NCBI GenBank assembly: GCA_905182125.1
Contig: CAJJAV010000011.1
Span: 73,934 to 137,309 of the forward strand
Direction of reading: 5' to 3'
From: an uncultured Candidatus Poseidoniales archaeon
GTDB lineage: Archaea > Thermoplasmatota > Poseidoniia > Poseidoniales > Poseidoniaceae
Length of the DNA stretch: 63,376 nucleotides
Numbering within the stretch: the stretch's first letter is position 1; each line of letters begins with the position of its first letter. Below the pieces are notes generated by a model. That model saw only the letters and a list, made by a program, of their open reading frames with translations, was not told the DNA's origin and made no database searches. Shown here in pieces: positions 1 through 63,376 of the stretch. The position numbers and the translations under genes are program-made.

Positions 1-2
1 GC

Positions 3-83
3 GTGGTTGGCTCAGGCTTGTTCAACAACAAGGCGTCGTTGAGCGAAAACCTTGACGTGATTCATACAGCCCTTCAAGGGTGA
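3..83 (+). CDS. 3' end of an unidentified gene (partial)
   Basis: An open frame enters from the left edge and ends at a TGA, giving about 26 residues that begin VVGSGLF and end HTALQG. The VVGSGLF stretch resembles a last beta strand of a TIM-barrel phosphate-binding region, but this is too short to assign a family. It lies just upstream of the GT4 gene with 18 bases between stop and start, so the two may be co-transcribed. Confidence 0.4.
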   Translation: MVGSGLFNNKASLSENLDVIHTALQG

Positions 84-101
84 AGAGAGGGTGGGAGCGT
101 C

Positions 102-1190
102 ATGCGCATTTTGCTCGTGTCGTTGTTGTACCCTCTGCCAACAAATGCTGCAAGAGGGACATTCGTCGCCGACCATGCCCTGGCGCTGAAAAAAGAGGGC
201 CATGATGTCAGGGTGGTCAACGCACTCCCTCGAATGTTGCGCTATCAGGAGGCCCGCAGGTCGACGCTTACGGGCGTGGCAAAAGCCCCGAGAACCTTTG
301 AGCACGGTGGCATCGACGTCTTCGCCCCTCGCTTCACTGCCCTGCCTGAGCATCCTTTACCTGGCCTCACCAAATGGAGCATGCGTCGAATGGCTCGACC
401 GATTGAATCCTGGCTTGGTGACTGGCGCCCCGAGACGATTGTATGCCACACACTGTGGCCTGCTGGCGTGTTGGCAAACCATCTTGCTCGGCGTTGGAAC
501 ATCCCGTGGAGCGCTGTCGTTCATGGCTGGGACATTGATGTCGGCCTCGAGCACAGTTCAGTGGGCGCACATCTCGCTCAGTTGATCAAGGCCCCAAACA
601 GACTTGTTGCTGTTTCGTCGAGGCTTGAACAACGGGTGTTGGAAGCTGGATGTGAGCGAGCGACCCTCTCGATGATTCCTTGCCATGTAGCGGTTGAAGA
701 TGAGTGGCTCAAACCAATGCGACCGTCCCCAAAGCGTTGGCGAAAATCAAAATTGGACCTGTTGTTTCCTGCCGATCCACGGCGCCCTGAGAAGAACCAC
801 ATGCTGGCTCTCAGGTGCGGCGAAGTGTTGGAACACCGGGGTTGGATCATCGGAATCACCACCCTCAAACAGCAGCCACGCCCCATTGTATGGGATCGTA
901 TGCTCGTTGCAGACCTCACGCTGATCACTTCAAAACGTGAATCTGGACCACTGGTGGCAAAAGAATCGATGGTCTGTGGGACGCCTGTGGTTTCGCTCAA
1001 CGTTGGCGATGTTGCTGAATTCCTGCCACCACTATGCATCGTCGAAGAAGCGACTGCTGAGGACTTAGCCGATGCCTGTGAAGCCGCGTTGAAGCACAAA
1101 TGGGAACAAGGGTTCGATTTGCCAGAACGGTTCACTCAAGCGCATGCGATGGCTCGGTGGAACGAACTGCTTCAAGACCTCGTGGCGTGA
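102..1190 (+). CDS. Glycosyltransferase family 4
   Basis: This 362-residue protein has the two-Rossmann GT-B layout of GT4 enzymes, which transfer a sugar from a nucleotide donor to a growing glycan at the inner membrane face. The N-terminus MRILLVSLLYPLP is the first strand. A donor-side segment around residues 280-300 (SKRESGPLVAKESMVCGTPVVS) carries the family E...G.P signature, although the usual E-x7-E spacing is only partly kept. The start follows a purine-rich stretch (gagagggtgggag). Its 3' end overlaps the convergent flippase gene by 59 bases. Sugar specificity cannot be read from the sequence. Confidence 0.85.
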   Translation: MRILLVSLLYPLPTNAARGTFVADHALALKKEGHDVRVVNALPRMLRYQEARRSTLTGVAKAPRTFEHGGIDVFAPRFTALPEHPLPGLTKWSMRRMARPIESWLGDWRPETIVCHTLWPAGVLANHLARRWNIPWSAVVHGWDIDVGLEHSSVGAHLAQLIKAPNRLVAVSSRLEQRVLEAGCERATLSMIPCHVAVEDEWLKPMRPSPKRWRKSKLDLLFPADPRRPEKNHMLALRCGEVLEHRGWIIGITTLKQQPRPIVWDRMLVADLTLITSKRESGPLVAKESMVCGTPVVSLNVGDVAEFLPPLCIVEEATAEDLADACEAALKHKWEQGFDLPERFTQAHAMARWNELLQDLVA

Positions 1191-2616
1191 AAGCGAACAA
1201 TCCTATGCCTACGAGGGCAACCAAAGAACCGACAACCAGTCCGTAGCATGTCAACAGCGACAAACTGAGACCAAACAACCAATCTTTCCATCGGTGTTGG
1301 AGGTACGATGGCCCTCCTGCCAGACCAATCGAAGTGCAGAGCATGAAACCTGCCGTGACGCTCGAAGCCACAGCGGCGGCAAGCAAGCCGTTTCCGATGG
1401 ATGCATCGCTTTGCCAACCGATCAACCAGCCGCCAAAAACCCCCGCAAACAGGACGACACCGGCAATGAAGCCGGTGAAATGCCAAGGCTTTGGTCCTGC
1501 CTGAAGAGCGGTGTAAGTTGGCGTGGCGAGCACTGTGCAGCACCAACCGAACAGCAGCACCATGAACAGTTGAACCGCTGAACCACCAAGGCTTCCATCC
1601 GTGTATTCAAGTGGAAAGGCGACAGGTAAGGCAAACCACACAATGGCTGCACCGCCGTACAATCCGTACGGAAGCAGGGAAAAGCAGAGATCGAGCGACC
1701 GATTCATCTGTTTATTGAATTCAATGGGATCATCCCGCCGCTCGCCTAACAAGGGCAACAAAGCCGCCCGCATGGCTTGTGGAATCACCAGGCCCGCCAG
1801 CCAAGCAAGTTGAGCGACATGGAACAAAGCGGCAGTATCGAGCCCAAGCGTGGCCCCAAGAATAAATTTCTCGATGCGCACCACATAGGGAAGTACGCCA
1901 AGGGTAATTGCGAACGGAAGCGCATGCAGGAGAAGCGAGCTGTTCGACGCCCATACTTCGCCAAGGGTCCCTTCCACCCCTTGTAGGGCAAGAGGTTGAA
2001 GCACGCTCTTTGACCACCAAAGTGACGCCGCTAACCCGACCAATGCACCGATGAAGAACGCCAATGCGAACATCGTTACAGAATGTGAACCCATCCAATA
2101 CAGCACGGCGTAACCAACCACCGTCACGCTACGTTCTGCCAATTTGGTCAAGGCTTCAAGACGCGCTTCGCCTCCAACTCGAAGAGCTGTTCGAGGCGCA
2201 TAGGATGCGATGTGAAGCAGGGCGATTCCTGCACAAAGCATCAACAACGGCGCATTCTCGCGCCATGCCTCGTCGACAAACGGAGTGAACACTGCGGCGA
2301 AAAGAAGAAACGGAAGCAAGGCCAATGCTTGCAGGCGATAAATTCTGAAAATGCTCGGCCATACTCGGTGCAAGGCCTTGGCTCCATCGCGGGCAAGAAG
2401 TGTTGGTAGACCGAGGTCGACAATTAGAAACAGCGTTGCGAATGCATCGAACACGATGATGAAGAGGCCGAAATTCTCCGTGCTCAGCGCTCGCGTTAGC
2501 AACACTTGTCCAAACAAGGCAAGGAACACAGCGAGAAGATCAGACCCTCCAAGCCATGCCGAATCCCGCCCCATCTGGGGTTTGCGGGGATTGGCCGGAA
2601 CTGAATCCGCGTCCAT
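1132..2616 (-). CDS. Wzx-like polysaccharide flippase (MATE/MOP superfamily)
   Basis: A 494-residue polytopic membrane protein with about 12-14 hydrophobic segments. The N-terminal helix region (GGSDLLAVFLALFGQVLLTRALSTENFG) is typical of oligosaccharide flippases that move lipid-linked sugars across the membrane. The frame stays open upstream to 2766, but that part is antisense to the bolA start and not hydrophobic. The ATG at 2616 (MDADSV) or the one at 2574 (MGRDSA) is therefore preferred. It is convergent with the GT4 gene and probably serves the same glycan pathway as the 4.4-28 kb locus. Confidence 0.8.
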   Translation of the reverse strand: MDADSVPANPRKPQMGRDSAWLGGSDLLAVFLALFGQVLLTRALSTENFGLFIIVFDAFATLFLIVDLGLPTLLARDGAKALHRVWPSIFRIYRLQALALLPFLLFAAVFTPFVDEAWRENAPLLMLCAGIALLHIASYAPRTALRVGGEARLEALTKLAERSVTVVGYAVLYWMGSHSVTMFALAFFIGALVGLAASLWWSKSVLQPLALQGVEGTLGEVWASNSSLLLHALPFAITLGVLPYVVRIEKFILGATLGLDTAALFHVAQLAWLAGLVIPQAMRAALLPLLGERRDDPIEFNKQMNRSLDLCFSLLPYGLYGGAAIVWFALPVAFPLEYTDGSLGGSAVQLFMVLLFGWCCTVLATPTYTALQAGPKPWHFTGFIAGVVLFAGVFGGWLIGWQSDASIGNGLLAAAVASSVTAGFMLCTSIGLAGGPSYLQHRWKDWLFGLSLSLLTCYGLVVGSLVALVGIGLFAFTPRGLEAVRSTEPSHALE

Positions 2617-2707
2617 GTGACATGGTGACTTCCCCAGCCCTTCAAGCATCGCTTCAAAGAGCGCAGGTTCAAAGCCATCAACACACACGGCAATATGAGG
2701 CGTCAGT

Positions 2708-3028
2708 ATGGTCAGCAGCGAATGGGTAGAAGCAGAAGTACGCAAAGCTGTGCCTGAGGCAACCATCGAAGTCCTTGACCTCCACGGCTCTGGCGACCAC
2801 TTTCATGTTCGAGTGATTTCTTCGACGTTTGATGGAGTGCGCCCTTTACAACGCCAAAAAACTGTTCTGGCCGTCATGAAACAACACATTCCCCATCCCG
2901 TCCATGCGCTTGACCTCAAGTGCATGACTCCCGCCCAGGCCGAGGTGGCCGGCAACACAGCATTCGACCCCCACGGGGGCGGACAAGGCGTACACATACG
3001 CCGAATCAACAAAATCAAAAAGGAGTGA
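2708..3028 (+). CDS. BolA family protein
   Basis: A 106-residue protein of BolA/YrbA size and pattern. A mid-protein GDHFHVRVIS strand carries the family histidine region, a helix around residues 47-60 follows (RQKTVLAVMKQHI), and a HALDLKCMTP strand comes after that. BolA proteins pair with CGFS monothiol glutaredoxins to bind a shared 2Fe-2S cluster. The glutaredoxin gene follows after 5 bases, which strongly supports the assignment. The C-terminal Gly/Lys-rich tail (HGGGQGVHIRRINKIKKE) extends past the usual BolA end. Its 5' region lies opposite the upstream extension of the flippase frame. Confidence 0.87.
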   Translation: MVSSEWVEAEVRKAVPEATIEVLDLHGSGDHFHVRVISSTFDGVRPLQRQKTVLAVMKQHIPHPVHALDLKCMTPAQAEVAGNTAFDPHGGGQGVHIRRINKIKKE

Positions 3029-3033
3029 AATGA

Positions 3034-3366
3034 ATGGACTGGACACCTGAAGAATTGCAAGCAATCGTCGATGAACACGCACTTGTGCTGTTCATGAAAG
3101 GCAACCCAAATGAACCTCAATGTGGTTTCTCAAACCGCGCTGCTCAAGTGATGCAACAATTCTCTGAGCAAGTCGACGAGCCCTTCGCAGCCGTCAACAT
3201 CCTCAGCGATCCTCGCGCCATTCCATCGGTTTGCGCTTGGTCCGATTTCCCAACCATGCCTCAAATCTTTGTTCAAGGTGAATTGGTTGGTGGATCTGAC
3301 ATCGCTCTAGAAATGCTCCAAGATGGTAGCATGAAAGAGATGTACGACGCTGGCCGCACTGCTTGA
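3034..3366 (+). CDS. Monothiol glutaredoxin (CGFS type, Grx4-like)
   Basis: This 110-residue thioredoxin-fold protein has the diagnostic CGFS active site at residues 30-33, preceded by VLFMKGNPNEPQ, as in Grx4/Grx5. The SDFPTMPQIFVQGELVGGSD segment holds the cis-proline (TMPQ) and the GG glutathione-binding site. CGFS glutaredoxins carry and transfer 2Fe-2S clusters, usually with BolA partners. The ribosome-binding site AAGGAGTGA lies 5 bases before the ATG. It forms a two-gene unit with bolA, pointing to cytosolic iron-sulfur trafficking or iron sensing. Confidence 0.93.
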   Translation: MDWTPEELQAIVDEHALVLFMKGNPNEPQCGFSNRAAQVMQQFSEQVDEPFAAVNILSDPRAIPSVCAWSDFPTMPQIFVQGELVGGSDIALEMLQDGSMKEMYDAGRTA

Positions 3367-3421
3367 ACGCTCGATGTCAAACGAACGGGCATGAATGGAA
3401 AGCACGCAAGGAGTGAATCCC

Positions 3422-4393
3422 TTGAGCCACAGCGGCCTTTCAATGTGGTACCATCCACTCTACACCGGTGGCATTCATCCAGACGCCCGCTTTCCTCGGG
3501 ACAGGTACATTCGTGTGTTGGAACGCCTCACTCCGTTTATCTCGAAGAGCGAAGAACCTGCTGATTTAGAAGCATCCATTCGGATCAGCAATCCCAAACC
3601 CATCAAGCGGGAGCACCTTTTGCTGGCCCATGATGCTGAGTATGTCGATCGCTTCCTTGCTGGAAGCCTCACTGAGAAGGAAATCAGGCGCATCGGTTTG
3701 ACGCCGTGGACCGACGACATGATCCAACGGACCCTTTTGCTGATGGGCGGTGCTGTGGAAGCGACAGAACATGCGGTTCAATTCGGAGGAATTTCAGCAA
3801 ACATGGCTGGAGGGACCCACCATGCGCATCGAGCGTTCGGCTCGGGCTATTGCGTGTTCAACGATTTGGCCGTTAGCGCCCTTCACGCTCTAAACAACCT
3901 CAACGTTGGCAGGGTAGCCGTGCTTGACCTCGATGTCCACCAAGGCGACGGCACGGCAACCGCGCTTCAACACGTTCAGGAGGCGCTCACGGTGTCGGTT
4001 CATTGCGATGTGAACTTCCCATTCCGAAAGTCAATCAGCGACCATGATTTGCCACTTGCAGCCGAAAGCGGTGACATGCTCTACCTTGAAGCGGTGGAGG
4101 AAGCTTTGGATCTCTGCTTTAATCATCAACCTGAGTTGTTGCTTTTCCAAGCCGGCGTTGACGCATTGACCACTGACGCATTGGGAAAACTCAATGTTTC
4201 ACGCCTCGGGATGAAGCAACGAAATGACATGGTGTTCGAGCGTGCAACCAAACTCAAGGTACCCGTGGTGGTGTTCATGGGTGGCGGTTACGCTAAGCCT
4301 CTTGACCACACCATTGACGCCTTCGAGGATTTATTCACCCAGGCAGCCCAATGGTCCATGGGTCAAGGATCAACTCCACCTCATGTTCGATGA
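3422..4393 (+). CDS. Histone deacetylase superfamily (AcuC/HDAC-like) deacetylase
   Basis: The protein has the arginase/HDAC-fold core: GGTHHAHR with the paired catalytic histidines, CVFNDLAVSA, LDLDVHQGDGTA with zinc-binding Asp and His, a second Asp in AGVDALTTD, and the closing MGGGYA loop. Family members remove acetyl groups from lysine, polyamines or acetoin-related substrates using zinc. The frame is open to an ATG at 3395. However, AAGGAGTGA, the same Shine-Dalgarno used by the upstream glutaredoxin, sits 5-8 bases before the TTG at 3422, so I prefer that start (323 aa). The substrate is unknown. Confidence 0.85.
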   Translation: MSHSGLSMWYHPLYTGGIHPDARFPRDRYIRVLERLTPFISKSEEPADLEASIRISNPKPIKREHLLLAHDAEYVDRFLAGSLTEKEIRRIGLTPWTDDMIQRTLLLMGGAVEATEHAVQFGGISANMAGGTHHAHRAFGSGYCVFNDLAVSALHALNNLNVGRVAVLDLDVHQGDGTATALQHVQEALTVSVHCDVNFPFRKSISDHDLPLAAESGDMLYLEAVEEALDLCFNHQPELLLFQAGVDALTTDALGKLNVSRLGMKQRNDMVFERATKLKVPVVVFMGGGYAKPLDHTIDAFEDLFTQAAQWSMGQGSTPPHVR

Positions 4394-4395
4394 GC

Positions 4396-4572
4396 TTACG
4401 GGTTCAACGGGCGAGGATTGTCGGTGAGGTCGGGCACTGATGAATCACGACCATTGCGAACAGCACCTGGTAACAGGACAAGGGCCGGAAGGCCTACGAT
4501 CAGGTGCAATAGATTGAGCATGATGGCCGCTTCGACGGTCCCTGAACGAAACGAGTACATTCCGTAGGCCAT
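4396..4572 (-). CDS. Possible 58-residue membrane peptide
   Basis: A short frame of 58 codons begins at an ATG that follows GGTGAG and an in-frame stop. It encodes MAYGMYSFRSG, then one hydrophobic segment (residues 15-36, AAIMLNLLHLIVGLPALVLL), then a polar proline-rich tail. It fills the gap between the convergent HDAC gene and the PP-loop gene almost completely. No family is recognised. It may equally be chance coding potential. Confidence 0.4.
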   Translation of the reverse strand: MAYGMYSFRSGTVEAAIMLNLLHLIVGLPALVLLPGAVRNGRDSSVPDLTDNPRPLNP

Positions 4573-4593
4573 TGCTCACCAACCGCAGCATTC

Positions 4594-5730
4594 CTAAGGG
4601 TCGGCGTGAGTAAAGTTTGTTTGTGAAGTAAAATCGAAAAGGGGTTGTGGCGTTTCTAATTCTTCGATTCCATATTGCAGTAACTTGTCAAGAAAGTACC
4701 CTCTGAGAGATTCTGGCATATATTCTAAAGACTGAGCGAACCATTTATCCACCCATGAGATGTCTAAATTAATGTCATCTATTCGAGGGTGGGATAAGCC
4801 GTTGTTGTCTCTCGCCCACAGAAGACTAGGCAACATCGGAATATAGGCGGTATTGAGTTTTCTTTCGACTTCTTTATTGGTAGGGAGTGGATCTCCTTGC
4901 AGCCCCCTCTTTCGGAAGCACTTGAGGCAATTATTACAGGGCATTCCATGCTCCCCTCGCATACACCCCATAGAGTATTTCAAGCCCGATTCTTCGGCAA
5001 TTCTGGTGGTAAGAACCTCTGTCAAACCTGCACATGGGACACAGTACTCAAGTCCTGTGCCTCTAAAGGCGCGCATCATCGTTCCCAAATCTTTCGAGCG
5101 AAATTTTGTGCCGTGTCCATGTGGTCCATAGAGATACATACTCTCCAAAACATTACCATCTGCGAGAGTGTGTAGATCATAGTATTCTGAAAATAAGATT
5201 CCAGTCGTGGTAAATCCAGCATCTCCATAGTATCCTTTCGTTTTCCCGTAGACTGTAGGCAGTTCATCACAATTTGAGATTATTGCAACTCCATTGACTT
5301 CTTTTACCGACAGAAGCGCATTTTCAATTTTGTGCATTCCAGTTGGATTCGCTACTTGTGTGTATATTGGAATGCAAGAAGGTAGCAATTGAAGCACGGC
5401 TGATGAATCCACACCCCCTGAAAACGCAACACCAACATTTTTTCTTCCACCGATTGTAGGTATTTTTCTTTCTTCATTCGATGGGGCTTCCTCATCGAAT
5501 AAAACCAATGGAGGTTCTTGAATTGGTATTTCTAACTCGACTCTTTCTTTGAACGGCGTAAGATAGACAAACTCTGCTAAACCCAAAACATGCAAACTCG
5601 GCATGGTATAATTACCAGGGACAACCCAAAAGATTTCCATTTCAGGGTGGTGAAAAATCAATTTGCCGTCTTTTAAGTCCCACCTATCTGATCTGCTGAG
5701 CCTATCGAATTTCTCACCCACAGTAATCAC
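4594..5730 (-). CDS. PP-loop ATP-pyrophosphatase-like protein (glycan locus paralogue 1)
   Basis: A 378-residue protein with a PP-loop (SGGVDSS, residues 104-110), the ATP-binding signature of the adenine nucleotide alpha-hydrolase fold. Such enzymes adenylate a carbonyl or amide oxygen before amidation or thiolation. A cysteine cluster at C256, C265, C268 and C271 (pattern C-x8-C-x2-C-x2-C, followed by FRK) probably binds zinc or an iron-sulfur cluster. The start is a GTG with AAGGGATGAT upstream. It sits downstream of the cysteate-synthase-like gene on the same strand. A longer paralogue lies at 14826-16346. N-acetyl-sugar amidotransferases (WbpG type) are a possible functional analogue, but that link is inference. 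Confidence 0.75.
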   Translation of the reverse strand: MITVGEKFDRLSRSDRWDLKDGKLIFHHPEMEIFWVVPGNYTMPSLHVLGLAEFVYLTPFKERVELEIPIQEPPLVLFDEEAPSNEERKIPTIGGRKNVGVAFSGGVDSSAVLQLLPSCIPIYTQVANPTGMHKIENALLSVKEVNGVAIISNCDELPTVYGKTKGYYGDAGFTTTGILFSEYYDLHTLADGNVLESMYLYGPHGHGTKFRSKDLGTMMRAFRGTGLEYCVPCAGLTEVLTTRIAEESGLKYSMGCMRGEHGMPCNNCLKCFRKRGLQGDPLPTNKEVERKLNTAYIPMLPSLLWARDNNGLSHPRIDDINLDISWVDKWFAQSLEYMPESLRGYFLDKLLQYGIEELETPQPLFDFTSQTNFTHADP

Positions 5731-5778
5731 ATCATCCCTTTTATTTCGACTGTTTGAATTATCAGAATAGTGTGCTTA

Positions 5779-7023
5779 TTATGTGTGTTCTAATGCTTCA
5801 ATTATCATCGCAGCACCGTTTGCTTTTGTCACGCGGAGCCATGGGTCTACGACTGCTGTTTCATGTTCTTGCTTGAGACGATCCACACCACCACCGCTGA
5901 TGTTGAGCACGGTGCAGTCATTTGGCCCGACTTCACCCGAAGCCAAGGCTTGCTGTAGACTTGCTAAAGCCACTGCACCTGGGGTCATGATGTCGATGCC
6001 TTCGATGGATTCGTACAGGTCCTTTGCCACCATAGCAACCTCGCGTTCGACCACGTAGGTTTGACCGTTGGAGGCTTTGAGAATGTCGTGAACCGCCCCG
6101 ACTTCACCGTAAGCAGGACCTTTATTCATCAAATAATCTGAATAGACTTCGACGTCCTGTCGCGGGTAATCTTCGGGCACCAAGTGATCTCGTTTTGCTT
6201 GCCACGCGTTGTGGATGGGGCAATGCTCTACGTTTTGTGACAAGTGCTGACGAGGTGCTGGTCCTTCAAACTGACCTGATTCAATCAAGCGGTCTGCCAT
6301 CTCATGCACACCGATTGGACCAGGTCCACCGCCGATGCCTTGGAAATAATGATCCGGTAATTGTCCGATGGCAAAAGCAGCATCGAGCAGCAGTGAGCCG
6401 ATGCCGTCTCGGCGAGCAACGTTGTGGACGCTGCCTTCCATTTGCCAACCAGTGAGGACTTTTGCGATGCCTTTAGCGACTGTTTTCGCATCGTAATAAT
6501 CACCGTCTTCGACGACAACGACCTTGACGGAATCCGTTGGGTGGCCTTTTTTTGTCCAAATCCGATGACCGTGATCTTTGCCAACCACCACAATCAGCGG
6601 CATGTTGTCAAGACCACAAAAATGCGTGAAACCGCGCGCAGTGTTGCCTGCACTGGCACAGATGAGGCCTGTGCAATTGTGATCGCGTAGGCGTTGAATG
6701 GTCGGAACGGCTTCCATGTCTTTGAAACTCCCTGTGGGGCATAGGCCCCCTTTTTCCGGCCAGTAGCCGTGAAAGGTGACCCAGAGATTGCTCATACCGA
6801 GCGCTTTTCCAAGGGCTTCTGCCTTGTAGGTCGTGGTTCCTGCCACATACTCGTTGGAGGTTGTGGTTGGGATCCAATCGAGGTACTTCCAAACACCCTG
6901 AAGCGGTTTGACTTCCATGGGCCCGTTAAATTGAGCTTGTAGAAGGGCGTTGTCGGTGTACTTGAGGGTGTAAGCGTCTTCGAGGAGATCTCCTGTTCCG
7001 AGGCATTTGAGCATGTACTTCAT
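5779..7023 (-). CDS. Cysteate synthase / threonine synthase-like PLP enzyme
   Basis: A 414-residue fold type II PLP enzyme. CPTGSFKDMEA carries the Schiff-base lysine (K101), SAGNTARG (124-131) the substrate-carboxylate loop, and GIGGGPGP a phosphate-binding glycine loop. The overall pattern and length match cysteate synthases, which make L-cysteate from O-phosphoserine and sulfite, more than classical threonine synthases. There is no threonine-pathway gene nearby. It is 48 bases from the PP-loop gene on the same strand, inside a polysaccharide locus. A sulfonated amino acid for surface decoration is therefore a reasonable, unproven role. Threonine synthase remains the alternative. Confidence 0.75.
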   Translation of the reverse strand: MKYMLKCLGTGDLLEDAYTLKYTDNALLQAQFNGPMEVKPLQGVWKYLDWIPTTTSNEYVAGTTTYKAEALGKALGMSNLWVTFHGYWPEKGGLCPTGSFKDMEAVPTIQRLRDHNCTGLICASAGNTARGFTHFCGLDNMPLIVVVGKDHGHRIWTKKGHPTDSVKVVVVEDGDYYDAKTVAKGIAKVLTGWQMEGSVHNVARRDGIGSLLLDAAFAIGQLPDHYFQGIGGGPGPIGVHEMADRLIESGQFEGPAPRQHLSQNVEHCPIHNAWQAKRDHLVPEDYPRQDVEVYSDYLMNKGPAYGEVGAVHDILKASNGQTYVVEREVAMVAKDLYESIEGIDIMTPGAVALASLQQALASGEVGPNDCTVLNISGGGVDRLKQEHETAVVDPWLRVTKANGAAMIIEALEHT

Positions 7024-7176
7024 TAATTACACCTTGAGGTAGGTACCAACATATTTGTCCAAAAGTGATGTCTGTTTAACCATTTGCTCTCAAGAGAGAG
7101 ACTTTACTGCAGCCTCATGAGTTGAGCGGTGGCCAACGGCATGGGCCTTCCACCCCATTGCCTTCAAGCCCTCAAC

Positions 7177-8625
7177 TCAGAATCTAAAATAAATGAAATC
7201 AATTGTTTCCATAGGACGAAGGTAGAATGCGAGTATGAGCATAAGGCCACATAGGAGTAAAAGGGATAGTGTCTGGAAAGCCACTCCTTTCCACCACCAA
7301 TCTTGCCGCTCATCACCGTGAAGAAGGATAAATGAAAATACCAACGAAAAGGTGAGGAACTGTATTTCCGGTAATGTTTCACTCATTTCACTCCAATCGA
7401 AGTGGCCCCCAATTCCGAGAAAGGTTTTCATTGAAGGGATGAGGATCTTAGTGTCTTCAACTCGGAATATAAGCCATGTGAAGAAGATGAGGTATTGAGT
7501 GGTAATCCAAGAAAAAACAGTACCAATTTTTCCTGATTTGGAGAAGAAGATTTTCACCATAGAAGTTTTACTTGCAAAACGGTGAACAATCAACAGTATG
7601 CCGTGAATTAAACCCCATAGTACAAAATTCCACGAGGCCCCGTGCCATAACCCACCAAGCAACATGGTTGCCATAAGTGCGAAAATCATCCTTCTTGTTC
7701 CGTTTCTTGAGCCCCCGAGCGGGATGTAAAGATAATCGCGAAGCCATGTTGATAGAGAAATATGCCATCGGCGCCAAAAATCTTGGGGTGAAGTTGCCGC
7801 ATAAGGCGTGTCAAAGTTTTCTGGCAACTTTACCCCGATGAGATGCGCCGAGCCGATTGCAATATCAGTATATGCAGAAAAGTCACAATAAATCTGTATC
7901 CCGAAACACAGAGCGCCCCACCAAATTAATCCAGTATTCATTAGATGATCGCCTTCAATGAACACCGCATTTGCATGCAGCGCCACGTTATCTGCGATAA
8001 CCAGTTTTTTCGCGATTCCATAAATAATCAGTGTAAGCCCTAATCGAAAACGATAGGAATCTGTTTTCAGAGGAGATTTGATTTGTTTTCGGAAGTGTTC
8101 GGCACGTACAATTGGGCCCGCTACCAACTGTGGGAAAAAGGCGGCATAACAAGCAAAGTCTGTGAAGGAATCATACGGTGATTGTTTCTTCCGGTAAATA
8201 TCAATCGTGTAGGACATGGTTTGAAAAGTGTAAAACGAAATTCCCACAGGAAGTGCTAATCCAAATGCATCTATGCCTTGAGTTCCATTTATCTGCAGCG
8301 TGACTAAATTCAAGCTTTCAATAATGAAATCAAGATACTTGAAGATTCCAAGAATTGTTAGATTTGTTATTAAACTCAATTTCAACCAATTCTTTCGTAC
8401 TTTTTGCACGTCAGATTGATGCATCTTTTTGCCAGCAGTCCAATCGATGCATGTCGATACAAGAAGAAGGATCACGTGCCAACCTGAGGCAAGCCAAAAG
8501 AAAGTGTAGCTACAGGTAAGCAGAATCAGAATTTGTGTCCGCCTACGCTTTGATGCGAAGCCGATGGTTAACACAAAGACCAGTGGTAGGAAATAAAGAT
8601 AGTAAGATGGTGTGACAAAATCCAT
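7177..8625 (-). CDS. MBOAT family O-acyltransferase (AlgI-like)
   Basis: A 482-residue polytopic membrane protein of the MBOAT family. It carries FWRRWHISLSTWLRDY and the GGLWHGASWNF segment with the invariant catalytic histidine. AlgI-type members pass acyl groups from the cytoplasm to an exported polysaccharide. The frame extends 11 codons upstream, but GAGGGAGGAATAAGT immediately precedes the ATG at 8625, which fixes the start there. It follows the SGNH-like gene by about 30 bases on the same strand. The pair mirrors AlgI with AlgJ/AlgX acetylation systems. Confidence 0.9.
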   Translation of the reverse strand: MDFVTPSYYLYFLPLVFVLTIGFASKRRRTQILILLTCSYTFFWLASGWHVILLLVSTCIDWTAGKKMHQSDVQKVRKNWLKLSLITNLTILGIFKYLDFIIESLNLVTLQINGTQGIDAFGLALPVGISFYTFQTMSYTIDIYRKKQSPYDSFTDFACYAAFFPQLVAGPIVRAEHFRKQIKSPLKTDSYRFRLGLTLIIYGIAKKLVIADNVALHANAVFIEGDHLMNTGLIWWGALCFGIQIYCDFSAYTDIAIGSAHLIGVKLPENFDTPYAATSPQDFWRRWHISLSTWLRDYLYIPLGGSRNGTRRMIFALMATMLLGGLWHGASWNFVLWGLIHGILLIVHRFASKTSMVKIFFSKSGKIGTVFSWITTQYLIFFTWLIFRVEDTKILIPSMKTFLGIGGHFDWSEMSETLPEIQFLTFSLVFSFILLHGDERQDWWWKGVAFQTLSLLLLCGLMLILAFYLRPMETIDFIYFRF

Positions 8626-8654
8626 ACTTATTCCTCCCTCTTGATGATGGATAA

Positions 8655-10373
8655 TCATCCATTTTGTGAATTGAGCAATTGTATGTCATTTGGATTAATT
8701 GAGTTCATGCTTGTAATCAAAATTTCATCAATCATTACACCATCTTCTGTCATCCAGATACTCAGTTTAATTTCATCATCAATTGTGACATTTATCGACA
8801 TGGGTGGACCATTGAATTCAGGCTCCCACTCCCACTGCCCTTCAGAGGTCCATCCGTATGAGTTGTAACTACTCACCGGAGAAATCGTAGACAAACCATT
8901 ACTCCATCCGAGAATTATCGAATCGTTACCATAGGAGTTACCTTTCATTTTTATCCAAACAAAATATTCTCCATCCTCTGAAAAATTAAGATCATAATCT
9001 AACCTTGGCCCTGTGCGGTCACCATAGTATTGAGACACGTCCTCAGGTAAACCATGTAAAAAACCTGAACCGTGAAATAACTCATTATCTTTGAGGACCC
9101 AGTTGTCAATATTTCCATCTCCTTGAGCGCAATTTGAATAATTTTCTGCCTGAATGGTTTGAAATTCTGAATCGATGAAATGCGATTCATTCGTCCCATT
9201 ACATGACGATTCTAGGTAACCTGAAAGATCGACTCCATCAACTTGAATCACATTTTCGTCAAGACGACCGGTTTCTAATAATTGTTCAATATAAGGCGTA
9301 ATCTGTCCGCAAAAGTATTCTCTGCCGTTCACGCCAAGATGGTTGCGATCTTTGAACATAGAACTGTGCCACGTTTCCCAAAACATGTTGAGGCCGTAGA
9401 CCCCTGAGAGGTTTGAGAAGGTGTTGAATGTGTGGTTAAATCCGTCAAGTTGCTCAGGCCCAAGATAAGGGTAAACCAATGGATGGTGCGGGGTTGCTAC
9501 GAGTAACACTGGAATTCCAGCATCCCTCAGTGTATCGATCATATATTCATATGCTTGATGATTTAGAGTGCCATTTGGTCTTGGATTGTAGACGCCCTGT
9601 TTGGCTTTTCTTGGCATTTTTTCTTCCATGTATTCAAGAATTGATTCATCTGACATTGTTTCAAAGAAAGGATTTGGGAAATATGGTTCCATGAGATACT
9701 GATGCCAATCATCATCGCCAGGAGCAGGCGCTCTAGTTTCGTAGTCTAAGCCGAGTTGCTTGGATATATGCTCTTTTAGATATTCGTCTACTGCTTTTTG
9801 AGAGTAGGATTGCATTAGTTTCACTCTCTCGAGGTGCGTGTATGCTAACCACTGTTGGTCCTTTTCCCGAATGAAATTATGCCATTCACCAATGTCCTCG
9901 TGACCCATGCTTATGCTATTGATCGTGAATCGAAATTGAATGTAATCATTTAAGTCATCGCTATCATAGAAATTCCAAAGCCCATTCGGGCCAAGATCTA
10001 GGATTACCAACTCTGGATTTGCCCTTACCAATGCAGGAATTTGAAGCGATTCGGTGTAGGGGTTCCCGCCTGAGATTCCAAGATTGTAAACGCTTGTACC
10101 TTTGTCACCCAATTTCTCCGTAATACAACTTCCGTCGAGGGCTGCTTGAATAATTGAGGACCCAATCCCCACAACAGAACTTTCATCCAAACCTTCGATG
10201 TATTCGAGTGCTGGGAAGGTGACGCCATATCTGGAATTTGAAGTTAAATCGCTTGTAATGAGTTTTTCGCCGATGGTGGGGGCAAGGACGGAAGAAAGCA
10301 ATAATGATGAAAGAAAGAGAGCGCCCAGAGAAGAGAGTAAACTCAGTTTACTGAAATCCTTAATTTCATCCAC
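8655..10373 (-). CDS. Membrane-anchored SGNH/AlgX-like acyltransferase with C-terminal CBM-like domain
   Basis: About 572 residues. An N-terminal signal anchor (SLLSSLGALFLSSLLLSSVLA) is followed by an SGNH-like domain: VVGIGSSIIQAA near residue 70 in place of GDS, LDLGPNGLWNF, and a Ser-Asp-His-type KDRNHLGVNG block near residue 342-345. A C-terminal beta-rich region begins QAENYS and ends with a pattern (IWMTEDGVMIDEILI) like CBM6/35-type carbohydrate-binding modules. The likely role is transfer of acyl groups to an extracellular glycan with the adjacent MBOAT. The frame begins at a TTG (10403), but GAGGCGTTT precedes a GTG at 10373, which I prefer. Confidence 0.75.
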   Translation of the reverse strand: MDEIKDFSKLSLLSSLGALFLSSLLLSSVLAPTIGEKLITSDLTSNSRYGVTFPALEYIEGLDESSVVGIGSSIIQAALDGSCITEKLGDKGTSVYNLGISGGNPYTESLQIPALVRANPELVILDLGPNGLWNFYDSDDLNDYIQFRFTINSISMGHEDIGEWHNFIREKDQQWLAYTHLERVKLMQSYSQKAVDEYLKEHISKQLGLDYETRAPAPGDDDWHQYLMEPYFPNPFFETMSDESILEYMEEKMPRKAKQGVYNPRPNGTLNHQAYEYMIDTLRDAGIPVLLVATPHHPLVYPYLGPEQLDGFNHTFNTFSNLSGVYGLNMFWETWHSSMFKDRNHLGVNGREYFCGQITPYIEQLLETGRLDENVIQVDGVDLSGYLESSCNGTNESHFIDSEFQTIQAENYSNCAQGDGNIDNWVLKDNELFHGSGFLHGLPEDVSQYYGDRTGPRLDYDLNFSEDGEYFVWIKMKGNSYGNDSIILGWSNGLSTISPVSSYNSYGWTSEGQWEWEPEFNGPPMSINVTIDDEIKLSIWMTEDGVMIDEILITSMNSINPNDIQLLNSQNG

Positions 10374-10450
10374 AAACGCCTCTAGAAGAGTACCCCCCTT
10401 CAAGTAATCTTAGAAGTATCGTACCAAAGACCGGTTGTAAGCAATAGATG

Positions 10451-10460
10451 TTTTATACAA
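10451..10460 (-). promoter_or_regulatory. Probable TATA box for the SGNH-MBOAT operon
   Basis: On the minus strand this reads TTGTATAAAA, a good archaeal TATA element. It lies about 80 bases upstream of the preferred GTG. A transcription start about 25 bases downstream would leave a leader containing the GAGG ribosome-binding site. Confidence 0.45.
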
Positions 10461-10497
10461 TTCGAAGAGCGATTTCATAGACAATAAACACCTCAGC

Positions 10498-10507
10498 AAA
10501 AAAAAAA
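10498..10507 (-). terminator. Oligo-T terminator after the nucleotide-sugar dehydrogenase
   Basis: A run of ten A on the plus strand is T10 on the minus strand, about 45 bases past the stop of the dehydrogenase gene. Archaeal RNA polymerase terminates at such T-runs. It separates this gene from the SGNH-MBOAT promoter just downstream. Confidence 0.5.
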
Positions 10508-10550
10508 CATCCCTGCCAAAGCGAGGCTTGTTTAATCGTTTGCTATTGAG

Positions 10551-11920
10551 CTAGGGTGTCTGGCTCTTTTCGCCAAGAGGCTTACCTACGGCATAGCATT
10601 GCCAACCCATTGATTGGAGGGCGTCGAGATCCAAAACCCGACGTCCATCGTACAATAATGGAGTACGCATGTTCGAAAGAAGAGCCTGCCAGTCGAGTTC
10701 CAAGCATGCTTTGTGCGCCGTCACTAAGACAACCATATCGTAGCCATCCGCTTCAGTCAAATCTGTTTCGGCTATGACGCCATCTGGGAACATATTGCCG
10801 TCGATGTGTGGATCCCAAGCACCAACTGTTATGCCCTTGGCCATGAGTGTTTCAGCAAGAGGTTCGGCTGGCGTTTCACGAGGATCGCCAACTTCTGCTT
10901 TATAGGACCAGCCAAGCAAGAGCACTTTTGCTTCATCCGCTGACACTTTTGCAGACCACATAACCTCTGTCAAAACACCTGCAACATGGCTCGGCATCGA
11001 GCGATTAACGGCGCGTGCTGCGGTGATGAGTCCTGCTGGAACGCCAACATCGGCGGCTCGCTGAATCATGTAGTACGGATCAACGGGGATACAGTGGCCT
11101 CCAACACCGACGCCTGGAGTATATCGATGGAAATTCCATTTGGTTGCGGCTGCAGAAAGAACATCTTCAACATCGACATCCATAGCGGGGAAAATTCTGG
11201 CTAATTCATTGACTAAGGCAATGTTGATGTCGCGTTGGACGTTTTCAATGACCTTTGCTGCTTCAGCGACTTCGAGTTTGCCGACGTAGCGCACATCCTC
11301 GCTGGTGAGTTGGCTGTACAATTGTATCAACGCTTCACCAACCTCTGGATTCGTGCAACCTATGACGCGTGCAACCGAACGCACACCATGCGCTGAATCA
11401 CCCGGATTAAACCGCTCAGGGCAATATGCGATTTCTAAATCTTCACCAATGACAAGCCCTAATTCTTCGATGATGGGCATCCATGTTTGTGCAGTGACCC
11501 CTGGATAAACCGTTGACTCAAGGACCACGATGGTGTTTCTTTCCTTAGGCATTGCCTCAAAGACCGATCTTCCGGCTGCTTCAACAAAGGAGAGATCAGG
11601 CTTCAAATCGTGTGTTATTGGAGTAGGCACGGTCACGAGGATCACGTCACAATGCGGCACAGCCTCTGCAGTGGAGCTGGTGATATGCCAGCGTTCAGTA
11701 CCAGGACTCGGGACAATATCATCAACATCTGGGTCTCCAGTAGGATTCTTTCCAGCCCTGACCATATCAACGGTGCGTTGAGACACATCTACGCCCCAAA
11801 CTGTGAACCCCGTTTAGCAAATTCAACAGCTAAAGGCAATCCAACATAACCAAGACCGATGATGCCAATTGTAAGGGCTCCTGATGCCGCTGATCTGGTG
11901 AAGTGTTCATTAAATCCCAT
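10551..11920 (-). CDS. UDP-sugar 6-dehydrogenase (WecC/UDP-ManNAcA type), frameshifted near its N-terminus
   Basis: This enzyme oxidises a UDP-hexose to a UDP-uronic acid with NAD. The long frame (10551-11786) contains the central domain and PGVGVGGHCIPVDPYYM with the catalytic cysteine, as in UDP-ManNAc dehydrogenases, but lacks the NAD fold. The missing part is present upstream in another frame: ATG at 11920, then IGIIGLGYVGLPLAVEFAKRG. The two frames join cleanly (GFTVWGVDVSQRT) if one base is missing in the ggttc region at 11806-11811. About 456 aa when restored. It could be a sequencing indel or a recent mutation. It supplies an acidic sugar to the glycan locus. Confidence 0.85.
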
Positions 11921-12042
11921 GTGTCTTGCTACGCTCTACCCATTATCAAATCAATGGCAATTGGAGACTCTCGTAGATGCCTTTGCTGACAGGGAAATAT
12001 AGGCTAGAGGCAATTTTGCGCCGGTCTAATGATAAGGGGACG

Positions 12043-12912
12043 ATGAGACCAGCCAACATGACTGAATTGGAGCACTCGGAGCCTCCGCTCCAAGATGTTG
12101 CAAAGAGGGCGAGTTCTTTGTTCGCTCCATTCTGGATGTTTAAGGAAGTCTTCAACCACCGTTTTTTGGTCAGAAACTTGATACGAAGGGATGTACGAGG
12201 TAGGTATCGAAATGCTATGCTTGGCTACGCATGGGCCCTCATAGAACCTGCATTATTTGCCCTGGTGTATTGGTTTTTATTCATCATGTTAAGCGGCAAC
12301 CCCGATGAGATGTACGCTGTTTGGGTTTTAATCGGAGTTGTCGTCTGGGGGTGCTTCGGGAAATCCCTCAGTGCAACAACTAATTCGCTGGTAGGCAATG
12401 CAAGGACAATGCATCTTGTTTATTTCCCAAGAGTTATCTTTCCAATCACCGCAGTTGGAGCAAATTTTGTAGTCACTCTGATGAGCAGTCTGGTGATCAT
12501 TCCGATTTTGATGGTGTATGATTTACCAATCACCATGCACCTCTTTTGGGTGCCTGTGGGCATTTTCCTAGCTGGTATAATGGCTCTTGGTTTTGGCATG
12601 ATGGTCGCCCCGTTGAACTGTGTGCAAAGAGATGTGGGCCACTTTATGCGCTTCGTTGTTCGAGCAGGTTTCTTTGTATCACCAGTCATGTGGACTGCTG
12701 AAATGGCTGCACAACGGGGAGCTTGGGGTGAGGCAGCCCTCTACAACCCGGTTGTTTTACCCATCACCATGGTCCGGCATGCGCTAGAAGGAAAATCTGT
12801 CGATTTACCACCTGAAGTGATCCTCTCAAGCCTCATTATTACATGTGTACTATTGGTCACAGGGGCTATGGTGTTTGCGCGATTGGAGCGTGGGGCGGTG
12901 AAGTACCTATGA
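12043..12912 (+). CDS. ABC-2 type polysaccharide export permease (Wzm/TagG-like)
   Basis: About 289 residues with six hydrophobic segments. The cytoplasmic N-terminal motif LVRNLIRRDVRGRYRNAMLGYAW is typical of permeases for O-antigen, teichoic acid and similar glycans. The frame opens at 11977. The ATG at 12043 is preceded by AAGGGG and the one at 12058 is a possible alternative; earlier codons look non-coding. The stop overlaps the start of the ATPase gene in an ATGA. The pair would export the lipid-linked polymer made by this locus. Confidence 0.9.
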   Translation: MRPANMTELEHSEPPLQDVAKRASSLFAPFWMFKEVFNHRFLVRNLIRRDVRGRYRNAMLGYAWALIEPALFALVYWFLFIMLSGNPDEMYAVWVLIGVVVWGCFGKSLSATTNSLVGNARTMHLVYFPRVIFPITAVGANFVVTLMSSLVIIPILMVYDLPITMHLFWVPVGIFLAGIMALGFGMMVAPLNCVQRDVGHFMRFVVRAGFFVSPVMWTAEMAAQRGAWGEAALYNPVVLPITMVRHALEGKSVDLPPEVILSSLIITCVLLVTGAMVFARLERGAVKYL

Positions 12913-13628
12913 CCAAAACCTCAATAAAATTGGAAAATGTTGATTTGCACTTTCCTAAGCAGAGGAATGCCCTCGTTATGTTCTATGATTGGTTTAGGAA
13001 ACGATCAAGACGATTTACGGCCCTCTCTGAAATAAACCTCGAAATATACCAAGGTGAAATTGTTGGTATTATTGGAAGAAACGGATCGGGAAAATCGACC
13101 CTGCTAAGGGTGATCGCAGGCATTTACCCGCCCGACAACGGCACGGCAAAAGCAGCTGGAGAGATTTCCCTTCTTGCAGGACTTGGAACCGGTTTTTCTC
13201 AACACCAAACGGGAAGAGAAAATGCGATTCTTTATGGTTCCATCTTAGGTCATGATGAAAAAGTTATGAACAGTAAACTCGAAGAAATCATCGATTTTAG
13301 TGAATTGGGGCACTTCATCGACGAGCCTCTGAGAACCTATTCGGCTGGAATGAAGGCGAGGCTTGGACTAGCTGTAGCCTCTGCGATAAAACCAGAGATA
13401 CTGCTGATTGACGAGGTACTTAGCGTAGGCGATGTCAAGTTCAAGGAGAAGTCGAAGAAAAAAATCCTAGGCATGGTGGAAAATGCAGGAACTGTCGTCA
13501 TTGTCTCGCATAGTTTTGGATTACTGACTGACATTTGTGACCGGGTGATCCTTGTTGATCGGGGAAGAATCGAGTTGATCGATGAGCCTCAACAGGCAAT
13601 CAAGCGATACTACGAACTTGAGGGATGA
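12909..13628 (+). CDS. ABC transporter ATP-binding protein (Wzt/TagH-like)
   Basis: A 239-residue ATPase with Walker A GRNGSGKST, signature YSAGMKARLGLAVA, Walker B EILLIDEVLSVGD and the switch histidine in VIVSHS. The signature and early region (YDWFRKRSRRFTAL) match glycan-export ATPases. There is no extra C-terminal carbohydrate-binding domain, so export should not depend on a Wzt-type end cap. The ATG at 12909 overlaps the permease stop (ATGA), which decides the start over the longer open frame. Confidence 0.92.
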   Translation: MTKTSIKLENVDLHFPKQRNALVMFYDWFRKRSRRFTALSEINLEIYQGEIVGIIGRNGSGKSTLLRVIAGIYPPDNGTAKAAGEISLLAGLGTGFSQHQTGRENAILYGSILGHDEKVMNSKLEEIIDFSELGHFIDEPLRTYSAGMKARLGLAVASAIKPEILLIDEVLSVGDVKFKEKSKKKILGMVENAGTVVIVSHSFGLLTDICDRVILVDRGRIELIDEPQQAIKRYYELEG

Positions 13629-13631
13629 ACG

Positions 13632-14822
13632 ATGAGTGAGAAAGCGAATCTTACGACTGTTCGAGAACGAATGTTGACCGAGGAACTAGCCCGAATACGA
13701 TCTACATACTCCTTTCGCCTTGGAATTTTATTGACAGACAATATTATTCGAAAGCCATGGAAAATCCCGCTTCTCCCTTTCAAATTCCTTGCGTTGAACA
13801 TTGAATTTGTGAGAAGTAGAAAAAAGTTAACAGAAACTCAAACTACAAACAAAGCCAGCCTTGACAAAAACTGTATATTTTTAATTGCGACCATCGAAGA
13901 GGGGATTTCTTCACCTGAACGTGTTGCGAGTATCGCTCATGAATGGAGCACAAAACAAAACGCCAAGATCGTCATAATGTCGCCAGTTGAAGGAATGCAT
14001 CGGATGCTCCCCCCGAAGTCAATAGTGTTTCCAATCAATGACCCAAAGAAGGAAACAAAGGCGAACCGAACGAATTGGAATGTGAGGTGTGAAAACCTCA
14101 TTGCAACCCTTATCGATGCTCATGCTCCGTCGCACGTTATTTTTGACGGCCCATATCCTTACCGTGGCGTACTTAATGCAATGAAGTACTTTCAGTCTCC
14201 AACTTGGATCTGGTTGAGGCCTGATGGGATAAAAAGCGAGAGCATTGCAACCAGGGGTGCTTCCTTTGATAAAATAATAGATTTTCAAATTCAAGGTGAA
14301 GACCAAAGTTTGATTCAGCCTGCTCTGTCCCTCCCAGAGGGCGACCGAAAAAACATCCTGCTTTTTGCACCACACTACGGAGACCGCGGTCCTGTAAACC
14401 TGAAAATCGTAGACCTTGTTCGTAAGAATCTAGAGGGGTTTAAGTGGAAAATCGCTTATCCAAGGCACTTAGATGAAGACAGGAGTTCTGAATTCAGAGA
14501 CCATTTGAAGCTAGCAAGAACCCTCGATCAAAAAACCATTTCAACAATGGGAGCTGCGATTGTGAGCCCAAACATCGAGATGATTTCGTGCCTCATGGCC
14601 AATAATGTCCCTACCCTGTGTGTCTGCAAAGAACCAACGGATTCAGTCCGCATTCGAATGCTGCAAAGAATGTACCCTCGTATCCCTCTCACCATCGCTG
14701 ATGAAGCGAACATGGAACAACTCGATATTTCGATTAAGGCCATCATTCAATCGAATGAACAGATGAGGCGGTCTTCTCAGCCCATGACTTACAATGGATT
14801 GTTAGACCAATTACAAATCTAA
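13632..14822 (+). CDS. GT-B-like protein, divergent paralogue of the 18955-20382 glycosyltransferase
   Basis: A 396-residue protein that follows the exporter by 3 bases. Its first 60 residues (STYSFRLG, then a hydrophobic IPLLPFKFLAL stretch) match the layout of the GT28-like protein at 18955-20382. Both carry the same motif FDGxYPYRGxLN about 200 residues in (FDGPYPYRGVLNAMK here). The glycine-rich N-terminal GFGHFTR motif of the paralogue is absent (IEEGISSPERV instead), so this may be inactive or act on a different donor. The operon with Wzm/Wzt suggests a link to export. The function is not established. Confidence 0.55.
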   Translation: MSEKANLTTVRERMLTEELARIRSTYSFRLGILLTDNIIRKPWKIPLLPFKFLALNIEFVRSRKKLTETQTTNKASLDKNCIFLIATIEEGISSPERVASIAHEWSTKQNAKIVIMSPVEGMHRMLPPKSIVFPINDPKKETKANRTNWNVRCENLIATLIDAHAPSHVIFDGPYPYRGVLNAMKYFQSPTWIWLRPDGIKSESIATRGASFDKIIDFQIQGEDQSLIQPALSLPEGDRKNILLFAPHYGDRGPVNLKIVDLVRKNLEGFKWKIAYPRHLDEDRSSEFRDHLKLARTLDQKTISTMGAAIVSPNIEMISCLMANNVPTLCVCKEPTDSVRIRMLQRMYPRIPLTIADEANMEQLDISIKAIIQSNEQMRRSSQPMTYNGLLDQLQI

Positions 14823-14825
14823 CCC

Positions 14826-16346
14826 TCATTTTTCTGAATAAAGATTGATGTTGCGAATTGCCTCTAACTCTGATCTGGACATCCTTGAACAAAATAGGTT
14901 GAGACGTGTCTTGGTGTATGTCCGATATTTCTCGGGGATGATGTCGGTCGCACCCGGGTGGAAAGATTCCAAGAAAGAAAAATCTGTTTCAAGGAGTGGT
15001 AAGATTGATGGGAACTTTTTTCTTATGTCCTCGCCCTTTCTTGAAATACCGCTCTTTTGAATTGAGTAGAGCGTGCTAGCAGCCTGCTTTATTGGAACTT
15101 TATTCAAAAAGGTCGTGATTTCATTGCTAAGAGTGAAGGGTAAACCCAACATCGAATTTTTCCTAAAGCATTTCCAGCACTGGCCACAAACTTCACCGCC
15201 ATGAGTTGATCGCAAACAAGATTGTGCCCACCCTTCCCACCCACATTGCTTGACAATTTTCATGTTGATAATCTCCGAACACCCTGCTACAGGTTGGTAA
15301 AGAGGAAGTCCTACTGATTCAAACATTGGGGAATAGTGCTTCCAAAACCATGATTCTGCGAAATCACGGTATTGATGTCCGTGGAATAGATATGAATTTT
15401 CCAAGGGCATACCGGTCCCAACACTGTCCAAAGAAAAATAATCTGCAAGTAAAACCACTTGGACTGCACATGCATAGTCGGTGGAAAAACCTAATGATTT
15501 TCCTTCAACTGTTCTGATTTGTTCGTGATTCGACTTAATTCTGTGAACTGCACGGCCTGTGCGATGTTCAAACTCCTCAAAAAATCTCAGAGCATTGGTG
15601 TGATCTAACTGTCCTGGAAGCCCGCTGCGCTCATTATACAGTAACACCGTATCCGAGGGCATTAAACACAGCGCTGCAGCTGAATCCACACCGCCTGAAA
15701 AGGCCAGGCCAGGTCGCCAACCAGCCTTGCGTGTAGGATGCCAATGCTCCATTGCACTCTTATCCCATGGCTCCACCATAAGATGGTGAGCCAATTGGAA
15801 CAAGTCGCTATGTGTCCGCTCAATTGACCAATCGAGTGGCATTTCGAAAAATACTTCCATTTCTCGCCAGCGAAACAACAGCGTTTCATTCTTTGTCGAC
15901 CAAAACTTCGAAACCTCGTATGCTCCGTCTTGGGGCGAAACAGCACCGACAACAGAACTTGACTCGAGGTACCTCTGATACATCTGAACCGTTGAGATTG
16001 GTTGTACCTCCACAACGGGATAGCCTTCTTGGCTGAGGATTTCGCACTTCCACTGGTGCTCATCTTGGAAAACTCTCTTTAGTCTGGTGACTTCCTTGTT
16101 GGTCATCATTTCGAGTTTGATAAAGAGATGGTACGCGATGGTTTTTTCTTTTCGTATTGATTCTAGTTTTGCCTCAAGACCGTGTTCTTTGACAATACGA
16201 CTGGCTACTGCATCGGCGACTCGGACTGACCCGAATGGTCCAATGCGGAGGAATCGCTCTGAAGAGTCAAAAAGACTCTGGCTGCGTTGCAATGTGTGTT
16301 CACTGCACCAACGATCTAATTGCCAACGGTGATGTTGGCTGTTCAC
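14826..16346 (-). CDS. PP-loop ATP-pyrophosphatase-like protein (glycan locus paralogue 2)
   Basis: A 506-residue relative of the protein at 4594-5730. It shares a W-x-x-K/N-x-x-L front part, the PP-loop SGGVDS (217-222) and the cysteine cluster C-x9-C-x2-C-x2-C followed by FRK. It has about 130 extra N-terminal residues without a recognised domain. The first usable start is a GTG at 16346. The same frame stays open for about 35 more codons upstream without a standard start and reads protein-like, so the N-terminus is uncertain. It is the last gene of a five-gene minus-strand run with glycosyltransferases and ATP-grasp enzymes, which suggests amidation or a similar acyl-adenylate reaction on a sugar. 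Confidence 0.73.
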   Translation of the reverse strand: MNSQHHRWQLDRWCSEHTLQRSQSLFDSSERFLRIGPFGSVRVADAVASRIVKEHGLEAKLESIRKEKTIAYHLFIKLEMMTNKEVTRLKRVFQDEHQWKCEILSQEGYPVVEVQPISTVQMYQRYLESSSVVGAVSPQDGAYEVSKFWSTKNETLLFRWREMEVFFEMPLDWSIERTHSDLFQLAHHLMVEPWDKSAMEHWHPTRKAGWRPGLAFSGGVDSAAALCLMPSDTVLLYNERSGLPGQLDHTNALRFFEEFEHRTGRAVHRIKSNHEQIRTVEGKSLGFSTDYACAVQVVLLADYFSLDSVGTGMPLENSYLFHGHQYRDFAESWFWKHYSPMFESVGLPLYQPVAGCSEIINMKIVKQCGWEGWAQSCLRSTHGGEVCGQCWKCFRKNSMLGLPFTLSNEITTFLNKVPIKQAASTLYSIQKSGISRKGEDIRKKFPSILPLLETDFSFLESFHPGATDIIPEKYRTYTKTRLNLFCSRMSRSELEAIRNINLYSEK

Positions 16347-16431
16347 CCCGTCTGTGAATCCAAACTTGTTGAACAGATGTGTACAATCAAGTGCGTACGA
16401 ATCAGGGTTCGGATCGAGCGTTCGAATGATT

Positions 16432-18121
16432 TTACGCGGGTTTTCCGGGGTCGCGGGACAAGGTAATTCTATGATTCAGTCCCATCCGAGCCAAGGAACT
16501 CTGAGCGCAATGGTGAGTATTGTGATCCTGATCCCTAACATCAACTTTAGAAGTGTTCTGATTGTGTTGACGGTAAAGGTATAGGGGTACTTGAAGATGA
16601 TGCCCCGTCGTGAGCTCAGAAAGTTGTGAAAAGAAATCATAGTCAACAGCATTGGAGATGGATTGATCAAAACCGTTGCTGCGATTGTAATCACGGCGAC
16701 GGAACATCCGCGGGTGATGAACCATCATTCCCTGAGTAAGTCGTTTTCTTGAGTAGACAGACCATGAATAAGCGTGCCCCAAGTCAGTACCTTCTGAATC
16801 GATGAGATACGAATCTCCGTAAACAAAGCCAATATCAACTTTGTTTCTTTCGAACACCTGGACCAATAATTCTGCTGCCTTGGGTAAAAGCACATCATCT
16901 GAATCCAATTGCAGGATATATTCACCTCTACCGGCCCGAATCGCAGCATTGGAGGCACTCGAAATACCTCCATTTTCTTGGTGCACAATCACAACACGTG
17001 GATGAGACCCATACAATTCTTGTATTAATTCGCCAGTTCCATCGGTCGAACCATCGTTACAAATAACCACTTCTAAATCGGTGAATGTTTGATTCAAAGC
17101 ACTTTCCACCGCTTCTTCTATGAAATCAATGCAATTATAAGCCGGAATGTATACACTTATCTTTGGAATTTCGTAAATTCTGTTCATCTCTGATTTACGG
17201 TACAGGCGGCAAGGGCATTTTTCGGTTAATTGCTCTCTGGTGATCACACGGCCGGAATCTCTGTCGGTTTCATTCGAACCACCTGGCGGTTCTTGATGCA
17301 ATCCGATCGCCCCCTTGACAGGAATAAACCACGCACCTGCGGCATACATCCTGTAACCATACTCTTGGTCTTCAGCACCCCACGCAGTGAAGGCTTCGTC
17401 AAAGCCACCAATGGAGTTGTGCAAATCTCGATGGAAGCAGATATTACCACCGCAGAGCCAACGGAAGGCGTATTTAGCATCCTTGGCATCATTCGTGGAA
17501 GCGTAGCCTTTGTATCGCCAGTCTTCACTAGGTTCTTCATCCCCAATCGGCCCTCTTCCTGTATCGACACGTTGGGTTGGTAAGTCAAGCACCGGCTGGA
17601 TCTCTTCAAGAACAGATTCAATTGATAGGGCGTCAGTGTTCACAAAACGGCGACCGCCAATCAGAACAGCGTTTGTCCCAACGTGCATGTACTTCATATA
17701 CGATTCAACCAATGTAGGTTCGGGAAGCATGTCACAATCTAAAATGATAATTTGGTCGTGCTTTGCTTCACGCACACCATAATTCCGTGCCTCGCTCAAT
17801 CGATACCCGAGGTCTTCTTGGAAGATGTGTTTTATTGGAAAAAAAGATTCAAACATCGGAATAAGGGTTTCTGATCCGCGAATAAAAGGTTCATCAGCGA
17901 TGATCACTTCACCCCGCAGCGGGTAGTCAGAGCTGTGTCAAAGCTGCGATGGTTTTACCCAACTTTTCTTTTCGATTGTAGACCGGAATGACCAAACTCA
18001 CTGGAAGGGTGTATGTCGGGTTTTGATCCTTGGGAAACATTTGCTCAACGGCGCGCTCAAACGGGGTCCAATCGTTCCCCGCACCGAGCAAAGGCGGCAT
18101 TAATTCATCAATTGTCAACAT
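16432..18121 (-). CDS. Double GT2 glycosyltransferase (chondroitin-synthase-like), frameshifted
   Basis: Two frames make one protein of about 562 residues. The N-terminal part (18121 to 17927) ends just after SLVIPVYNRKEKLGKTIAALTQL. The second frame resumes with DYPLRGEVIIADE, so one inserted (or two lost) bases near 17936 break the first GT2 domain. That domain continues with LDCDML (DxD) and FDEAFTAWGAEDQEYGYR, as in bifunctional chondroitin/heparosan polymerases. The second GT2 domain starts ISVYIPAYN and has LDSDDV. The enzyme probably adds two alternating sugars. Its ATG is 3 bases from the TupA-like gene stop. Confidence 0.85.
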
Positions 18122-18124
18122 AAT

Positions 18125-18916
18125 TTACTCACCACCGTTTTGAAAATACGAACCGAATTTTTCCGATACAGCCAAGTCAGAGAATTCACCAAAACCACAA
18201 GCAGGAGTGAATGTGAGTTCACCGAAGTATATGTTCTGGTCGACAAGGTACAAATCCACTCGAACGTAATCGAGTCCCACGGACAGTTGTTTTGCGATTT
18301 TCAACATCTTCTCTAGTTCAGCCCTCTCAGGGGGAGCTGAACCGGTGTTTGGGAGTCCTGACTTTTCAACCTCTAAAAAAGCAAAATTTTCATCGTAGAA
18401 ACTCTGTTTAAGAGCGCTTTGGCGATTCGTGTTGATTTGCATGAACCACTTGCATCCCGATTTGGAATTAAACATGTGAAATTTATAATCATCTGGTGAA
18501 ACCCCATTGATGCCAATTTTTTCTTCAACGAGAATTCTGGGGACGATGCACTCATATTGAAACTCACCCCATTTTACGCCGTTATATTGATCGCCCATGG
18601 CTCGATTGAATTTTTCGAGAACTTCTTGTTTGGTTTTGGAAGTAGGAAACAATTCAATGTGTTCGGGCCCGGAACCGTGTGTTGTCTTGATGACGATATT
18701 GTGATCTGTTTCGAACTCAACTTCATCAATCGAATTATGAACCCCATGTATTGGCACCAGATATTCCTCTCCAATGATCTTCGAAACGTACGACCTCACA
18801 GCAAACTTATCAGTTAAAATGGATTCTTTTTCCCCAAGTTGAAACTTTTTCAATTGGATGTGGTGATTAAATGTTGTTGGATTTATCCAATCCATCTCAT
18901 ACCCATTTGTCTCCAA
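18125..18916 (-). CDS. TupA-like ATP-grasp protein
   Basis: A 263-residue ATP-grasp protein. DKFAVRSYVSKIIGEEYLVP, NIVIKTTHGSG (nucleotide-binding strand), ECIVPRILVEEKI, YKFHMFN and VRVDLYLV...FGELTFTPACGFG follow the TupA family order. TupA of alkaliphilic Bacillus is linked to teichuronopeptide synthesis, where amino acids are attached to a uronic-acid polymer. The start is a TTG at 18916; ATG at 18895 is an alternative, and the frame is open further upstream without a good codon. It lies between the GT28-like and GT2 genes in the same operon. The C-terminal fusion at 20379-23647 carries a second copy of this domain. Confidence 0.75.
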   Translation of the reverse strand: METNGYEMDWINPTTFNHHIQLKKFQLGEKESILTDKFAVRSYVSKIIGEEYLVPIHGVHNSIDEVEFETDHNIVIKTTHGSGPEHIELFPTSKTKQEVLEKFNRAMGDQYNGVKWGEFQYECIVPRILVEEKIGINGVSPDDYKFHMFNSKSGCKWFMQINTNRQSALKQSFYDENFAFLEVEKSGLPNTGSAPPERAELEKMLKIAKQLSVGLDYVRVDLYLVDQNIYFGELTFTPACGFGEFSDLAVSEKFGSYFQNGGE

Positions 18917-18954
18917 AAATCTTTGATTGATTTTATTGATTAATGTTGAATTTT

Positions 18955-20382
18955 TCAGTTACGTCCCCCCAATTCGGCCCTCTGCTTGGGCACAGAAGAT
19001 GGTCGCTCTCTTTTTGCTTTACTCAGTTGTTGATACACGCCGAATGCCCCATTTTCCACATCGTTTTTTCCAAGAGGTTTGGACATCCCAAGCAGGCGAT
19101 TGACTCCTGCATTGATTGCTTTTTCGTCACGAACAACAATAACATGACCCCATCCTTCTGCCTCAGAGACTTTACAGCGAGCAAGTTGATCATCCATCCC
19201 TGTTTCCATATTTGGATAGAATAAAGCGGGTAGGCCGAACTGACGGGTTTCATGGAAGGAGTTGTAACCTCCCGCTTGTATTGTTGCATCAAAGGCCTTG
19301 AAATACATAGAATTAGGGTAATCCCTTAGCAACACCACCCGATCTAGATTTATGTTCAAACGCTGTCCAAGCATAGATTCACCGATCACTACAGTCACAT
19401 CTTTGTGTGCTAAGAGGGCATCCACCGTCATGCGGATTTCTGAATCAATATCATTGATTCTTCCCGCACCAAGTTGGACATACACAACGCGGCCATCCAG
19501 CGGTACATTCAATCGACGCCTTGCAGGATCACGAAGCATTAATTCATTCTGATCAAGAAGAACAATCGGCGCACAAGTCATTGACTCGACGCCGTGAAAG
19601 ATTTCACTTGGAACCACGGGTACGCTGTCTTCGGGATGAATGATGGTGTCAAAGTGTGCGATGCTGTCGACGGGAATTTTGGTTCCTTTCTTGAAGGTCC
19701 CGCGACGCATCCAAACTTTTCTCGTGAGTTTTTGCTCTTTAATAGTGTTCAGCATACCACGGTAAGGATAGGCGCCATCAAAGATGAAAGTCGACGGACG
19801 ATGATGATTCATCACAAGAGAAAGTTGCTCTTCCATCAATGCGTTCCAATCGCTGGCGGAGATATCGTTGTATTTCTTTCGCCCTGCAAGATGGTAGGTG
19901 ACAAAACCATCATTGTACAACAGGTGCAAGGTAGGCATTGTAGTGAAAAATACAATTTCTGTAGATGGCGAATGTTTCCGATAGCGTTTTGCGAGAGCAT
20001 ACATACGAGTGAAATGCCCAAAACCAACTCCGTTGGTGGGGAAGAAAACGATGCTGTCACGCAATTCGACAGCTGATTCTGAGAGGGTGCCATGTTTAAT
20101 TATTGGAACTGGCCAACGGCCAAGTCGTTCCATACCGATGGAGAATATCAAAAACAGAACGGAAAAGGGTAGCATAAGAAGTCGAAGAGGCCGGAACGCT
20201 GCCCTCGTGCAGAGCAACCCGATGCGAAACGAAGCGGAGTTTCGCAAACGCCGGTTCTCACGGGCCAGTTGGTTTTGCCGTAATTGCAACTTCTTTTGTT
20301 TCATTTTACTTGGTGATGGCTCGAAGGTTTGCATCTCTGAAGTGCTTCCATCTTTGGTGTCCATGGCGTCATCTTCAATCAT
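18955..20382 (-). CDS. GT28/MurG-like GT-B glycosyltransferase
   Basis: About 475 residues. An N-terminal coiled or basic stretch and SASFRIG lead to a hydrophobic segment (LRLLMLPFSVLFLIFSI) that probably holds it on the membrane. A GT-B fold follows: FFPTNGVGFGHFTRM (glycine-rich acceptor loop like MurG and other GT28 enzymes), FDGAYPYRGMLN, VVYVQLGAG, and IQAGGYNSFHETRQFGLPALFYPN (donor-side GG..S..E loop). AAGGAGGGTGTACA precedes the ATG at 20382, fixing the start eight codons inside the open frame. The start overlaps the stop of the fusion gene (ATGA). Confidence 0.78.
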   Translation of the reverse strand: MIEDDAMDTKDGSTSEMQTFEPSPSKMKQKKLQLRQNQLARENRRLRNSASFRIGLLCTRAAFRPLRLLMLPFSVLFLIFSIGMERLGRWPVPIIKHGTLSESAVELRDSIVFFPTNGVGFGHFTRMYALAKRYRKHSPSTEIVFFTTMPTLHLLYNDGFVTYHLAGRKKYNDISASDWNALMEEQLSLVMNHHRPSTFIFDGAYPYRGMLNTIKEQKLTRKVWMRRGTFKKGTKIPVDSIAHFDTIIHPEDSVPVVPSEIFHGVESMTCAPIVLLDQNELMLRDPARRRLNVPLDGRVVYVQLGAGRINDIDSEIRMTVDALLAHKDVTVVIGESMLGQRLNINLDRVVLLRDYPNSMYFKAFDATIQAGGYNSFHETRQFGLPALFYPNMETGMDDQLARCKVSEAEGWGHVIVVRDEKAINAGVNRLLGMSKPLGKNDVENGAFGVYQQLSKAKRERPSSVPKQRAELGGRN

Positions 20383-23300
20383 TGTACACCCTCCTTGTCG
20401 TTCCAATGACTCCCAAGATAACGTTCAGCAAATTGCGAGTACCCATTTCCACCGTGCGGGGTCGGCGTAAAGTCGCCAAACACAGCCCCTTTAGATGTGG
20501 CATACATGTCGATACGCATAAAAACATTGAGGGCGGCCCCGAGTTTCTTCACTGACTGAATCATCTCATCCCAACAATCTGGTCGTTGAATCGTGGTATC
20601 TTGGACTTCCCTTGAGTCCATGATTTTCTCACTAAAGGGCTGAAATTTTTCATCGAAATAGTGATGCGTGTTTTCCGAGAGGCTTACATTCGATGTTCTC
20701 AAAGTGACATGCACCAATGCAATTTGATCGCCAAAGGTGTAAAATTTGAAACACCTGGGAATTAGATTTGGACTTGATGCTTCTTCTGGAATCAAAAGTT
20801 CTTCCACGATGGTTTTTGTTTTGGAAACTTGATTAATGTTGGCAAGGGAATCCAAGATCGTATCACGGGTGTACGCAGTCTGGTCGAGGAGATTGATCCC
20901 CTCCTTCATGCAAAATATATTCTTCGAACTCCAACCCCTCTCGGTTTTGATCACGAATGAAATTGGAAGTTGATCAAACGGTGGTATCTTTTGATAATCA
21001 GAACCTTCCCAATAGACTTCTGGGACCTTAACACCGTTCTCTTTGGCAAAATTCATGCCTTTGATTTTGGCTGAGAGATGCTTCTGTGGCAGTTCTTTTT
21101 TATCTTTCCACCACCGCATATGTCTTGAGTGGATATGTTCCGAAAAAACCTGCATTCCTGATTGCCATTGAGGGCCAGCATGCAATTCTTTCGGCACTGC
21201 ATAAGCTCGTTTGGATACTTTAGCAGGTACATACAGGTTCGCAAGGTTGTTTTTATTTTGTTTGTGCCATATTGAATATGCTATATGATTGGCTAATCGC
21301 GGGCCTGTCAAAGAACGCCAACCAATCATGAAGCGTCCACCTCCCGAAAGCGAGGTTGAATGCAAGGTGACGAATAGAGTGGTCAATGGCTGATGATGAA
21401 TGGAATCCTCGCCGAAAAAAAGGGAGATTCGTTTGATGTATTCACTGTCTGCGCCAACCCTAAGTGAATCAAAAAATCCAATAGAATCAACGACGCTAGT
21501 CTTGATCACAAGAGAAATGGCTGCCATACGAATGGCTCCAATACCCCTGAATTCAATGTTTGAAGATTCATCAATTCGGATATGGTCTTGCGTGATGGCA
21601 CAAAGCTCAACATTTCCTGAAAGTTTAGACAACGCCATCTCGATTCGTTGCGGATGCGAGTAATCGTCGCTGTCCATGAACGCTATGTAGTCACCTTTCG
21701 CTTCGGTCATGCCTCGGTTTTTGGCAAGGTAAGTCCCTCCATTGGTTGCCATTTGAATGATTTTTACTCTTGAATCGAGTTGTTTTACAAGCGCTAAGTG
21801 CTCCATTGTGTCATCAGGTGAGCAATCATCTACAATGATTAATTCTAAAGAAGGGTATGTCTGGGTTAAGAATTGAGTGGATGGCCGCCAGCAATGACTC
21901 ATCGTACTTGTATGTGGTCATGACCACGCTGACCAATCCGAAATCTTTGCTGGACGTTTCGGTGTCGCTTTGAAGGCAACAAGGCGTCATCAATCCCTCC
22001 TTTGAGGCGGTCCGAATGGGTGACAGGCCCTCGTATTCAAGGAGATTGTTAATGCAGTCAAGTTGTTCTTTAATCGATTGACTTTCTCTCTTAATTTGGG
22101 CCAAGAGGGCCCATCCTTCTCTTGAATTAGCTGTTTTTACAATGTGGCTTCGACACAGTTCTGTCGCTTGCGTAATTTCGCCTTCTTTGAGCAAACATAA
22201 GATTTTTTTCTCACGGAAGAACCTGCCAGGCAAGCTTTCAGCATTCGTGTTGATAAAGTCTAAACAGGAGGCGTAATCTTTTTTGTAGCCGAGTAAAAAA
22301 TTCACGTACATCCGGCTGATTTTCACTGAGGAAATGGCATCCAATGCGTTTTTTATTTCCTCTTCAAGCAATGAAGGTTGCCAAAATTTCAATCCCGCTT
22401 GTATTCGCCCTTCAATCGCCCGTGAATCTTGTGAATCTATTTTCAATATTTCTCCGAAAGTTGTGATTGCAGAGGGGAAATCTCCTAATTCTGATTGGAT
22501 TCCAGCCTTCAGGTGCAGGGAAAACACATCTTGATCGTTCAATGATAATTGTTCATCAATCTCATCAACGCAGGCGGCGTATTGGCCTAATGATGCTTTT
22601 TTGTGAAGTTGATATATAAAGTTCAATTTTGAATCTGTCGCGAAGAGGTGCTCGAACTCTTTGCTTTGTTTTTCGTTTGCTTTTTTATCGATGGAGTGGT
22701 GTATTTTCTTAAGTTCGCTGTTCGTCAATTTACCCAATTCAACGAGTTTATTGGTGGAAGTAAGCATGATTGGAAAATCAAAAACAATCGTCGCCGCTTG
22801 GAGAGTTCGGTGCAATTGTAATTCAGAAAGATTTCGCTTTTTCGAAATAAGAGCACTGATTTGGATTGATTCCAACCATTGATGCGTTCGAAAATAACAA
22901 ATGAAGATTGAATGATGTACTTCATCCATCGAAATGGGAATTTCCAATCCACGTTTGTAGAGGTTGATTGCCTCCACATAATTCCGGCCTTTGGTGAAGA
23001 GGCTAATCAATTTCGGAATTTGTTCGGGCTGCATTAATAGTTTATTTTCTAACGTCTCCCAACTAATGTCTAATGAAGGGATTAGGGCCAAATCCGGTAG
23101 TATTTCTACTAGTTTTTGTGTAGCGTTCGGTGACAATGCCTCTTTTTTCAAGAGAGGTTCTATTTTCTGTTTCGCACTATCAAAATCAAGCTGGGAAAGG
23201 TGGTGTTGGGCGAGTATAATAGAAGCAATTACCAATGATTTTTCGGTGCTTAGCCGCTCAACTAGGTTGTGAATCCATTCCCGAATATGGGGCTTTTTCT

Positions 23301-23647
23301 AGGATTTGTACAAATAAGGCTTCATCTGATTCAGACCAATCATAACCGTCCTCGTATTTTTCAAAGGTGTCCCAGTCGGCAAGAACTCGGCAAGCATGGA
23401 GGATTCTTTTTTGATGGGCTTCATTTCGACGGATTTTGTAGAGTTTTATTGTGAGTTCTAAGCACTCACTATGGCGTCCTGTGTTCGAATAGAGACGAGA
23501 CATGACATCCAATGCCCATTCATCTTCTGAATTTTTCTGGAGCAATTTTTCCAGATAAGGTTCTGCGAGCGAATACTCTTTTTGATTGTAGTATGCTCTT
23601 GCTTTTGCCTTGACAGGGATGACCGCTCGAAAAAAAGGCCACCTCAT
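20379..23647 (-). CDS. TPR - GT2 glycosyltransferase - ATP-grasp fusion protein, with two frameshifts
   Basis: Three frames line up into one protein of about 1,090 residues. Residues 1-130 (23647-23258) and the next 430 (to about 21870) are TPR-like helical repeats (e.g. YSLAEPYLEKLLQKNSEDEWAL). They join at about 23250, where the second frame reads REWIHNLVERL before the first annotated Met. A GT2 domain begins FGLVSVVMTTYKYDESLLAAIHS; an extra base near 21866-21869 shifts it to TQTYPSLELIIVDDCSPDD, with DxD in FMDSDDY. The C-terminal 280 residues are TupA-like ATP-grasp (SFVIKTERGWSS, RIDMYA, FGDFTPTPHGGNG). Both breaks look like single-base indels. It is the first gene of the minus-strand operon. 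Confidence 0.77.
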
Positions 23648-23860
23648 GAGCGAAGGTGTCGTCAGTTGGTTATGGAGGTGTTGCCGTAGATTCTTGCTGC
23701 GAACTGGTTTCCCGAATGCCTACTCATCATCACTGCGAATATTTACCTGTTCCGGGGGAAAGGAGATGCCATCATTTCAAGATAAGAGCATGAATCATTT
23801 ATGAGATCCTGACCTATGAATTTTGTTGAACCTTACATCTTTCTGAGAAAAAGACCGAAG

Positions 23861-23871
23861 GCTATGTAATA
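23861..23871 (+). promoter_or_regulatory. Possible TATA box for the epimerase gene
   Basis: An AT-rich tatgtaataag element lies about 25 bases before the ATG at 23892, as expected for a nearly leaderless archaeal transcript. The 244-base region holding it separates the divergent fusion gene and epimerase gene and has no gene of its own. Confidence 0.35.
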
Positions 23872-23891
23872 AGTGGGCCAAATCGCACATC

Positions 23892-24848
23892 ATGCCAAGG
23901 GTACTGGTAACCGGGGGAGCCGGCTTCATCGGCAGCCATGTTGTCCGCATGACACTCAGTTTGGGTTGGGATGTTACTGTTCTCGATAACCTCACAACTG
24001 GTCTTAAATCAACGACTGATGAACTTGTTGAGCTCGGTGCCACGTTCAAACAAGGTGACATTCGGGATCTTGCGACTGTTGAAAGTTGCATGGAATCTTG
24101 TGATGCTGTGATTCATTTAGCCGCCCAAGTCTCGGTGCCGATCTCAATTCAGAGGCCTGAAGAAACTCATGAAATTAACATCCAAGGAACTGAATGTGTA
24201 ATTAAATCTGCAATCAAGTTCAATGTAAAAAATTTAGTCATGGCCTCAAGTGCTGCGGTTTACGGCGAGGCAGACAGTTTGCCATTGGATGAAGATGATG
24301 CAGGTGACGTTTTGTCGCCTTATGCAACAACAAAATTCTACAACGAAACTCAAATTCTGGAGGCGCGCACAGCAGGAATGAACGCAACAGCGCTCCGTTT
24401 TTTCAATGTATACGGAGATGGACAAAGACCTGATGGTGCATATGCTGCAGTGATTCCAAAGTTTGTAAGTCAGTTAATGGCTGGAGAATCTCCTGTATTC
24501 GGCGATGGTGAACACACACGAGATTTCATTCATGTAGAGGACGTTAGTAGAGCTATTTTGAATATTCTAAACCTATCTTCTGAGAAAAATAAGCATCATG
24601 TGTACAATATAGCAACTCAAAGTTCGGTGACTTTAATCCAGTTAATCGGGGCAATCAATTCCGCCCTTGTTGAATTCCAGCCCACTTTTACGCCTCTTGT
24701 TGCGAACCATTTAGATGAACGCGAGGGAGACATCCGCCACTCGATGGCGAGTATCAAGCGAATTACAACTGCAACAGATTGGACGCCACAAATTACTTTC
24801 GAACGGGGAATAAAGGCCCAAGTCAAAGCTTATTTGGGAAAAATGTGA
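23892..24848 (+). CDS. NAD-dependent nucleotide-sugar epimerase/dehydratase (GalE-like SDR)
   Basis: A 318-residue extended SDR. It has VTGGAGFIGSHVV (NAD binding, residues 5-17), HLAAQVSVP, SSAAVYGE with the catalytic serine region, SPYATTKF with the YxxxK pair, and FFNVYGDGQRPDGAYAAVIPKF, typical of UDP-glucose/UDP-GlcNAc 4-epimerases. It interconverts UDP-hexoses to feed the glycan locus. The stop overlaps the next GT4 start (TGATG), so the two are translationally coupled. Confidence 0.9.
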   Translation: MPRVLVTGGAGFIGSHVVRMTLSLGWDVTVLDNLTTGLKSTTDELVELGATFKQGDIRDLATVESCMESCDAVIHLAAQVSVPISIQRPEETHEINIQGTECVIKSAIKFNVKNLVMASSAAVYGEADSLPLDEDDAGDVLSPYATTKFYNETQILEARTAGMNATALRFFNVYGDGQRPDGAYAAVIPKFVSQLMAGESPVFGDGEHTRDFIHVEDVSRAILNILNLSSEKNKHHVYNIATQSSVTLIQLIGAINSALVEFQPTFTPLVANHLDEREGDIRHSMASIKRITTATDWTPQITFERGIKAQVKAYLGKM

Positions 24849-25945
24849 TGTTCATGAGGGTTTTCTGGTTCACGGCACGTTCCATGGAAGATTTATGTTC
24901 GACTACACAAAACTCTATTGCAGAAAATTTGTGTATTCGCGGCCACGATGTTACAATTGTCAACGGTGATTGGAACATCGATTTACAGGACAAAACTTGG
25001 AATCATATCGGCCTCCGCTACAAACCACTGCAAGGTGTACGTTCAATCTCCCTAGGAAAAGCTATGAAAAAATGGATTGCAACCCACAACTTCAAGGCCG
25101 ACGATTATGCTTTAGTTGAATGGAGGGTCGTCAGATGGGTTGCTCCTGAATTAGAAAAAAAAGGTATATCTTGGGCTTTAATCGATCGAAGTCCACCCGC
25201 ATTCGCAGGTATCCTTGCGAAAATCCAATGGATCTTTTGGAAAAAAGCATGGAGGCTGGCGGCTCGGTCAAAATCGAGTGGTTTCGTTGTTTCAAAACAG
25301 CATGCGGATTTTGTCAAGGTGAAAACAGGTTACAAAAACTCCAAAGTACTCACCGCAGGCGTGGATTTGAAAATGTTCAATGTCGGAGAAAGAAATCGCC
25401 CCTTAACGATGGTGTATCATGGGAGGTTAGATCAAAACCGCGGCGTATTCTCACTGCCAATGTTCGCCCAAAAAATCGTCAATGCTGGAGTTAAAATCAA
25501 ATTAGTCATGATTGGAACTGGAGATTCATTTGAAGCACTCTTAGCCCTATCCGATGAAAAATCATTTTTGCAGGTGTACGGCACATTACCAACACAAAAA
25601 ATAGCGCAAATACTAAGCCAATGCCACATAGGGTTACTGCCCATGCCAGATTCAAAAGTCTGGAGGTTGGCAAGTCCGCTAAAGCGAAGCGAATACTTGG
25701 CATCGGGGCTTGTCGTTTTTGGTATTGATCACTCTGGTCATCAAATTGAGGGCGCTGGCGAATGGATGAAATTGGTGGCGCAAGGTGAATTTCATACTGA
25801 AGGATTGCAATGGATTCAAAGTTTAGATGAGAATACTTTGGAAGCACTAAGCAAAGAGGCCCGAAAGTATGCTGAAAATACGTTGAATTGGAGTCGAACT
25901 GTGGATGTTTTAGAGAAGGAACTCGATTCGAAGATTCTTCACTGA
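24848..25945 (+). CDS. Glycosyltransferase family 4
   Basis: About 365 residues with a GT-B arrangement: FTARSMEDLCSTTQNS N-terminal loop, VSKQHADFVKVKTGY linker, VYHGRLDQNRGVFSLPMF and a C-terminal donor-binding part (LLPMPDSKVWRLASPLKRSEYLASG) where P-L-K-x-x-E-Y fills the usual GT4 position. The longer open frame upstream overlaps the epimerase gene and is rejected. The ATG at 24848 shares bases with the epimerase stop. Its 3' end overlaps the convergent GT4 by 7 bases. Confidence 0.82.
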   Translation: MFMRVFWFTARSMEDLCSTTQNSIAENLCIRGHDVTIVNGDWNIDLQDKTWNHIGLRYKPLQGVRSISLGKAMKKWIATHNFKADDYALVEWRVVRWVAPELEKKGISWALIDRSPPAFAGILAKIQWIFWKKAWRLAARSKSSGFVVSKQHADFVKVKTGYKNSKVLTAGVDLKMFNVGERNRPLTMVYHGRLDQNRGVFSLPMFAQKIVNAGVKIKLVMIGTGDSFEALLALSDEKSFLQVYGTLPTQKIAQILSQCHIGLLPMPDSKVWRLASPLKRSEYLASGLVVFGIDHSGHQIEGAGEWMKLVAQGEFHTEGLQWIQSLDENTLEALSKEARKYAENTLNWSRTVDVLEKELDSKILH

Positions 25946-26922
25946 CTCTCGTACAACAATTTCCACTGCTCAGTTACCGCGCTACACCTAAAAGGTTCGA
26001 CCTCCTTCACCAAACTATCTGCTTCAATGGGGTTATCAAGCATCGTTGACAACGTGGTAACCCAGGAATCTAAATCATCATGCTTAGCTCGAACTACACT
26101 CGACAAAGAGATTTCAATTTCCGCATTCATACAAACCTGCAAACCAGAAGCAAATGCTTCGAGAATGACCATTGGTTGGCCCTCATATCCAGACGGCAAT
26201 AAGAGGACAGAAGCTGTATCGAGTAAAGTCTGCTTTTCACCCTCGTCCACCCAGCCTCTTGCTTCAATCCAAGATCGTTCAGAAAAGTCGTACCCAGTCA
26301 TTGTTAACCTCAAATGAGGATACTTCTTTCTGAGAGTGATTGCTACTTGACAAGCGAAATCATGGCCTTTTACAGGATCATTTCTTCCTAAGAGCAACAA
26401 ATGGTGCTCGTGTCGTACTAGTTTTCGATGTTTTATTTCTGGGTCGACAGGATTATTGATTGAGTGCGATGCTCCTATGAGCGGTTCTAGCTTACTCTTC
26501 CATGCTTCTCCGAGGGAAACAGCACAGGTGTGTTCAAGTTTCAGAATGGATTGAACTGATTTACATCTTTGGGAATTTGGCGGCCCAAGCCACCTATCGA
26601 ACTTTCCAGAATGAATGTGCACGACAATTTTGCAACCAGCAGCGTGAGCAAACAAAGCAAACCTACGTTTTCGCCACCACGACCAATCCGCAGCCGTGTG
26701 CAAATGGACAACATCGGGCCGCCGTTTGGAATCATTCAGCATTTCAATGAGGGTGTGTCTTGCCTTTCTGTAGGCTCGCCACTTGGCCCAAGGCGAGCCG
26801 ACGACGTGTGAAGCGAGAAGTTCCGCCTCCCAGCCTTCAGGTGGATGCTCTGCCAGTATACGCATGACGTTGGCCATGCCCCCTGGTGAATCACACGGAC
26901 CGATGTGAAGCACCTTTGGCAT
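25939..26922 (-). CDS. Glycosyltransferase family 4
   Basis: A 327-residue GT4 enzyme. It begins VLHIGPCDSPGGMANVMRIL (acceptor-side glycine loop) and has VVHLHTAADWSWWRKRRFALFAH, LLLLGRNDPVKGHDFA and LLPSGYEGQPMVILEAFASG with the E-x7-E donor motif. It probably adds one sugar of the surface glycan at the cytoplasmic membrane face. The gene is convergent with the preceding GT4 and divergent from the membrane GT2, with overlapping 5' regions. Confidence 0.83.
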   Translation of the reverse strand: MPKVLHIGPCDSPGGMANVMRILAEHPPEGWEAELLASHVVGSPWAKWRAYRKARHTLIEMLNDSKRRPDVVHLHTAADWSWWRKRRFALFAHAAGCKIVVHIHSGKFDRWLGPPNSQRCKSVQSILKLEHTCAVSLGEAWKSKLEPLIGASHSINNPVDPEIKHRKLVRHEHHLLLLGRNDPVKGHDFACQVAITLRKKYPHLRLTMTGYDFSERSWIEARGWVDEGEKQTLLDTASVLLLPSGYEGQPMVILEAFASGLQVCMNAEIEISLSSVVRAKHDDLDSWVTTLSTMLDNPIEADSLVKEVEPFRCSAVTEQWKLLYESQ

Positions 26923-27025
26923 GCTTCAGTGCACTTGGCCTTGGGTTGAAGATGTACCGCTTGAAAACACCTCTGAAGTCGATTTTGAGGGGAGATATCA
27001 AGGGGGGAACAGCGGTGAAACGGTC

Positions 27026-28261
27026 ATGGTGTGGATTCCTGCCTTGGTTGAAGTCGGTTTGGGGCTTGCTGCTTTTGCTCCTTTCCTCGTTCACCGTATC
27101 TCTGTAGGGAGATGGAGAAAGCAAGGAATAGACTATCCAATCTCATCTTCGGAATTACCACAGGTCACCGTTCTCTTACCCGTTTGGAATGAAGCGCTGA
27201 TCATCGAGAAGAAATTGACGAACCTCGCAACTCAAACCGGACCGAAGGTCGCTCTTCTGGCCATCGACTCAGCATCAACTGATGACACAGTGGCTCAAAT
27301 CAAGCGTTGGCTCAAGGAAAACCCTGATGCCTTTTCCACTCGCTTCGATTTCATTGAGATGGAGGTTCGAAAAGGAAAATCAACCGCCGTTCAAATCGCA
27401 CTTGAGTCGCTTGAAGCACGAGGCTATGACGGCCTCATTTGCATGACGGATGCTGATGCTCACCTCCCAAAGCCCGGTTTGGACCACCTCGCAGGTTGGT
27501 TTGCCAACCCAACGATTGGGGCGGTCGGTGCCTCTGCACGACGAAGCGGTGGCTTGGCTCAGGAACAGACACATCGATCGATGTTTGAACTGCTTCGCGA
27601 AGGTGAATCCGCCCACGACAGCACCCCTTTCCTTGAAGGATCGTTCATGATGTGGCGGTCTTCTGGCTTCAAGTCCAACCAATTGAACATCAATGCCAAT
27701 GCAGATGATGCTCAAATTGCAACACAGGTCCGTCTCAATGGTCTGCGTAGCATTCACGATGGAACGATCCAATTCCACGACATTGCCCCAACGACGCCTG
27801 AAGGGCAACGGCGGCAGAAGATTCGCAGAGCACAGGGGCTGCAACGGTTGTTGCTCCGTCACAAGAAACACTGGTGGAACAAGCGCATGGGACGGTTCGC
27901 TTCGATCCTTCGACGTGAGGCCCATTTCCATTTGTTTGCACCATTGCTGATGGTTGGTGTGGCTGCTGCTGCCGTGCTTCGTTGGGGCACCGTCATGACC
28001 ATCGGGATGCCGAACGGAACCCTTGCGCTTATCCACGGTGGCCTGGCTATGGCTGAATTGGCCGGATTGACTGCGTGGGCCCTGCACCGCAATGGAATCA
28101 AAGTTCCTGGCTTAGAGACCCTCGGTGCGGTCCTGACAGGTATGGAGCATCTCGTCGCCGCCATGTGGACAAGTTTCAGAGGAAGGTCGCTCCACATGTG
28201 GGAACAGCACACGGACACACGTGTTGCTGCTTCGAACAATCAGAAGGGGAATTCAAAATAA
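27026..28261 (+). CDS. Membrane-bound GT2 glycosyltransferase
   Basis: About 411 residues. An N-terminal membrane helix (VWIPALVEVGLGLAAFAPFLV) precedes a GT2 domain: VTVLLPVWNEALIIEKKL, AIDSASTDDT, CMTDADAHLP (DxD), LEGSFMMWR and an R-x-x-R-x-QG-like RRAQGLQRLL motif. Two or more C-terminal membrane helices follow. This is the layout of processive or polyprenyl-linked GT2 enzymes. The frame opens at 26921, but GGTGA before the ATG at 27026 and the membrane helix there support the shorter start. A GC-rich hairpin follows the stop. Confidence 0.87.
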   Translation: MVWIPALVEVGLGLAAFAPFLVHRISVGRWRKQGIDYPISSSELPQVTVLLPVWNEALIIEKKLTNLATQTGPKVALLAIDSASTDDTVAQIKRWLKENPDAFSTRFDFIEMEVRKGKSTAVQIALESLEARGYDGLICMTDADAHLPKPGLDHLAGWFANPTIGAVGASARRSGGLAQEQTHRSMFELLREGESAHDSTPFLEGSFMMWRSSGFKSNQLNINANADDAQIATQVRLNGLRSIHDGTIQFHDIAPTTPEGQRRQKIRRAQGLQRLLLRHKKHWWNKRMGRFASILRREAHFHLFAPLLMVGVAAAAVLRWGTVMTIGMPNGTLALIHGGLAMAELAGLTAWALHRNGIKVPGLETLGAVLTGMEHLVAAMWTSFRGRSLHMWEQHTDTRVAASNNQKGNSK

Positions 28262-28267
28262 AAAAAG

Positions 28268-28298
28268 CCCCCCCGCGGACCGAAGTCCACGGAGGGGC
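28268..28298. terminator. GC-rich hairpin between convergent genes
   Basis: An imperfect inverted repeat (CCCCCGCGGAC, loop, GTCCACGGAGGGG) sits between the GT2 stop and the end of the convergent pilin gene. It is preceded by an A-run, which gives a U-run on the minus transcript, so it could end transcription from the pilin side and perhaps both sides. Confidence 0.5.
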
Positions 28299-28382
28299 GG
28301 ATCTCGTGTTCCTCAGAACACGTGTTTACTCACTAACGTTGAGAATTACCGCAGGGGTAATCACTCAGCAAAGGAAGTGGAC

Positions 28383-28865
28383 TCACTCGAGCGTCTTTCC
28401 TTCACGGGTGTCGGTGATGGTAACCTTGACTTCACAGGTTTCGCCTGCAGTGCAAAGGTCTTGGCCGGATTCGACGACAGTAACACCGTCACCAACGGAC
28501 CAAACTTGGTCGCTGGTTGCTCCGAATTCAACAAGGCCGCATGCGCCGCCAGTTGCTCCAGGGTTGTCACACGTGACAGGTGCGCCGTTGTTCACGGAAA
28601 TCTTGACTGAGATCGAAGCCCAGTTCAAGTCGCCACCTTGGCTCATGGTCACACGGACCATGTTGTCTTCAGTTCCAGCTGTAGTGTCGCCGTTTGCGTC
28701 CTCAGCACCAAATTGGTACAGAGCTAGGTTTCCGTCTGTGTTGCCTTCTGCGAGGGAGCTTGCCCACACGTACAGCACACCAGCAAGAACCACAGTGATT
28801 GCGACCATAAGAATGGTAGCGATAACTGGGCTTACAGCTTCATCGTTCATATTTTCGTTTTGCAT
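28383..28865 (-). CDS. Archaeal type IV pilin / archaellin-like surface protein
   Basis: 160 residues with a short class III signal. MNDEAVSPVIATILMVAITVVLAGVLYVWA is the Pilin_N pattern of archaeal pilins: cleavage before the hydrophobic stretch by a PibD-type peptidase, and the helix packing into a filament core. The rest is a small acidic beta-rich domain with two cysteine pairs (VTCDN...GACGL, DLCTAGETCE). GGAGGACAAAAAT precedes the ATG at 28865. No assembly ATPase or peptidase is in the window. A TATA-like element lies about 55 bases upstream. Confidence 0.87.
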   Translation of the reverse strand: MQNENMNDEAVSPVIATILMVAITVVLAGVLYVWASSLAEGNTDGNLALYQFGAEDANGDTTAGTEDNMVRVTMSQGGDLNWASISVKISVNNGAPVTCDNPGATGGACGLVEFGATSDQVWSVGDGVTVVESGQDLCTAGETCEVKVTITDTREGKTLE

Positions 28866-29272
28866 ATTTTTGTCCTCCTTCCCGAAATCGGGGGTAGGTG
28901 CCCTACCGTAGCCGCCTTATTTAATGCTAATCCCTGCTTACTTCGCGTAAACCCCCTGATTTGGGTGTTTTTAAGGATTTATTGCATTGTAAGTTTTGGC
29001 GATCTTAGGCGCCAACGGGAGTGGAGCATTGGATTTGTAAGCGCGAACTGTGCGGATGTTTCAGTTTTCCACGGAAATACCCGAATGTTATTTTTTTCCT
29101 TGCCGTGGACTGGGTGAATAAGAGGTGAACAGGGTGAGAGTAATGCGGAGGGGATGGGATGCACTCAACATGAACTTCAACAGCCCTGTTCGTTTACTCC
29201 GAGGCACTCGCGGTTTATATTGGTTTTCAAGCAGGAAATGGACATCTGTGGATTGATGCCCTTTTCGCCCAA
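28866..29272 (-). promoter_or_regulatory. 407-base intergenic region with the pilin promoter
   Basis: On the minus strand a TATA-like CATTAAATAAG element lies at about 28915-28925, some 55 bases before the pilin ATG. This leaves a leader of roughly 28 bases with GGAGG. Two short palindromes (cccgaaatcggg; ggtagg...cctacc) lie between 28880 and 28910. I see no convincing gene in the remainder. Confidence 0.45.
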
Positions 29273-30286
29273 TCATTCGACTGTTAAAATTTCAGGGCCG
29301 CCGTCGGTGATGTAGACCGTATGTTCGAACTGGCAGATGTTTCCTCCATCGACGCAGCGAAGAGCGTGATAGGTCTCAAGGAAGCGGATGCTGATCAATT
29401 TCTTAACAAGAGCGTTCCATTTGCTTTGTCGGCTTGCCTCATCCGCTTCGGGGAATGGTTTTTCGAGCATAGGGAATGCCCAACGTTCTGCGAAAGGCAG
29501 TGTCGAGTATCTTTCCTCAAGGTTGCGTGCTAATTGAGCGCCAAGTGGCTTTAGTTGCCCCTTTGCTCGCGCTTTTCGGGATGTGGTGAGGCCGGTTACA
29601 CGGTAAATGTTCGACGAACTTGCTGATCCGATGTTCTCGATCAGGCCAGAAGACCCCGTTGTGTTAAAAGGTTCAACGGCGTACACACTGCCTTCTTCCA
29701 CAACGCCTCTGAAGCCACGGTTGTCGGGGCCACAGGCATAGGATGGAATCGAGACGCCAGCATGGAGTTGCCATGGCTTGAGTTGGTGGCCGCAGAGGTT
29801 ACGGATCGGTTGAAAGCCTGCATCGATCGAAGGTTGTGCGGCAGCCGCACCCACTTTGTACCAAGGAGTTCCTGGCAGCATCACTTCAATAGCGGCATCC
29901 CTTGCTTCTTTCGCCGCTTTGATTTGTTCAGTGTGGTTGTTGGTGTTACCGACTTCGAAGGTAAGCGCGTTGTCGCCAATGTGTCCTTTGATGTGAACGC
30001 CGTAATCGATTTTGACACAATCGCCTTTCTGGAGGACCATTTCCCCGTCCCAGCCTTCAACGCCTTCAATTCCGTGATTGGTGGTGAAATGGGCGGCGAG
30101 ATCGTTGGTGTGAATGGTGCCTGGAAATGCAGGTTTTCCTCCATGGCGATGAATGAACCGTTCTGCCGATTCAATAATTTCATGGAAGGTCTTTCCTGGC
30201 TGAAGTTCGAGCTTCATTGCTTCGAGCGTTCTGCGGGCCACATGGCCTGCATCGCGCCAGTACTTCAGACTCTCTTCAACATCCAT
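29273..30286 (-). CDS. map: Methionine aminopeptidase, type II (archaeal)
   Basis: A 337-residue metallopeptidase that removes N-terminal methionine from new proteins. The pita-bread core is clear: HFTTNHG with the conserved histidine, KIDYGVHIKGHIGDNALTFE (two metal-binding aspartates), NLCGHQLKPWQLHAG (metal and substrate histidines), VYAVEPFNTTG (Glu) and CQFEHTVYI (Glu). The roughly 60-residue insertion between the last two metal sites marks type II. It overlaps the upstream Sua5-like gene by 22 bases. Confidence 0.95.
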   Translation of the reverse strand: MDVEESLKYWRDAGHVARRTLEAMKLELQPGKTFHEIIESAERFIHRHGGKPAFPGTIHTNDLAAHFTTNHGIEGVEGWDGEMVLQKGDCVKIDYGVHIKGHIGDNALTFEVGNTNNHTEQIKAAKEARDAAIEVMLPGTPWYKVGAAAAQPSIDAGFQPIRNLCGHQLKPWQLHAGVSIPSYACGPDNRGFRGVVEEGSVYAVEPFNTTGSSGLIENIGSASSSNIYRVTGLTTSRKARAKGQLKPLGAQLARNLEERYSTLPFAERWAFPMLEKPFPEADEASRQSKWNALVKKLISIRFLETYHALRCVDGGNICQFEHTVYITDGGPEILTVE

Positions 30287-30873
30287 GTTGCCACCTCGTT
30301 AGCAGGTACCACGCCCTCTCTCATAATGGTTACCGAATACCCATGGGGGTGATGGCCGTCTTTGACCACTGACACAAGGGTGCTACCGTGCCCGCCTGGG
30401 CACGTTCCCTCGAGGATTGAAGAGGGCGGTAAACCGAGTGCTGCTCCGGCATCTTGGGCTGAAGCAAGCGGTACGACCCCTGAGGCATTGGCGCTTGTTG
30501 CCGTTACTGGGCCGACTTGCCCCACCAAAGCACGTGCAAGAGGGTGGGCCAACACTCGAACGGCAACCCTCATCCCGCCAAGTCGGGGGTCGAGGGGTTC
30601 GATGGCATCAAGGATGAGCGTCAGTGAACCTCGTGGAAACGTTTCGAGAAGGGCGTGAGCAAACATTGGAACCTCGACAAGGTCTGCTGCTTGTTCCAAC
30701 GAGTGAACACCAAGACTGACTGGTTGATCAAAAGGACGTTTTTTCAGTTCAAACAACGCATCGAGGCCGTTTTTGGTTGGGAGCGTTGCCAAACCTGGGA
30801 GGGTTGAGGTGGGATAGGCAATAACACCGCCGTCCTCGAGCCTTGCGACAAGCTCTGATGGAATGTTGTTCAT
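30265..30873 (-). CDS. Sua5/YrdC-type L-threonylcarbamoyladenylate synthase
   Basis: About 202 residues of the YrdC domain: GGVIAYPTSTLPGLA, ALFELKKRPFDQPVSLGVHS (KxR substrate pocket), LTLILDA, MRVAVRVLAHPLARAL and GPVTATSANASG. The enzyme makes threonylcarbamoyl-AMP, the first step of the tRNA t6A modification. The C-terminal Sua5 domain is absent, so this is the short TsaC/YrdC form. The open frame reaches 30972, but that part overlaps the upstream gene. The ATG at 30873 (MNNIPS) is 14 bases after that gene's stop. Confidence 0.88.
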   Translation of the reverse strand: MNNIPSELVARLEDGGVIAYPTSTLPGLATLPTKNGLDALFELKKRPFDQPVSLGVHSLEQAADLVEVPMFAHALLETFPRGSLTLILDAIEPLDPRLGGMRVAVRVLAHPLARALVGQVGPVTATSANASGVVPLASAQDAGAALGLPPSSILEGTCPGGHGSTLVSVVKDGHHPHGYSVTIMREGVVPANEVATWMLKRV

Positions 30874-30886
30874 TCGTCGAACCACC

Positions 30887-31159
30887 TCAATTACGAGTCC
30901 ATTCAAGGACATGCAACGAAGCGACTTCGCTGGCGAGAATTTTGTCTTCTGTTTTGACGAGGAGTTTTCCACTTGGATACAATGTTAGATCGCAAGGTCC
31001 GGAGAAGGTCCAGCACAGCCGGTTCTGAAGATCAACCGTGTAACCCGAAGCTTGGATTTTAGCACCAACCGCCTCTAAATCAATCGATTTTACGCCTTCG
31101 GGGGCGATTTGCCATGCCGCTTTATTACCGCATAGTTCCATAGCATATCCATCGCTCAT
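30887..31159 (-). CDS. Small conserved-looking protein, function unknown
   Basis: A 90-residue soluble protein that starts MSDGYAMELCGNK and ends LHVLEWTRN. A central CWTFSGPCDLTLYPSGKLLVKTED stretch predicts paired beta strands followed by a helix. No family is recognised. It sits immediately upstream of the Sua5 and MetAP genes on the same strand, so it probably shares their transcript and may act in translation or tRNA modification. Confidence 0.6.
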   Translation of the reverse strand: MSDGYAMELCGNKAAWQIAPEGVKSIDLEAVGAKIQASGYTVDLQNRLCWTFSGPCDLTLYPSGKLLVKTEDKILASEVASLHVLEWTRN

Positions 31160-31168
31160 TGGACTCCC

Positions 31169-32263
31169 TCACAGATTCCCAGGACGTTTTGGGGGTTTTT
31201 CGGCGCTCGTTGGAGGGCCGCTTGGAGGGCCTGAGGGTGGGCCGGATGGTGGCCCGCTTGGAGGGCCCGCGGGTGGACCGGATGGAGGACCTGTTGGTGG
31301 ACCGCTTGGAGGGCCTGCGGGTGGACCGGATGGAGGACCTGTGGGTGGACCGCTTGGAGGGCCAGAGGGTGGGCCGGATGGTGGCCCGCTTGGAGGGCCC
31401 GCGGGTGGACTGCTTTGGGGGCCAGTTGGGTTTGAAGATGGTAGAGCAGGGGGCTTCGGCCCGGTTTTCATGGCCGGTGGCGCAGGCGCAGGCGCTGCTT
31501 CCGGCGCTGCGATGGGTTCTGGCTCAGGTGCCGTTTCGGTAACGGAAGGAGGGAGCGTGAGGGCGAGAAGGTCGATGGGTTCGTCTTCGGCCACAACGGT
31601 TGGTGCTGGTGTTGGCGAAAGTGGTGCGAGCAACGGGTCGGGGTTGCCGAGTGGAGCGCTCAATGGATCAAGTGCTGAGGGCGTTGGCTTCGAGGATGCC
31701 CAAGGTGGCTTTCTTGGACCTTCTTCATCGGATTCTTTTTTCGATGAGCCGCGTTTGACTTTTGTCGCCCCACCTGCGGCGTTCTCACCCTGATAGGAGG
31801 TCATAACAATCGTTGAGGCATCGATCAATTCTTTTTCTTGCACCTGTCCAAATGAATCGAGGTTGGCATCAAACGCACCGCTGAACAAACTTGAACCGAT
31901 GGCGTTTCCAAACGACCTTCCTTCTTCGGCTTCGTAACTGAAGTCCGCTTCATACGGGCCAAGTGACATGTTTTGGCCGCTGCCGGATAATGTGTACGTC
32001 CATGTTCCTGTGTCGAGTGGAAACTCGAAGCTGAAGGTTCGAGTCAGCCCTGGACCGAGGGATGTAATGGCTGTGAGCGCCTCGATTTTTTGTCCGCTGC
32101 TCGTTGTGATGTAGGCAGAGAGGCCGCCAATAGGGATCGCCGCCTCATTGGTCATGTCAATCGTGACAAACAAGACGTCTTCATCATCGTCGTCAATTTC
32201 CATCTTGACCGATGTGAGCCGCCCTTCAAGCGAAGCGGTTCTTGCGTTGTGTTCGTCGCTCAT
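31169..32263 (-). CDS. Protein with beta-rich N-terminal domain and Pro/Gly repeat tail
   Basis: A 364-residue protein with no signal peptide. Residues 1-120 look like a beta-sandwich (VLFVTIDMTNEAAIPIGGLSAYI, TWTYTLSGSGQ). The middle (170-270) is acidic and proline-rich. The last 90 residues are repeats of GPPSGPP/GPPAGPP/GPPTGPP, which should be an unfolded spacer or a binding scaffold. It lies upstream of the 90-residue gene in the same direction. The function is unknown. Confidence 0.65.
   Translation of the reverse strand: MSDEHNARTASLEGRLTSVKMEIDDDDEDVLFVTIDMTNEAAIPIGGLSAYITTSSGQKIEALTAITSLGPGLTRTFSFEFPLDTGTWTYTLSGSGQNMSLGPYEADFSYEAEEGRSFGNAIGSSLFSGAFDANLDSFGQVQEKELIDASTIVMTSYQGENAAGGATKVKRGSSKKESDEEGPRKPPWASSKPTPSALDPLSAPLGNPDPLLAPLSPTPAPTVVAEDEPIDLLALTLPPSVTETAPEPEPIAAPEAAPAPAPPAMKTGPKPPALPSSNPTGPQSSPPAGPPSGPPSGPPSGPPSGPPTGPPSGPPAGPPSGPPTGPPSGPPAGPPSGPPSGPPSGPPSGPPTSAEKPPKRPGNL
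31205..31430 (-). repeat. Tandem 9-15 bp repeat coding GPP[S/A/T]GPP
   Basis: About 15 tandem units on the minus strand code for Gly-Pro-Pro triplets joined by Ser, Ala or Thr. They form the C-terminal tail of the 31169-32263 protein. The units are near-identical at the DNA level, so the array length is likely to vary between strains and may be mis-assembled. Confidence 0.8.
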
Positions 32264-32303
32264 GTGCTCACCTGACTGCCACTCAACGAAGTCCTACTTC
32301 AAT

Positions 32304-32870
32304 TCAACGCAACCGGAGGCGTGTTTCAGAAGGCAACGACCAGTCAACGGCTGCCACGGTGTGGTGGGCCTGATCGATTGAAGTGCGGTATTCGCTCTCT
32401 TTGGACCGGCCGCGCATCACGTCGCGTAGACCAAACCACAATGGCCCCGCAATTGGAATCAAGTAGACCATTTTACCCACGGCTCTCGGTCCCCAATGGT
32501 GGTCTTCAAGCGGCGTCCCATTATCGTGGACAATGGCAATTCGGAAGCCACGCTGTCCAAGAGAACGGCCAATGACTCTGCCGGTCCACTTGAAGTAAAG
32601 ATAGATTGCAGAAAGAAGGACGAACCAATTTACCAAAAAGAAGGCGATCGATTTTCCGCCTTGGGTGAGCAAGGTGACGTTCATCAAACTGGCCATCAAC
32701 ACGCCCCTGGTAATGAATTCGAGGACGACTGAAAGGAGGACTATATCGAGCATGTACGCTGCGACGCGCTTCCAAATAGGTGCGATCAGCATGCCTTCTG
32801 GAGCCGATGCGAGCACGGCCTGAGCGAGTGTTCCGCCGCCTTGGTACAAATTAACGGGGCTGTCGGCCAT
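32304..32870 (-). CDS. RDD family membrane protein
   Basis: 188 residues. The RDD-type start is visible at residues 34-43 (WKRVAAYMLDIVLL, with the Arg and Asp of the RDD signature in the first helix). Two further hydrophobic helices follow (IAFFLVNWFVLLSAIYLYF; MVYLIPIAGPLWFGL) with the family GRSLGQRGFRI segment between them. RDD proteins are of uncertain function; some work as ion antiporters. It lies between the Pro-rich protein and the helicase on the same strand. Confidence 0.85.
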   Translation of the reverse strand: MADSPVNLYQGGGTLAQAVLASAPEGMLIAPIWKRVAAYMLDIVLLSVVLEFITRGVLMASLMNVTLLTQGGKSIAFFLVNWFVLLSAIYLYFKWTGRVIGRSLGQRGFRIAIVHDNGTPLEDHHWGPRAVGKMVYLIPIAGPLWFGLRDVMRGRSKESEYRTSIDQAHHTVAAVDWSLPSETRLRLR

Positions 32871-32915
32871 GGAACTCCGTGGAAACTGTCCTTTGTCAAC
32901 TATTGGCTATCGAAC

Positions 32916-34931
32916 TCAGCCATGCGTCACGTGCCAAGCAAATAATCCGCGCTCTTCCGCCCAATCCAACCATGCCCGCCATGTGCCGTCCTGACGCAGC
33001 GTTTTGGGGTGACCAAGAACGATTAAACCACGGCGAGCACGTGTGATGGCGACGTTTAGACGACGCTGATCGCGCAAAAACCCGACTTCGCCTTGATCGT
33101 TTGCCCGCACCGCTGAAAACACAATAATTTCTTTTTCACGTCCTTGGTAGCCATCGACGCTCTTGATCTCTAGCCCTGCGAAGGGGCCGTGTTCCTCGCG
33201 CCCGCCTGCTTGTTCAAACAAGTCGTTCAGCAAGCTAACTTGGCCCCTGTATGGTGTGATCACACCGATGTCAGCGGGTGTTAAATCGCCCGCTGAAAGC
33301 AGACCAGTGACGATTGAAAGTACCTTCGCTGCTTCGTCGAGGTTGGATTTACTGCTCCCTTCATCGTCGACAATTTCTGATCCTTCAACCGGGACAAAGG
33401 CGACTGGGTGGTCCCAATCGGGCCATAAGAAGCCTGCAGCAGGTGGGCGTTCAGCAGGCGTGCATCCATCATCAAGCCGGTCGTCATAAAACCGAGCACT
33501 CGGGTATTCTCGAATGGTTGGGTGCATGCGGTATTGGGTGGTGAGCATGTGAGTGTCCACGCCACATTCAGTCAACCGTTCAAACAAGGATTGGCCCAAA
33601 CCACCAGCTTGGGCTGCTTTGCTGATCACCGTCGGTGGAAGTTGCTTGTGATCGCCCACAAGAACGAGTTGGCGGCAACCGCGAGTGATCGGGACAAGTG
33701 CACTTGGTTCACTGGCCTGTGTCGCTTCATCCATGAGCACGACGGGGAACCGGCGGTCCCTCAACAGGTTGTGCCCGACGCCAATCGTAGTGGCACAGAT
33801 GACTTCAGCACCATCCAATACTGAAGAGATCATGTTCGATTCAATGTTGCGCATCTCTTTAAAATTCTGATTGACTTCACGGTGAGCCATGCCCTTTTCC
33901 TTGCCCCTCAAACCACCGAGGGTTTTGCGCAATTCAGCGTTTTGCTCGCGAACAAACGTCAGTTCTTCCTGCAATGGGTGACGTTCGATTTGGGCATCGA
34001 GGGTTGCTTGACGGAGGTGTTCTCGAACCTTGACAGGGCGGCCGATCCGTACCGCTTTGACGCCCAACTCAAGCAACCCCTCAAGCAAATTGTCAACCGC
34101 TACATTCGATTCAGCGGTTGCCAACACTGGGCCGCGACCTAACGTGACGAAGGTGGACAACAAATGGACCGCAGTGTGAGTTTTTCCCGTTCCCGGTGGG
34201 CCTTGGATGAGCGTCAGGCGGCGCTCGATTGCTGATTCAACGGCTTGACGTTGAGAGTCGTTGAGGGTCATTTTGTCGATCCCGAGGGGCCCTCGTCTCT
34301 TTTGGCCGTGTATCTCAGGTGGACGAGCGGCAGAGGTCGCCATGTCGTGCAGCGAGCCCAATAGCAAATCACGTAGAACCGTGCCGCCTTCTCCTTCACT
34401 GGAGTGGAAAGTGGATAATGCTTCATGCATGCGATCATGAGCAACCCTATTGGCACCTCGATCAAGGCGCCATGTTCCCTTTTTCAGGTCCTTTGGTTTT
34501 TCAGCCACAACGATGCGGATACGAGTTGGTCCGCGGTCGAGGACGATTCCTTCGATCACTTTCTCGCCCCATGGGCGGGCTCGTGAAATCAAGACGATGT
34601 CTCCGTGGCCAAACCGATGACTTGGTAGGCGTGAGCCTTGGCGGTTTTCAAACACCACGATGGGTTCCCCGAAGAACCGCCCCTGCCCGCGACCATTCAA
34701 ATCGAAGAGGGCGAGGCCTGCAGCGAGCAAGCGTTGCTTTGACCAGCTTTTCCATCGCTCTTCGACCATCTCGGTTTCATCGTCAAGTTCGCGCCTGATC
34801 AACGCAGCAAAGCGGGTGAAGTGTTCTTGCCCTCGTGGCCATTTGAGTGGCATTTCGCCAGCGATGTCCCTGTCGGCTTTCTTTTGAGCAGCGCTGCTGT
34901 TCATACGACGAACATTGCCTCGCTCCTCCAT
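32916..34931 (-). CDS. SF1 superfamily helicase (UPF1/IGHMBP2-like)
   Basis: About 672 residues. The N-terminal part (FAALIRRELDDETEMVEERWKS, then a small beta domain) matches IGHMBP2-type helicases. The core has motif I IQGPPGTGKTHTAV, Ia/Ib, motif II VVLMDEATQASEPS, motif III LVLVGDHKQLPPT, motif IV TQYRMHP, motif V SVDGYQGREKEIIVFSAVRA and motif VI VAITRARRGL. The enzyme is likely a 5'-3' RNA/DNA helicase in nucleic-acid repair or turnover. The open frame extends to 35318, but that part is antisense to the zinc-ribbon gene. ATG at 34931, or 34904, is preferred. Confidence 0.93.
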   Translation of the reverse strand: MEERGNVRRMNSSAAQKKADRDIAGEMPLKWPRGQEHFTRFAALIRRELDDETEMVEERWKSWSKQRLLAAGLALFDLNGRGQGRFFGEPIVVFENRQGSRLPSHRFGHGDIVLISRARPWGEKVIEGIVLDRGPTRIRIVVAEKPKDLKKGTWRLDRGANRVAHDRMHEALSTFHSSEGEGGTVLRDLLLGSLHDMATSAARPPEIHGQKRRGPLGIDKMTLNDSQRQAVESAIERRLTLIQGPPGTGKTHTAVHLLSTFVTLGRGPVLATAESNVAVDNLLEGLLELGVKAVRIGRPVKVREHLRQATLDAQIERHPLQEELTFVREQNAELRKTLGGLRGKEKGMAHREVNQNFKEMRNIESNMISSVLDGAEVICATTIGVGHNLLRDRRFPVVLMDEATQASEPSALVPITRGCRQLVLVGDHKQLPPTVISKAAQAGGLGQSLFERLTECGVDTHMLTTQYRMHPTIREYPSARFYDDRLDDGCTPAERPPAAGFLWPDWDHPVAFVPVEGSEIVDDEGSSKSNLDEAAKVLSIVTGLLSAGDLTPADIGVITPYRGQVSLLNDLFEQAGGREEHGPFAGLEIKSVDGYQGREKEIIVFSAVRANDQGEVGFLRDQRRLNVAITRARRGLIVLGHPKTLRQDGTWRAWLDWAEERGLFAWHVTHG

Positions 34932-35048
34932 GCTTCGTGGAGTCCGGTCCACCCCATCAGCGTATGCCTCTTGCAATGATGCTGAACGCGCCCGTGAAAC
35001 CCATTCACTTAAACCGGAAATGTTGGACGAAGCATTTGGGGTCAGAGC

Positions 35049-36212
35049 ATGTTTCGAAGGAAGAAACGAGATTCGGCGGATGGCGACCACTGCCCCTATT
35101 GTGAATTTGTTAACCTCAAAGGGGCCGAACAATGCGTTCAGTGCTATTACGTCATGAACAAAGCAGCCCGCAATCAGCCAATGGCAGCACCTTCTTCCAC
35201 AGACAATGAGTTGATGGCGACATTGATGAGCGAAGAAGCACCAGATCAAGAGGAAGACATCGCAGTTGAAGCGGTGCTCTCGATGGGTGAAGTCACTGTT
35301 GAAATCGAACAGGGTCAATTGCCAGATGAGGGGGAAAATGACAGTTTTGGATTCATCAAAGCCGGCAATCCCACCCTCTCTGAAACCATCGAATACGAGT
35401 CTCCAACAACCACTGAACTTGATGTAAGTGATGCTCCAAGCGCACCTGTCAACTTCGTGATCGAAGCATATGATCCGATGGCAGAAGTAACCGACCCTGT
35501 CCCCACTGGAGTTGGAAATTTGTACTCTCCGATGACCAAGACAGCCGGCAACGATGACCTCAAAGGCAGCGTTGGACCTGAACCAAACACGGTCCCGATG
35601 ACACCGGATTTGCCCGATCTACCCGGTGAAGCTGTTGCTGCAACGCCAAATTTGCCCGTGGCTCAAGCCATTTCGGCTGCAGTTCAGCCACCTGCGGTCC
35701 CTCTGCCTGAAACCAAGACAATCGTGGCCCTACCTCCAGTCACACCAGAGGTACCCGATGCCCCTGCTGTGCAACCAGTTGTCCAAACACCCTCGTTGCC
35801 GTTTGATACTGTCGCTGCAACACCCGACGTGCCAACTGACGCTCCGAGCACACCGGAATTGCCCGAGATTGTTGAAAGCCAACCTGTTGTTGTAGTACCT
35901 GAACCTCAGCATAACAACCGAATTTGGCCCTGGCCGGCTAAAGAACCATGGGATCCTCGACAAGTTTACCGAGAAGTGGTGGCTGTTTTGGAAGCAATTA
36001 AGACGGGAAAACTCGTCGATGCAGCGAAAACGCTTGATCTCCTGGGTCCTCATTTGGAAGACAACCTCGACATGCTGCTCCATATTGGCGCTGCTATGCG
36101 GCAACTTGGCCGAGAAGAGCACCTCCAGTGGACGCTTTCGATGGCGCAGCACGTGCATCCAAACGATGAACATGTGACCGCTGCCGTCGCTCAACTCGGC
36201 AAAGGGGCATGA
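35049..36212 (+). CDS. Zinc-ribbon protein with Pro-rich linker and helical C-terminus
   Basis: 387 residues. Residues 15-32 form a CPYC...CVQC zinc ribbon of the double-zinc-ribbon/RanBP2-like class. A long acidic then proline- and valine-rich linker follows. The last 90 residues (from VYREVVAVLEAIKTGKLVDAAKTLDLL) are helical and TPR-like. No signal peptide. It is divergent from the helicase and 3 bases upstream of the GNAT gene, so it heads a three-gene run with the GNAT and deacetylase genes. The function is unknown. Confidence 0.72.
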   Translation: MFRRKKRDSADGDHCPYCEFVNLKGAEQCVQCYYVMNKAARNQPMAAPSSTDNELMATLMSEEAPDQEEDIAVEAVLSMGEVTVEIEQGQLPDEGENDSFGFIKAGNPTLSETIEYESPTTTELDVSDAPSAPVNFVIEAYDPMAEVTDPVPTGVGNLYSPMTKTAGNDDLKGSVGPEPNTVPMTPDLPDLPGEAVAATPNLPVAQAISAAVQPPAVPLPETKTIVALPPVTPEVPDAPAVQPVVQTPSLPFDTVAATPDVPTDAPSTPELPEIVESQPVVVVPEPQHNNRIWPWPAKEPWDPRQVYREVVAVLEAIKTGKLVDAAKTLDLLGPHLEDNLDMLLHIGAAMRQLGREEHLQWTLSMAQHVHPNDEHVTAAVAQLGKGA

Positions 36213-36215
36213 GCG

Positions 36216-36797
36216 ATGACACCAGAACTTGATCTCGACCATGGTTTCATGCTCAAACCGGTCAGTAAATCGATTCTTCCTGCTCTTTTTGAAGCCTATA
36301 ACGAAGACCCAACTGCTGCTCAAACCGCTCTTCCATGGCTTGATGCTTCGTTCAATGTTCAAGGCCAATTGAGCGACATGTTGTTTGATGTTGAAAGCCA
36401 AGCAGGAGCGGACCGCCTTCACTTTTGGTGGGTGTGCAAAGAAGACAACAACGCCTTTGTTGGGCTTGTCGGCCTGGGTGATGAACTGCAATTGGTTGGC
36501 TCATCGTACAACCTCGGGTACTGGGTGCGCCCTTCGTTCCAGCGACAGGGCATCGCCATCATGTCAGCCAATCGGATCTTCTCGTGGCTCGAAGAACGGG
36601 CACGTGCTCAAGAAGAATTCCACCGTATCGAGATCACCGTCCACCCTCACAACACCGCCGGATTGGCAACAGCCACACGTATTTGTGAAGCCTGGCAAGG
36701 TGAAACCATCGAAGAATTCATCGGGATTGAAATCGGTGAACGCACGGTACCTCACCGGCTTCACATCATCGATTTACCCCGAGGTGGAAGCGCGTGA
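36216..36797 (+). CDS. GNAT family N-acetyltransferase (RimJ/RimL-like)
   Basis: 193 residues. It begins LDHGFMLKPVSKSILPALFEA and has the GNAT core: FVGLVGLG, YNLGYWVRPSFQRQGIAIMSA (acetyl-CoA pyrophosphate loop, R-x-x-G-I-A), a helix, and RIEITVHPHNTAGLATA. It resembles acetyltransferases acting on ribosomal protein N-termini or small amines. The substrate is unknown. The stop overlaps the deacetylase start in an ATGA. Confidence 0.88.
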   Translation: MTPELDLDHGFMLKPVSKSILPALFEAYNEDPTAAQTALPWLDASFNVQGQLSDMLFDVESQAGADRLHFWWVCKEDNNAFVGLVGLGDELQLVGSSYNLGYWVRPSFQRQGIAIMSANRIFSWLEERARAQEEFHRIEITVHPHNTAGLATATRICEAWQGETIEEFIGIEIGERTVPHRLHIIDLPRGGSA

Positions 36798-37588
36798 AAC
36801 GAACATGGCTAACCGTCGACTTTGACGATCACCGGCATGTTCCGAGCGCCCAAGGCCACCCCACACGAAGCACCAAACCCGTCCTAAGCACCACGCTTTC
36901 AGAACCTTACATGGTTGGCCTGAAAGGTTTCGAACGCTGGCTGTCATCACACCAGCAGCCAGTGACCCTGTTCATTATTGCCGATTTGTTCACCGATGTG
37001 ACGTTCAAGGGCTGGCTTGACAATGCTTTGGAAGCCTTTGGCGACCGACTCACCGTTGGTTGCCACGGACTGACCCATCGCTCATGGTCGGCCTGGCCAG
37101 AAGACAGGGATGGGTTTTCTAAAGCACTGGGTCAGGCGACTGAAATTCTTCAACATGCTTGCGGCGATCGCTTCCGCCCGTGGTTTAGGGCACCAGCAGG
37201 CTACATCGCCCCTTGGATGGCAGACGTTCTGGCGGAACAAAAGTACACCGTTGATTCCTCGGTCAATCCGTCATGGCTGGTGCAAAAGAAAGCAGGCAAG
37301 GGGAACTCTTGGTCTGATGTCACCAGGGCCATGAGCAAGGCTGGCGTCGTCGAACGCGCCTGGGCTACTCGACTCACATTGCCAGTCAATGGGCCAGCAT
37401 TGAGCTTGTTCCCCCTCTGGCTCATCGCCAAAGGGGCATGGAAGAAAACCCCGGCTTTGCTTTCGGTTTCAACGCTCGATGAAGCCGTTGAAGACCCCGA
37501 TGTGGACCTGGCAACCTTGTATTGGCACGTGCTCGATCACGGCCGAAACAACGGATCATGGGCGCCACCGCTGCCAGCCTTGGCCTGA
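36794..37588 (+). CDS. Polysaccharide deacetylase (NodB-like, CE4)
   Basis: 264 residues with TVDFDDH (catalytic Asp pair), GCHGLTHRSW (metal-binding H-x3-H of the NodB domain) and PWFRAPAGYIAPW (motif 3). CE4 enzymes remove N- or O-acetyl groups from sugars. There is no signal peptide, so it probably acts in the cytoplasm on a precursor. It is translationally coupled to the GNAT gene, a curious pairing of an acetyltransferase with a deacetylase. Confidence 0.86.
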   Translation: MKRTWLTVDFDDHRHVPSAQGHPTRSTKPVLSTTLSEPYMVGLKGFERWLSSHQQPVTLFIIADLFTDVTFKGWLDNALEAFGDRLTVGCHGLTHRSWSAWPEDRDGFSKALGQATEILQHACGDRFRPWFRAPAGYIAPWMADVLAEQKYTVDSSVNPSWLVQKKAGKGNSWSDVTRAMSKAGVVERAWATRLTLPVNGPALSLFPLWLIAKGAWKKTPALLSVSTLDEAVEDPDVDLATLYWHVLDHGRNNGSWAPPLPALA

Positions 37589-37731
37589 TGATTCAACGAA
37601 AAGGCACGCTGCTCACCCATTGATTTGTCAACACTCAGGCAATGGGTAGCGGGTACCCCCTCTGGTTCTAATTTTCGTGACAGGCCCACGGACATAGCCT
37701 AACCAATACTTCTCGAATGGGTGGGCTCACG

Positions 37732-38157
37732 TCAACAGCAGCCATCTTCGCGCATTGGAGCGCTGATCAGGGACACCTTGTCGACGTTCGGAATGTTTTG
37801 CAACTGCTCGATGACCCCTCGGTAGTGCGCAGCCGTTCCGATGGCATGCATGACGTCCACGCACGTGTGGCTGTGCGGCAAGCAGCTGTGGGTGTAGGAC
37901 GAGATTTCAAGTTTGTTGGAATGGCGAATCTCCATCAACTTGTGCTCAATCCCATGTTGATAGTAAATGACGAGGTGGCCTTCAACGATCTCTTCATCCT
38001 TCATGGTGGCTATTTCGCCCCGTTGTTGCACTTCCGAATAATGAATGGCAGCATCCCTCAGAAATTTACTTCGGTTTTGGTACCCTGACTTCTCAATCAA
38101 GCCGTCGAGGCCTTCTGCGAAGTTTTTGTCAGCACTAAAGGAAATGATTTGGCTCAT
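37732..38157 (-). CDS. NikR-family ribbon-helix-helix metalloregulator (probably zinc-responsive)
   Basis: 141 residues. Residues 1-45 are a ribbon-helix-helix DNA-binding domain (IISFSADKNFAEGLDGLIEKSGYQNRSKFLRDAA). The C-terminal ACT-like domain has a His/Cys-rich loop (YTHSCLPHSHTC) in the position of the NikR metal site, but two residues longer and with different ligands. The protein ends GCC. It is divergent from the ZnuABC-type operon, so repression of metal uptake is likely. The metal is inferred to be zinc from the neighbours rather than nickel. An inverted repeat overlapping its own promoter suggests autoregulation. Confidence 0.88.
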   Translation of the reverse strand: MSQIISFSADKNFAEGLDGLIEKSGYQNRSKFLRDAAIHYSEVQQRGEIATMKDEEIVEGHLVIYYQHGIEHKLMEIRHSNKLEISSYTHSCLPHSHTCVDVMHAIGTAAHYRGVIEQLQNIPNVDKVSLISAPMREDGCC

Positions 38158-38178
38158 AGGTGCGGGTTTGCACCCTCA

Positions 38179-38210
38179 CTAATAATAATTCCCAATAAGC
38201 AAATTATTAG
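38179..38210. promoter_or_regulatory. Candidate operator: CTAATAAT-N16-ATTATTAG
   Basis: A perfect 8-bp inverted repeat with a 16-bp spacer lies between the divergent NikR-type gene and znuA. E. coli NikR binds GTATGA-N16-TCATAC, so the spacing matches the family. It covers the region 22-53 bases before the regulator start, where its TATA box should be (minus-strand ATTATTATTA), and sits just upstream of the znuA TATA element. Repression of both genes is plausible. Confidence 0.6.
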
Positions 38211-38213
38211 CAT

Positions 38214-38226
38214 CTACTAAATAGAT
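38214..38226 (+). promoter_or_regulatory. Possible znuA TATA box
   Basis: The sequence tactaaatagat lies about 25 bases before the ATG at 38245, matching a leaderless archaeal promoter. The operator inverted repeat ends just upstream of it. Confidence 0.4.
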
Positions 38227-38244
38227 AATAGCAAACGCCCCGCC

Positions 38245-40886
38245 ATGAACAAGCAAAGCACACGCGCACTTTTGGTCAGCCTGATTATGATTCTCTCAAG
38301 CCTCGCAGGTTGCGTTGGCGATGAAGAAATTAAGGCCATTGAAGAGGCGACTGACGCCCTGAATGACGGAAACAACACCACCCTTGGCAACTTAGGAACC
38401 GTCATGGTTTCAACATACCACATTGGGGAACTCGTGAAAGGAATTGCCGGCGAACACGTCGACATGGAATACATGAGCCTTGACAACATTCCCGTCCACG
38501 ATTATGAACCATCTGCCTCGGATCTCATTCGACTGCAAAATGCTGACGTCTTCTTCTATCACGGACTCGGCCTCGAGCCCTGGGTCGATGAAACCCTTGA
38601 TGCACTCGGCAGCGATGCACCAACCTCCATCCAAGTCCACACCATGCCAGACGGTGAAGAAACCATAGACTACGAATCGTTCCTCATTAGCAATTTGTGC
38701 GAAACTCTTTCTGAAGGCCCGTACGAAGCCGTAGAGCTTGTTGACGAAGAAGAACACGCTGACGATGTTGAAATTCACGCTGAATTCACAGCACACAACA
38801 TCACGTTCCCTCACGACGAACATGCTGACGAAGGAGGATGACCATGCTGATGAAGAAGAAGATCACTCAGAAGATGCTGGAAACCAAACCGAAGAGGAAG
38901 GCGACCACGATGAACATTCAGAAGAAGGTCACGAAGGTCCACAACCACGCTGAAGCCGAAGAAACGATTCTCAGCCCCGTTGGATGCCCTGCTGACACAA
39001 TGATTTCCATCTTCCACCTTGAAGAAGGCGAATACGTCATCGAATTTGATGCAGACCACCCAGAAGACTTCACAATGGCTGTTCTCAAGATGCTTGGTGG
39101 ACACGCACATCACGACCATGGAGATGAACACGGTGACGAACACGGTGACGAACACGGTGATGAACACGGCGTCTGTCACGACATGGACGACCACACCAAC
39201 AACGACATCGAAAACGAAGCAGACTGTGAAGCAGCCGGCTTCATGTGGATGGAAGAAGACGATCACGACGAACACGAAGGCGACTACTGCCATGACACAG
39301 CCAATCACAACAACACCAATCACACCACTGAAGAAGAATGTGAAGCTGCTGGACACATGTGGATGGAAGAAGATGGACATGGCGAGCATGAAGATCACTT
39401 GACTCCAGAAGAAGCGCTAGAAGCGTTCGATACGAACAACGACAGCCACCTCTCCTGGGACGAATTCTTGGACTCGTGGAATGAAGAGCATGACGATCAT
39501 GACGAACACGATGAAGAGCACCACAATGTAGCCGTGTTGTTCCCAGACAACCACCTCGAAATGTTCGAAGCAGAGCACGACGCACTGCCAGAAAACGCAA
39601 CAGGATGGAACCTAACAACCTCTGCTTTGATGGGCGACGGAAACCTCACGCTCAATTTCTCCGTCCACCCAACATACGGCACGAATCTACTGGGCATCAA
39701 CGGAACAGACGCTCCGGATGACTATTCCTGGTATTGGCAACTTATGCTATGGAATGAATCCACAAACGACTCTGGATGGGAAGTCAGCAACCTCGGTATC
39801 GACTCAGTGATGATTCCTGAGACAACTGAACACATCGCTTGGATGGCCAACTCCTCCAACATGTCACTCTTGCCCGACCTATCCATGATGGAAGACGATC
39901 ATGACGAACACGGCGACGATCATGACGAACACGGCGACGAACATGACGACCACGGCGACGAACCTACCGAAATGGAACTCATGGAAGCCTTCAACGCCTC
40001 CGATGTTGATGGTGACCAAATGTTGAACATCACAGAACTCGGTGAGTTCATCGAAATGATTGAAGAACTTGAAGGCGGCGAAGAGCACCATGCAGGATAC
40101 GTCACTATTCACATTGAAGCAGAAGGCGACTACGGCTTTGCACTCCCAATGGATGTTGAATTCCACATCCTGATGGGCGAAGACGGTCATGACGACCACG
40201 CTGGCCATGACGACCACGCTGACGAAGAAGGCGATGACCACGCTGACGAAGAAGGCGACAACCACGCTGACGAAGAAGGCGACGATCATGACGACCACGC
40301 TGACGAAGAAGGCGATGATCACGACGAGCACGGTGATGAAGGGGCACTCGATTACGACCCGCACAGCTGGCTCAGCCCACTTGCTTTCAAGGCACAAGTC
40401 AACCTCGTAATGGACGCACTCACAACTGCATTCCCAAGTGGGGAAGAAGTGTTCAAAGCAAACGCAGAGATGTATTCCACACAATTGACTGCACTTCACA
40501 TCGCATTTGAAGCCGCCTTCGGTGAAGGCGGGGCTTGTATGGCCGGAGGGCAGCAAAAGACAGTGGCGGCAAACCACAACGCTTACTCTTACATTGCAGT
40601 GGAGTATGATATTCAGTTCATTACCGTTCACGGACTCGATCCTGAAGGGGAACCTTCCCCTGAAGACATCGCTAAGGTGATCAACTTCATCAATGAAGAA
40701 GGAATAACGGTTCTGTTTGTTGAAGAGTATACCGATCAATCATCTGTGCAAAGCATTGTTGATGAAACCGGCGTATCGATTCAAATCCTTTACACCATGG
40801 AAATGGCGCCAAGTGATTCTGATGACACCTACATGACAATGATGGCGAAGAACCTCGAGAACCTCGCCTCTGGTATCGGATGCTGA
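38245..40886 (+). CDS. znuA: ZnuA/TroA-type metal-binding lipoprotein with large His/Asp/Glu-rich insert, frameshifted twice
   Basis: Solute-binding lipoprotein of about 880 residues. It starts with a lipobox signal (SLAGC). The first ZnuA half has VMVSTYHIGELVKGIAGEHV and PVHDYEPSASD, with the first metal histidine. The second half, after about 500 inserted residues, has DPHSWLSP, VAANHNAYSYIA and VLFVEEYTDQ (remaining ligands). The insert holds repeated HD/HGDEH blocks, two EF-hand-like loops (DTNNDSHLSWDE; DVDGDQMLNITE) and disulfide candidates. Two +1 shifts, near 38830 (extra G) and near 38945 (extra C), break the acidic insert; the middle frame reads EDDHADEEEDHSEDAG. Likely indels. It captures zinc (or Mn) for the ZnuCB importer. 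Confidence 0.86.
39110..39170 (+). repeat. Tandem GATGAACACGGTGAC repeat coding HGDE
   Basis: Four to five tandem 12-bp units code for HGDEHGDEHGDEHGDEHG within the znuA insert. They should form a flexible, metal-buffering histidine/acidic chain. Array length is likely to vary. Confidence 0.7.
40189..40340 (+). repeat. Tandem GACCACGCTGACGAAGAAGGC repeat coding DDHADEEG
   Basis: About six imperfect 24-bp units code for DDHADEEGDDHADEEG in the second part of the znuA insert, just before the C-terminal ZnuA lobe. The plain acidic/His composition suggests zinc capture near the membrane. Confidence 0.7.
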
Positions 40887-40941
40887 TTGAGGGGAATTCT
40901 CTCTCCAATTAAAACCCTGATCTTAAGGAAAGGTGAAGAAG

Positions 40942-41061
40942 ATGCATATGGTTGACACACTCCCTATCCTCTTTGTTGGGACAGTGTTCGTTTCCTTTTT
41001 CGGATACCTTTTGTTCGACTCCTTCTGGGGAAGAAACTCAGGTCATGATGAATCCCTTTGA
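40942..41061 (+). CDS. 39-residue single-pass membrane peptide in the zinc operon
   Basis: A short frame with AGGTGAAGAAG before its ATG. It encodes MHMVDTLP, one hydrophobic helix (ILFVGTVFVSFFGYLLF) and a polar tail ending GHDESL. It lies between znuA and znuC, and its stop falls at the beginning of the ATPase open frame. Placement and ribosome-binding site support a real gene, perhaps an accessory of the importer. No family is recognised. Confidence 0.55.
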   Translation: MHMVDTLPILFVGTVFVSFFGYLLFDSFWGRNSGHDESL

Positions 41062-41123
41062 AGGCATTTCCGGACGTCGTTCAGAAGGAACCTCGAAGAA
41101 CACCCAAGATGGAAGTGGTTAAT

Positions 41124-41972
41124 ATGCAACCTCCAGCGGTCGGTAAAGTGATGACCCACACGTCACCAATCCTGAAAATTAAGGATTTGTCTGTCAGCAG
41201 GGGTGGCAAGGTGGTCCTCTACGAAGTCGACCTGACCGTTCGAAAAGGTGAGTTTATCGGCTTAGTAGGACCAAACGGCAGCGGGAAATCAACCCTCCTG
41301 CTTGCGATCCTCGGTGTTTTGAAGCCGCAGAACGGTACGATTGATCTCTACGGCCATAAACCAATGTCAAGGAACACACACGGCAGAATTGGTTGGGTGT
41401 CTCAGGCTGCTGCAGTCATGCCGAAGAACGTTCGAATCACGGTCCGAGAACTCATTCGATTGGGAACATTGAACTCGAAAAACATGTTCTTCCGAAGAAA
41501 GAGTATTCATCGAGAAAAGGTCAATGCAGCCATTAAAATGGTTGGTTTGGAAGATGTTGCCGATAATGACATTGCGCGCCTTTCAGGCGGGCAGCGACAG
41601 CGGGCCGTCATTGGTCGGGCTTTGGCTTCCAGTGCTGAATTCATCTTACTCGATGAACCACTTGTAGGCATTGACCGCGAAGCTCGAAACTCGTTGTTGA
41701 AGTTACTTGACAAACTTTGCCATGATGAGGACAAAACAATCCTGATGGTCTCTCACGATCTTGCTGCAATACGTCAAACGGCGCACCGTATGATTTACCT
41801 TGAAGAATCGATACGGTTTGACGGGGTGACTGAGGACTTCCCCGACCTTACAACACTGGCAGGTCTCCGTGGTATTGAGCCAGTCCACGGCCATGCGCAT
41901 GACAAAAAAGAATTCACCCTCGTCGTGAACGGGCCCGATGAGACGCCCAAAACCAACATGGAGGAAGAATAA
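41124..41972 (+). CDS. znuC: Metal ABC transporter ATPase (ZnuC-like)
   Basis: About 282 residues with Walker A VGPNGSGKSTLL, Q-loop in GWVSQAAAVMP, signature ARLSGGQRQRAVIGRALA, Walker B FILLDEPLVGID and switch histidine MVSHDL. The pattern matches ZnuC/MntA-type importer ATPases. The frame opens at a TTG (41058). ATGs at 41109, 41124 and 41151 are all possible; the domain proper starts at ILKIKDLSV. The C-terminal tail (HGHAHDKKEF) is His-rich. The stop overlaps znuB (TAATG). Confidence 0.92.
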   Translation: MQPPAVGKVMTHTSPILKIKDLSVSRGGKVVLYEVDLTVRKGEFIGLVGPNGSGKSTLLLAILGVLKPQNGTIDLYGHKPMSRNTHGRIGWVSQAAAVMPKNVRITVRELIRLGTLNSKNMFFRRKSIHREKVNAAIKMVGLEDVADNDIARLSGGQRQRAVIGRALASSAEFILLDEPLVGIDREARNSLLKLLDKLCHDEDKTILMVSHDLAAIRQTAHRMIYLEESIRFDGVTEDFPDLTTLAGLRGIEPVHGHAHDKKEFTLVVNGPDETPKTNMEEE

Positions 41973-42889
41973 TGGGAATTGGTAGCATTGTACTTGATTT
42001 GGCATCTCCGGTTCTCGAATTTATTGCACCGATGGCACCAGGCGAAATCTTTCCATATTTTTTCACCATGGAAATGTTTCAGCGCGCTCTGGTTGCAGCG
42101 ATTTTAGTCACGGTGGTTGCAGGCGTGCTCGGGTCATTTTTGCTGGTTCGAAACCTCGCCCTCATGGGCGACGGTTTAGCTCACGTCTCGTTTGGTGGCG
42201 TAGCGGTAGGCGTCGTTCTAGGCGCTTCATCCCCGCTGTGGTACGCTCTTCTCTTCAGCGTGGTTTCTGCAATCTTAATTCACGAAATGCAAACGAGAGA
42301 ACTGCTCACAGGTGATGCTTCTATTGCCATTTTCTTAACTGGAATGCTCGCATTAGGCCTGGTCGTTTTGCGTGTGTTTGGTGGAGGGATCACCAGCGAT
42401 ATCGAGGGGTACCTCTTCGGAAGTTTACTTCTGATCGATAAACAAAGTCTGGATCTGATTGCAGCCATCACGATCTTATCGTTAATTTCACTCATGATGC
42501 TCTATTCTGGATTGCTTTCAACCACCATTGATCCTCTTGCTGCACGCGTTCAAGGTCTGCCAGTGCGGGCGATTGGACTCGTGTTCAGCATCATCACCGC
42601 CGCCGTGGTTGTGAGCATGGTTCAGGTGATTGGAGCCTTGCTTGTCACGGCGTTGTTGGTGACCCCAGCGGCGACTGGGCAGTTGGTCGGACGCAGTTTC
42701 CGGTCCTGCCTCATCTGGACTCAGTTTTTCGGAATCAGTGCGGTCCTTCTTGGCCTCTATTTGTCAGCCGAGCACGATTCTGGAAGCGGAGCAATGATTG
42801 CTTTGGTTGCTGCTACAATTTTCGCAGTGGTTGCCATTTTGCAAGTCACTTGGAAAACCGTGATTCGACGCGCCGACAATTGGAACTGA
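41972..42889 (+). CDS. znuB: Metal ABC transporter permease (ZnuB-like)
   Basis: A 305-residue membrane protein with eight or nine helices. Family landmarks are FQRALVAAILVTVVAGVLGSFLLVRNLALMGDGLAHVSFGGVAVGVV, SDIEGYLFGSLLLI, and VVVSMVQVIGALLVTALLVTPAATGQL. It forms the membrane channel for the ZnuA/ZnuC pair. The start codon shares its A with the znuC stop, so the genes are translationally coupled. Confidence 0.93.
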   Translation: MGIGSIVLDLASPVLEFIAPMAPGEIFPYFFTMEMFQRALVAAILVTVVAGVLGSFLLVRNLALMGDGLAHVSFGGVAVGVVLGASSPLWYALLFSVVSAILIHEMQTRELLTGDASIAIFLTGMLALGLVVLRVFGGGITSDIEGYLFGSLLLIDKQSLDLIAAITILSLISLMMLYSGLLSTTIDPLAARVQGLPVRAIGLVFSIITAAVVVSMVQVIGALLVTALLVTPAATGQLVGRSFRSCLIWTQFFGISAVLLGLYLSAEHDSGSGAMIALVAATIFAVVAILQVTWKTVIRRADNWN

Positions 42890-43027
42890 TGGCAGCAGGT
42901 CGATGCCACTCTGAGGCGCCCGCGTAGGTACAGATGAGCACCAAGGTGTGCAGCATCAGAGTACCCACCGCTTAGAGAGGTAAGCAGAATTATTAACAAT
43001 ATGATGATACTCGAATAGGCGATAGCA

Positions 43028-43927
43028 ATGGATTCTACTCGTCAAGATTTGCGATTAACAACAATCGTTGTGACTTCCGTGTGTATCATTGCCTTTTTGA
43101 TGGTTCGTGCTGTTGGAAATAATTCAGTCATTTTGAATGGATCCTCTGCCGTACTCTATTGTGCAGTGGTTTGTATCGGTATACAATGGGTCGCATGGAT
43201 ACCTGCATCGATCGGAAAAACTGAACGCTTCTATGATTTAACGGGTGGCTTAACCTACCTCACAGTAGTAGGATTCAGCCTTTGGGCAGGATCACAGTCC
43301 GAACCTCCAAGTGTGAGAGAATTAATGGTCAGTTTACTTGTTGTCATCTGGTCTTTGCGTCTGTCCAGTTTTCTTTATTTTCGTATTCATCGAACGGGAA
43401 AAGATGGACGCTTTGATCAACTCAAAACATCGCCGATCCGATTTCTTGTACCATGGACCCTTCAAGGGCTGTGGGTGTTCCTAACAATGATTGTAGTTAT
43501 TGTCATCAATACTCAAGCAGATACAGCACCAGCATTAGGGATATGGGACGGTGTGGGGGTGTCAATATGGATGCTTGGATTTGGTATTGAAGCCATAGCA
43601 GATCGCCAAAAAACAGCATTCAATACAGAATCGAAGAATCAGGGCAAATGGATCGACAGTGGTTTGTGGTCTTACGCTCGGCATCCGAACTACTTAGGAG
43701 AAATTCTTCTATGGACTGGAATCGCCTTCTTTGGAATCTCTTGCTTTACAGGTCTAGAAAGAGTGGCTTGGGTATCACCCATATTCATTTATCTTCTCTT
43801 AACGAAAGTCAGTGGAATTCCCATACTCGATAAACGAGGGTTAGAAAAGTGGGGAGATGATCCAGAATATCAAAAATATCGAGATCGCACTCCCGCTCTT
43901 TTCCCTCGATTAAATAAAAAATCATAA
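43028..43927 (+). CDS. DUF1295 family membrane protein (steroid 5-alpha-reductase/ICMT-like fold)
   Basis: 299 residues with six or seven hydrophobic segments. The C-terminal GLWSYARHPNYLGEILLWTGIAFFGIS is the signature of DUF1295 and isoprenylcysteine methyltransferase-like proteins, where the Arg-His-Pro-Asn-Tyr segment lies near the cofactor. Homologues act on lipids or remain uncharacterised. It stands alone, 138 bases after znuB with AT-rich sequence (ttattaacaatatgatgat) ahead that could hold its promoter. Confidence 0.85.
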   Translation: MDSTRQDLRLTTIVVTSVCIIAFLMVRAVGNNSVILNGSSAVLYCAVVCIGIQWVAWIPASIGKTERFYDLTGGLTYLTVVGFSLWAGSQSEPPSVRELMVSLLVVIWSLRLSSFLYFRIHRTGKDGRFDQLKTSPIRFLVPWTLQGLWVFLTMIVVIVINTQADTAPALGIWDGVGVSIWMLGFGIEAIADRQKTAFNTESKNQGKWIDSGLWSYARHPNYLGEILLWTGIAFFGISCFTGLERVAWVSPIFIYLLLTKVSGIPILDKRGLEKWGDDPEYQKYRDRTPALFPRLNKKS

Positions 43928-44054
43928 GTTCTAGAACGTGTTTGAATTGGGGAATATATTTTGCTATTTCTCACAAGGTTGAACGCATGGGCCCTCTCCG
44001 TTTAGAATGAATCATTGAGTCGCCTATCGAAGAACGCAGTGGAAGACCTTTCAC

Positions 44055-44075
44055 ATTCAAGAACCGTTTCAATGG
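44055..44075 (+). repeat. Direct repeat copy 1 (21 bp)
   Basis: The 21-bp unit reads attcaagaacc then gtttcaatgg. An exact second copy lies at 44670-44690, one on each side of the small lipoprotein gene. This copy lies in a 291-base gap that otherwise has an AT-rich promoter region just before 44219. Confidence 0.75.
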
Positions 44076-44183
44076 GTATTCAGATTGACCCTCACAAAAT
44101 ATCATATTTGGTTATTCGATTTCGCATGCATGCGGGAAATATGGCATTTTCTAAAGAATTTAACGGATAATATCATTGTCGGG

Positions 44184-44201
44184 GACAGAGTTAAATAAAT
44201 T
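44184..44201 (+). promoter_or_regulatory. TATA-like element for the small lipoprotein
   Basis: An AT-rich block (gagttaaataaatt) lies about 25 bases before the ATG at 44219, and caggggaaccc directly precedes the start. A short leader or leaderless transcript is expected. Confidence 0.45.
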
Positions 44202-44218
44202 AATAATCAGGGGAACCC

Positions 44219-44626
44219 ATGAACAAAATAGTAATTGGAATACTTTTGGCCACCACAATGCTCCTTGCGGGCTGTACTGAAGGAATGACTGGATTTGATG
44301 CATCGATCAACGTGACATCAACCTCATCTGCAGATGAAGGAGATAGCTTGTGTGGCTATGGAGACGATGAGGAATGCCATAGCGTAGTGGTAGAATTGAC
44401 GAACAATGGAGAGGAGTCAGTATCTACAAATATGTATTATTGGGAAGCTCAAGCATCATCAGGTGGAGTGTTTACTGCACCTATGGTTGACGGGCCAGAC
44501 GCTTGTGCTACTGGATCAACCTGTACATTGACTCTAAATTTCGATGTCACGAATGGTGACAAACTAACAAAGTTGATTTGGGATGATATTTTCAACACCA
44601 TGGAAACAGAAATTCCTAGTTATTGA
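44219..44626 (+). CDS. Small secreted lipoprotein, function unknown
   Basis: 135 residues. A lipobox signal (ILLATTMLLAGC) is followed by a small beta-rich domain with two cysteine pairs (LCGYGDDEEC and ACATGSTC). The pattern VVVELTNNGEESVSTNMYYWEA resembles DUF4352/telokin-like surface domains. The protein is probably anchored on the outer face of the membrane. It stands between two copies of a 21-bp direct repeat, which suggests an inserted or duplicated cassette. Confidence 0.72.
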   Translation: MNKIVIGILLATTMLLAGCTEGMTGFDASINVTSTSSADEGDSLCGYGDDEECHSVVVELTNNGEESVSTNMYYWEAQASSGGVFTAPMVDGPDACATGSTCTLTLNFDVTNGDKLTKLIWDDIFNTMETEIPSY

Positions 44627-44669
44627 TTTAGATCAAAACTAAAATTTGGCCCACTGATGGCTCTTTCAA

Positions 44670-44690
44670 ATTCAAGAACCGTTTCAATGG
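44670..44690 (+). repeat. Direct repeat copy 2 (21 bp)
   Basis: This is identical to the 21-bp unit at 44055-44075. It lies between the lipoprotein stop and the convergent zinc-ribbon membrane protein. Confidence 0.75.
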
Positions 44691-44722
44691 ACATACAGGG
44701 GGGAGCCCTTGCATATGTTTGA

Positions 44723-44983
44723 CTACAAGTTGGCACCGCAGTTCATGCAGTACTTGCCTTGTGAAGGCGTCAACTCACCGCACGTATTGCAGGTAATGTA
44801 GGCGTGAAGTTCGAGGACGGCCTTTTGCTTGATCATCAGCCAGGCGACCCAGGCATAGGCCACGGTCAGCAGCACGAACAGCCCAACGACGGTAAAGGTG
44901 CCAAGAGAGAGAAACTGAACACTTAGAGCAAAGGCGAGGAAAACACCGGCAGTAAATGCATAGACGGGCCATTCCAAGCGCAT
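44723..44983 (-). CDS. Two-helix membrane protein with C-terminal zinc ribbon
   Basis: 86 residues. Two hydrophobic helices (residues 7-30 and 32-52) are followed by a short linker and a CNTC-x11-CMNC zinc ribbon (ITCNTCGELTPSQGKYCMNCGANL). Archaeal membrane proteins with this tail are common, but their role is not known. No close neighbour shares its transcript. Confidence 0.7.
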   Translation of the reverse strand: MRLEWPVYAFTAGVFLAFALSVQFLSLGTFTVVGLFVLLTVAYAWVAWLMIKQKAVLELHAYITCNTCGELTPSQGKYCMNCGANL

Positions 44984-45170
44984 ATTTGGCGCTTCGACTG
45001 CATGTATTTGATTTGTATTCAGAATGTGTCAGTTTCGTGTCGATATCGGTCGCGATACAAACGATCCGCTGCAACCCCTTACAACCTATTTCCAGAGTTG
45101 CATGGGTAATGGGTGACCTCTTGTAACTGATCCGAATTGATTGGTTGATGGTTCAAACAGGACGATTTTT

Positions 45171-45365
45171 TCATGCCTCTGCCCCCATAATCCCCATCAA
45201 TTCCGCCACTCCAAATGAACTGCCGGAGCTAAAAACTTTGAACAGGATGAAGAGGATGACAGCACCAATCACAACAGGGTAAAGAAAACGGCTGACGAGG
45301 GCATAACCAAGTTTCGCAAGACGGGTACGTAAGGTATCATCAGGAGAAGGTGCTTCATGATCCAT
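45171..45365 (-). CDS. Small single-pass membrane protein
   Basis: 64 residues: an acidic N-terminus (MDHEAPSPDDTLRTRL), a basic patch, one hydrophobic helix (YPVVIGAVILFILFKVF) and a short polar end. No family is recognised. It is a lone gene among other short accessory genes. Confidence 0.5.
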   Translation of the reverse strand: MDHEAPSPDDTLRTRLAKLGYALVSRFLYPVVIGAVILFILFKVFSSGSSFGVAELMGIMGAEA

Positions 45366-45553
45366 GCTTGAAGCCCACTATTGCTTTATGTAAATGTAAC
45401 CCGCCGTATTAAGATCATTCAATGATTTCGAGAAGGGCCCCCTTCCGAATGCCCCCGTTTGAAAGGGTACCGACGCGTGGGACGCTTGTCGTAAGGGGAT
45501 ACAGAGGTGGTACCCTCTCTCGACTGATGAAAGCAAGGGTATGTTCAGTGACA

Positions 45554-45817
45554 TTATTCAACCAATGCTATGATTTCCAACGAGGTGGGGTCAACGCCCG
45601 CATTCTTTCTAAATTCGATCATATGAGGGTCTTTCAACTGCTTATCCTTAATCGAATTCATTTCGAAAACCGTGTATACGCTACTTTCGTTGCCGTTTTC
45701 ATGACCGTAAGCTAAGACTCGAACGTGATTTTTTAGCCTCATGGCCTCGTTTGACTCGAATTCTTTTTTCCATACACCGTAACCTTTGGTCACTTTGAAT
45801 TTTGATATTACTTTCAT
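45554..45817 (-). CDS. Dimeric alpha/beta-barrel-like small protein (DUF3764/monooxygenase-like)
   Basis: 87 residues: KVISKFKVTKGYGVWKKEFESNEAMR then VLAYGHENGNESSVYTVFEM, a beta-alpha-beta-beta pattern seen in antibiotic-biosynthesis-monooxygenase and DUF3764 proteins. It starts 12 bases after the HxlR regulator gene on the same strand, so it is probably regulated with it. Catalytic activity cannot be judged from the sequence. Confidence 0.65.
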   Translation of the reverse strand: MKVISKFKVTKGYGVWKKEFESNEAMRLKNHVRVLAYGHENGNESSVYTVFEMNSIKDKQLKDPHMIEFRKNAGVDPTSLEIIALVE

Positions 45818-45829
45818 TTCTGAATCACC

Positions 45830-46162
45830 CTAGGAATTATTGCTTCCAACCCATTCAAAAACAGATTTGAGGATTGGCCCCAGCGTTCTGCCTTTTTCTG
45901 ACAATTCATACTCAACCCTTGCCGGAACTTCAGCAAAAACTTCTCGATCAACCAGCCCCTGATTAATCATCTCATCCAAGCGACGGGCGAGCGTGGTCGC
46001 AGTAATGCCTATATCTCGCTTAAGTTGATTAAATCTCATTGGTTTTTTCGTACGAGACATGAAAAACAACATGTTGAGAACATGTGACTTCCCTAACAGT
46101 TCGATGAATTCTCGTCCTTGTGATTGCAAGCAAAGGGGCTGCACATAAATGGGTGGTTGCAT
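45830..46162 (-). CDS. HxlR-family winged-helix regulator
   Basis: About 110 residues: CLQSQGREFIELLGKSHVLNMLFFM, MRFNQLKRDIG-ITATTLARRLDEMINQGLVDREVF (recognition helix and wing) and YELSEKGRTLGPILKSVFEWV, the HxlR order. The open frame begins at a GTG (46195), but a TATA-like gatataatt on the minus strand lies about 24 bases before the ATG at 46162, matching a leaderless start there. It probably controls the adjoining monooxygenase-like gene in response to reactive small molecules. Confidence 0.85.
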   Translation of the reverse strand: MQPPIYVQPLCLQSQGREFIELLGKSHVLNMLFFMSRTKKPMRFNQLKRDIGITATTLARRLDEMINQGLVDREVFAEVPARVEYELSEKGRTLGPILKSVFEWVGSNNS

Positions 46163-46286
46163 ACTGCTACCAAGTTGCTTAATTATATCAAGCACCCAGT
46201 TTCAAACTCGATACCATAGTCTCTGCTTTGGAACTTTTTCTTCTTAATAGGAAGGGTACCTCCCAGTGACAAGGAGATATGATATT

Positions 46287-46406
46287 ATGAGTAAATGCGG
46301 ATGCGGAAGATCACCAACTGGAATGTGTGTAGGATGGCACGGTCTTTCCAAAGAAGAATATGAAGCGAAATTGAAAGAACACCAAGAGAGCTCAAAAGAG
46401 GAATGA
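46287..46406 (+). CDS. 39-residue CGCGRSP-type small protein
   Basis: A short frame with AAGGAG ten bases before its ATG. It codes MSKCGCGRSPTGMCVGWHG followed by a polar helix (LSKEEYEAKLKEHQESSKEE). Three closely spaced cysteines plus a histidine suggest a bound metal or iron-sulfur site. I recall similar short cysteine-rich proteins in marine bacteria, but the function is unknown. Its stop overlaps the next gene in an ATGA. Confidence 0.55.
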   Translation: MSKCGCGRSPTGMCVGWHGLSKEEYEAKLKEHQESSKEE

Positions 46407-46657
46407 ATTTGGCAAGGAATTGGAATACAATTCTTCGTTGGGTTCATCTGACCTTTGGGATGATGATTTCTGTTTATTTCGCTCGAATTACCTTCACTGG
46501 AAACACTGACGCCTGGGATAATGATCCTTGGGTCACGATGTTTGTTGGACAAGCTGTGGTAGCGATTGTTTTCTGGACGGGAATAATCAAATGGCAACTC
46601 CCACGGATCAAGAAGTGGAATCGTAACCGAAACAAATCCAAAGCAGCAACAAATTGA
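46403..46657 (+). CDS. Small two-helix membrane protein
   Basis: 84 residues with two hydrophobic helices (LRWVHLTFGMMISVYFARI and FVGQAVVAIVFWTGIIKW) and a basic C-terminus rich in Lys/Arg/Asn. It overlaps the cysteine-rich gene by 4 bases and must be translated with it. No family is recognised. Confidence 0.65.
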   Translation: MNLARNWNTILRWVHLTFGMMISVYFARITFTGNTDAWDNDPWVTMFVGQAVVAIVFWTGIIKWQLPRIKKWNRNRNKSKAATN

Positions 46658-46726
46658 TTCGGATGAAGTTGCAAGGGGTTATCCGAAACCCCTTTGCATT
46701 TTATTTTCCGATACAAAGGGGATTCA

Positions 46727-46788
46727 GTGGGTCGATACAGACGCTACGGTTGTGTATGTATGAGAATGCAAGGTGGGCCCTTGTGCAT
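46727..46788 (+). repeat. Intergenic repeat related to the 48601 hairpin
   Basis: This segment shares TTCAGTGGGT, CGCTACGGT and GGGCCC in the same order with the inverted repeat at 48601-48664. The end (gggcccttgtgcatag) also resembles 44695-44712. It lies in the 190-base gap before the TM2 gene. Confidence 0.5.
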
Positions 46789-46834
46789 AGATCGAATTTG
46801 TAAATCGTGTTTTGGTAATTTCGTTCATGGTTTG

Positions 46835-46848
46835 GAATAATATTATAA
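46835..46848 (+). promoter_or_regulatory. TATA-like element for the TM2 protein gene
   Basis: aataatattataag lies about 25 bases before the ATG at 46871, which points to that start rather than the ATG at 46850 and to a leaderless transcript. Confidence 0.4.
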
Positions 46849-46870
46849 GATGACTATTTCTCATTTTATC

Positions 46871-48319
46871 ATGAGTGCGGATGAGTTAGATCTTAAGAAA
46901 AAAAGTAAATTTTTAGCATTTCTACTTGCAATTTTGCTCGGTCCCTTAGGTTTTCACAACTTTTACCTTGGTCGTTGGAAGAGAGGATTTTTTCAATTTG
47001 GACTTGCGTTTCTAACCGTTGGTGCTGGGCTAGTAATTACCATACCCTGGGCTTGGACGGAGGGCCTGCTAATTTTAGTTGGCAAATATTCACTAGGGCC
47101 GAAGAATACAGAATCAGATCAAGGAACAATTGAATCGGAAAAACCTAAAGTGAGTCCTACGAAAGAATATTTGATTGCAATTTTGCTTCTTTCACCATTA
47201 TTGTTTCTTTCAATTCCCTTTTTCGGAATTCCTCTTTTGTTTGCTGTATTATTTTACTGGCTTGTGGGTGGGTTATGGAATAAAACTACCAGACTTTTTA
47301 TCAAATCAGTCTTACCGATGTATGCAACTATTTTCGGTGGTGGAAAAAAGTTTTTAATTCGTTTTTCAGAATACAGTATGCCGCCAACAGGTTCGCGCCC
47401 CGAGCTCTTTAAAGCGACCCGTAAACTGAGCATTACAGCCATTTTTGTCCTATTTTTTCTCATCAGCATCTTTGCTCAATCAAACTTAAGCATGGTCACG
47501 GAAGGCGATATGCCTGATGCCGTCATTTGTGACGATGGTACATTTGAAACGGCAGACTTTCTTTGCGATGATGGGGGCGTAGGCACGTTCTGCGACCCCT
47601 CTTGTGTGTTATCAAATACGGGTGTCGGTGGCCGAATTCTAGAAGCTTACTCTGATGAAAGGGTAATCGCAACACTCATATTTGCTCCTTTTATCACTGT
47701 TTTAATAGCTCCAATTTTGGTCTTAAGGTACAGTTCGCTGTCCATTGTGGATAAAAATACACGGTCCATGTCCCCTATTGGAGAAAAGGCAAACGATCTA
47801 ACAAATGTTGGCGCCGGTTTCGGTTCAGTTGTGATCTTTTTCCAAACCGCTTGGAAGATTTCATCGGCGGCAGCGGCGGATGGTAATATCGAGCAGGGAA
47901 TCGGGTATGTTGCCCTTATTCTAGCCTTCACTATATTCATGGTGCTGGCTTTTTACCCCCTCATATGGCTCCCCATGTTGAAATTCACAAAGGCCTTTGA
48001 ATCACATGTCTTGTTGCTGGATAATTCTCTGGTGAAAAGTAAAGGAATTGAAGTTCATCAATTGACATATGACAACAATGAATTAAGAATCACACCTGTC
48101 CGAGAGTCGCAAGAAATTAAACCTGAATTAACAGACATCCCAATCCCCACCCCTCTAGTCAATCCCCCGGCAGCGAACAACATGATCCCAAGCGGGCCGC
48201 CAATTGACACAACTCCTCAAAGTTCTGACGAACATGGATTTGAGTGGATTAATCATAACGGTAAGGACTACTATCGACCAATTGGCCAAATGGTTGATTG
48301 GAAGGAATTTCAAAATTAA
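46871..48319 (+). CDS. TM2-domain membrane protein with extracellular Cys-rich segment
   Basis: About 482 residues. Residues 8-70 form a TM2 domain (KFLAFLLAILLGPLGFHNFYLGRWKRGFFQFGLAF), a two-helix unit of unknown function. More helices follow, then a segment with five cysteines (ICDDGTFETADFLCDD...FCDPSC) between helices, and three further helices. The C-terminus is a proline-rich linker plus an aromatic tail (FEWINHNGKDYYRPIG...VDWKEF) like that ending the FAS1 protein at 57204. Function unknown. Confidence 0.8.
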   Translation: MSADELDLKKKSKFLAFLLAILLGPLGFHNFYLGRWKRGFFQFGLAFLTVGAGLVITIPWAWTEGLLILVGKYSLGPKNTESDQGTIESEKPKVSPTKEYLIAILLLSPLLFLSIPFFGIPLLFAVLFYWLVGGLWNKTTRLFIKSVLPMYATIFGGGKKFLIRFSEYSMPPTGSRPELFKATRKLSITAIFVLFFLISIFAQSNLSMVTEGDMPDAVICDDGTFETADFLCDDGGVGTFCDPSCVLSNTGVGGRILEAYSDERVIATLIFAPFITVLIAPILVLRYSSLSIVDKNTRSMSPIGEKANDLTNVGAGFGSVVIFFQTAWKISSAAAADGNIEQGIGYVALILAFTIFMVLAFYPLIWLPMLKFTKAFESHVLLLDNSLVKSKGIEVHQLTYDNNELRITPVRESQEIKPELTDIPIPTPLVNPPAANNMIPSGPPIDTTPQSSDEHGFEWINHNGKDYYRPIGQMVDWKEFQN

Positions 48320-48343
48320 TCTTGTGAATATGATACCCTGCAA

Positions 48344-48499
48344 ATGATTGCGACTTTAGTAGATTACAGTTGGACCAATGAGCCTATGCCAACTTCACAG
48401 GATAATGCTATTGTTGATGATGAATTGCCTGGTTTTACGGTATTTCCTGCACTTATGTCATCCCTTTTCGCTTTATATTTCGTTGCTCGGAGAGAATAG
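48344..48499 (+). CDS. Orphan PGF-CTERM-like sorting tail (51 codons)
   Basis: A short frame of 51 codons ends with an acidic DDEL, then PGF, a hydrophobic stretch (residues 32-48) and a terminal ARRE. This is the three-part layout of PGF-CTERM signals processed by archaeosortase A on surface proteins. There is no signal peptide and no long domain, and the frame is closed upstream by the stop of the TM2 gene. It looks like the 3' remnant of a larger surface protein, or a displaced exon-like fragment, rather than a complete gene. Confidence 0.5.
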   Translation: MIATLVDYSWTNEPMPTSQDNAIVDDELPGFTVFPALMSSLFALYFVARRE

Positions 48500-48600
48500 T
48501 TTGATTGTATTTTAATGCACATATATTCAACAAGTGAATAGAACATATTCATACATATACGAGGGTTATGCTCAAACCAATTTGTACAACATTAGTGTTT

Positions 48601-48664
48601 GCAAGGGCTTTCAGTGGGTGCAATTCGTCGCTACGGTCGTAAAGGGCCCACTGTAAGCCCTTGC
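48601..48664. repeat. Inverted repeat, 18-bp arms with one mismatch, 28-base loop
   Basis: Left arm GCAAGGGCTTTCAGTGGG (48601-48618) pairs with right arm CCCACTGTAAGCCCTTGC (48647-48664) at 17 of 18 positions. The loop contains CGCTACGGT, also found at 46727-46788. It could be a strong hairpin, a miniature mobile element or a protein-binding site. It lies in a 200-base stretch without a gene. Confidence 0.75.
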
Positions 48665-48701
48665 TATGACTGAAAGATACATTCAGCGTTAATTTTGAGG
48701 T

Positions 48702-48983
48702 TCACATTGACCAAATAATCGGTCCAGATCTTTGCTCTGGAGGGGCAGTAAAGAACTCTGCAAAGCCACCCATTATTTCTACAACCAAAGGTGCCGCTTT
48801 CATGAAACTCTCTTCGGAATCATAGACTGCCAAACCCACAGCTTCTCCTTCACCTGTTTGAATGAAGGTTACGGATTGGAGTCCAGGGAGTGCTTGCATT
48901 GCATCTCGTAGTTCATCTGCTCTTGCAACAAAAGCATCTTTTTGTTCTGGATTGATTTGTGCTATGCTCACTCTGTAGTACAT
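48702..48983 (-). CDS. Antibiotic biosynthesis monooxygenase-like protein
   Basis: 93 residues: MYYRVSIAQINPEQKDAFVARADELRDAMQALPGLQSVTFIQTG and VYDSEESFMKAAPLVVEIMGG, the ferredoxin-like pattern of ABM domains that dimerise into a beta barrel. GGAGGCGGAAAT before the ATG at 48983 fixes the start; the open frame up to 49073 is not coding. It lies downstream of the MDR oxidoreductase in the same direction. Confidence 0.75.
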   Translation of the reverse strand: MYYRVSIAQINPEQKDAFVARADELRDAMQALPGLQSVTFIQTGEGEAVGLAVYDSEESFMKAAPLVVEIMGGFAEFFTAPPEQRSGPIIWSM

Positions 48984-49238
48984 ATTTCCGCCTCCAACAT
49001 CCGGGATATAATCTTTAGTTAAAGTTTCAATCGGTTTCAAGAGTGGGTTGTGAGACAAAGGGTACCCTCCCATCGTTCCATGCCACAGGGTTGTTCGGAG
49101 CGATGGCAGTTTGGGGGGCTACAGCGCTGAAGGGGGTGTGGAAACGAAACGTCGTCTTCTGAGTGCCGAGGGTGTAGAATTTTCTGCACCATCATAATCA
49201 ACGGTGCCCTTAGTGTCGGTATGCTTAGGGTGCAATTT

Positions 49239-50328
49239 TTACCACACATTTACCCTTTGCTCGACCCGAAAAAGAGCGATTGAACGCCCCCTGCCAACCA
49301 TCTTCGAATCTTCTGAATGGAAGTCCCAAACACCGTCGAGCACAGGCTTAATCGCACCGCTTTCGAGATGATTTGCAAGCGTTGAGAGATCTTCATGACT
49401 TGGTGAAAGGAAGAGGTAGGTCCAGCTAGCGTTCACAGATTGAGCAGCTTTGTACTCCTTGCGCTTTACTCTTCCGCTTCAAGAAGAGTTTGAGAATCCA
49501 AGCAGTTCCTCCGATTCTCCTAATTTCATCTAAAGTAGGCGTTCCTGCAATAGATACAATTCGTCCCCCTTCTTTGATGACTTTGACCATCTCAAGACCT
49601 TCTGCAGTTGTATCAAAACAAACATCGAATTTCGTACTGTCATCGTTTCCATATACTGTGACAAAGTTCTCTGATTTGTAATCGAGGACTTCATCTGCAC
49701 CAAGGCTCTTACACAAATCCATCTTTTCGCCTTTTGATGCTGTCGTAACTACAAGTCCTGCTTTGAATACATGCTTTGCCAATTGAATGGCCATTGTGCC
49801 AACTCCACCAGCCCCTCCGGAGATGAAGACAGAGTCTCCTTCTTTCAGCCCAGATTCTTTCAGTACCTGGAATGCAGTCATTCCAGCGAGTGGAATAGAT
49901 GCGGCTTCCTCGAAACTGATGCTGTCTGGCTTAGTGACAACATCAGATGTACGTGCAACACAAAATTCGGCCATTGCACCTCTGAACCACGGGGTCTTCT
50001 TGTCATCATCTACATCACCCCATACGCGAGCAAACACAGGTTGTCCTACCGAAAATACTCCTTTGCTATCGGCTTTTTCCACAACTCCTGCAACATCATA
50101 AGAGATGACATGAGGGAATTCAGCAACAGGGAAAACAAGTTTCAAATCTCCAGACAGAAGTATTTTGTCCACTGGATTAACCGAAGATGCGTGAACTTTG
50201 ATGACTACATTTTTAGATGCATCAAATCCATGTGGATAAGGCACCTCCGTTTTCTTCAATTGGGCGGGTTTGCCGTATTTCGAGAAACCGATGCTGTTCA
50301 TTGTTTTGCCGTTTGGATGTGCCATCAT
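49239..50328 (-). CDS. MDR family NADP-dependent quinone oxidoreductase, frameshifted near its C-terminus
   Basis: About 360 residues. An N-terminal GroES-like fold (VVIKVHASSVNPVDKILLSGDLK, VISYDVAGVV) leads to an NADP-binding domain (SVFISGGAGGVGTMAIQLAKH). It lacks the catalytic zinc cysteines, as in quinone oxidoreductases (ZTA1/QOR type). The long frame ends at 49426 with unrelated residues. The natural C-terminus (TYLFLSPSHEDLSTLANHLESGAIKPVLD) continues in another frame down to 49239, joined by a one-base shift near 49460. It is divergent from an HxlR regulator and probably reduces reactive quinones or enones. Confidence 0.85.
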
Positions 50329-50435
50329 GACCCCGGCTAAGTACTCCCGTACATAAACCAAAAAGTGGCAGAAGTGTTCTTTTGTAACAATGTTGTAACC
50401 TGTGCCTTAATAACAAAATGATACTTAGAATTTTT

Positions 50436-50789
50436 ATGTCTCAAGTACAATCACTGCGCATTGAATCAATGTGCGAATCGGCCCGAAGCCATGTTGATGA
50501 TTTACTGGTTTTACTCTCAAAATCTAAGATGCTCAGTATTCTCTACATAATGAATTGTGATCCTACGCCAATGCGTTTTTCTGAAATAAAAAAGAGGGTT
50601 GACTCTTCCTCAACAACTGTTGCAAGACGATTGGGCGAACTGGAAGCCAATGGGTTGGTCACCCGTACTGCTTATGCAACCGTTCCGGCTACAGTCGAAT
50701 ATACGCTTACCAAGGATGCGATATCACTTCATCCCAGCCTTAAATCGATGTTTGAATGGGTGCTCAATCGAGCAGACAACTCACTTTGA
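50436..50789 (+). CDS. HxlR-family winged-helix regulator
   Basis: About 117 residues, with KSKMLSILYIMNCDPTPMRFSEIKKRVDSSSTTVARRLGELEANGLVTRTAY and a C-terminal YTLTKDAISLHPSLKSMFEWVL. It is clearly related to the 45830-46162 regulator. It is divergent from the MDR oxidoreductase, the usual arrangement for HxlR proteins that sense electrophiles. The frame opens at 50418, but a TATA-like ccttaataaca 25 bases before 50436 favours a leaderless start there. Confidence 0.85.
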   Translation: MSQVQSLRIESMCESARSHVDDLLVLLSKSKMLSILYIMNCDPTPMRFSEIKKRVDSSSTTVARRLGELEANGLVTRTAYATVPATVEYTLTKDAISLHPSLKSMFEWVLNRADNSL

Positions 50790-50849
50790 ATCCGAACAGA
50801 ATACAATGAAGCGACATAGCGTTTCCACAAGATCGTGAGGGTTCTTCCC

Positions 50850-51118
50850 ATGTCTCCGCTCCCCTTCCCCAAGTAGCTCAACTCGAGGCCACCATTCGAT
50901 CTGCCCAGGCCTTGCTCCAAGCAGGACTCATCGATGGGGCAACAAGCCTCCTGGCCGCCTTTTCGATCGAAGTCCAACCGAACATTGACCGAAGTTCGCA
51001 TCGGTCCACATCAACCTGGTCTGGACGCCTCGCTGGGCTCCAAAAATCCACGCCAGCGAAGGCGCTCGCATGGACATGGGCATTTGGGATTGAGGCGGAG
51101 CGCCTCAAACAGGCGTGA
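50850..51118 (+). CDS. Possible small helical protein with an indel in a C-run
   Basis: From the ATG at 50850 the frame stops after eight codons. If one C is added to the cccc run near 50864, a protein of about 89 residues results: MSPLPLPQVAQLEATIRS, then a helical AQALLQAGLIDGATSLLAAFS and an amphipathic end (FGIEAERLKQA). The TGA overlaps the start region of the MFS gene. No family is recognised. The coding look of the frame is moderate. Confidence 0.4.
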
Positions 51119-51153
51119 ACAATCTTGAAGATGAACAGGGCCACCCTCCATCC

Positions 51154-53265
51154 ATGCGACCGGTTCATCTTTTCTTGATGCTGATCGTTCTCGCACCGGT
51201 TACCGGATGCCTCAGCGGCGGCGGAGGTGGCTCAGAAACGACCGGCACCTACACGGTTGAGTCGACCATGACGTCCATTGAATTGGAGACGATATCCGCT
51301 GACTATCAAGACGAAGCAACCGTGGAATGGAGCCTTGATTCCTCAACCATCGTCGAAGCCATTGAGGCGGCTGGGGGCCACGTTGTCGGCGTTCTCTTCT
51401 CCCTTACCTACGGTGAAGACGAGACCTCGGGAGGTCCGCTCTGTACGGGCGGCGAGGCTAATGCACCCGACACGATTACAGGAACTGCTACCAAGGGTGA
51501 ATGGACCCTTTCGGGGTCGGGAGAAAATCCTGGGGCACATGAGGTGAACCTAACCTGGCACAACGCTTCCCTTCTCTCCGGTGTGATCGAAGGATTGACC
51601 AAGAGTGAAATCGAAGACCAGATGGCCTTTGGTGAAGAGGCCTTGGGTGCCTACAATCTTGCTCTAACGGTTGATGCGGAGGCCTTCAACAGTGCCCTCT
51701 GTTCACACAACGACGATGGCGAAGAGGTCGCCACCGTGGTCAGTCTGCTGGTGTTGGACTTCACCATTCTCGATGAAAACGGTGAAGCGTTGACGGGCAT
51801 GGCAGTCGGTGACGGTTCTCTCCCAGTCTTCTTGTTTGCAGGATGGATCTTCCTCGTTGTGTTCCTCGTCGGTTATGTCGCCACCAAGCAGCGCGACCGA
51901 TTCCATCTTGACCTTGATTTTAGCGAACCGGAAACCGAGGTTGTTGAGGGCGAATCCACCTCCGACGGTGAAACCCTCGTCGACAGCTACCGTGCTCGCG
52001 TCATCACCCTTTCCGCCTTGTACGTGGCCCAAGGCGTTCCGTGGGGCTTCATCACCGTGACGATGGTCACTTTCCTCGCTGCAGAGGGTGCTGACGCCGG
52101 CGACCTCGCCTACCTGTTGACCCTCGGTACCTTGCCATGGTCATTCAAGTTCCTCTGGGGTCCCATCATTGACCGCTTCCAAGTACCGGCTCTTGGACGC
52201 CGTCGTCCCTGGATCCTCATCGCCCAAACGGGCATGGTGGCGCTGCTCGTGACCATGCTGATGGTTCCTGATTTGACCAACAACATCTCACTCCTCGGTG
52301 CGCTGTTCTTTGTCTACAACGTGTTCACGGCCTTGCAAGATGTTTCAACCGACGCCCTTGCTGTTGATGTGCTCCAACCTCACGAATTTGAGCGTGTCAA
52401 CAGTTACATGTTCACGGCCAAGTCCTTGGGTGGTATCATCGGTGGCGCAGGGCTCGGCACCATCATCGGTGTTGTTGGCATCAGCGGCGCCTTTTTGATT
52501 CAGATTCCGATTTTGGTGACCATCATGATGGTGCCGCTCTTCATGCGTGAACGTCCCGGTGAGAAGCGCTTCCCGTGGGACGAGGGTGACGCTGTTGAGA
52601 AGGTCGACGATGCCGAGGAAGGCGCCGAGGAAGTTCGAGACTTTAGCGTCATTTTGGGCAACATCCGAACGGCCTTTTCGGTTCGTTCAGCCAAGCTCGG
52701 TATCGCGGTCAGCCTCGTCATTTCCCTCGCTTTCATTCTCATTCCCATTCTTCCGTTGCTCTTCCTCCAAGAATTGGGTTGGACCCAAAAAGAGTTCAAC
52801 GCCACCAAGGGCGGCATCATCCTTGTGGTGACGATGTTGGGGGCCATGGCCGGTGGCGAACTTGGTCGTCGCTTTGGGGGGAAATCCACGCTGATGTTTG
52901 CGGCCCTCAGTGCTTCATTGACAACCTTAACTTGGGGCATGCTCGATTCTATGTGGGCCGAAGGTTGGTTCATGATGTTGGTGTGGATTATTCACACCTT
53001 CCTCTGGGCCATCGTCTCCATCTGTGCCTATTCCCTGATGATGCGGGTCACTTGGGCCGAAGTGGGTGGAACGCAATTCACGGGCTACATGGCGATGATG
53101 AACCTCTCCGCCATCATCGGCTACCAGTTGGCGCCCATCTTTGCCGCCCAGTACGACTATCAGACCATCTTCTACATCGCTGCCGTGCTCGAAACATTCG
53201 TGATCCTCGCCGCCTTGTTCATCGACCCAGAGGAGACGGACCGGACGCTCAACACCGGGGTTTGA
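51154..53265 (+). CDS. Lipobox N-terminal domain fused to an AmpG/PAT-like MFS transporter
   Basis: About 703 residues. The ATG at 51154 starts directly with a signal and lipobox (FLMLIVLAPVTGC), followed by about 190 residues of extracellular beta-rich domain (SVTPAQ-free, VESTMTSIELETISADY, CTGGEANAPDT, CSHNDDGEE). A helix (FAGWIFLVVFLVGYVAT) leads to a cytoplasmic linker and then a 12-helix MFS domain. ALYVAQGVPWGFITVTMVTFLA and FTALQDVSTDALAVDVL resemble AmpG and acetyl-CoA transporter-type (PAT) members. The GTG at 51115 is an alternative start. The fusion of a lipoprotein-like sensor or binding domain to an MFS transporter is unusual. Confidence 0.83.
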   Translation: MRPVHLFLMLIVLAPVTGCLSGGGGGSETTGTYTVESTMTSIELETISADYQDEATVEWSLDSSTIVEAIEAAGGHVVGVLFSLTYGEDETSGGPLCTGGEANAPDTITGTATKGEWTLSGSGENPGAHEVNLTWHNASLLSGVIEGLTKSEIEDQMAFGEEALGAYNLALTVDAEAFNSALCSHNDDGEEVATVVSLLVLDFTILDENGEALTGMAVGDGSLPVFLFAGWIFLVVFLVGYVATKQRDRFHLDLDFSEPETEVVEGESTSDGETLVDSYRARVITLSALYVAQGVPWGFITVTMVTFLAAEGADAGDLAYLLTLGTLPWSFKFLWGPIIDRFQVPALGRRRPWILIAQTGMVALLVTMLMVPDLTNNISLLGALFFVYNVFTALQDVSTDALAVDVLQPHEFERVNSYMFTAKSLGGIIGGAGLGTIIGVVGISGAFLIQIPILVTIMMVPLFMRERPGEKRFPWDEGDAVEKVDDAEEGAEEVRDFSVILGNIRTAFSVRSAKLGIAVSLVISLAFILIPILPLLFLQELGWTQKEFNATKGGIILVVTMLGAMAGGELGRRFGGKSTLMFAALSASLTTLTWGMLDSMWAEGWFMMLVWIIHTFLWAIVSICAYSLMMRVTWAEVGGTQFTGYMAMMNLSAIIGYQLAPIFAAQYDYQTIFYIAAVLETFVILAALFIDPEETDRTLNTGV

Positions 53266-53410
53266 GTTCTCTTCTCAAATGTAAAACTCCAGACACAAAC
53301 CCCTCTGGACATTATGGAGGATACGCCCAATCCTATGAAAAATACGACGATGCCCTGTTTAGCGCAAGGTTCAGGTTGAGCTTGACGAGGATTTATGAAC
53401 AGATGAAAAA

Positions 53411-53421
53411 CACTGGGTTAT
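53411..53421 (+). promoter_or_regulatory. TATA box of the FAS1 gene
   Basis: ggttatatact is a close match to the archaeal TATA box and lies about 30 bases before the ATG at 53448. A transcript with only a few leader bases would result. Confidence 0.55.
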
Positions 53422-53447
53422 ATACTGTCTAACTTTAATCTTGGCTT

Positions 53448-56400
53448 ATGAGAAAGATTGTCGTTTACCTAATGCTTACCCTCCTCCTCGCCTCAAGCAT
53501 ACCTCTCATCGCCAGCGCAGATGCGACCGAAGACATTCCCACAAACGCTGCAGGAACAGGTGTTCACGATACACTCGTGGATGCTGTGGTCCAGGCTGAC
53601 TTGCTAGCAACCCTCCAAGGTACAGGGCCGTTCACGCTCTTTGCACCAACCGATCAAGCATTCATTGATGCAGGCATCGATTTGGCAGCCCTCGATACCC
53701 CGGAAGGAAAAGTTACACTCCAAGATATTCTGCTCTATCACGTGGTTTCTTCGGAAGTACCTTCGAGCGCTGTCACCGATGGCATGCTCGCAACAATGGC
53801 CAACGGTGACAAGGTCAAATTTGGTGTCAACAACGGCGAAGTAACCGTTGGAGGCGCAATGGTCACAACGGCAGATGTTCCAGCATCCAACGGAGTCATC
53901 CACATCATCGACGCCGTATTGTCGCCACCAGTTGACATCCCTGCAACAGCACAAACGACTGGCATTCACAATTCACTCGTGGCTGCTGTGATCCAAGCTG
54001 ACTTGCTTGTTACCCTCCAAGGTACCGGGCCATTCACGGTTTTTGCACCGACCGACCAAGCGTTTTCAGATGCTGGCATTGACCTCGGCGCCCTCGACAC
54101 TCCCAGAAGGGAAAGTAACGCTCCAAGATATCCTGCTCTATCACGTGGTTTCCGCAGAAGTTCCTGCTGCCGATGTGACCGACTGTATGTCTGCAGACGC
54201 AGCCAACGGACAACCACTTTCCTTCACCGTCGGAACCTCTGTGATGGTCAACGGTGCGACCGTTGTTGCGACCGATGTTGTGACGAGCAACGGTTTGATT
54301 CACGTCATCGACAAGGTTCTGACACCCTCAGACACACCCAAGGACATTCCACGCACAGCCCAGTGCACCGGCGTTCACGATTCACTCGTGGCTGGTGTGA
54401 TTCAGGCTGAATTGCTTGAAACGCTCCAAGGCACCGGACCGTTCACGCTCTTCGCTCCGACAGATCAAGCGTTCACTGATGCCGGAATTGACCTCGCAGC
54501 CCTCGACACACCAGAAGGCAAAGCAGCCCTCACTGACATCCTTCTGTACCACGTTGTCTCTGGCGAAGTGCCCTCTTCCGCTGTCACTGACTGCATGTCG
54601 GCAACCGCCGTCAACGGAAACCCACTTTCCTTCACCGTCGGTACCACCGTGATGGTGAACGACGCAACGGTCACGACAGCCGATGTTGCCACAAGCAACG
54701 GTGTTATCCACGTCATCGATAAGGTGCTCACGCCCTCTGAGACTCCAAATGATATCCCCCGCACAGCACAATGCACTGGGATCCACAACGCCCTCGTATC
54801 CGCTGTTGTTCAAGCAGAATTGTTGACCACCCTTCAGGGAGATGGGCCATTCACGCTCTTTGCCCCAACCGATCAAGCATTCATTGATGCTGGCATCGAT
54901 TTGGCCTCCCTCGACACACCAGAAGGCAAAGCAGCCCTCACAGACATCTTGCTTTACCACGTCATCGCTGGGGAAGTTCCTTCCTCTGCGGTCACTGAGT
55001 GTTTGACGGCAACCACCGTCAACGGCAACCCAATCTCCTTCACCGTCGGCGACGGCGTGATGGTGAATGATGCATCCGTCACGCTTCCAGATGTCAACAC
55101 AAGCAACGGGGTCATCCACGTCATCGACAAGGTGCTGACGCCAACTGCAACACCGAACGACATTCCACGCACTGCACAATGCACTGGGGTTCACAACTCC
55201 CTCGTGGCCAGTGTGATTCAAGCAGAATTGTTGCCAACCCTCCAGGGCGACGGTCCATTCACGATTTTTGCACCGACAGACCAGGCGTTCATCGATGCGG
55301 GAATTGTCCTTGCAGACCTCGACACACCGGAAGGCAAAGCTGCCCTCAGTGACATTCTCCTCTATCACGTCGTTGCTGGCGAAGTGCCCGCTTCAGCTGT
55401 GACCGACTGCATGTCAGCAACCGCCGTCAATGGAGACCCACTTTCCTTCACCGTCGGTGACAGCGTCATGGTTAACGGAGCCACCGTTACCGCAACCGAC
55501 GTAGCAACAAGCAACGGTTTGATTCACGTGATCGACAAGGTGCTCACACCTACACTTACACCAAACGACATCCCACGCACCGCGCAATGCACCGGCATCC
55601 ACGACTCGCTTGTGGCTGCTGTGATTCAGGCTGAGTTGTTGACAACGCTCCAAGGTGAGGGACCATTCACGGTCTTTGCACCAACCGACCAAGCCTTCAC
55701 AGATGCAGGCATTGACTTGGCAGCGCTTGACACACCCGAAGGAAAGGATGCCCTCGCTGACATTCTTCTCTACCACGTCGTCGGCAGTGCAGTCCCAGCC
55801 TCAGCAGTCACAGACTGCATGGTTGCTACAGCAGTCAACGGCCAGCCACTGGCGTTCACCGTCGGTGATGGCGTTATGGTCAACGGAGCGAATGTTGTCT
55901 TGGCCGATGTGAACACCAGCAACGGTGTCATCCACGTGATTGACAAGGTGCTGACACCAACGCCAACACCAAACGACATCCCACGCACCGCGCAATGCAC
56001 AGGCATCCACAATTCGCTTGTGGCCGCTGTGATTCAGGCTGAGTTGTTGACAACGCTCCAAGGTGAGGGGCCATTCACAATCTTCGCCCCAACCGACCAG
56101 GCCTTCACAGATGCTGGCATTGACTTGGCAGCGCTCGACACACCTGAAGGAAAGGCTGCACTTGCAGATATTCTCCTTTACCACGTCGTTGGCAGTGCAG
56201 TCCCAGCTTCAGCAGTCACAGACTGCATGGTTGCTACAGCAGTCAACGGCCAGCCACTGGCGTTCACCGTCGGTGATGGCGTTATGGTCAACGGAGCCAA
56301 TGTTGTCTTGGCCGATGTGAACACCAGCAACGGTGTGATTCATGTCATCGATAAGGTTCTCACGCCAACCGATGCACCAAACGACCTTCCACGCACCGCT

Positions 56401-57204
56401 CAATGCACCGGCATCCACAACTCGTTGGTTGCCGCAGTGATCCAAGCTGAGTTGCTTGCTACGCTCCAGGGCGAAGGACCGTTCACATTGTTCGCTCCAA
56501 CAGATCAGGCCTTCGCAGATGCTGGCATTGACTTGGCTGCGCTCGACACCCCAGAAGGCAAAGCAGCCCTCACGGACATTCTTCTCTACCACGTCCACTC
56601 CGGATCAGTTTCGGCAGCAGACATCACCGAGGGAATGAACCTCCAAATGGTCAACGGCGACAACGCTACGCTCTCGCTTATGGGTCAGGCTTCAATCGAC
56701 GGTGCCAACATTACACTGGCTGATGTCATTGGCTCGAACGGCGTCATCCATGTGATTGACAAGGTCTTGATGCCACCCGCTGATGAAGTCGAAGAATCAA
56801 GCGACGATGGGGCCTCCTCATCCTCTGACGAAGACTCTGGTCTTCTCACCATTGTCTTGGTCCTCCTCGTCCTGATCGGCGGAGGCGTTGGTGTTGTGCT
56901 CTTCATGCGCAACCGCGCACCTGAAGAAGATGCATCAAAGGACTTCGCCCAAGGCGGCATTATGAATCAATTGCAAATGGTCGAACCGACCGCATACGCA
57001 GCGCAACCCATCCAGGCTGCCCAACCGGTCCAGGCCGTTCAAGCCGCGCAACCCGTTCAAATGGTCCAAGCGACCCCACAGCCGGTTGTTGCTGAGCCCA
57101 CCGTTTTGCGCCAGTGGACCGACGAAAGTGGTTACACATGGAGAGCAATGGATGACGGATCGACCTATTGGTGGACTGGAACCGAGTGGCAAAAGTACGG
57201 TTGA
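53448..57204 (+). CDS. Surface protein with eight FAS1 (fasciclin) repeats, one frameshift
   Basis: About 1,250 residues. A Sec signal (MRKIVVYLMLTLLLASSIPLIASA) precedes eight FAS1 domains of about 136 residues, each with DIPRTAQCTGIHNSLV, GPFTLFAPTDQAF, DAGIDLAALDTPEGK, DILLYHVV and SNGVIHVIDKVL. A Ser/Asp/Glu linker, a membrane helix (GLLTIVLVLLVLIGGGVGVVLFM) and a Gln/Pro/Ala tail with an aromatic ending (WTDESGYTWRAMDD...WQKYG) follow. An extra C in the ccc at 54102-54104 splits the second repeat; deleting it restores TPEGKVTLQD. FAS1 domains mediate adhesion. Repeats 3-8 carry conserved cysteines (TAQC, TDC). Confidence 0.9.
55560..56372 (+). repeat. Near-identical adjacent FAS1 units (repeats 6 and 7)
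   Basis: Repeats 6 and 7 of the FAS1 protein are offset by exactly 408 bases. 55801-55921 and 56209-56329 differ at a single base by eye (gcg vs gcc in NGANV). This suggests a very recent duplication or gene conversion. Confidence 0.8.
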
Positions 57205-57247
57205 GGCTTGAGATAAACCAAAGAAGAACCGGCGTTCTCAAGCGTTC

Positions 57248-57607
57248 ATGGCCGCCATCAACTTGGCAGAGAAACTGACCAAGATCAGTGAACACTGGAG
57301 CCCACGCGTCGTTGCAGAGATGAACGACTACCAGTTCAAGCTGGCCAAGCTCGAAGGCGAGTTTGTCTGGCACAACCACGAGGACACCGATGAGGTGTTT
57401 ATTGTGGTCAAAGGCTCGATGCACATCGAAATGGAGCACGAAACCGTTCACCTTTCTGAAGGCGAGATGTACGTGGTTCCCAAAGGCATGAGGCACAAAC
57501 CGTTTGCTGAAACCGAGTGCCACGTCATGCTTGTTGAGCCGCGTGGCGTTGTCAACACCGGTGATGCTGGTGGCGAATTGACCGCTGAGAATGACGTTTG
57601 GGTGTGA
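57248..57607 (+). CDS. Cupin domain protein
   Basis: 119 residues with the cupin beta-barrel motifs. Motif 1 is GEFVWHNHEDTDEVFIVVKGSMHIEMEHE (three histidine/glutamate ligands) and motif 2 VPKGMRHKPFAETECHVMLVEP. Single-domain cupins bind Mn, Fe or Zn and act as isomerases, oxygenases or storage proteins. It lies 5 bases upstream of the Rieske gene, so the two are probably co-transcribed. Its substrate cannot be inferred. Confidence 0.88.
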   Translation: MAAINLAEKLTKISEHWSPRVVAEMNDYQFKLAKLEGEFVWHNHEDTDEVFIVVKGSMHIEMEHETVHLSEGEMYVVPKGMRHKPFAETECHVMLVEPRGVVNTGDAGGELTAENDVWV

Positions 57608-57612
57608 GGCCA

Positions 57613-58683
57613 ATGAGCGAGCCACTGATCGATGAGGACATCCGCAAAGCGCGAACCCTTCCTTCAGCTTGGTACACCGAACTGGAGCACTTCAAGCAAC
57701 TGCAATCGGTGTTTTCAGGCTGGCAATTTGCCGCTCACCAATCTGAATTTGGGGCCAACAACGTGCTGCCAATCGAACATTATGAAGCCATCACTGGCGA
57801 ATCGGTGGTGCTTGTCAAGAACGAAGTTACCGCATGCTACTCCAACGTCTGCACCCACAGAGGCATGCGAGTGGCATTGGAGGCCTGCGCGGCAAAAACC
57901 CTGCAGTGCAGGTACCATGGGCGCACCTTCAATTTGGATGGAACATTGAGGCACATGCCGGAATTCGCAGAGGCAATCGACTTTCCAACAGCGAGCGATA
58001 ATCTGGCTGCGTTTTCACTCAAGCAGTGGATGGGCATGCACTTCACTGCGCTCGATGATTCGGCAGAACTTCCTTGGAAGGAGGTGGAGGATCGGCTGGG
58101 CTTTCTCAACGCTGAGGCGTACACCCACGACCCTGCGCGTGACCGCGATCACCCGATTGATGCCAACTGGATGCTCTATGTCGACAACTACCTCGAAGGG
58201 TTTCACATTCCCTACGTCCACCCAGAACTGAACCAGGCGCTTGACTACGGAGCCTATGCCACAGAGGCGTTTGACGGCGGCGTGTTGCAAATCGGCAAGG
58301 CGATGGAAGGCGATGTCAAGTTTGACCTGCCTGAAGACCACCCTGATGCTGGTGAAGACATCGCGGCCTACTACCTCTGGCTGTTTCCCAACATGATGTT
58401 CAACTTCTATCCCTGGGGGCTTTCACTCAACATCGTCGTCCCAGTCTCTCCAACCCAAACGAGGGTGCTCTACCGGGGCTATGTGGCCAATGCCGAGCTG
58501 GCGAGCCAAGGTGCGGGTTCACTGCTCGACACGGTCGAGGATCAGGACCAGTGGGTCATCGAGTTGGTGCAGCGTGGGATGGCATCGTCTGCTTATGACC
58601 GCGGAAGGTATTCACCGAGCAAGGAACAGGGTGTGCATCATTTCCATCGAATGCTGGCGAAGATATTTGATGAGAAACAGTGA
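57613..58683 (+). CDS. Rieske non-heme iron oxygenase (ring-hydroxylating type, alpha subunit)
   Basis: About 356 residues. The Rieske centre is CTHRG and CRYHG (C80-x-H82, C99-x2-H102 when numbered from the ATG at 57613). The catalytic domain has DNYLEGFHIPYVHPEL, where the two histidines (about 198, 203) bind the mononuclear iron, with the carboxylate ligand further down. Such enzymes insert oxygen into aromatic, amine or sterol-like compounds. The open frame begins at 57598, but gtgaggcca before 57613 is a better start. Partner reductase genes are not in view. Confidence 0.92.
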   Translation: MSEPLIDEDIRKARTLPSAWYTELEHFKQLQSVFSGWQFAAHQSEFGANNVLPIEHYEAITGESVVLVKNEVTACYSNVCTHRGMRVALEACAAKTLQCRYHGRTFNLDGTLRHMPEFAEAIDFPTASDNLAAFSLKQWMGMHFTALDDSAELPWKEVEDRLGFLNAEAYTHDPARDRDHPIDANWMLYVDNYLEGFHIPYVHPELNQALDYGAYATEAFDGGVLQIGKAMEGDVKFDLPEDHPDAGEDIAAYYLWLFPNMMFNFYPWGLSLNIVVPVSPTQTRVLYRGYVANAELASQGAGSLLDTVEDQDQWVIELVQRGMASSAYDRGRYSPSKEQGVHHFHRMLAKIFDEKQ

Positions 58684-58737
58684 GCACGGTGTGTCCTAGA
58701 CCTATTTCAACTGATTTACTTACTCAAGGGGTAGTCC

Positions 58738-59676
58738 ATGACCGGACCCCTTGTTCAAACAATCCAGACCTCTGAAACCCCTGCTCAAACCCCTGTTGAA
58801 CCTAAGTCAGCAAGGGTATGGACAACCCCTAGCAATGCAAGTGCGCATTCAAATAGTAAAAAATCTAGAATATCTAGCGTGTTTGGAAATAACAAAAAAA
58901 ACAAATCAAGAGCAGTCGCTTATGCTCGAGTCTCCTCAAAGCGTCAAGCAGAAGAGGGCGTGAGCCTCGATGCCCAAGTAGAACGTCTGCTTGCTTACGC
59001 AGAATTTCGAGGATTAGACCTTCGATCCTGATGACATCTACATCGATGATGGAATATCTGCTGCAATCCACCTTTGGTCAAGGCCAGCAGGTCGAGCAAT
59101 GCGTGAAACCATCTATCAGGAACGGGTTGGACATGTGCTTGCTCTCAAGATGGACAGATTGTTCAGAGACGTACAGATTGTCTTAGGCTCAGTTGATGAG
59201 TTGAACGAGGCATTGGCGTTGATATCCACATTCTCGACCAAGATGGAGGAACATTGGATACTTCGACTCAATGGGTAGATTCTTTCTCACACTGATGGGC
59301 GCTTTAGCTGAAATGGAAAGAGGATTGATTTCAGAACGAACGATTGAGGCAATGAACTCAATTAGAGCAACAACAAAGCAATTCACGAAATCTATCTTCG
59401 GTTGGGACGTGGATGAAAACGGTGATCGTTCCGAATTGGGCTGAACAAGATGCCATCGACTACATGAGGTTTAGACACTTCAAGCAGAATTGGTCAGGCA
59501 ACAAGATTGCCAAGCACCTTGTTGAGATGGGGTTGACAGGAAAATTAGGTGGCTCATGGACATCGAACATGGTGCTTCGAACCTGTCGATATCAATTCCA
59601 TGAAACTCGCAACATGTTTGAGAAACCTGAATGGTGGGGAACAGAACCTTACCACGACGCAGTTGAATGGGATTAG
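58738..59676 (+). pseudogene. Serine site-specific recombinase (resolvase/invertase family), broken by about four frameshifts
   Basis: The frame starts with a Lys/Ser-rich leader, then RAVAYARVSSKRQAEEGVSLDAQ, where Ser66 is the expected nucleophile. Pieces in other frames continue the family: DDIYIDDGISA, RAMRETIYQERVGHVLALKMDRLFRD, MGALAEMERGLISERT, and the C-terminal recombinase region (MKTVIVPNWAEQDAIDYMRF) to 59676. Shifts fall near 59025, 59210, 59270 and 59430. The whole gene would be about 312 residues. It may be a dead integrase left at the edge of a mobile island, or a sequence with assembly errors. The last bases overlap the end of hsdS. Confidence 0.8.
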
Positions 59677-60993
59677 AGTGATCGAACATCGATTTTTCCT
59701 GTAACTGCTGCAGAAATCAATGCAGTTCTATATTCCCTTAGTGTATCAATTTGAGACACCAAACCAGATTTGATTGCAAGAAAATTCCTCTGGAATCCTT
59801 CTAAGTGTTGGAAAATTTCATTTTGCTCTTCAATAGGGGGGCATAAGATAGGCATATTCCTTATTGATTCTAGGGACAAATTCGGTATTGTGGTCCCCCC
59901 TGCTTCCATCTGCATCCAATTCTGAATGAAGGTTGATTGTATGTATTGGTGCAAAAATTCTCGACAAAGGGTGGTTTTACAATTAATGTATGCAGCACTC
60001 TTTCCAAGAATCACCTTTTCGCCATTGTAAAAAGCAGACACCCCGATAGTCCCATTTATGGAAAGTACAAGTGACGAATCATCTAGGCTGATATGATGTT
60101 TTTGATATTCTTCGTAAGATACAAACTTAGTTGAGCCTTTGAACAGAATTTGAGAATTCACTAGATTATTTCCATTAATGAAACGGTAATCGGAATGGTC
60201 AACATATTTTGGCGTTCCATGAAGTCCATCACCGATTCTTGTCGATAAGTGACCAAGTTTGACCTTTGTCCAATGTTCAGGAAATTCACCGATCCATTCT
60301 GTTCCAGAATATTTCATTGGAACATCTAAATTGAGACCCTTAGTAACGGCTTGTGTGATGAGGGCTGATCGTTTTTCTTTTAGCAAATCAAGTTGCGTTT
60401 CAACGAATGTTTTCATTAGGAAATGACATGTTTTTATTAAGAAATTTACTGATTACTTTCTGTTCCATCAACGGCGGTCTAAGCACTGGTAGGTTTCCAA
60501 CAATGTCTGCGTTAAGATTCAATTGAGTATTACTCGAAGAATACAATGAAATCGATTCTTCGAGATGTTTCAGCCAATAAACTAGGAAGTCCGTATCTGT
60601 TTCAACAAGTCCGTTTAGCCCTAAAATCGCTTGATTTACGGTTGCATCAATATCCAGAACCGAGACCTTTCCAATACTTGCGTAAATCGAGTAAATGATT
60701 GTACCTTTACGTAAAATTGGTAAACGTTTTGCCTCCAAACCTAAGTTTGTAATTCGTTTTACTGTTGTATCAACAAAATCAACCGTGCTCATATCGGAAA
60801 TCGAGACCCATGGAATACCTGTATCGTCATCACTCCAAAAATCATCATTACCAGAATCTGGAGTGCCTCCTGAAACAAGATTATTGACAACATGTTTGAT
60901 TTTCACTAAATCCCAATTGCTGGGGATTTCTTCTACACTTCCCAACTTCAACGGTTTGTTTATGGGATATGGTTTCCACTTCGAAGCCGACAT
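59673..60993 (-). CDS. hsdS: Type I restriction-modification specificity subunit (HsdS), split in two frames
   Basis: The first part (60993-60400) has an N-terminal target-recognition domain: EEIPSNWDLVKIKHVV, VSISDMSTVDF, AILGLNGLV, VLRPPLMEQKVISKFL (conserved region). The second (60416-59673) starts MKTFVETQLDLLKEKRSALITQAVTKG, a central coiled helix, then a second domain with GTEWIGEFPEHW, PPIEEQNEIFQHLE, TLREYRTALISAAVTGKIDVR. The two frames overlap by 17 bases. One indel there probably splits a single 430-residue HsdS, though two half-subunits cannot be excluded. HsdS chooses the DNA site methylated or cut. Confidence 0.85.
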
Positions 60994-61156
60994 TATGCCT
61001 CACCTCGAAGTCGAATCACCATGCGAATCGTACATGCTAAGCGCAAGTGGACTATGAACACTAAGGCGTTTGTCCCTACTCAATAATAAGGGATAACGCA
61101 GTGGGTACGGGCTGAAAATACCCATTGAGTAAGATGTGCGTAATCCATTCAAGCGA

Positions 61157-61700
61157 TCACCAATGTAGTTTGACATACTCTTCCGCCTCTTCTTCTGCTC
61201 AAAGCCGTAGTTATCGGGCCTTGACGGACGTAGAATACGAGTTTATCGCCCTTGTTGGCACCAAGCAGGTTTTGAACTGCGGTCACCTTATGACCTTCAC
61301 CACATCCTTTGATGCCCTATCGATTTCAACAGCCTTGCGGATCAACATCAACAGACCACAAATTACCAATGTCACGGTTTATGATTTGGATAATATGGCG
61401 CTCACATACATCGTTCGTCGCAAAGTCATCTTCTGCATTTCCTCGAATCACACCTTTCTGTTGCTCATCTTCTTCAACTCCAATAAGAAGAGAACCCCCT
61501 GGATGCGTGTTCAAGAATGCTGCAATGGTTTTGACAACACTGTGTTCGACATAACCGACTTTGTTTTCCTTGGGTTTTGATACAGTATCGAAGCGTGGAT
61601 TTCCATTCAACCGTTTTCGACTCGCCTTGTGCGATGAGGTTTCATGAATTTTATCTTCTTCACTTGAGTTGCGAGTTGTGTCAGAATCTCTGTGAACAAG
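61157..61700 (-). pseudogene. AlbA_2/Schlafen-type ATP-binding domain protein, heavily frameshifted
   Basis: Read across frames it gives GESKTVEWKSTLRY, VEHSVVKTIAAFLNTHPGGSLLIGVEEDEQ, then HIIQIINRDIGNLWSVDVDP, VEIDRASKDVVKV, VTAVQNLLGANKGDKLVFYVRQ and a helical end (AEEEAEEYVKLHW). The GGSLLIGV and FLNT motifs are those of AlbA_2 domains, found in anti-phage and RNase-like proteins. At least five frameshifts interrupt it, so as shown it cannot be expressed. It lies between hsdR and hsdS. Confidence 0.65.
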
Positions 61701-63376
61701 CATTCCGAGCATGTCTTCGCGAAACTCGTGTGTTGTCGAGGAACTTCTTCACGAATTGGAACCGCTTCGTCGACGGCCATTCGTCATGATGTCTCCGAAC
61801 TGTGTGGTCGAAACGTTCGCTTAACATCATCCGGCTCATTGATGTCCATTGAACGTTCAATCGTTGCGTTCTCTCGCAATTCATGTAGAACTCCTTCTAA
61901 GAATAAGACGGTCTCCTTCATCGAGATTCAGCCCCGAAGCGTTCGTTGAGTGCTTCAATGATGGATGAGAGTGTATCCAGGTCTTCATCTCCAGTAACGC
62001 TACCAACAGCGATGGCTCGTGGCTCTAGAGAGACCTTGGCCCTGAGCAAGTGGGATCTCACCTGTGCTCGTCGTTGTAATTCTGAGACTGGTCATGTTCA
62101 CCAATTCCTGGATATAGGTTGGCATCTCTGTTGTTTCAGTCAGGAAGTAAGACGGACGATGTGTCTCGAGAACTGATAGATACTCCTCGAGGTTTTGGTC
62201 CGAGAATGGAATGATTCGGGCTAGGAACGCATATCCATTGACGAATTGTCTCATGACTTTGCGGAATTCGACTCGTTCCTCACCTTCTAATTCACTTCTG
62301 AAAATTTCCGCACAAGTGGGTCAAGGAACGCATGCTAAGCTGCTCGTGGCCTGCTTTCTTGTTGAAGAGAATCTTGCAACAGAATTGATGCGCATCTTCT
62401 TGAGAATATAAATCTAAATCAATCAATCTACGTCGTAATTCATATACTGCATTCGGGTCAGTTTCGCCATCCAAAATCGTGCGTTCATAGTATGGTTGGA
62501 ATGCATTTTGAATATCTTCTGCTTGATTGTTAAAGTCAAGTACACATGTTTCAGTTTTTCCAGGATGCACTCGATTTAAACGAGACAATGTTTGTACTGC
62601 GGCCACTCCTCCAAGTTTCTTATCAACATACATAGTATGAAGAAGAGGTTGGTCAAAACCAGTTTGAAATTTATTGGCTACAATGAGAATCTTATTTTCA
62701 TCATTATTGAATCGGGCTGCGGTTTGGGTATCTGGATAACCATTCATACTGTTCTCTGTATACTGCTTACCGTCAATTTCTATCGAATCAGTAAATGCTA
62801 CGAGGGCTTTGAATCCTGCCTTATTTGTCTGAATCCATTTATCGACAGAAAGTCTGTATTCAACAGCCATTTTTCTTGAAGAAGTGACAATCATAGCCTT
62901 TGCTTTACCGTTAATTTGTCGCTCTGTATGGTTCAAGAAATGGTCCATCATGATGGAAACTTTTTCCTTGATTGTACTTGGGTGTTCACGCACATATTTC
63001 TCAAAATAGCCTTTGCCTTTCCTTCTTCAACAGTTGGATCATCTGCAGCAACTTGATGCAGTTTCCAGTACGTGTCATAGGTTGTGTAGTTTTTCAGAAC
63101 ATCAAGAATAAACCCTTCATCGATTGCTTGCTTCATTGAATAAAGGCTGAATGCTTCAAATCCAGTTCCATTCGTTCGTGGGCGCCCAAACAATTCCAAT
63201 GTCTTGTCTTTTGGAGTTGCAGTGAAAGCAAATATACTGATGTTTCCTTGTTTTTTCCTCGCACTCATTTGGTCATGAATCATGTCTTCATATGTTGGCT
63301 CATCTGCAATATTGCCATCAGTTCCCAACACTTTACCAACAGCCTGTGCATGTTCTCCACCCTGAGAAGAGTGCGC
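61690..63376 (-). pseudogene. hsdR: Type I restriction endonuclease subunit (HsdR), partial and frameshifted
   Basis: The gene enters from the right edge. Visible parts: ISIFAFTATPKDKTLELFG (helicase motif region), YTTYDTYWKLHQVAADDP, MIVTSSRKMAVEYRLSV, ILIVANKFQTGFDQPLLHTMYVDKKLGGVAAVQTLSRLNRVHPGKT (motifs V and VI of the SF2 translocase) and a C-terminal HsdR domain (EERVEFRKVMRQFVNGYAFLARIIPF, IIEALNERFGAE). Breaks fall near 62970, 62290 and 62150, with many small shifts at 61690-61950. HsdR cuts DNA at sites not protected by the matching methylase. No hsdM is in view; it may lie beyond the right edge. Confidence 0.83.

Follow-up and report, generated by a model that had tools for sequence, protein, structure and literature searches.

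The 63,376 nucleotides analysed here (the window) belong to a marine Poseidoniaceae archaeon, a member of a surface-ocean lineage, and positions 4594 to 24848 hold a real polysaccharide locus in which a gene for a predicted cysteate synthase lies among genes for the synthesis and export of a uronate-containing chain. Profile matches across this region are far beyond chance. All the gene types that a first-pass annotation had listed, namely a dehydrogenase, two TupA-like and two PP-loop proteins, a PLP enzyme, an MBOAT/SGNH pair and an exporter, were found within it by profile searches (Pfam and NCBIfam) and from translations of the window. The interpretation offered there, a uronate glycan with amide-linked amino acids, is partly supported; the identity of the PLP enzyme, the uronate-polysaccharide setting and intact ATP-grasp and PP-loop motifs speak for it, but neither TupA-like nor DUF6395 genes co-occur with cysteate synthase beyond chance. 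The polymer backbone is probably glycosaminoglycan-like, and an amide linkage of cysteate to it is plausible from the gene content. Coordinates are on the minus strand unless marked (+).

Polymerase, precursor, export and acylation genes

The gene at 16432–17907 encodes the body of a chondroitin-synthase (KfoC)-like bifunctional GT2-GT2 polymerase, which matches E. coli K4 KfoC (2z86/2z87) over residues 1–478 of 491 with 414.8 bits (E 3.8e-123). The two GT2 domains occur in the same order and align end to end with those of KfoC, and both DxD sites (LDCDM and LDSDD) are present. The body begins at profile position 74, and a 64 amino acid ORF in another frame (17930–18121) covers positions 5–64 and represents the N-terminal piece; the N-terminus is out of frame in the window and open in relative L060. 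The protein is predicted to be a bifunctional glycosaminoglycan synthase of the chondroitin/hyaluronan type, homology giving its class but not its sugar specificity. Hyaluronan synthases of the KfoC class are related to chondroitin synthases. We note that this two-domain homologue was not singled out in the first-pass annotation, which likened the product to teichuronopeptide; uronate genes and TupA-like domains are present, but the backbone is better called glycosaminoglycan-like.

The nucleotide-sugar 6-dehydrogenase (10551–11786; TIGR03026, 329 bits against a cut-off of 190) is of the UDP-uronate-forming type, as had been proposed, with its N-terminal NAD motif (GLGYVG) in another frame. 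Its best PDB match is the UDP-N-acetyl-D-mannosaminuronic acid dehydrogenase 4r16, followed by CalS8 and Cap5O; it is closer to the HexNAc-type than to the UDP-glucose enzymes, and its fit to chondroitin is not simple. The Wzm/Wzt exporter consists of an ABC-2 membrane subunit (11977–12912 (+); PF01061, 53 bits) and an ATPase (12843–13628 (+); PF00005, 86 bits). The gene that follows, 13632–14822 (+), has no Pfam or NCBIfam match; its product is in the same local family as that of 18955–20406, and it lies beside the exporter in several relatives. The 18955–20406 protein has no Pfam match itself and is a probable GT-B-like glycosyltransferase-family protein; one relative (L068:523–1869) has a weak match, under the cut-off, to EryCIII-like_C.

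The DltB-like MBOAT O-acyltransferase (7177–8658) is above the Pfam cut-off (PF03062, 116 bits) and matches DltB 6bug/8jem with about 90 bits, while its SGNH, DltD-like partner (8655–10403) falls just under both relevant cut-offs (PF13472, 24.7 against 32.9 bits; PF04914, 21.3 against 22.7). DltB/DltD D-alanylation itself was rejected, since the DltB equivalog scores 165 bits against a cut-off of 375, which leaves a general MBOAT/SGNH acylation. The remaining genes encode a TPR-like protein (21826–23235), whose C-terminus is, by translation and three-frame reading, the start of a GT2 domain in another frame, and an NAD-dependent sugar epimerase (23892–24848 (+); PF01370, 198.7 bits).

The cysteate synthase gene and its neighbours

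The PLP enzyme gene (5779–7023) is intact and encodes 414 amino acids. Its TIGR03844 score of 401.3 bits exceeds the equivalog cut-off of 324.9, and the solved cysteate synthase 9k3c is its best structure match at 251.8 bits, against 30–33 bits for threonine synthases. It shares 36 near-invariant positions with other TIGR03844 proteins, 20 of which differ in five threonine-synthase-like paralogues; K101 and N127, which we take to be the PLP lysine and a PLP-contact asparagine, are kept, as are 20 family-specific positions, and the lysine and most of the family-specific residues also occur in the 9k3c alignment when read by eye. In a tree the branch between cysteate synthases and threonine-synthase-like proteins is fully supported. 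By these comparisons the enzyme is a cysteate synthase and not a threonine synthase, in keeping with the resemblance first noticed; grouping with threonine synthases was not seen in profile scores, structure match, residues or tree. Over nearly its full length the enzyme is of the same family as the coenzyme M cysteate synthase of Methanosarcina acetivorans (MA3297; PMC12068725) and as the solved structure 9k3c.

Two other roles known for such enzymes were weighed. That it is the lineage's missing threonine synthase might be suggested by thrC, which is above its cut-off in none of the 71 genomes of the same family; the gene itself, as counted here, is present in just 22 of these 71, and the protein scores 38 bits with thrC (cut-off 167) and 74 with PRK08197 (cut-off 303). 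Homoserine kinase is above cut-off in none of 118 genomes, which is weak evidence because the thrC-bearing sister family also lacks it by the same model. We regard the threonine synthase reading as disfavoured and highly improbable. Service in coenzyme M synthesis, the setting from which the family is known (PMC12068725), is exemplified by locus L178, from a different and probably methanogenic family of the phylum, where cysteate synthase is found with a TPP enzyme and HcyBio. In contrast, comDE and a sulfite source were not found here and the gene is in a polysaccharide operon; the sulfopyruvate decarboxylase beta subunit was absent from all 69 genomes searched at E up to 1e-10 (41 of the same family, the source genome included), and the neighbours of the gene are glycan genes. 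Membership in that pathway is accordingly disfavoured, its probability being close to negligible.

None of 47 sister-family genomes carries cysteate synthase. A search of viral contigs for it found nothing, and a search of plasmids gave two Streptomyces homologues, one of which was retrieved and bore no annotation. Among 46 distinct loci, the window included, 37 have an assembled gene upstream of cysteate synthase, and in 32 of these it is a polysaccharide gene: dehydrogenase in 21 (with a gap within 150 bp in 19), MBOAT in seven, SGNH in three (one on the opposite strand) and TupA in one; the other five are of other kinds. The order is GT2-TupA-cysteate synthase-DUF6395-epimerase in L083 and dehydrogenase-cysteate synthase-(GH43/GDSL)-MBOAT/SGNH in L054. 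A place for cysteate synthase in uronate-polysaccharide loci, conserved within a family and found with more than one set of genes, is therefore supported. The expectation that the gene set is conserved and not scattered in relatives held for the dehydrogenase, exporter and cysteate synthase, which stay together, but TupA and DUF6395 genes are found in only part of the loci.

Candidate amide-forming enzymes

The two TupA-like ATP-grasp domains, one alone (18125–18916; PF14305, 125.7 bits) and one fused to GT2 (20379–21902; PF00535, 78.6 bits, and PF14305, 62.3 bits), are well above the PF14305 cut-off of 25 bits. The K, EE and R-x-D residues, which we presume to bind ATP and metal, are kept in them, except that in the fusion one presumed metal residue (the second Glu) is Asp. 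TupA-like genes occur in 10 of the 22 cysteate synthase carriers against 9.0 expected among the 71 genomes.

Both PP-loop enzymes belong to Pfam DUF6395 and have the motif FSGGVDS. The shorter, at 4594–5730 (PF19932, 69.7 bits), lies 52 bp downstream of cysteate synthase and also keeps four spaced cysteines; the other, 14826–16346 (72.8 bits), is the next gene after the polymerase. A model of residues 200–506 of the latter, from a 10-row domain alignment, has a pLDDT of 83, while the shorter protein, modelled from a 5-row alignment, reached only 41. The model resembles QueC 3bl5 (TM 0.67 by target length and 0.45 by query length, E 1.6e-3, 14% identity), and six of nine weak PDB profile matches of DUF6395 are PP-loop enzymes. 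Motif and predicted QueC-like fold together indicate that DUF6395 is a PP-loop ATP pyrophosphatase. QueC itself was rejected as its identity, the QueC profile matching at E 0.2 only. QueC, a 7-cyano-7-deazaguanine synthase, activates a carboxylate by adenylation and converts it to an amide; DUF6395 has a similar cysteine cluster, and differs in its C-terminal extension, its glycan-locus setting and its possible fusion to a polymerase. Such KfoC-DUF6395 fusions are present in L068, L069, L191, L192 and L194. DUF6395 adjoins cysteate synthase in L083 as well, and accompanies it in 6 genomes against 5.3 expected (71 genomes, 22 carriers). These genome-level counts led us to reject a dedicated pairing of either TupA or DUF6395 with cysteate synthase.

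A proposed pathway, its alternatives and known systems

We propose that the dehydrogenase would make UDP-uronate and the KfoC-like two-domain enzyme would polymerise alternating HexNAc and uronate, while cysteate synthase would form L-cysteate from O-phosphoserine and sulfite. An adenylating DUF6395 protein, fused or coupled to the polymerase, or a TupA-like ATP-grasp enzyme may then activate a carboxylate and join an amine to it, giving an amide such as uronate-cysteate; export of the chain would fall to the ABC-2 proteins and its O-acylation to the MBOAT/SGNH pair. The sulfonate could be a PAPS-independent stand-in for glycan sulfation. Homology is the basis for the UDP-uronate, polymerisation and cysteate steps and for the export genes; the step order and the amide-forming step we infer, and cysteate as the amide partner is the weakest part. 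Production and export of a glycosaminoglycan-like polysaccharide for the cell surface by these steps, cysteate included, is a tentative proposal with somewhat less than an even chance. Counted against it are that no ligase tracks cysteate synthase, that KfoC-DUF6395 occurs without detected cysteate synthase (G062, G063, G103 and G222, three of which have a contig end within or close to the cluster), that at E 1e-50 a KfoC homologue is missing from 20 of the 22 cysteate synthase carriers of the family, and that none of 8 carriers yielded a PAPS reductase, the enzyme that usually supplies sulfite. A more specific form, in which Poseidoniaceae have a coat of chondroitin- or hyaluronan-like chains and a QueC-like PP-loop ligase, coupled to the polymerase, adds L-cysteate to the uronates in amide linkage, is unlikely but not far-fetched. 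It would have sulfonation replace sulfation of the animal type, since PAPS-making enzymes are reportedly missing from the lineage; according to PMC6864105, MGIIa MAGs are without ATP sulfurylase and APS kinase and MGIIb have both.

It is also quite possible, if less than probable, that the polymer is glycosaminoglycan-like, that DUF6395 and TupA attach ammonia or another amino acid, and that cysteate synthase is a passenger of a variable slot whose product is a free solute or goes to other sulfonates such as lipids. In 13 fetched flippase loci without the gene, the slot holds a DegT aminotransferase (seven), nothing (three), an HDAC gene (two) or a cysteate synthase remnant (one), and the absent link to either ligase and the KfoC-DUF6395 genomes just mentioned also fit; in L084 none of three scanned neighbours is a glycan gene, and DUF373 and CBS genes lie alongside. 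In Chryseobacterium, sulfonolipid synthesis begins with cysteate synthase (PMC11211663), an example from outside methanogens in which the cysteate ends up in lipids. However, glycan genes are same-strand, short-gap neighbours in most assembled loci, and the different glycan gene sets of L054 and L083 are not explained by a gene that rides in a single slot. Attachment of cysteate to an amino sugar, its own carboxyl being activated by the ATP-grasp enzyme, is improbable: TupA-like genes adjoin DegT, an amino-sugar-making type of enzyme, near cysteate synthase in seven loci (L065, L066, L067, L069, L071, L072 and L074), but such a pair also occurs far from it (L144, near 1.82 Mb of G055), and no DegT was labelled near the two TupA genes of the window. 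Finally, the dehydrogenase, polymerase and GT2-TupA genes (the last with its start in the reading frame of the TPR ORF that precedes it) change frame in the window assembly, and relative L136 has a short cysteate synthase piece only, as might be expected of a decaying locus from which this strain makes no polymer. This we consider very unlikely, as dehydrogenase and polymerase genes are open and in the same order in relatives such as L060, the cysteate synthase, MBOAT, SGNH, exporter and DUF6395 genes are open in the window, and assembly errors would give the same picture.

Marine group II archaea, an abundant and uncultured group of the surface ocean, have a cell surface that is poorly known. 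The fusion of a KfoC-type polymerase with an adenylating PP-loop domain and the presence of cysteate synthase in a polysaccharide operon make concrete and cheap enzyme tests available. Cysteate in the coat, if true, would add a new origin for sulfonated dissolved organic matter and a route to an acidic glycan that needs no sulfate, and may give strongly acidic coat groups without the usual sulfation machinery. Open-licence papers on polysaccharides with cysteate or taurine, on glycans of Poseidoniales or marine group II and on archaeal chondroitin synthase yielded no such system. In the capsule of Staphylococcus aureus strain M (type 1), a bacterial polymer, an aminouronic acid bears taurine in amide linkage; there is thus a chemical precedent for a sulfonated amine on a uronate, with taurine there and cysteate proposed here. 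In Methanococcus N-glycans threonine is amide-linked to uronate, and the amide of an amino acid with an archaeal uronate is therefore not new as such; cysteate would be. The E. coli K4 capsule locus, like that of the window, has a UDP-uronate dehydrogenase and an ABC exporter; the present locus differs in being archaeal, in the PP-loop fusion of five relatives and in the ATP-grasp, acylation and cysteate synthase genes alongside. With Bacillus halodurans teichuronopeptide (TupA; PMC8153356) the locus has in common a TupA-like ATP-grasp and a uronate-polymer setting. It differs in that no polyglutamate gene was found among the scanned window genes, the polymerase is glycosaminoglycan-synthase-like and a GT2 domain is joined to one of the TupA domains.

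The cysteate synthase and its genomic setting

The PLP enzyme of the glycan locus (positions 4594-24848) is encoded at 5779-7023 on the minus strand, beside a DUF6395 PP-loop gene (4594-5730, minus strand), and its resemblance to cysteate synthase, proposed in the first-pass annotation, is borne out by model score, structure match, residue comparison and tree. It scores 401 bits against the cysteate synthase model (cut-off 325), versus 38 bits against the thrC model (cut-off 167) and 74 bits against a second threonine synthase model (cut-off 303). Among solved structures it matches best the one named cysteate synthase, 9k3c (251.8 bits, residues 3-391); threonine synthases in that set reach 30-33 bits. 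Across 38 Poseidoniaceae and 10 other phylum proteins, 36 positions are near-invariant; compared with the sister family's five threonine-synthase-like paralogues, which themselves score below the thrC cut-off, 20 of these positions differ in all five, 15 are shared and one is mixed. A 54-row tree places all 38 Poseidoniaceae sequences in a single clade (100/100) and splits off the five threonine-synthase-like ones (100/100), with a long-branch warning for the other rows. The M. acetivorans cysteate synthase gene is among the subjects of PMC12068725, and cysteate in sulfonolipids among those of PMC11211663.

A thrC match above cut-off is found in none of 71 Poseidoniaceae genomes and is present in the sister family (18 genomes); thrB is above cut-off in none of the 118 genomes of both families, which says little because neither family has it by this model. 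The sulfopyruvate decarboxylase beta subunit was found in none of 69 genomes (41 Poseidoniaceae, 28 sister family; E up to 1e-10), and the cysteate is therefore probably made for a purpose other than coenzyme M.

Cysteate synthase is present in 22 of the 71 Poseidoniaceae genomes versus none of 47 from the sister family (E at most 1e-40, partial copies counted; p 4e-6 for related genomes, so the events are not independent). The 47 candidate loci, window included, carry its ORF in 46 cases, some partial (locus L073 has none), and two of them, L075 and L093, come from one assembly. Relatives of the window enzyme occupy 42 loci, filed as Poseidoniaceae, Poseidoniales or Poseidonia (26), Euryarchaeota archaeon (15) and a gammaproteobacterium (1); we infer that families f1 and f2 of the genome searches are MGIIa and MGIIb, respectively. 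The gammaproteobacterial contig, L095, carries a Poseidoniales-like glycan locus and is probably mis-binned, since its GT2-DUF6395 protein is 99% identical over 712 amino acids to that of the Poseidoniales record L069.

The upstream neighbour, assembled in 37 loci, is a nucleotide-sugar dehydrogenase gene in 21, separated from cysteate synthase by at most 150 bp in 19 of these; ORF overlaps are not meaningful, as starts were set at the furthest upstream start codon. Elsewhere it is MBOAT (7), SGNH (3, one on the opposite strand), BolA or glutaredoxin (2), TupA (1) or unassigned (3). Genes often found downstream are those for glutaredoxin/BolA, a Wzx-type flippase and an accompanying GT4 protein. 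In 13 fetched flippase loci without the full enzyme, a subset of the flippase matches in which several contigs end nearby, so that absence is not proved for each, the corresponding slot is occupied by an oppositely oriented DegT aminotransferase gene in seven cases, by an HDAC-like gene in two and by a cysteate synthase remnant in one, and is empty in three. The remnant, in L136 (contig 75 of genome G028), is a 75-amino-acid ORF directly 3' of the dehydrogenase gene that matches the C-terminal 51 profile positions, an apparent gene loss within the operon. Another of these loci, L130, is from genome G003, which has cysteate synthase elsewhere: on its contig 13 (L054), as in L083 (order GT2, TupA, cysteate synthase, DUF6395, epimerase), the gene lies within a different glycan cluster. 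L084 is an exception, its cysteate synthase neighbours being DUF373 and CBS genes. We note that in the window the cysteate synthase/DUF6395 pair is separated from glutaredoxin/BolA by a histone-deacetylase-family gene (3395-4393); such a gene also occupies the slot of L131 and L137.

The polymerase and the putative carboxylate-activating enzymes

Each gene type listed for the locus in the first-pass annotation is present at its window position; what that list missed is the chondroitin-synthase-like identity of the GT2-GT2 protein encoded at 16432-17907 (minus strand). This KfoC-like polymerase matches the E. coli chondroitin synthase 2z86/2z87 with 414.8 bits (residues 1-478 of 491), the open polymerase of locus L060 does so with 454.5 bits (residues 38-560 of 630), and both DxD motifs are kept. 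Since chondroitin synthase has relatives among the hyaluronan synthases of its class, the chain, as judged by homology, may be GalNAc- or GlcNAc-based. At E 1e-50, KfoC homologues occur in 5 of 118 relatives, in L068 and L069, and in at least 6 of the 389 genomes from the phylum, where scoring covered the first candidates per genome. Only 2 of the 22 Poseidoniaceae cysteate synthase carriers have one, and the joint presence of both genes in L068, L069 and L060 proves no association because these loci were fetched as cysteate synthase carriers. The polymerase is fused to DUF6395 in five loci from two families of the order (L068:2395-5682, L069:2304-5936, L191:1362-4664, L192:5213-8521 and L194:1-2676); a DUF6395 gene directly follows it in the window (14826-16346, minus strand) and in L060, and lies about 1.9 kb away in L193. 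In the dehydrogenase, polymerase and GT2-TupA genes of the window, the stretch coding for the N-terminus is out of frame with the remainder, which is compatible with assembly error as well as with decay.

Residues invariant across 13 DUF6395 sequences include the PP-loop motif's G-x-D-S and a set of four cysteines (C-x7-9-C-x2-C-x2-C). Searched as a profile against PDB sequences, DUF6395 had only weak matches, six of nine to PP-loop enzymes (argininosuccinate synthase 0.004, QueC 0.2, LarE 0.32) and the second best to Pumilio (0.0065), which is not one. The domain was modelled with AlphaFold (pLDDT 83, pTM 0.85), and Foldseek matched the model to TilS, TtuA, LarE, QueC, NcsA, MnmA and GMP synthetase, all PP-loop enzymes, at modest E-values (10 at ≤0.001); QueC 3bl5 has the top target TM-score among the 50 matches listed (0.67 at 4.1 Å; 0.45 by query length; E 1.6e-3). 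Given motif, profile matches and predicted structure, the earlier assignment of two PP-loop enzymes is sound as a statement of fold. Both TupA-like proteins, the stand-alone ATP-grasp (18125-18916) and the GT2 fusion (20379-21902), both on the minus strand, exceed the Pfam cut-off. The expected ATP/Mg-binding residue types are kept in an alignment of eight sequences, where K37, K77, E131, E132, K145, R219 and D221 (stand-alone protein numbering) are invariant; the fusion differs within the GE(L/F)T stretch, where its E is replaced by D.

Possible attachment of cysteate to the glycan

Homology supports a locus that would supply a uronate donor, a GAG-type polymerase, an exporter, an acylation pair and cysteate, together with two types of ATP-dependent enzymes predicted to be able to activate carboxylates. 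Taurine occurs in an S. aureus capsule and threonine uronamide in Methanococcus. Teichuronopeptide is among the subjects of PMC8153356. The locus enzymes may join cysteate to the glycan chain, as the first-pass annotation had proposed for amide-linked amino acids on a uronate glycan. The fusion of polymerase and PP-loop domain, which would bring an activating domain to the glycan as it grows, supports such attachment. So does the report, in PMC6864105, of MGIIa MAGs without ATP sulfurylase and APS kinase, and therefore without PAPS for sulfotransferases. Counting against it, cysteate synthase has no genome-level association with TupA (10 of 22 carriers, 9.0 expected, p 0.39) or with DUF6395 (6 of 22, 5.3 expected, p 0.44), and PAPS reductase was found in none of 8 carriers tested, so that sulfite would have to come from elsewhere.

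Cysteate synthase in other lineages and further window genes

In another Thermoplasmatota family (f16), cysteate synthase and PAPS reductase are fused in locus L174, and a phosphatidylserine-decarboxylase-like gene comes next (L174:8363-10384 and L174:10384-11004); this arrangement supports sulfite use by the enzyme family. In L176 of the same family the order is cysteate synthase, PAPS reductase and a phosphatidylserine-decarboxylase-like protein (L176:6245-9003). The f16 set is likely a self-contained sulfite-to-cysteate module, its product perhaps taurine. L175 and L183 have ORFs close in length to the L174 fusion. A 39% identical cysteate synthase homologue is encoded on a Streptomyces sp. 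NBC_01340 megaplasmid (L053:12001-13059), in an unannotated record, near a 3,943-amino-acid open frame.

Outside the glycan locus, the window encodes a possible adhesion protein of 1,065 amino acids with seven fasciclin domain matches (54007-57204) and a probable metal uptake operon (38838-42889), in which ABC and ABC-3 genes follow that of a ZnuA-like binding protein showing weak matches to EF-hand domains.
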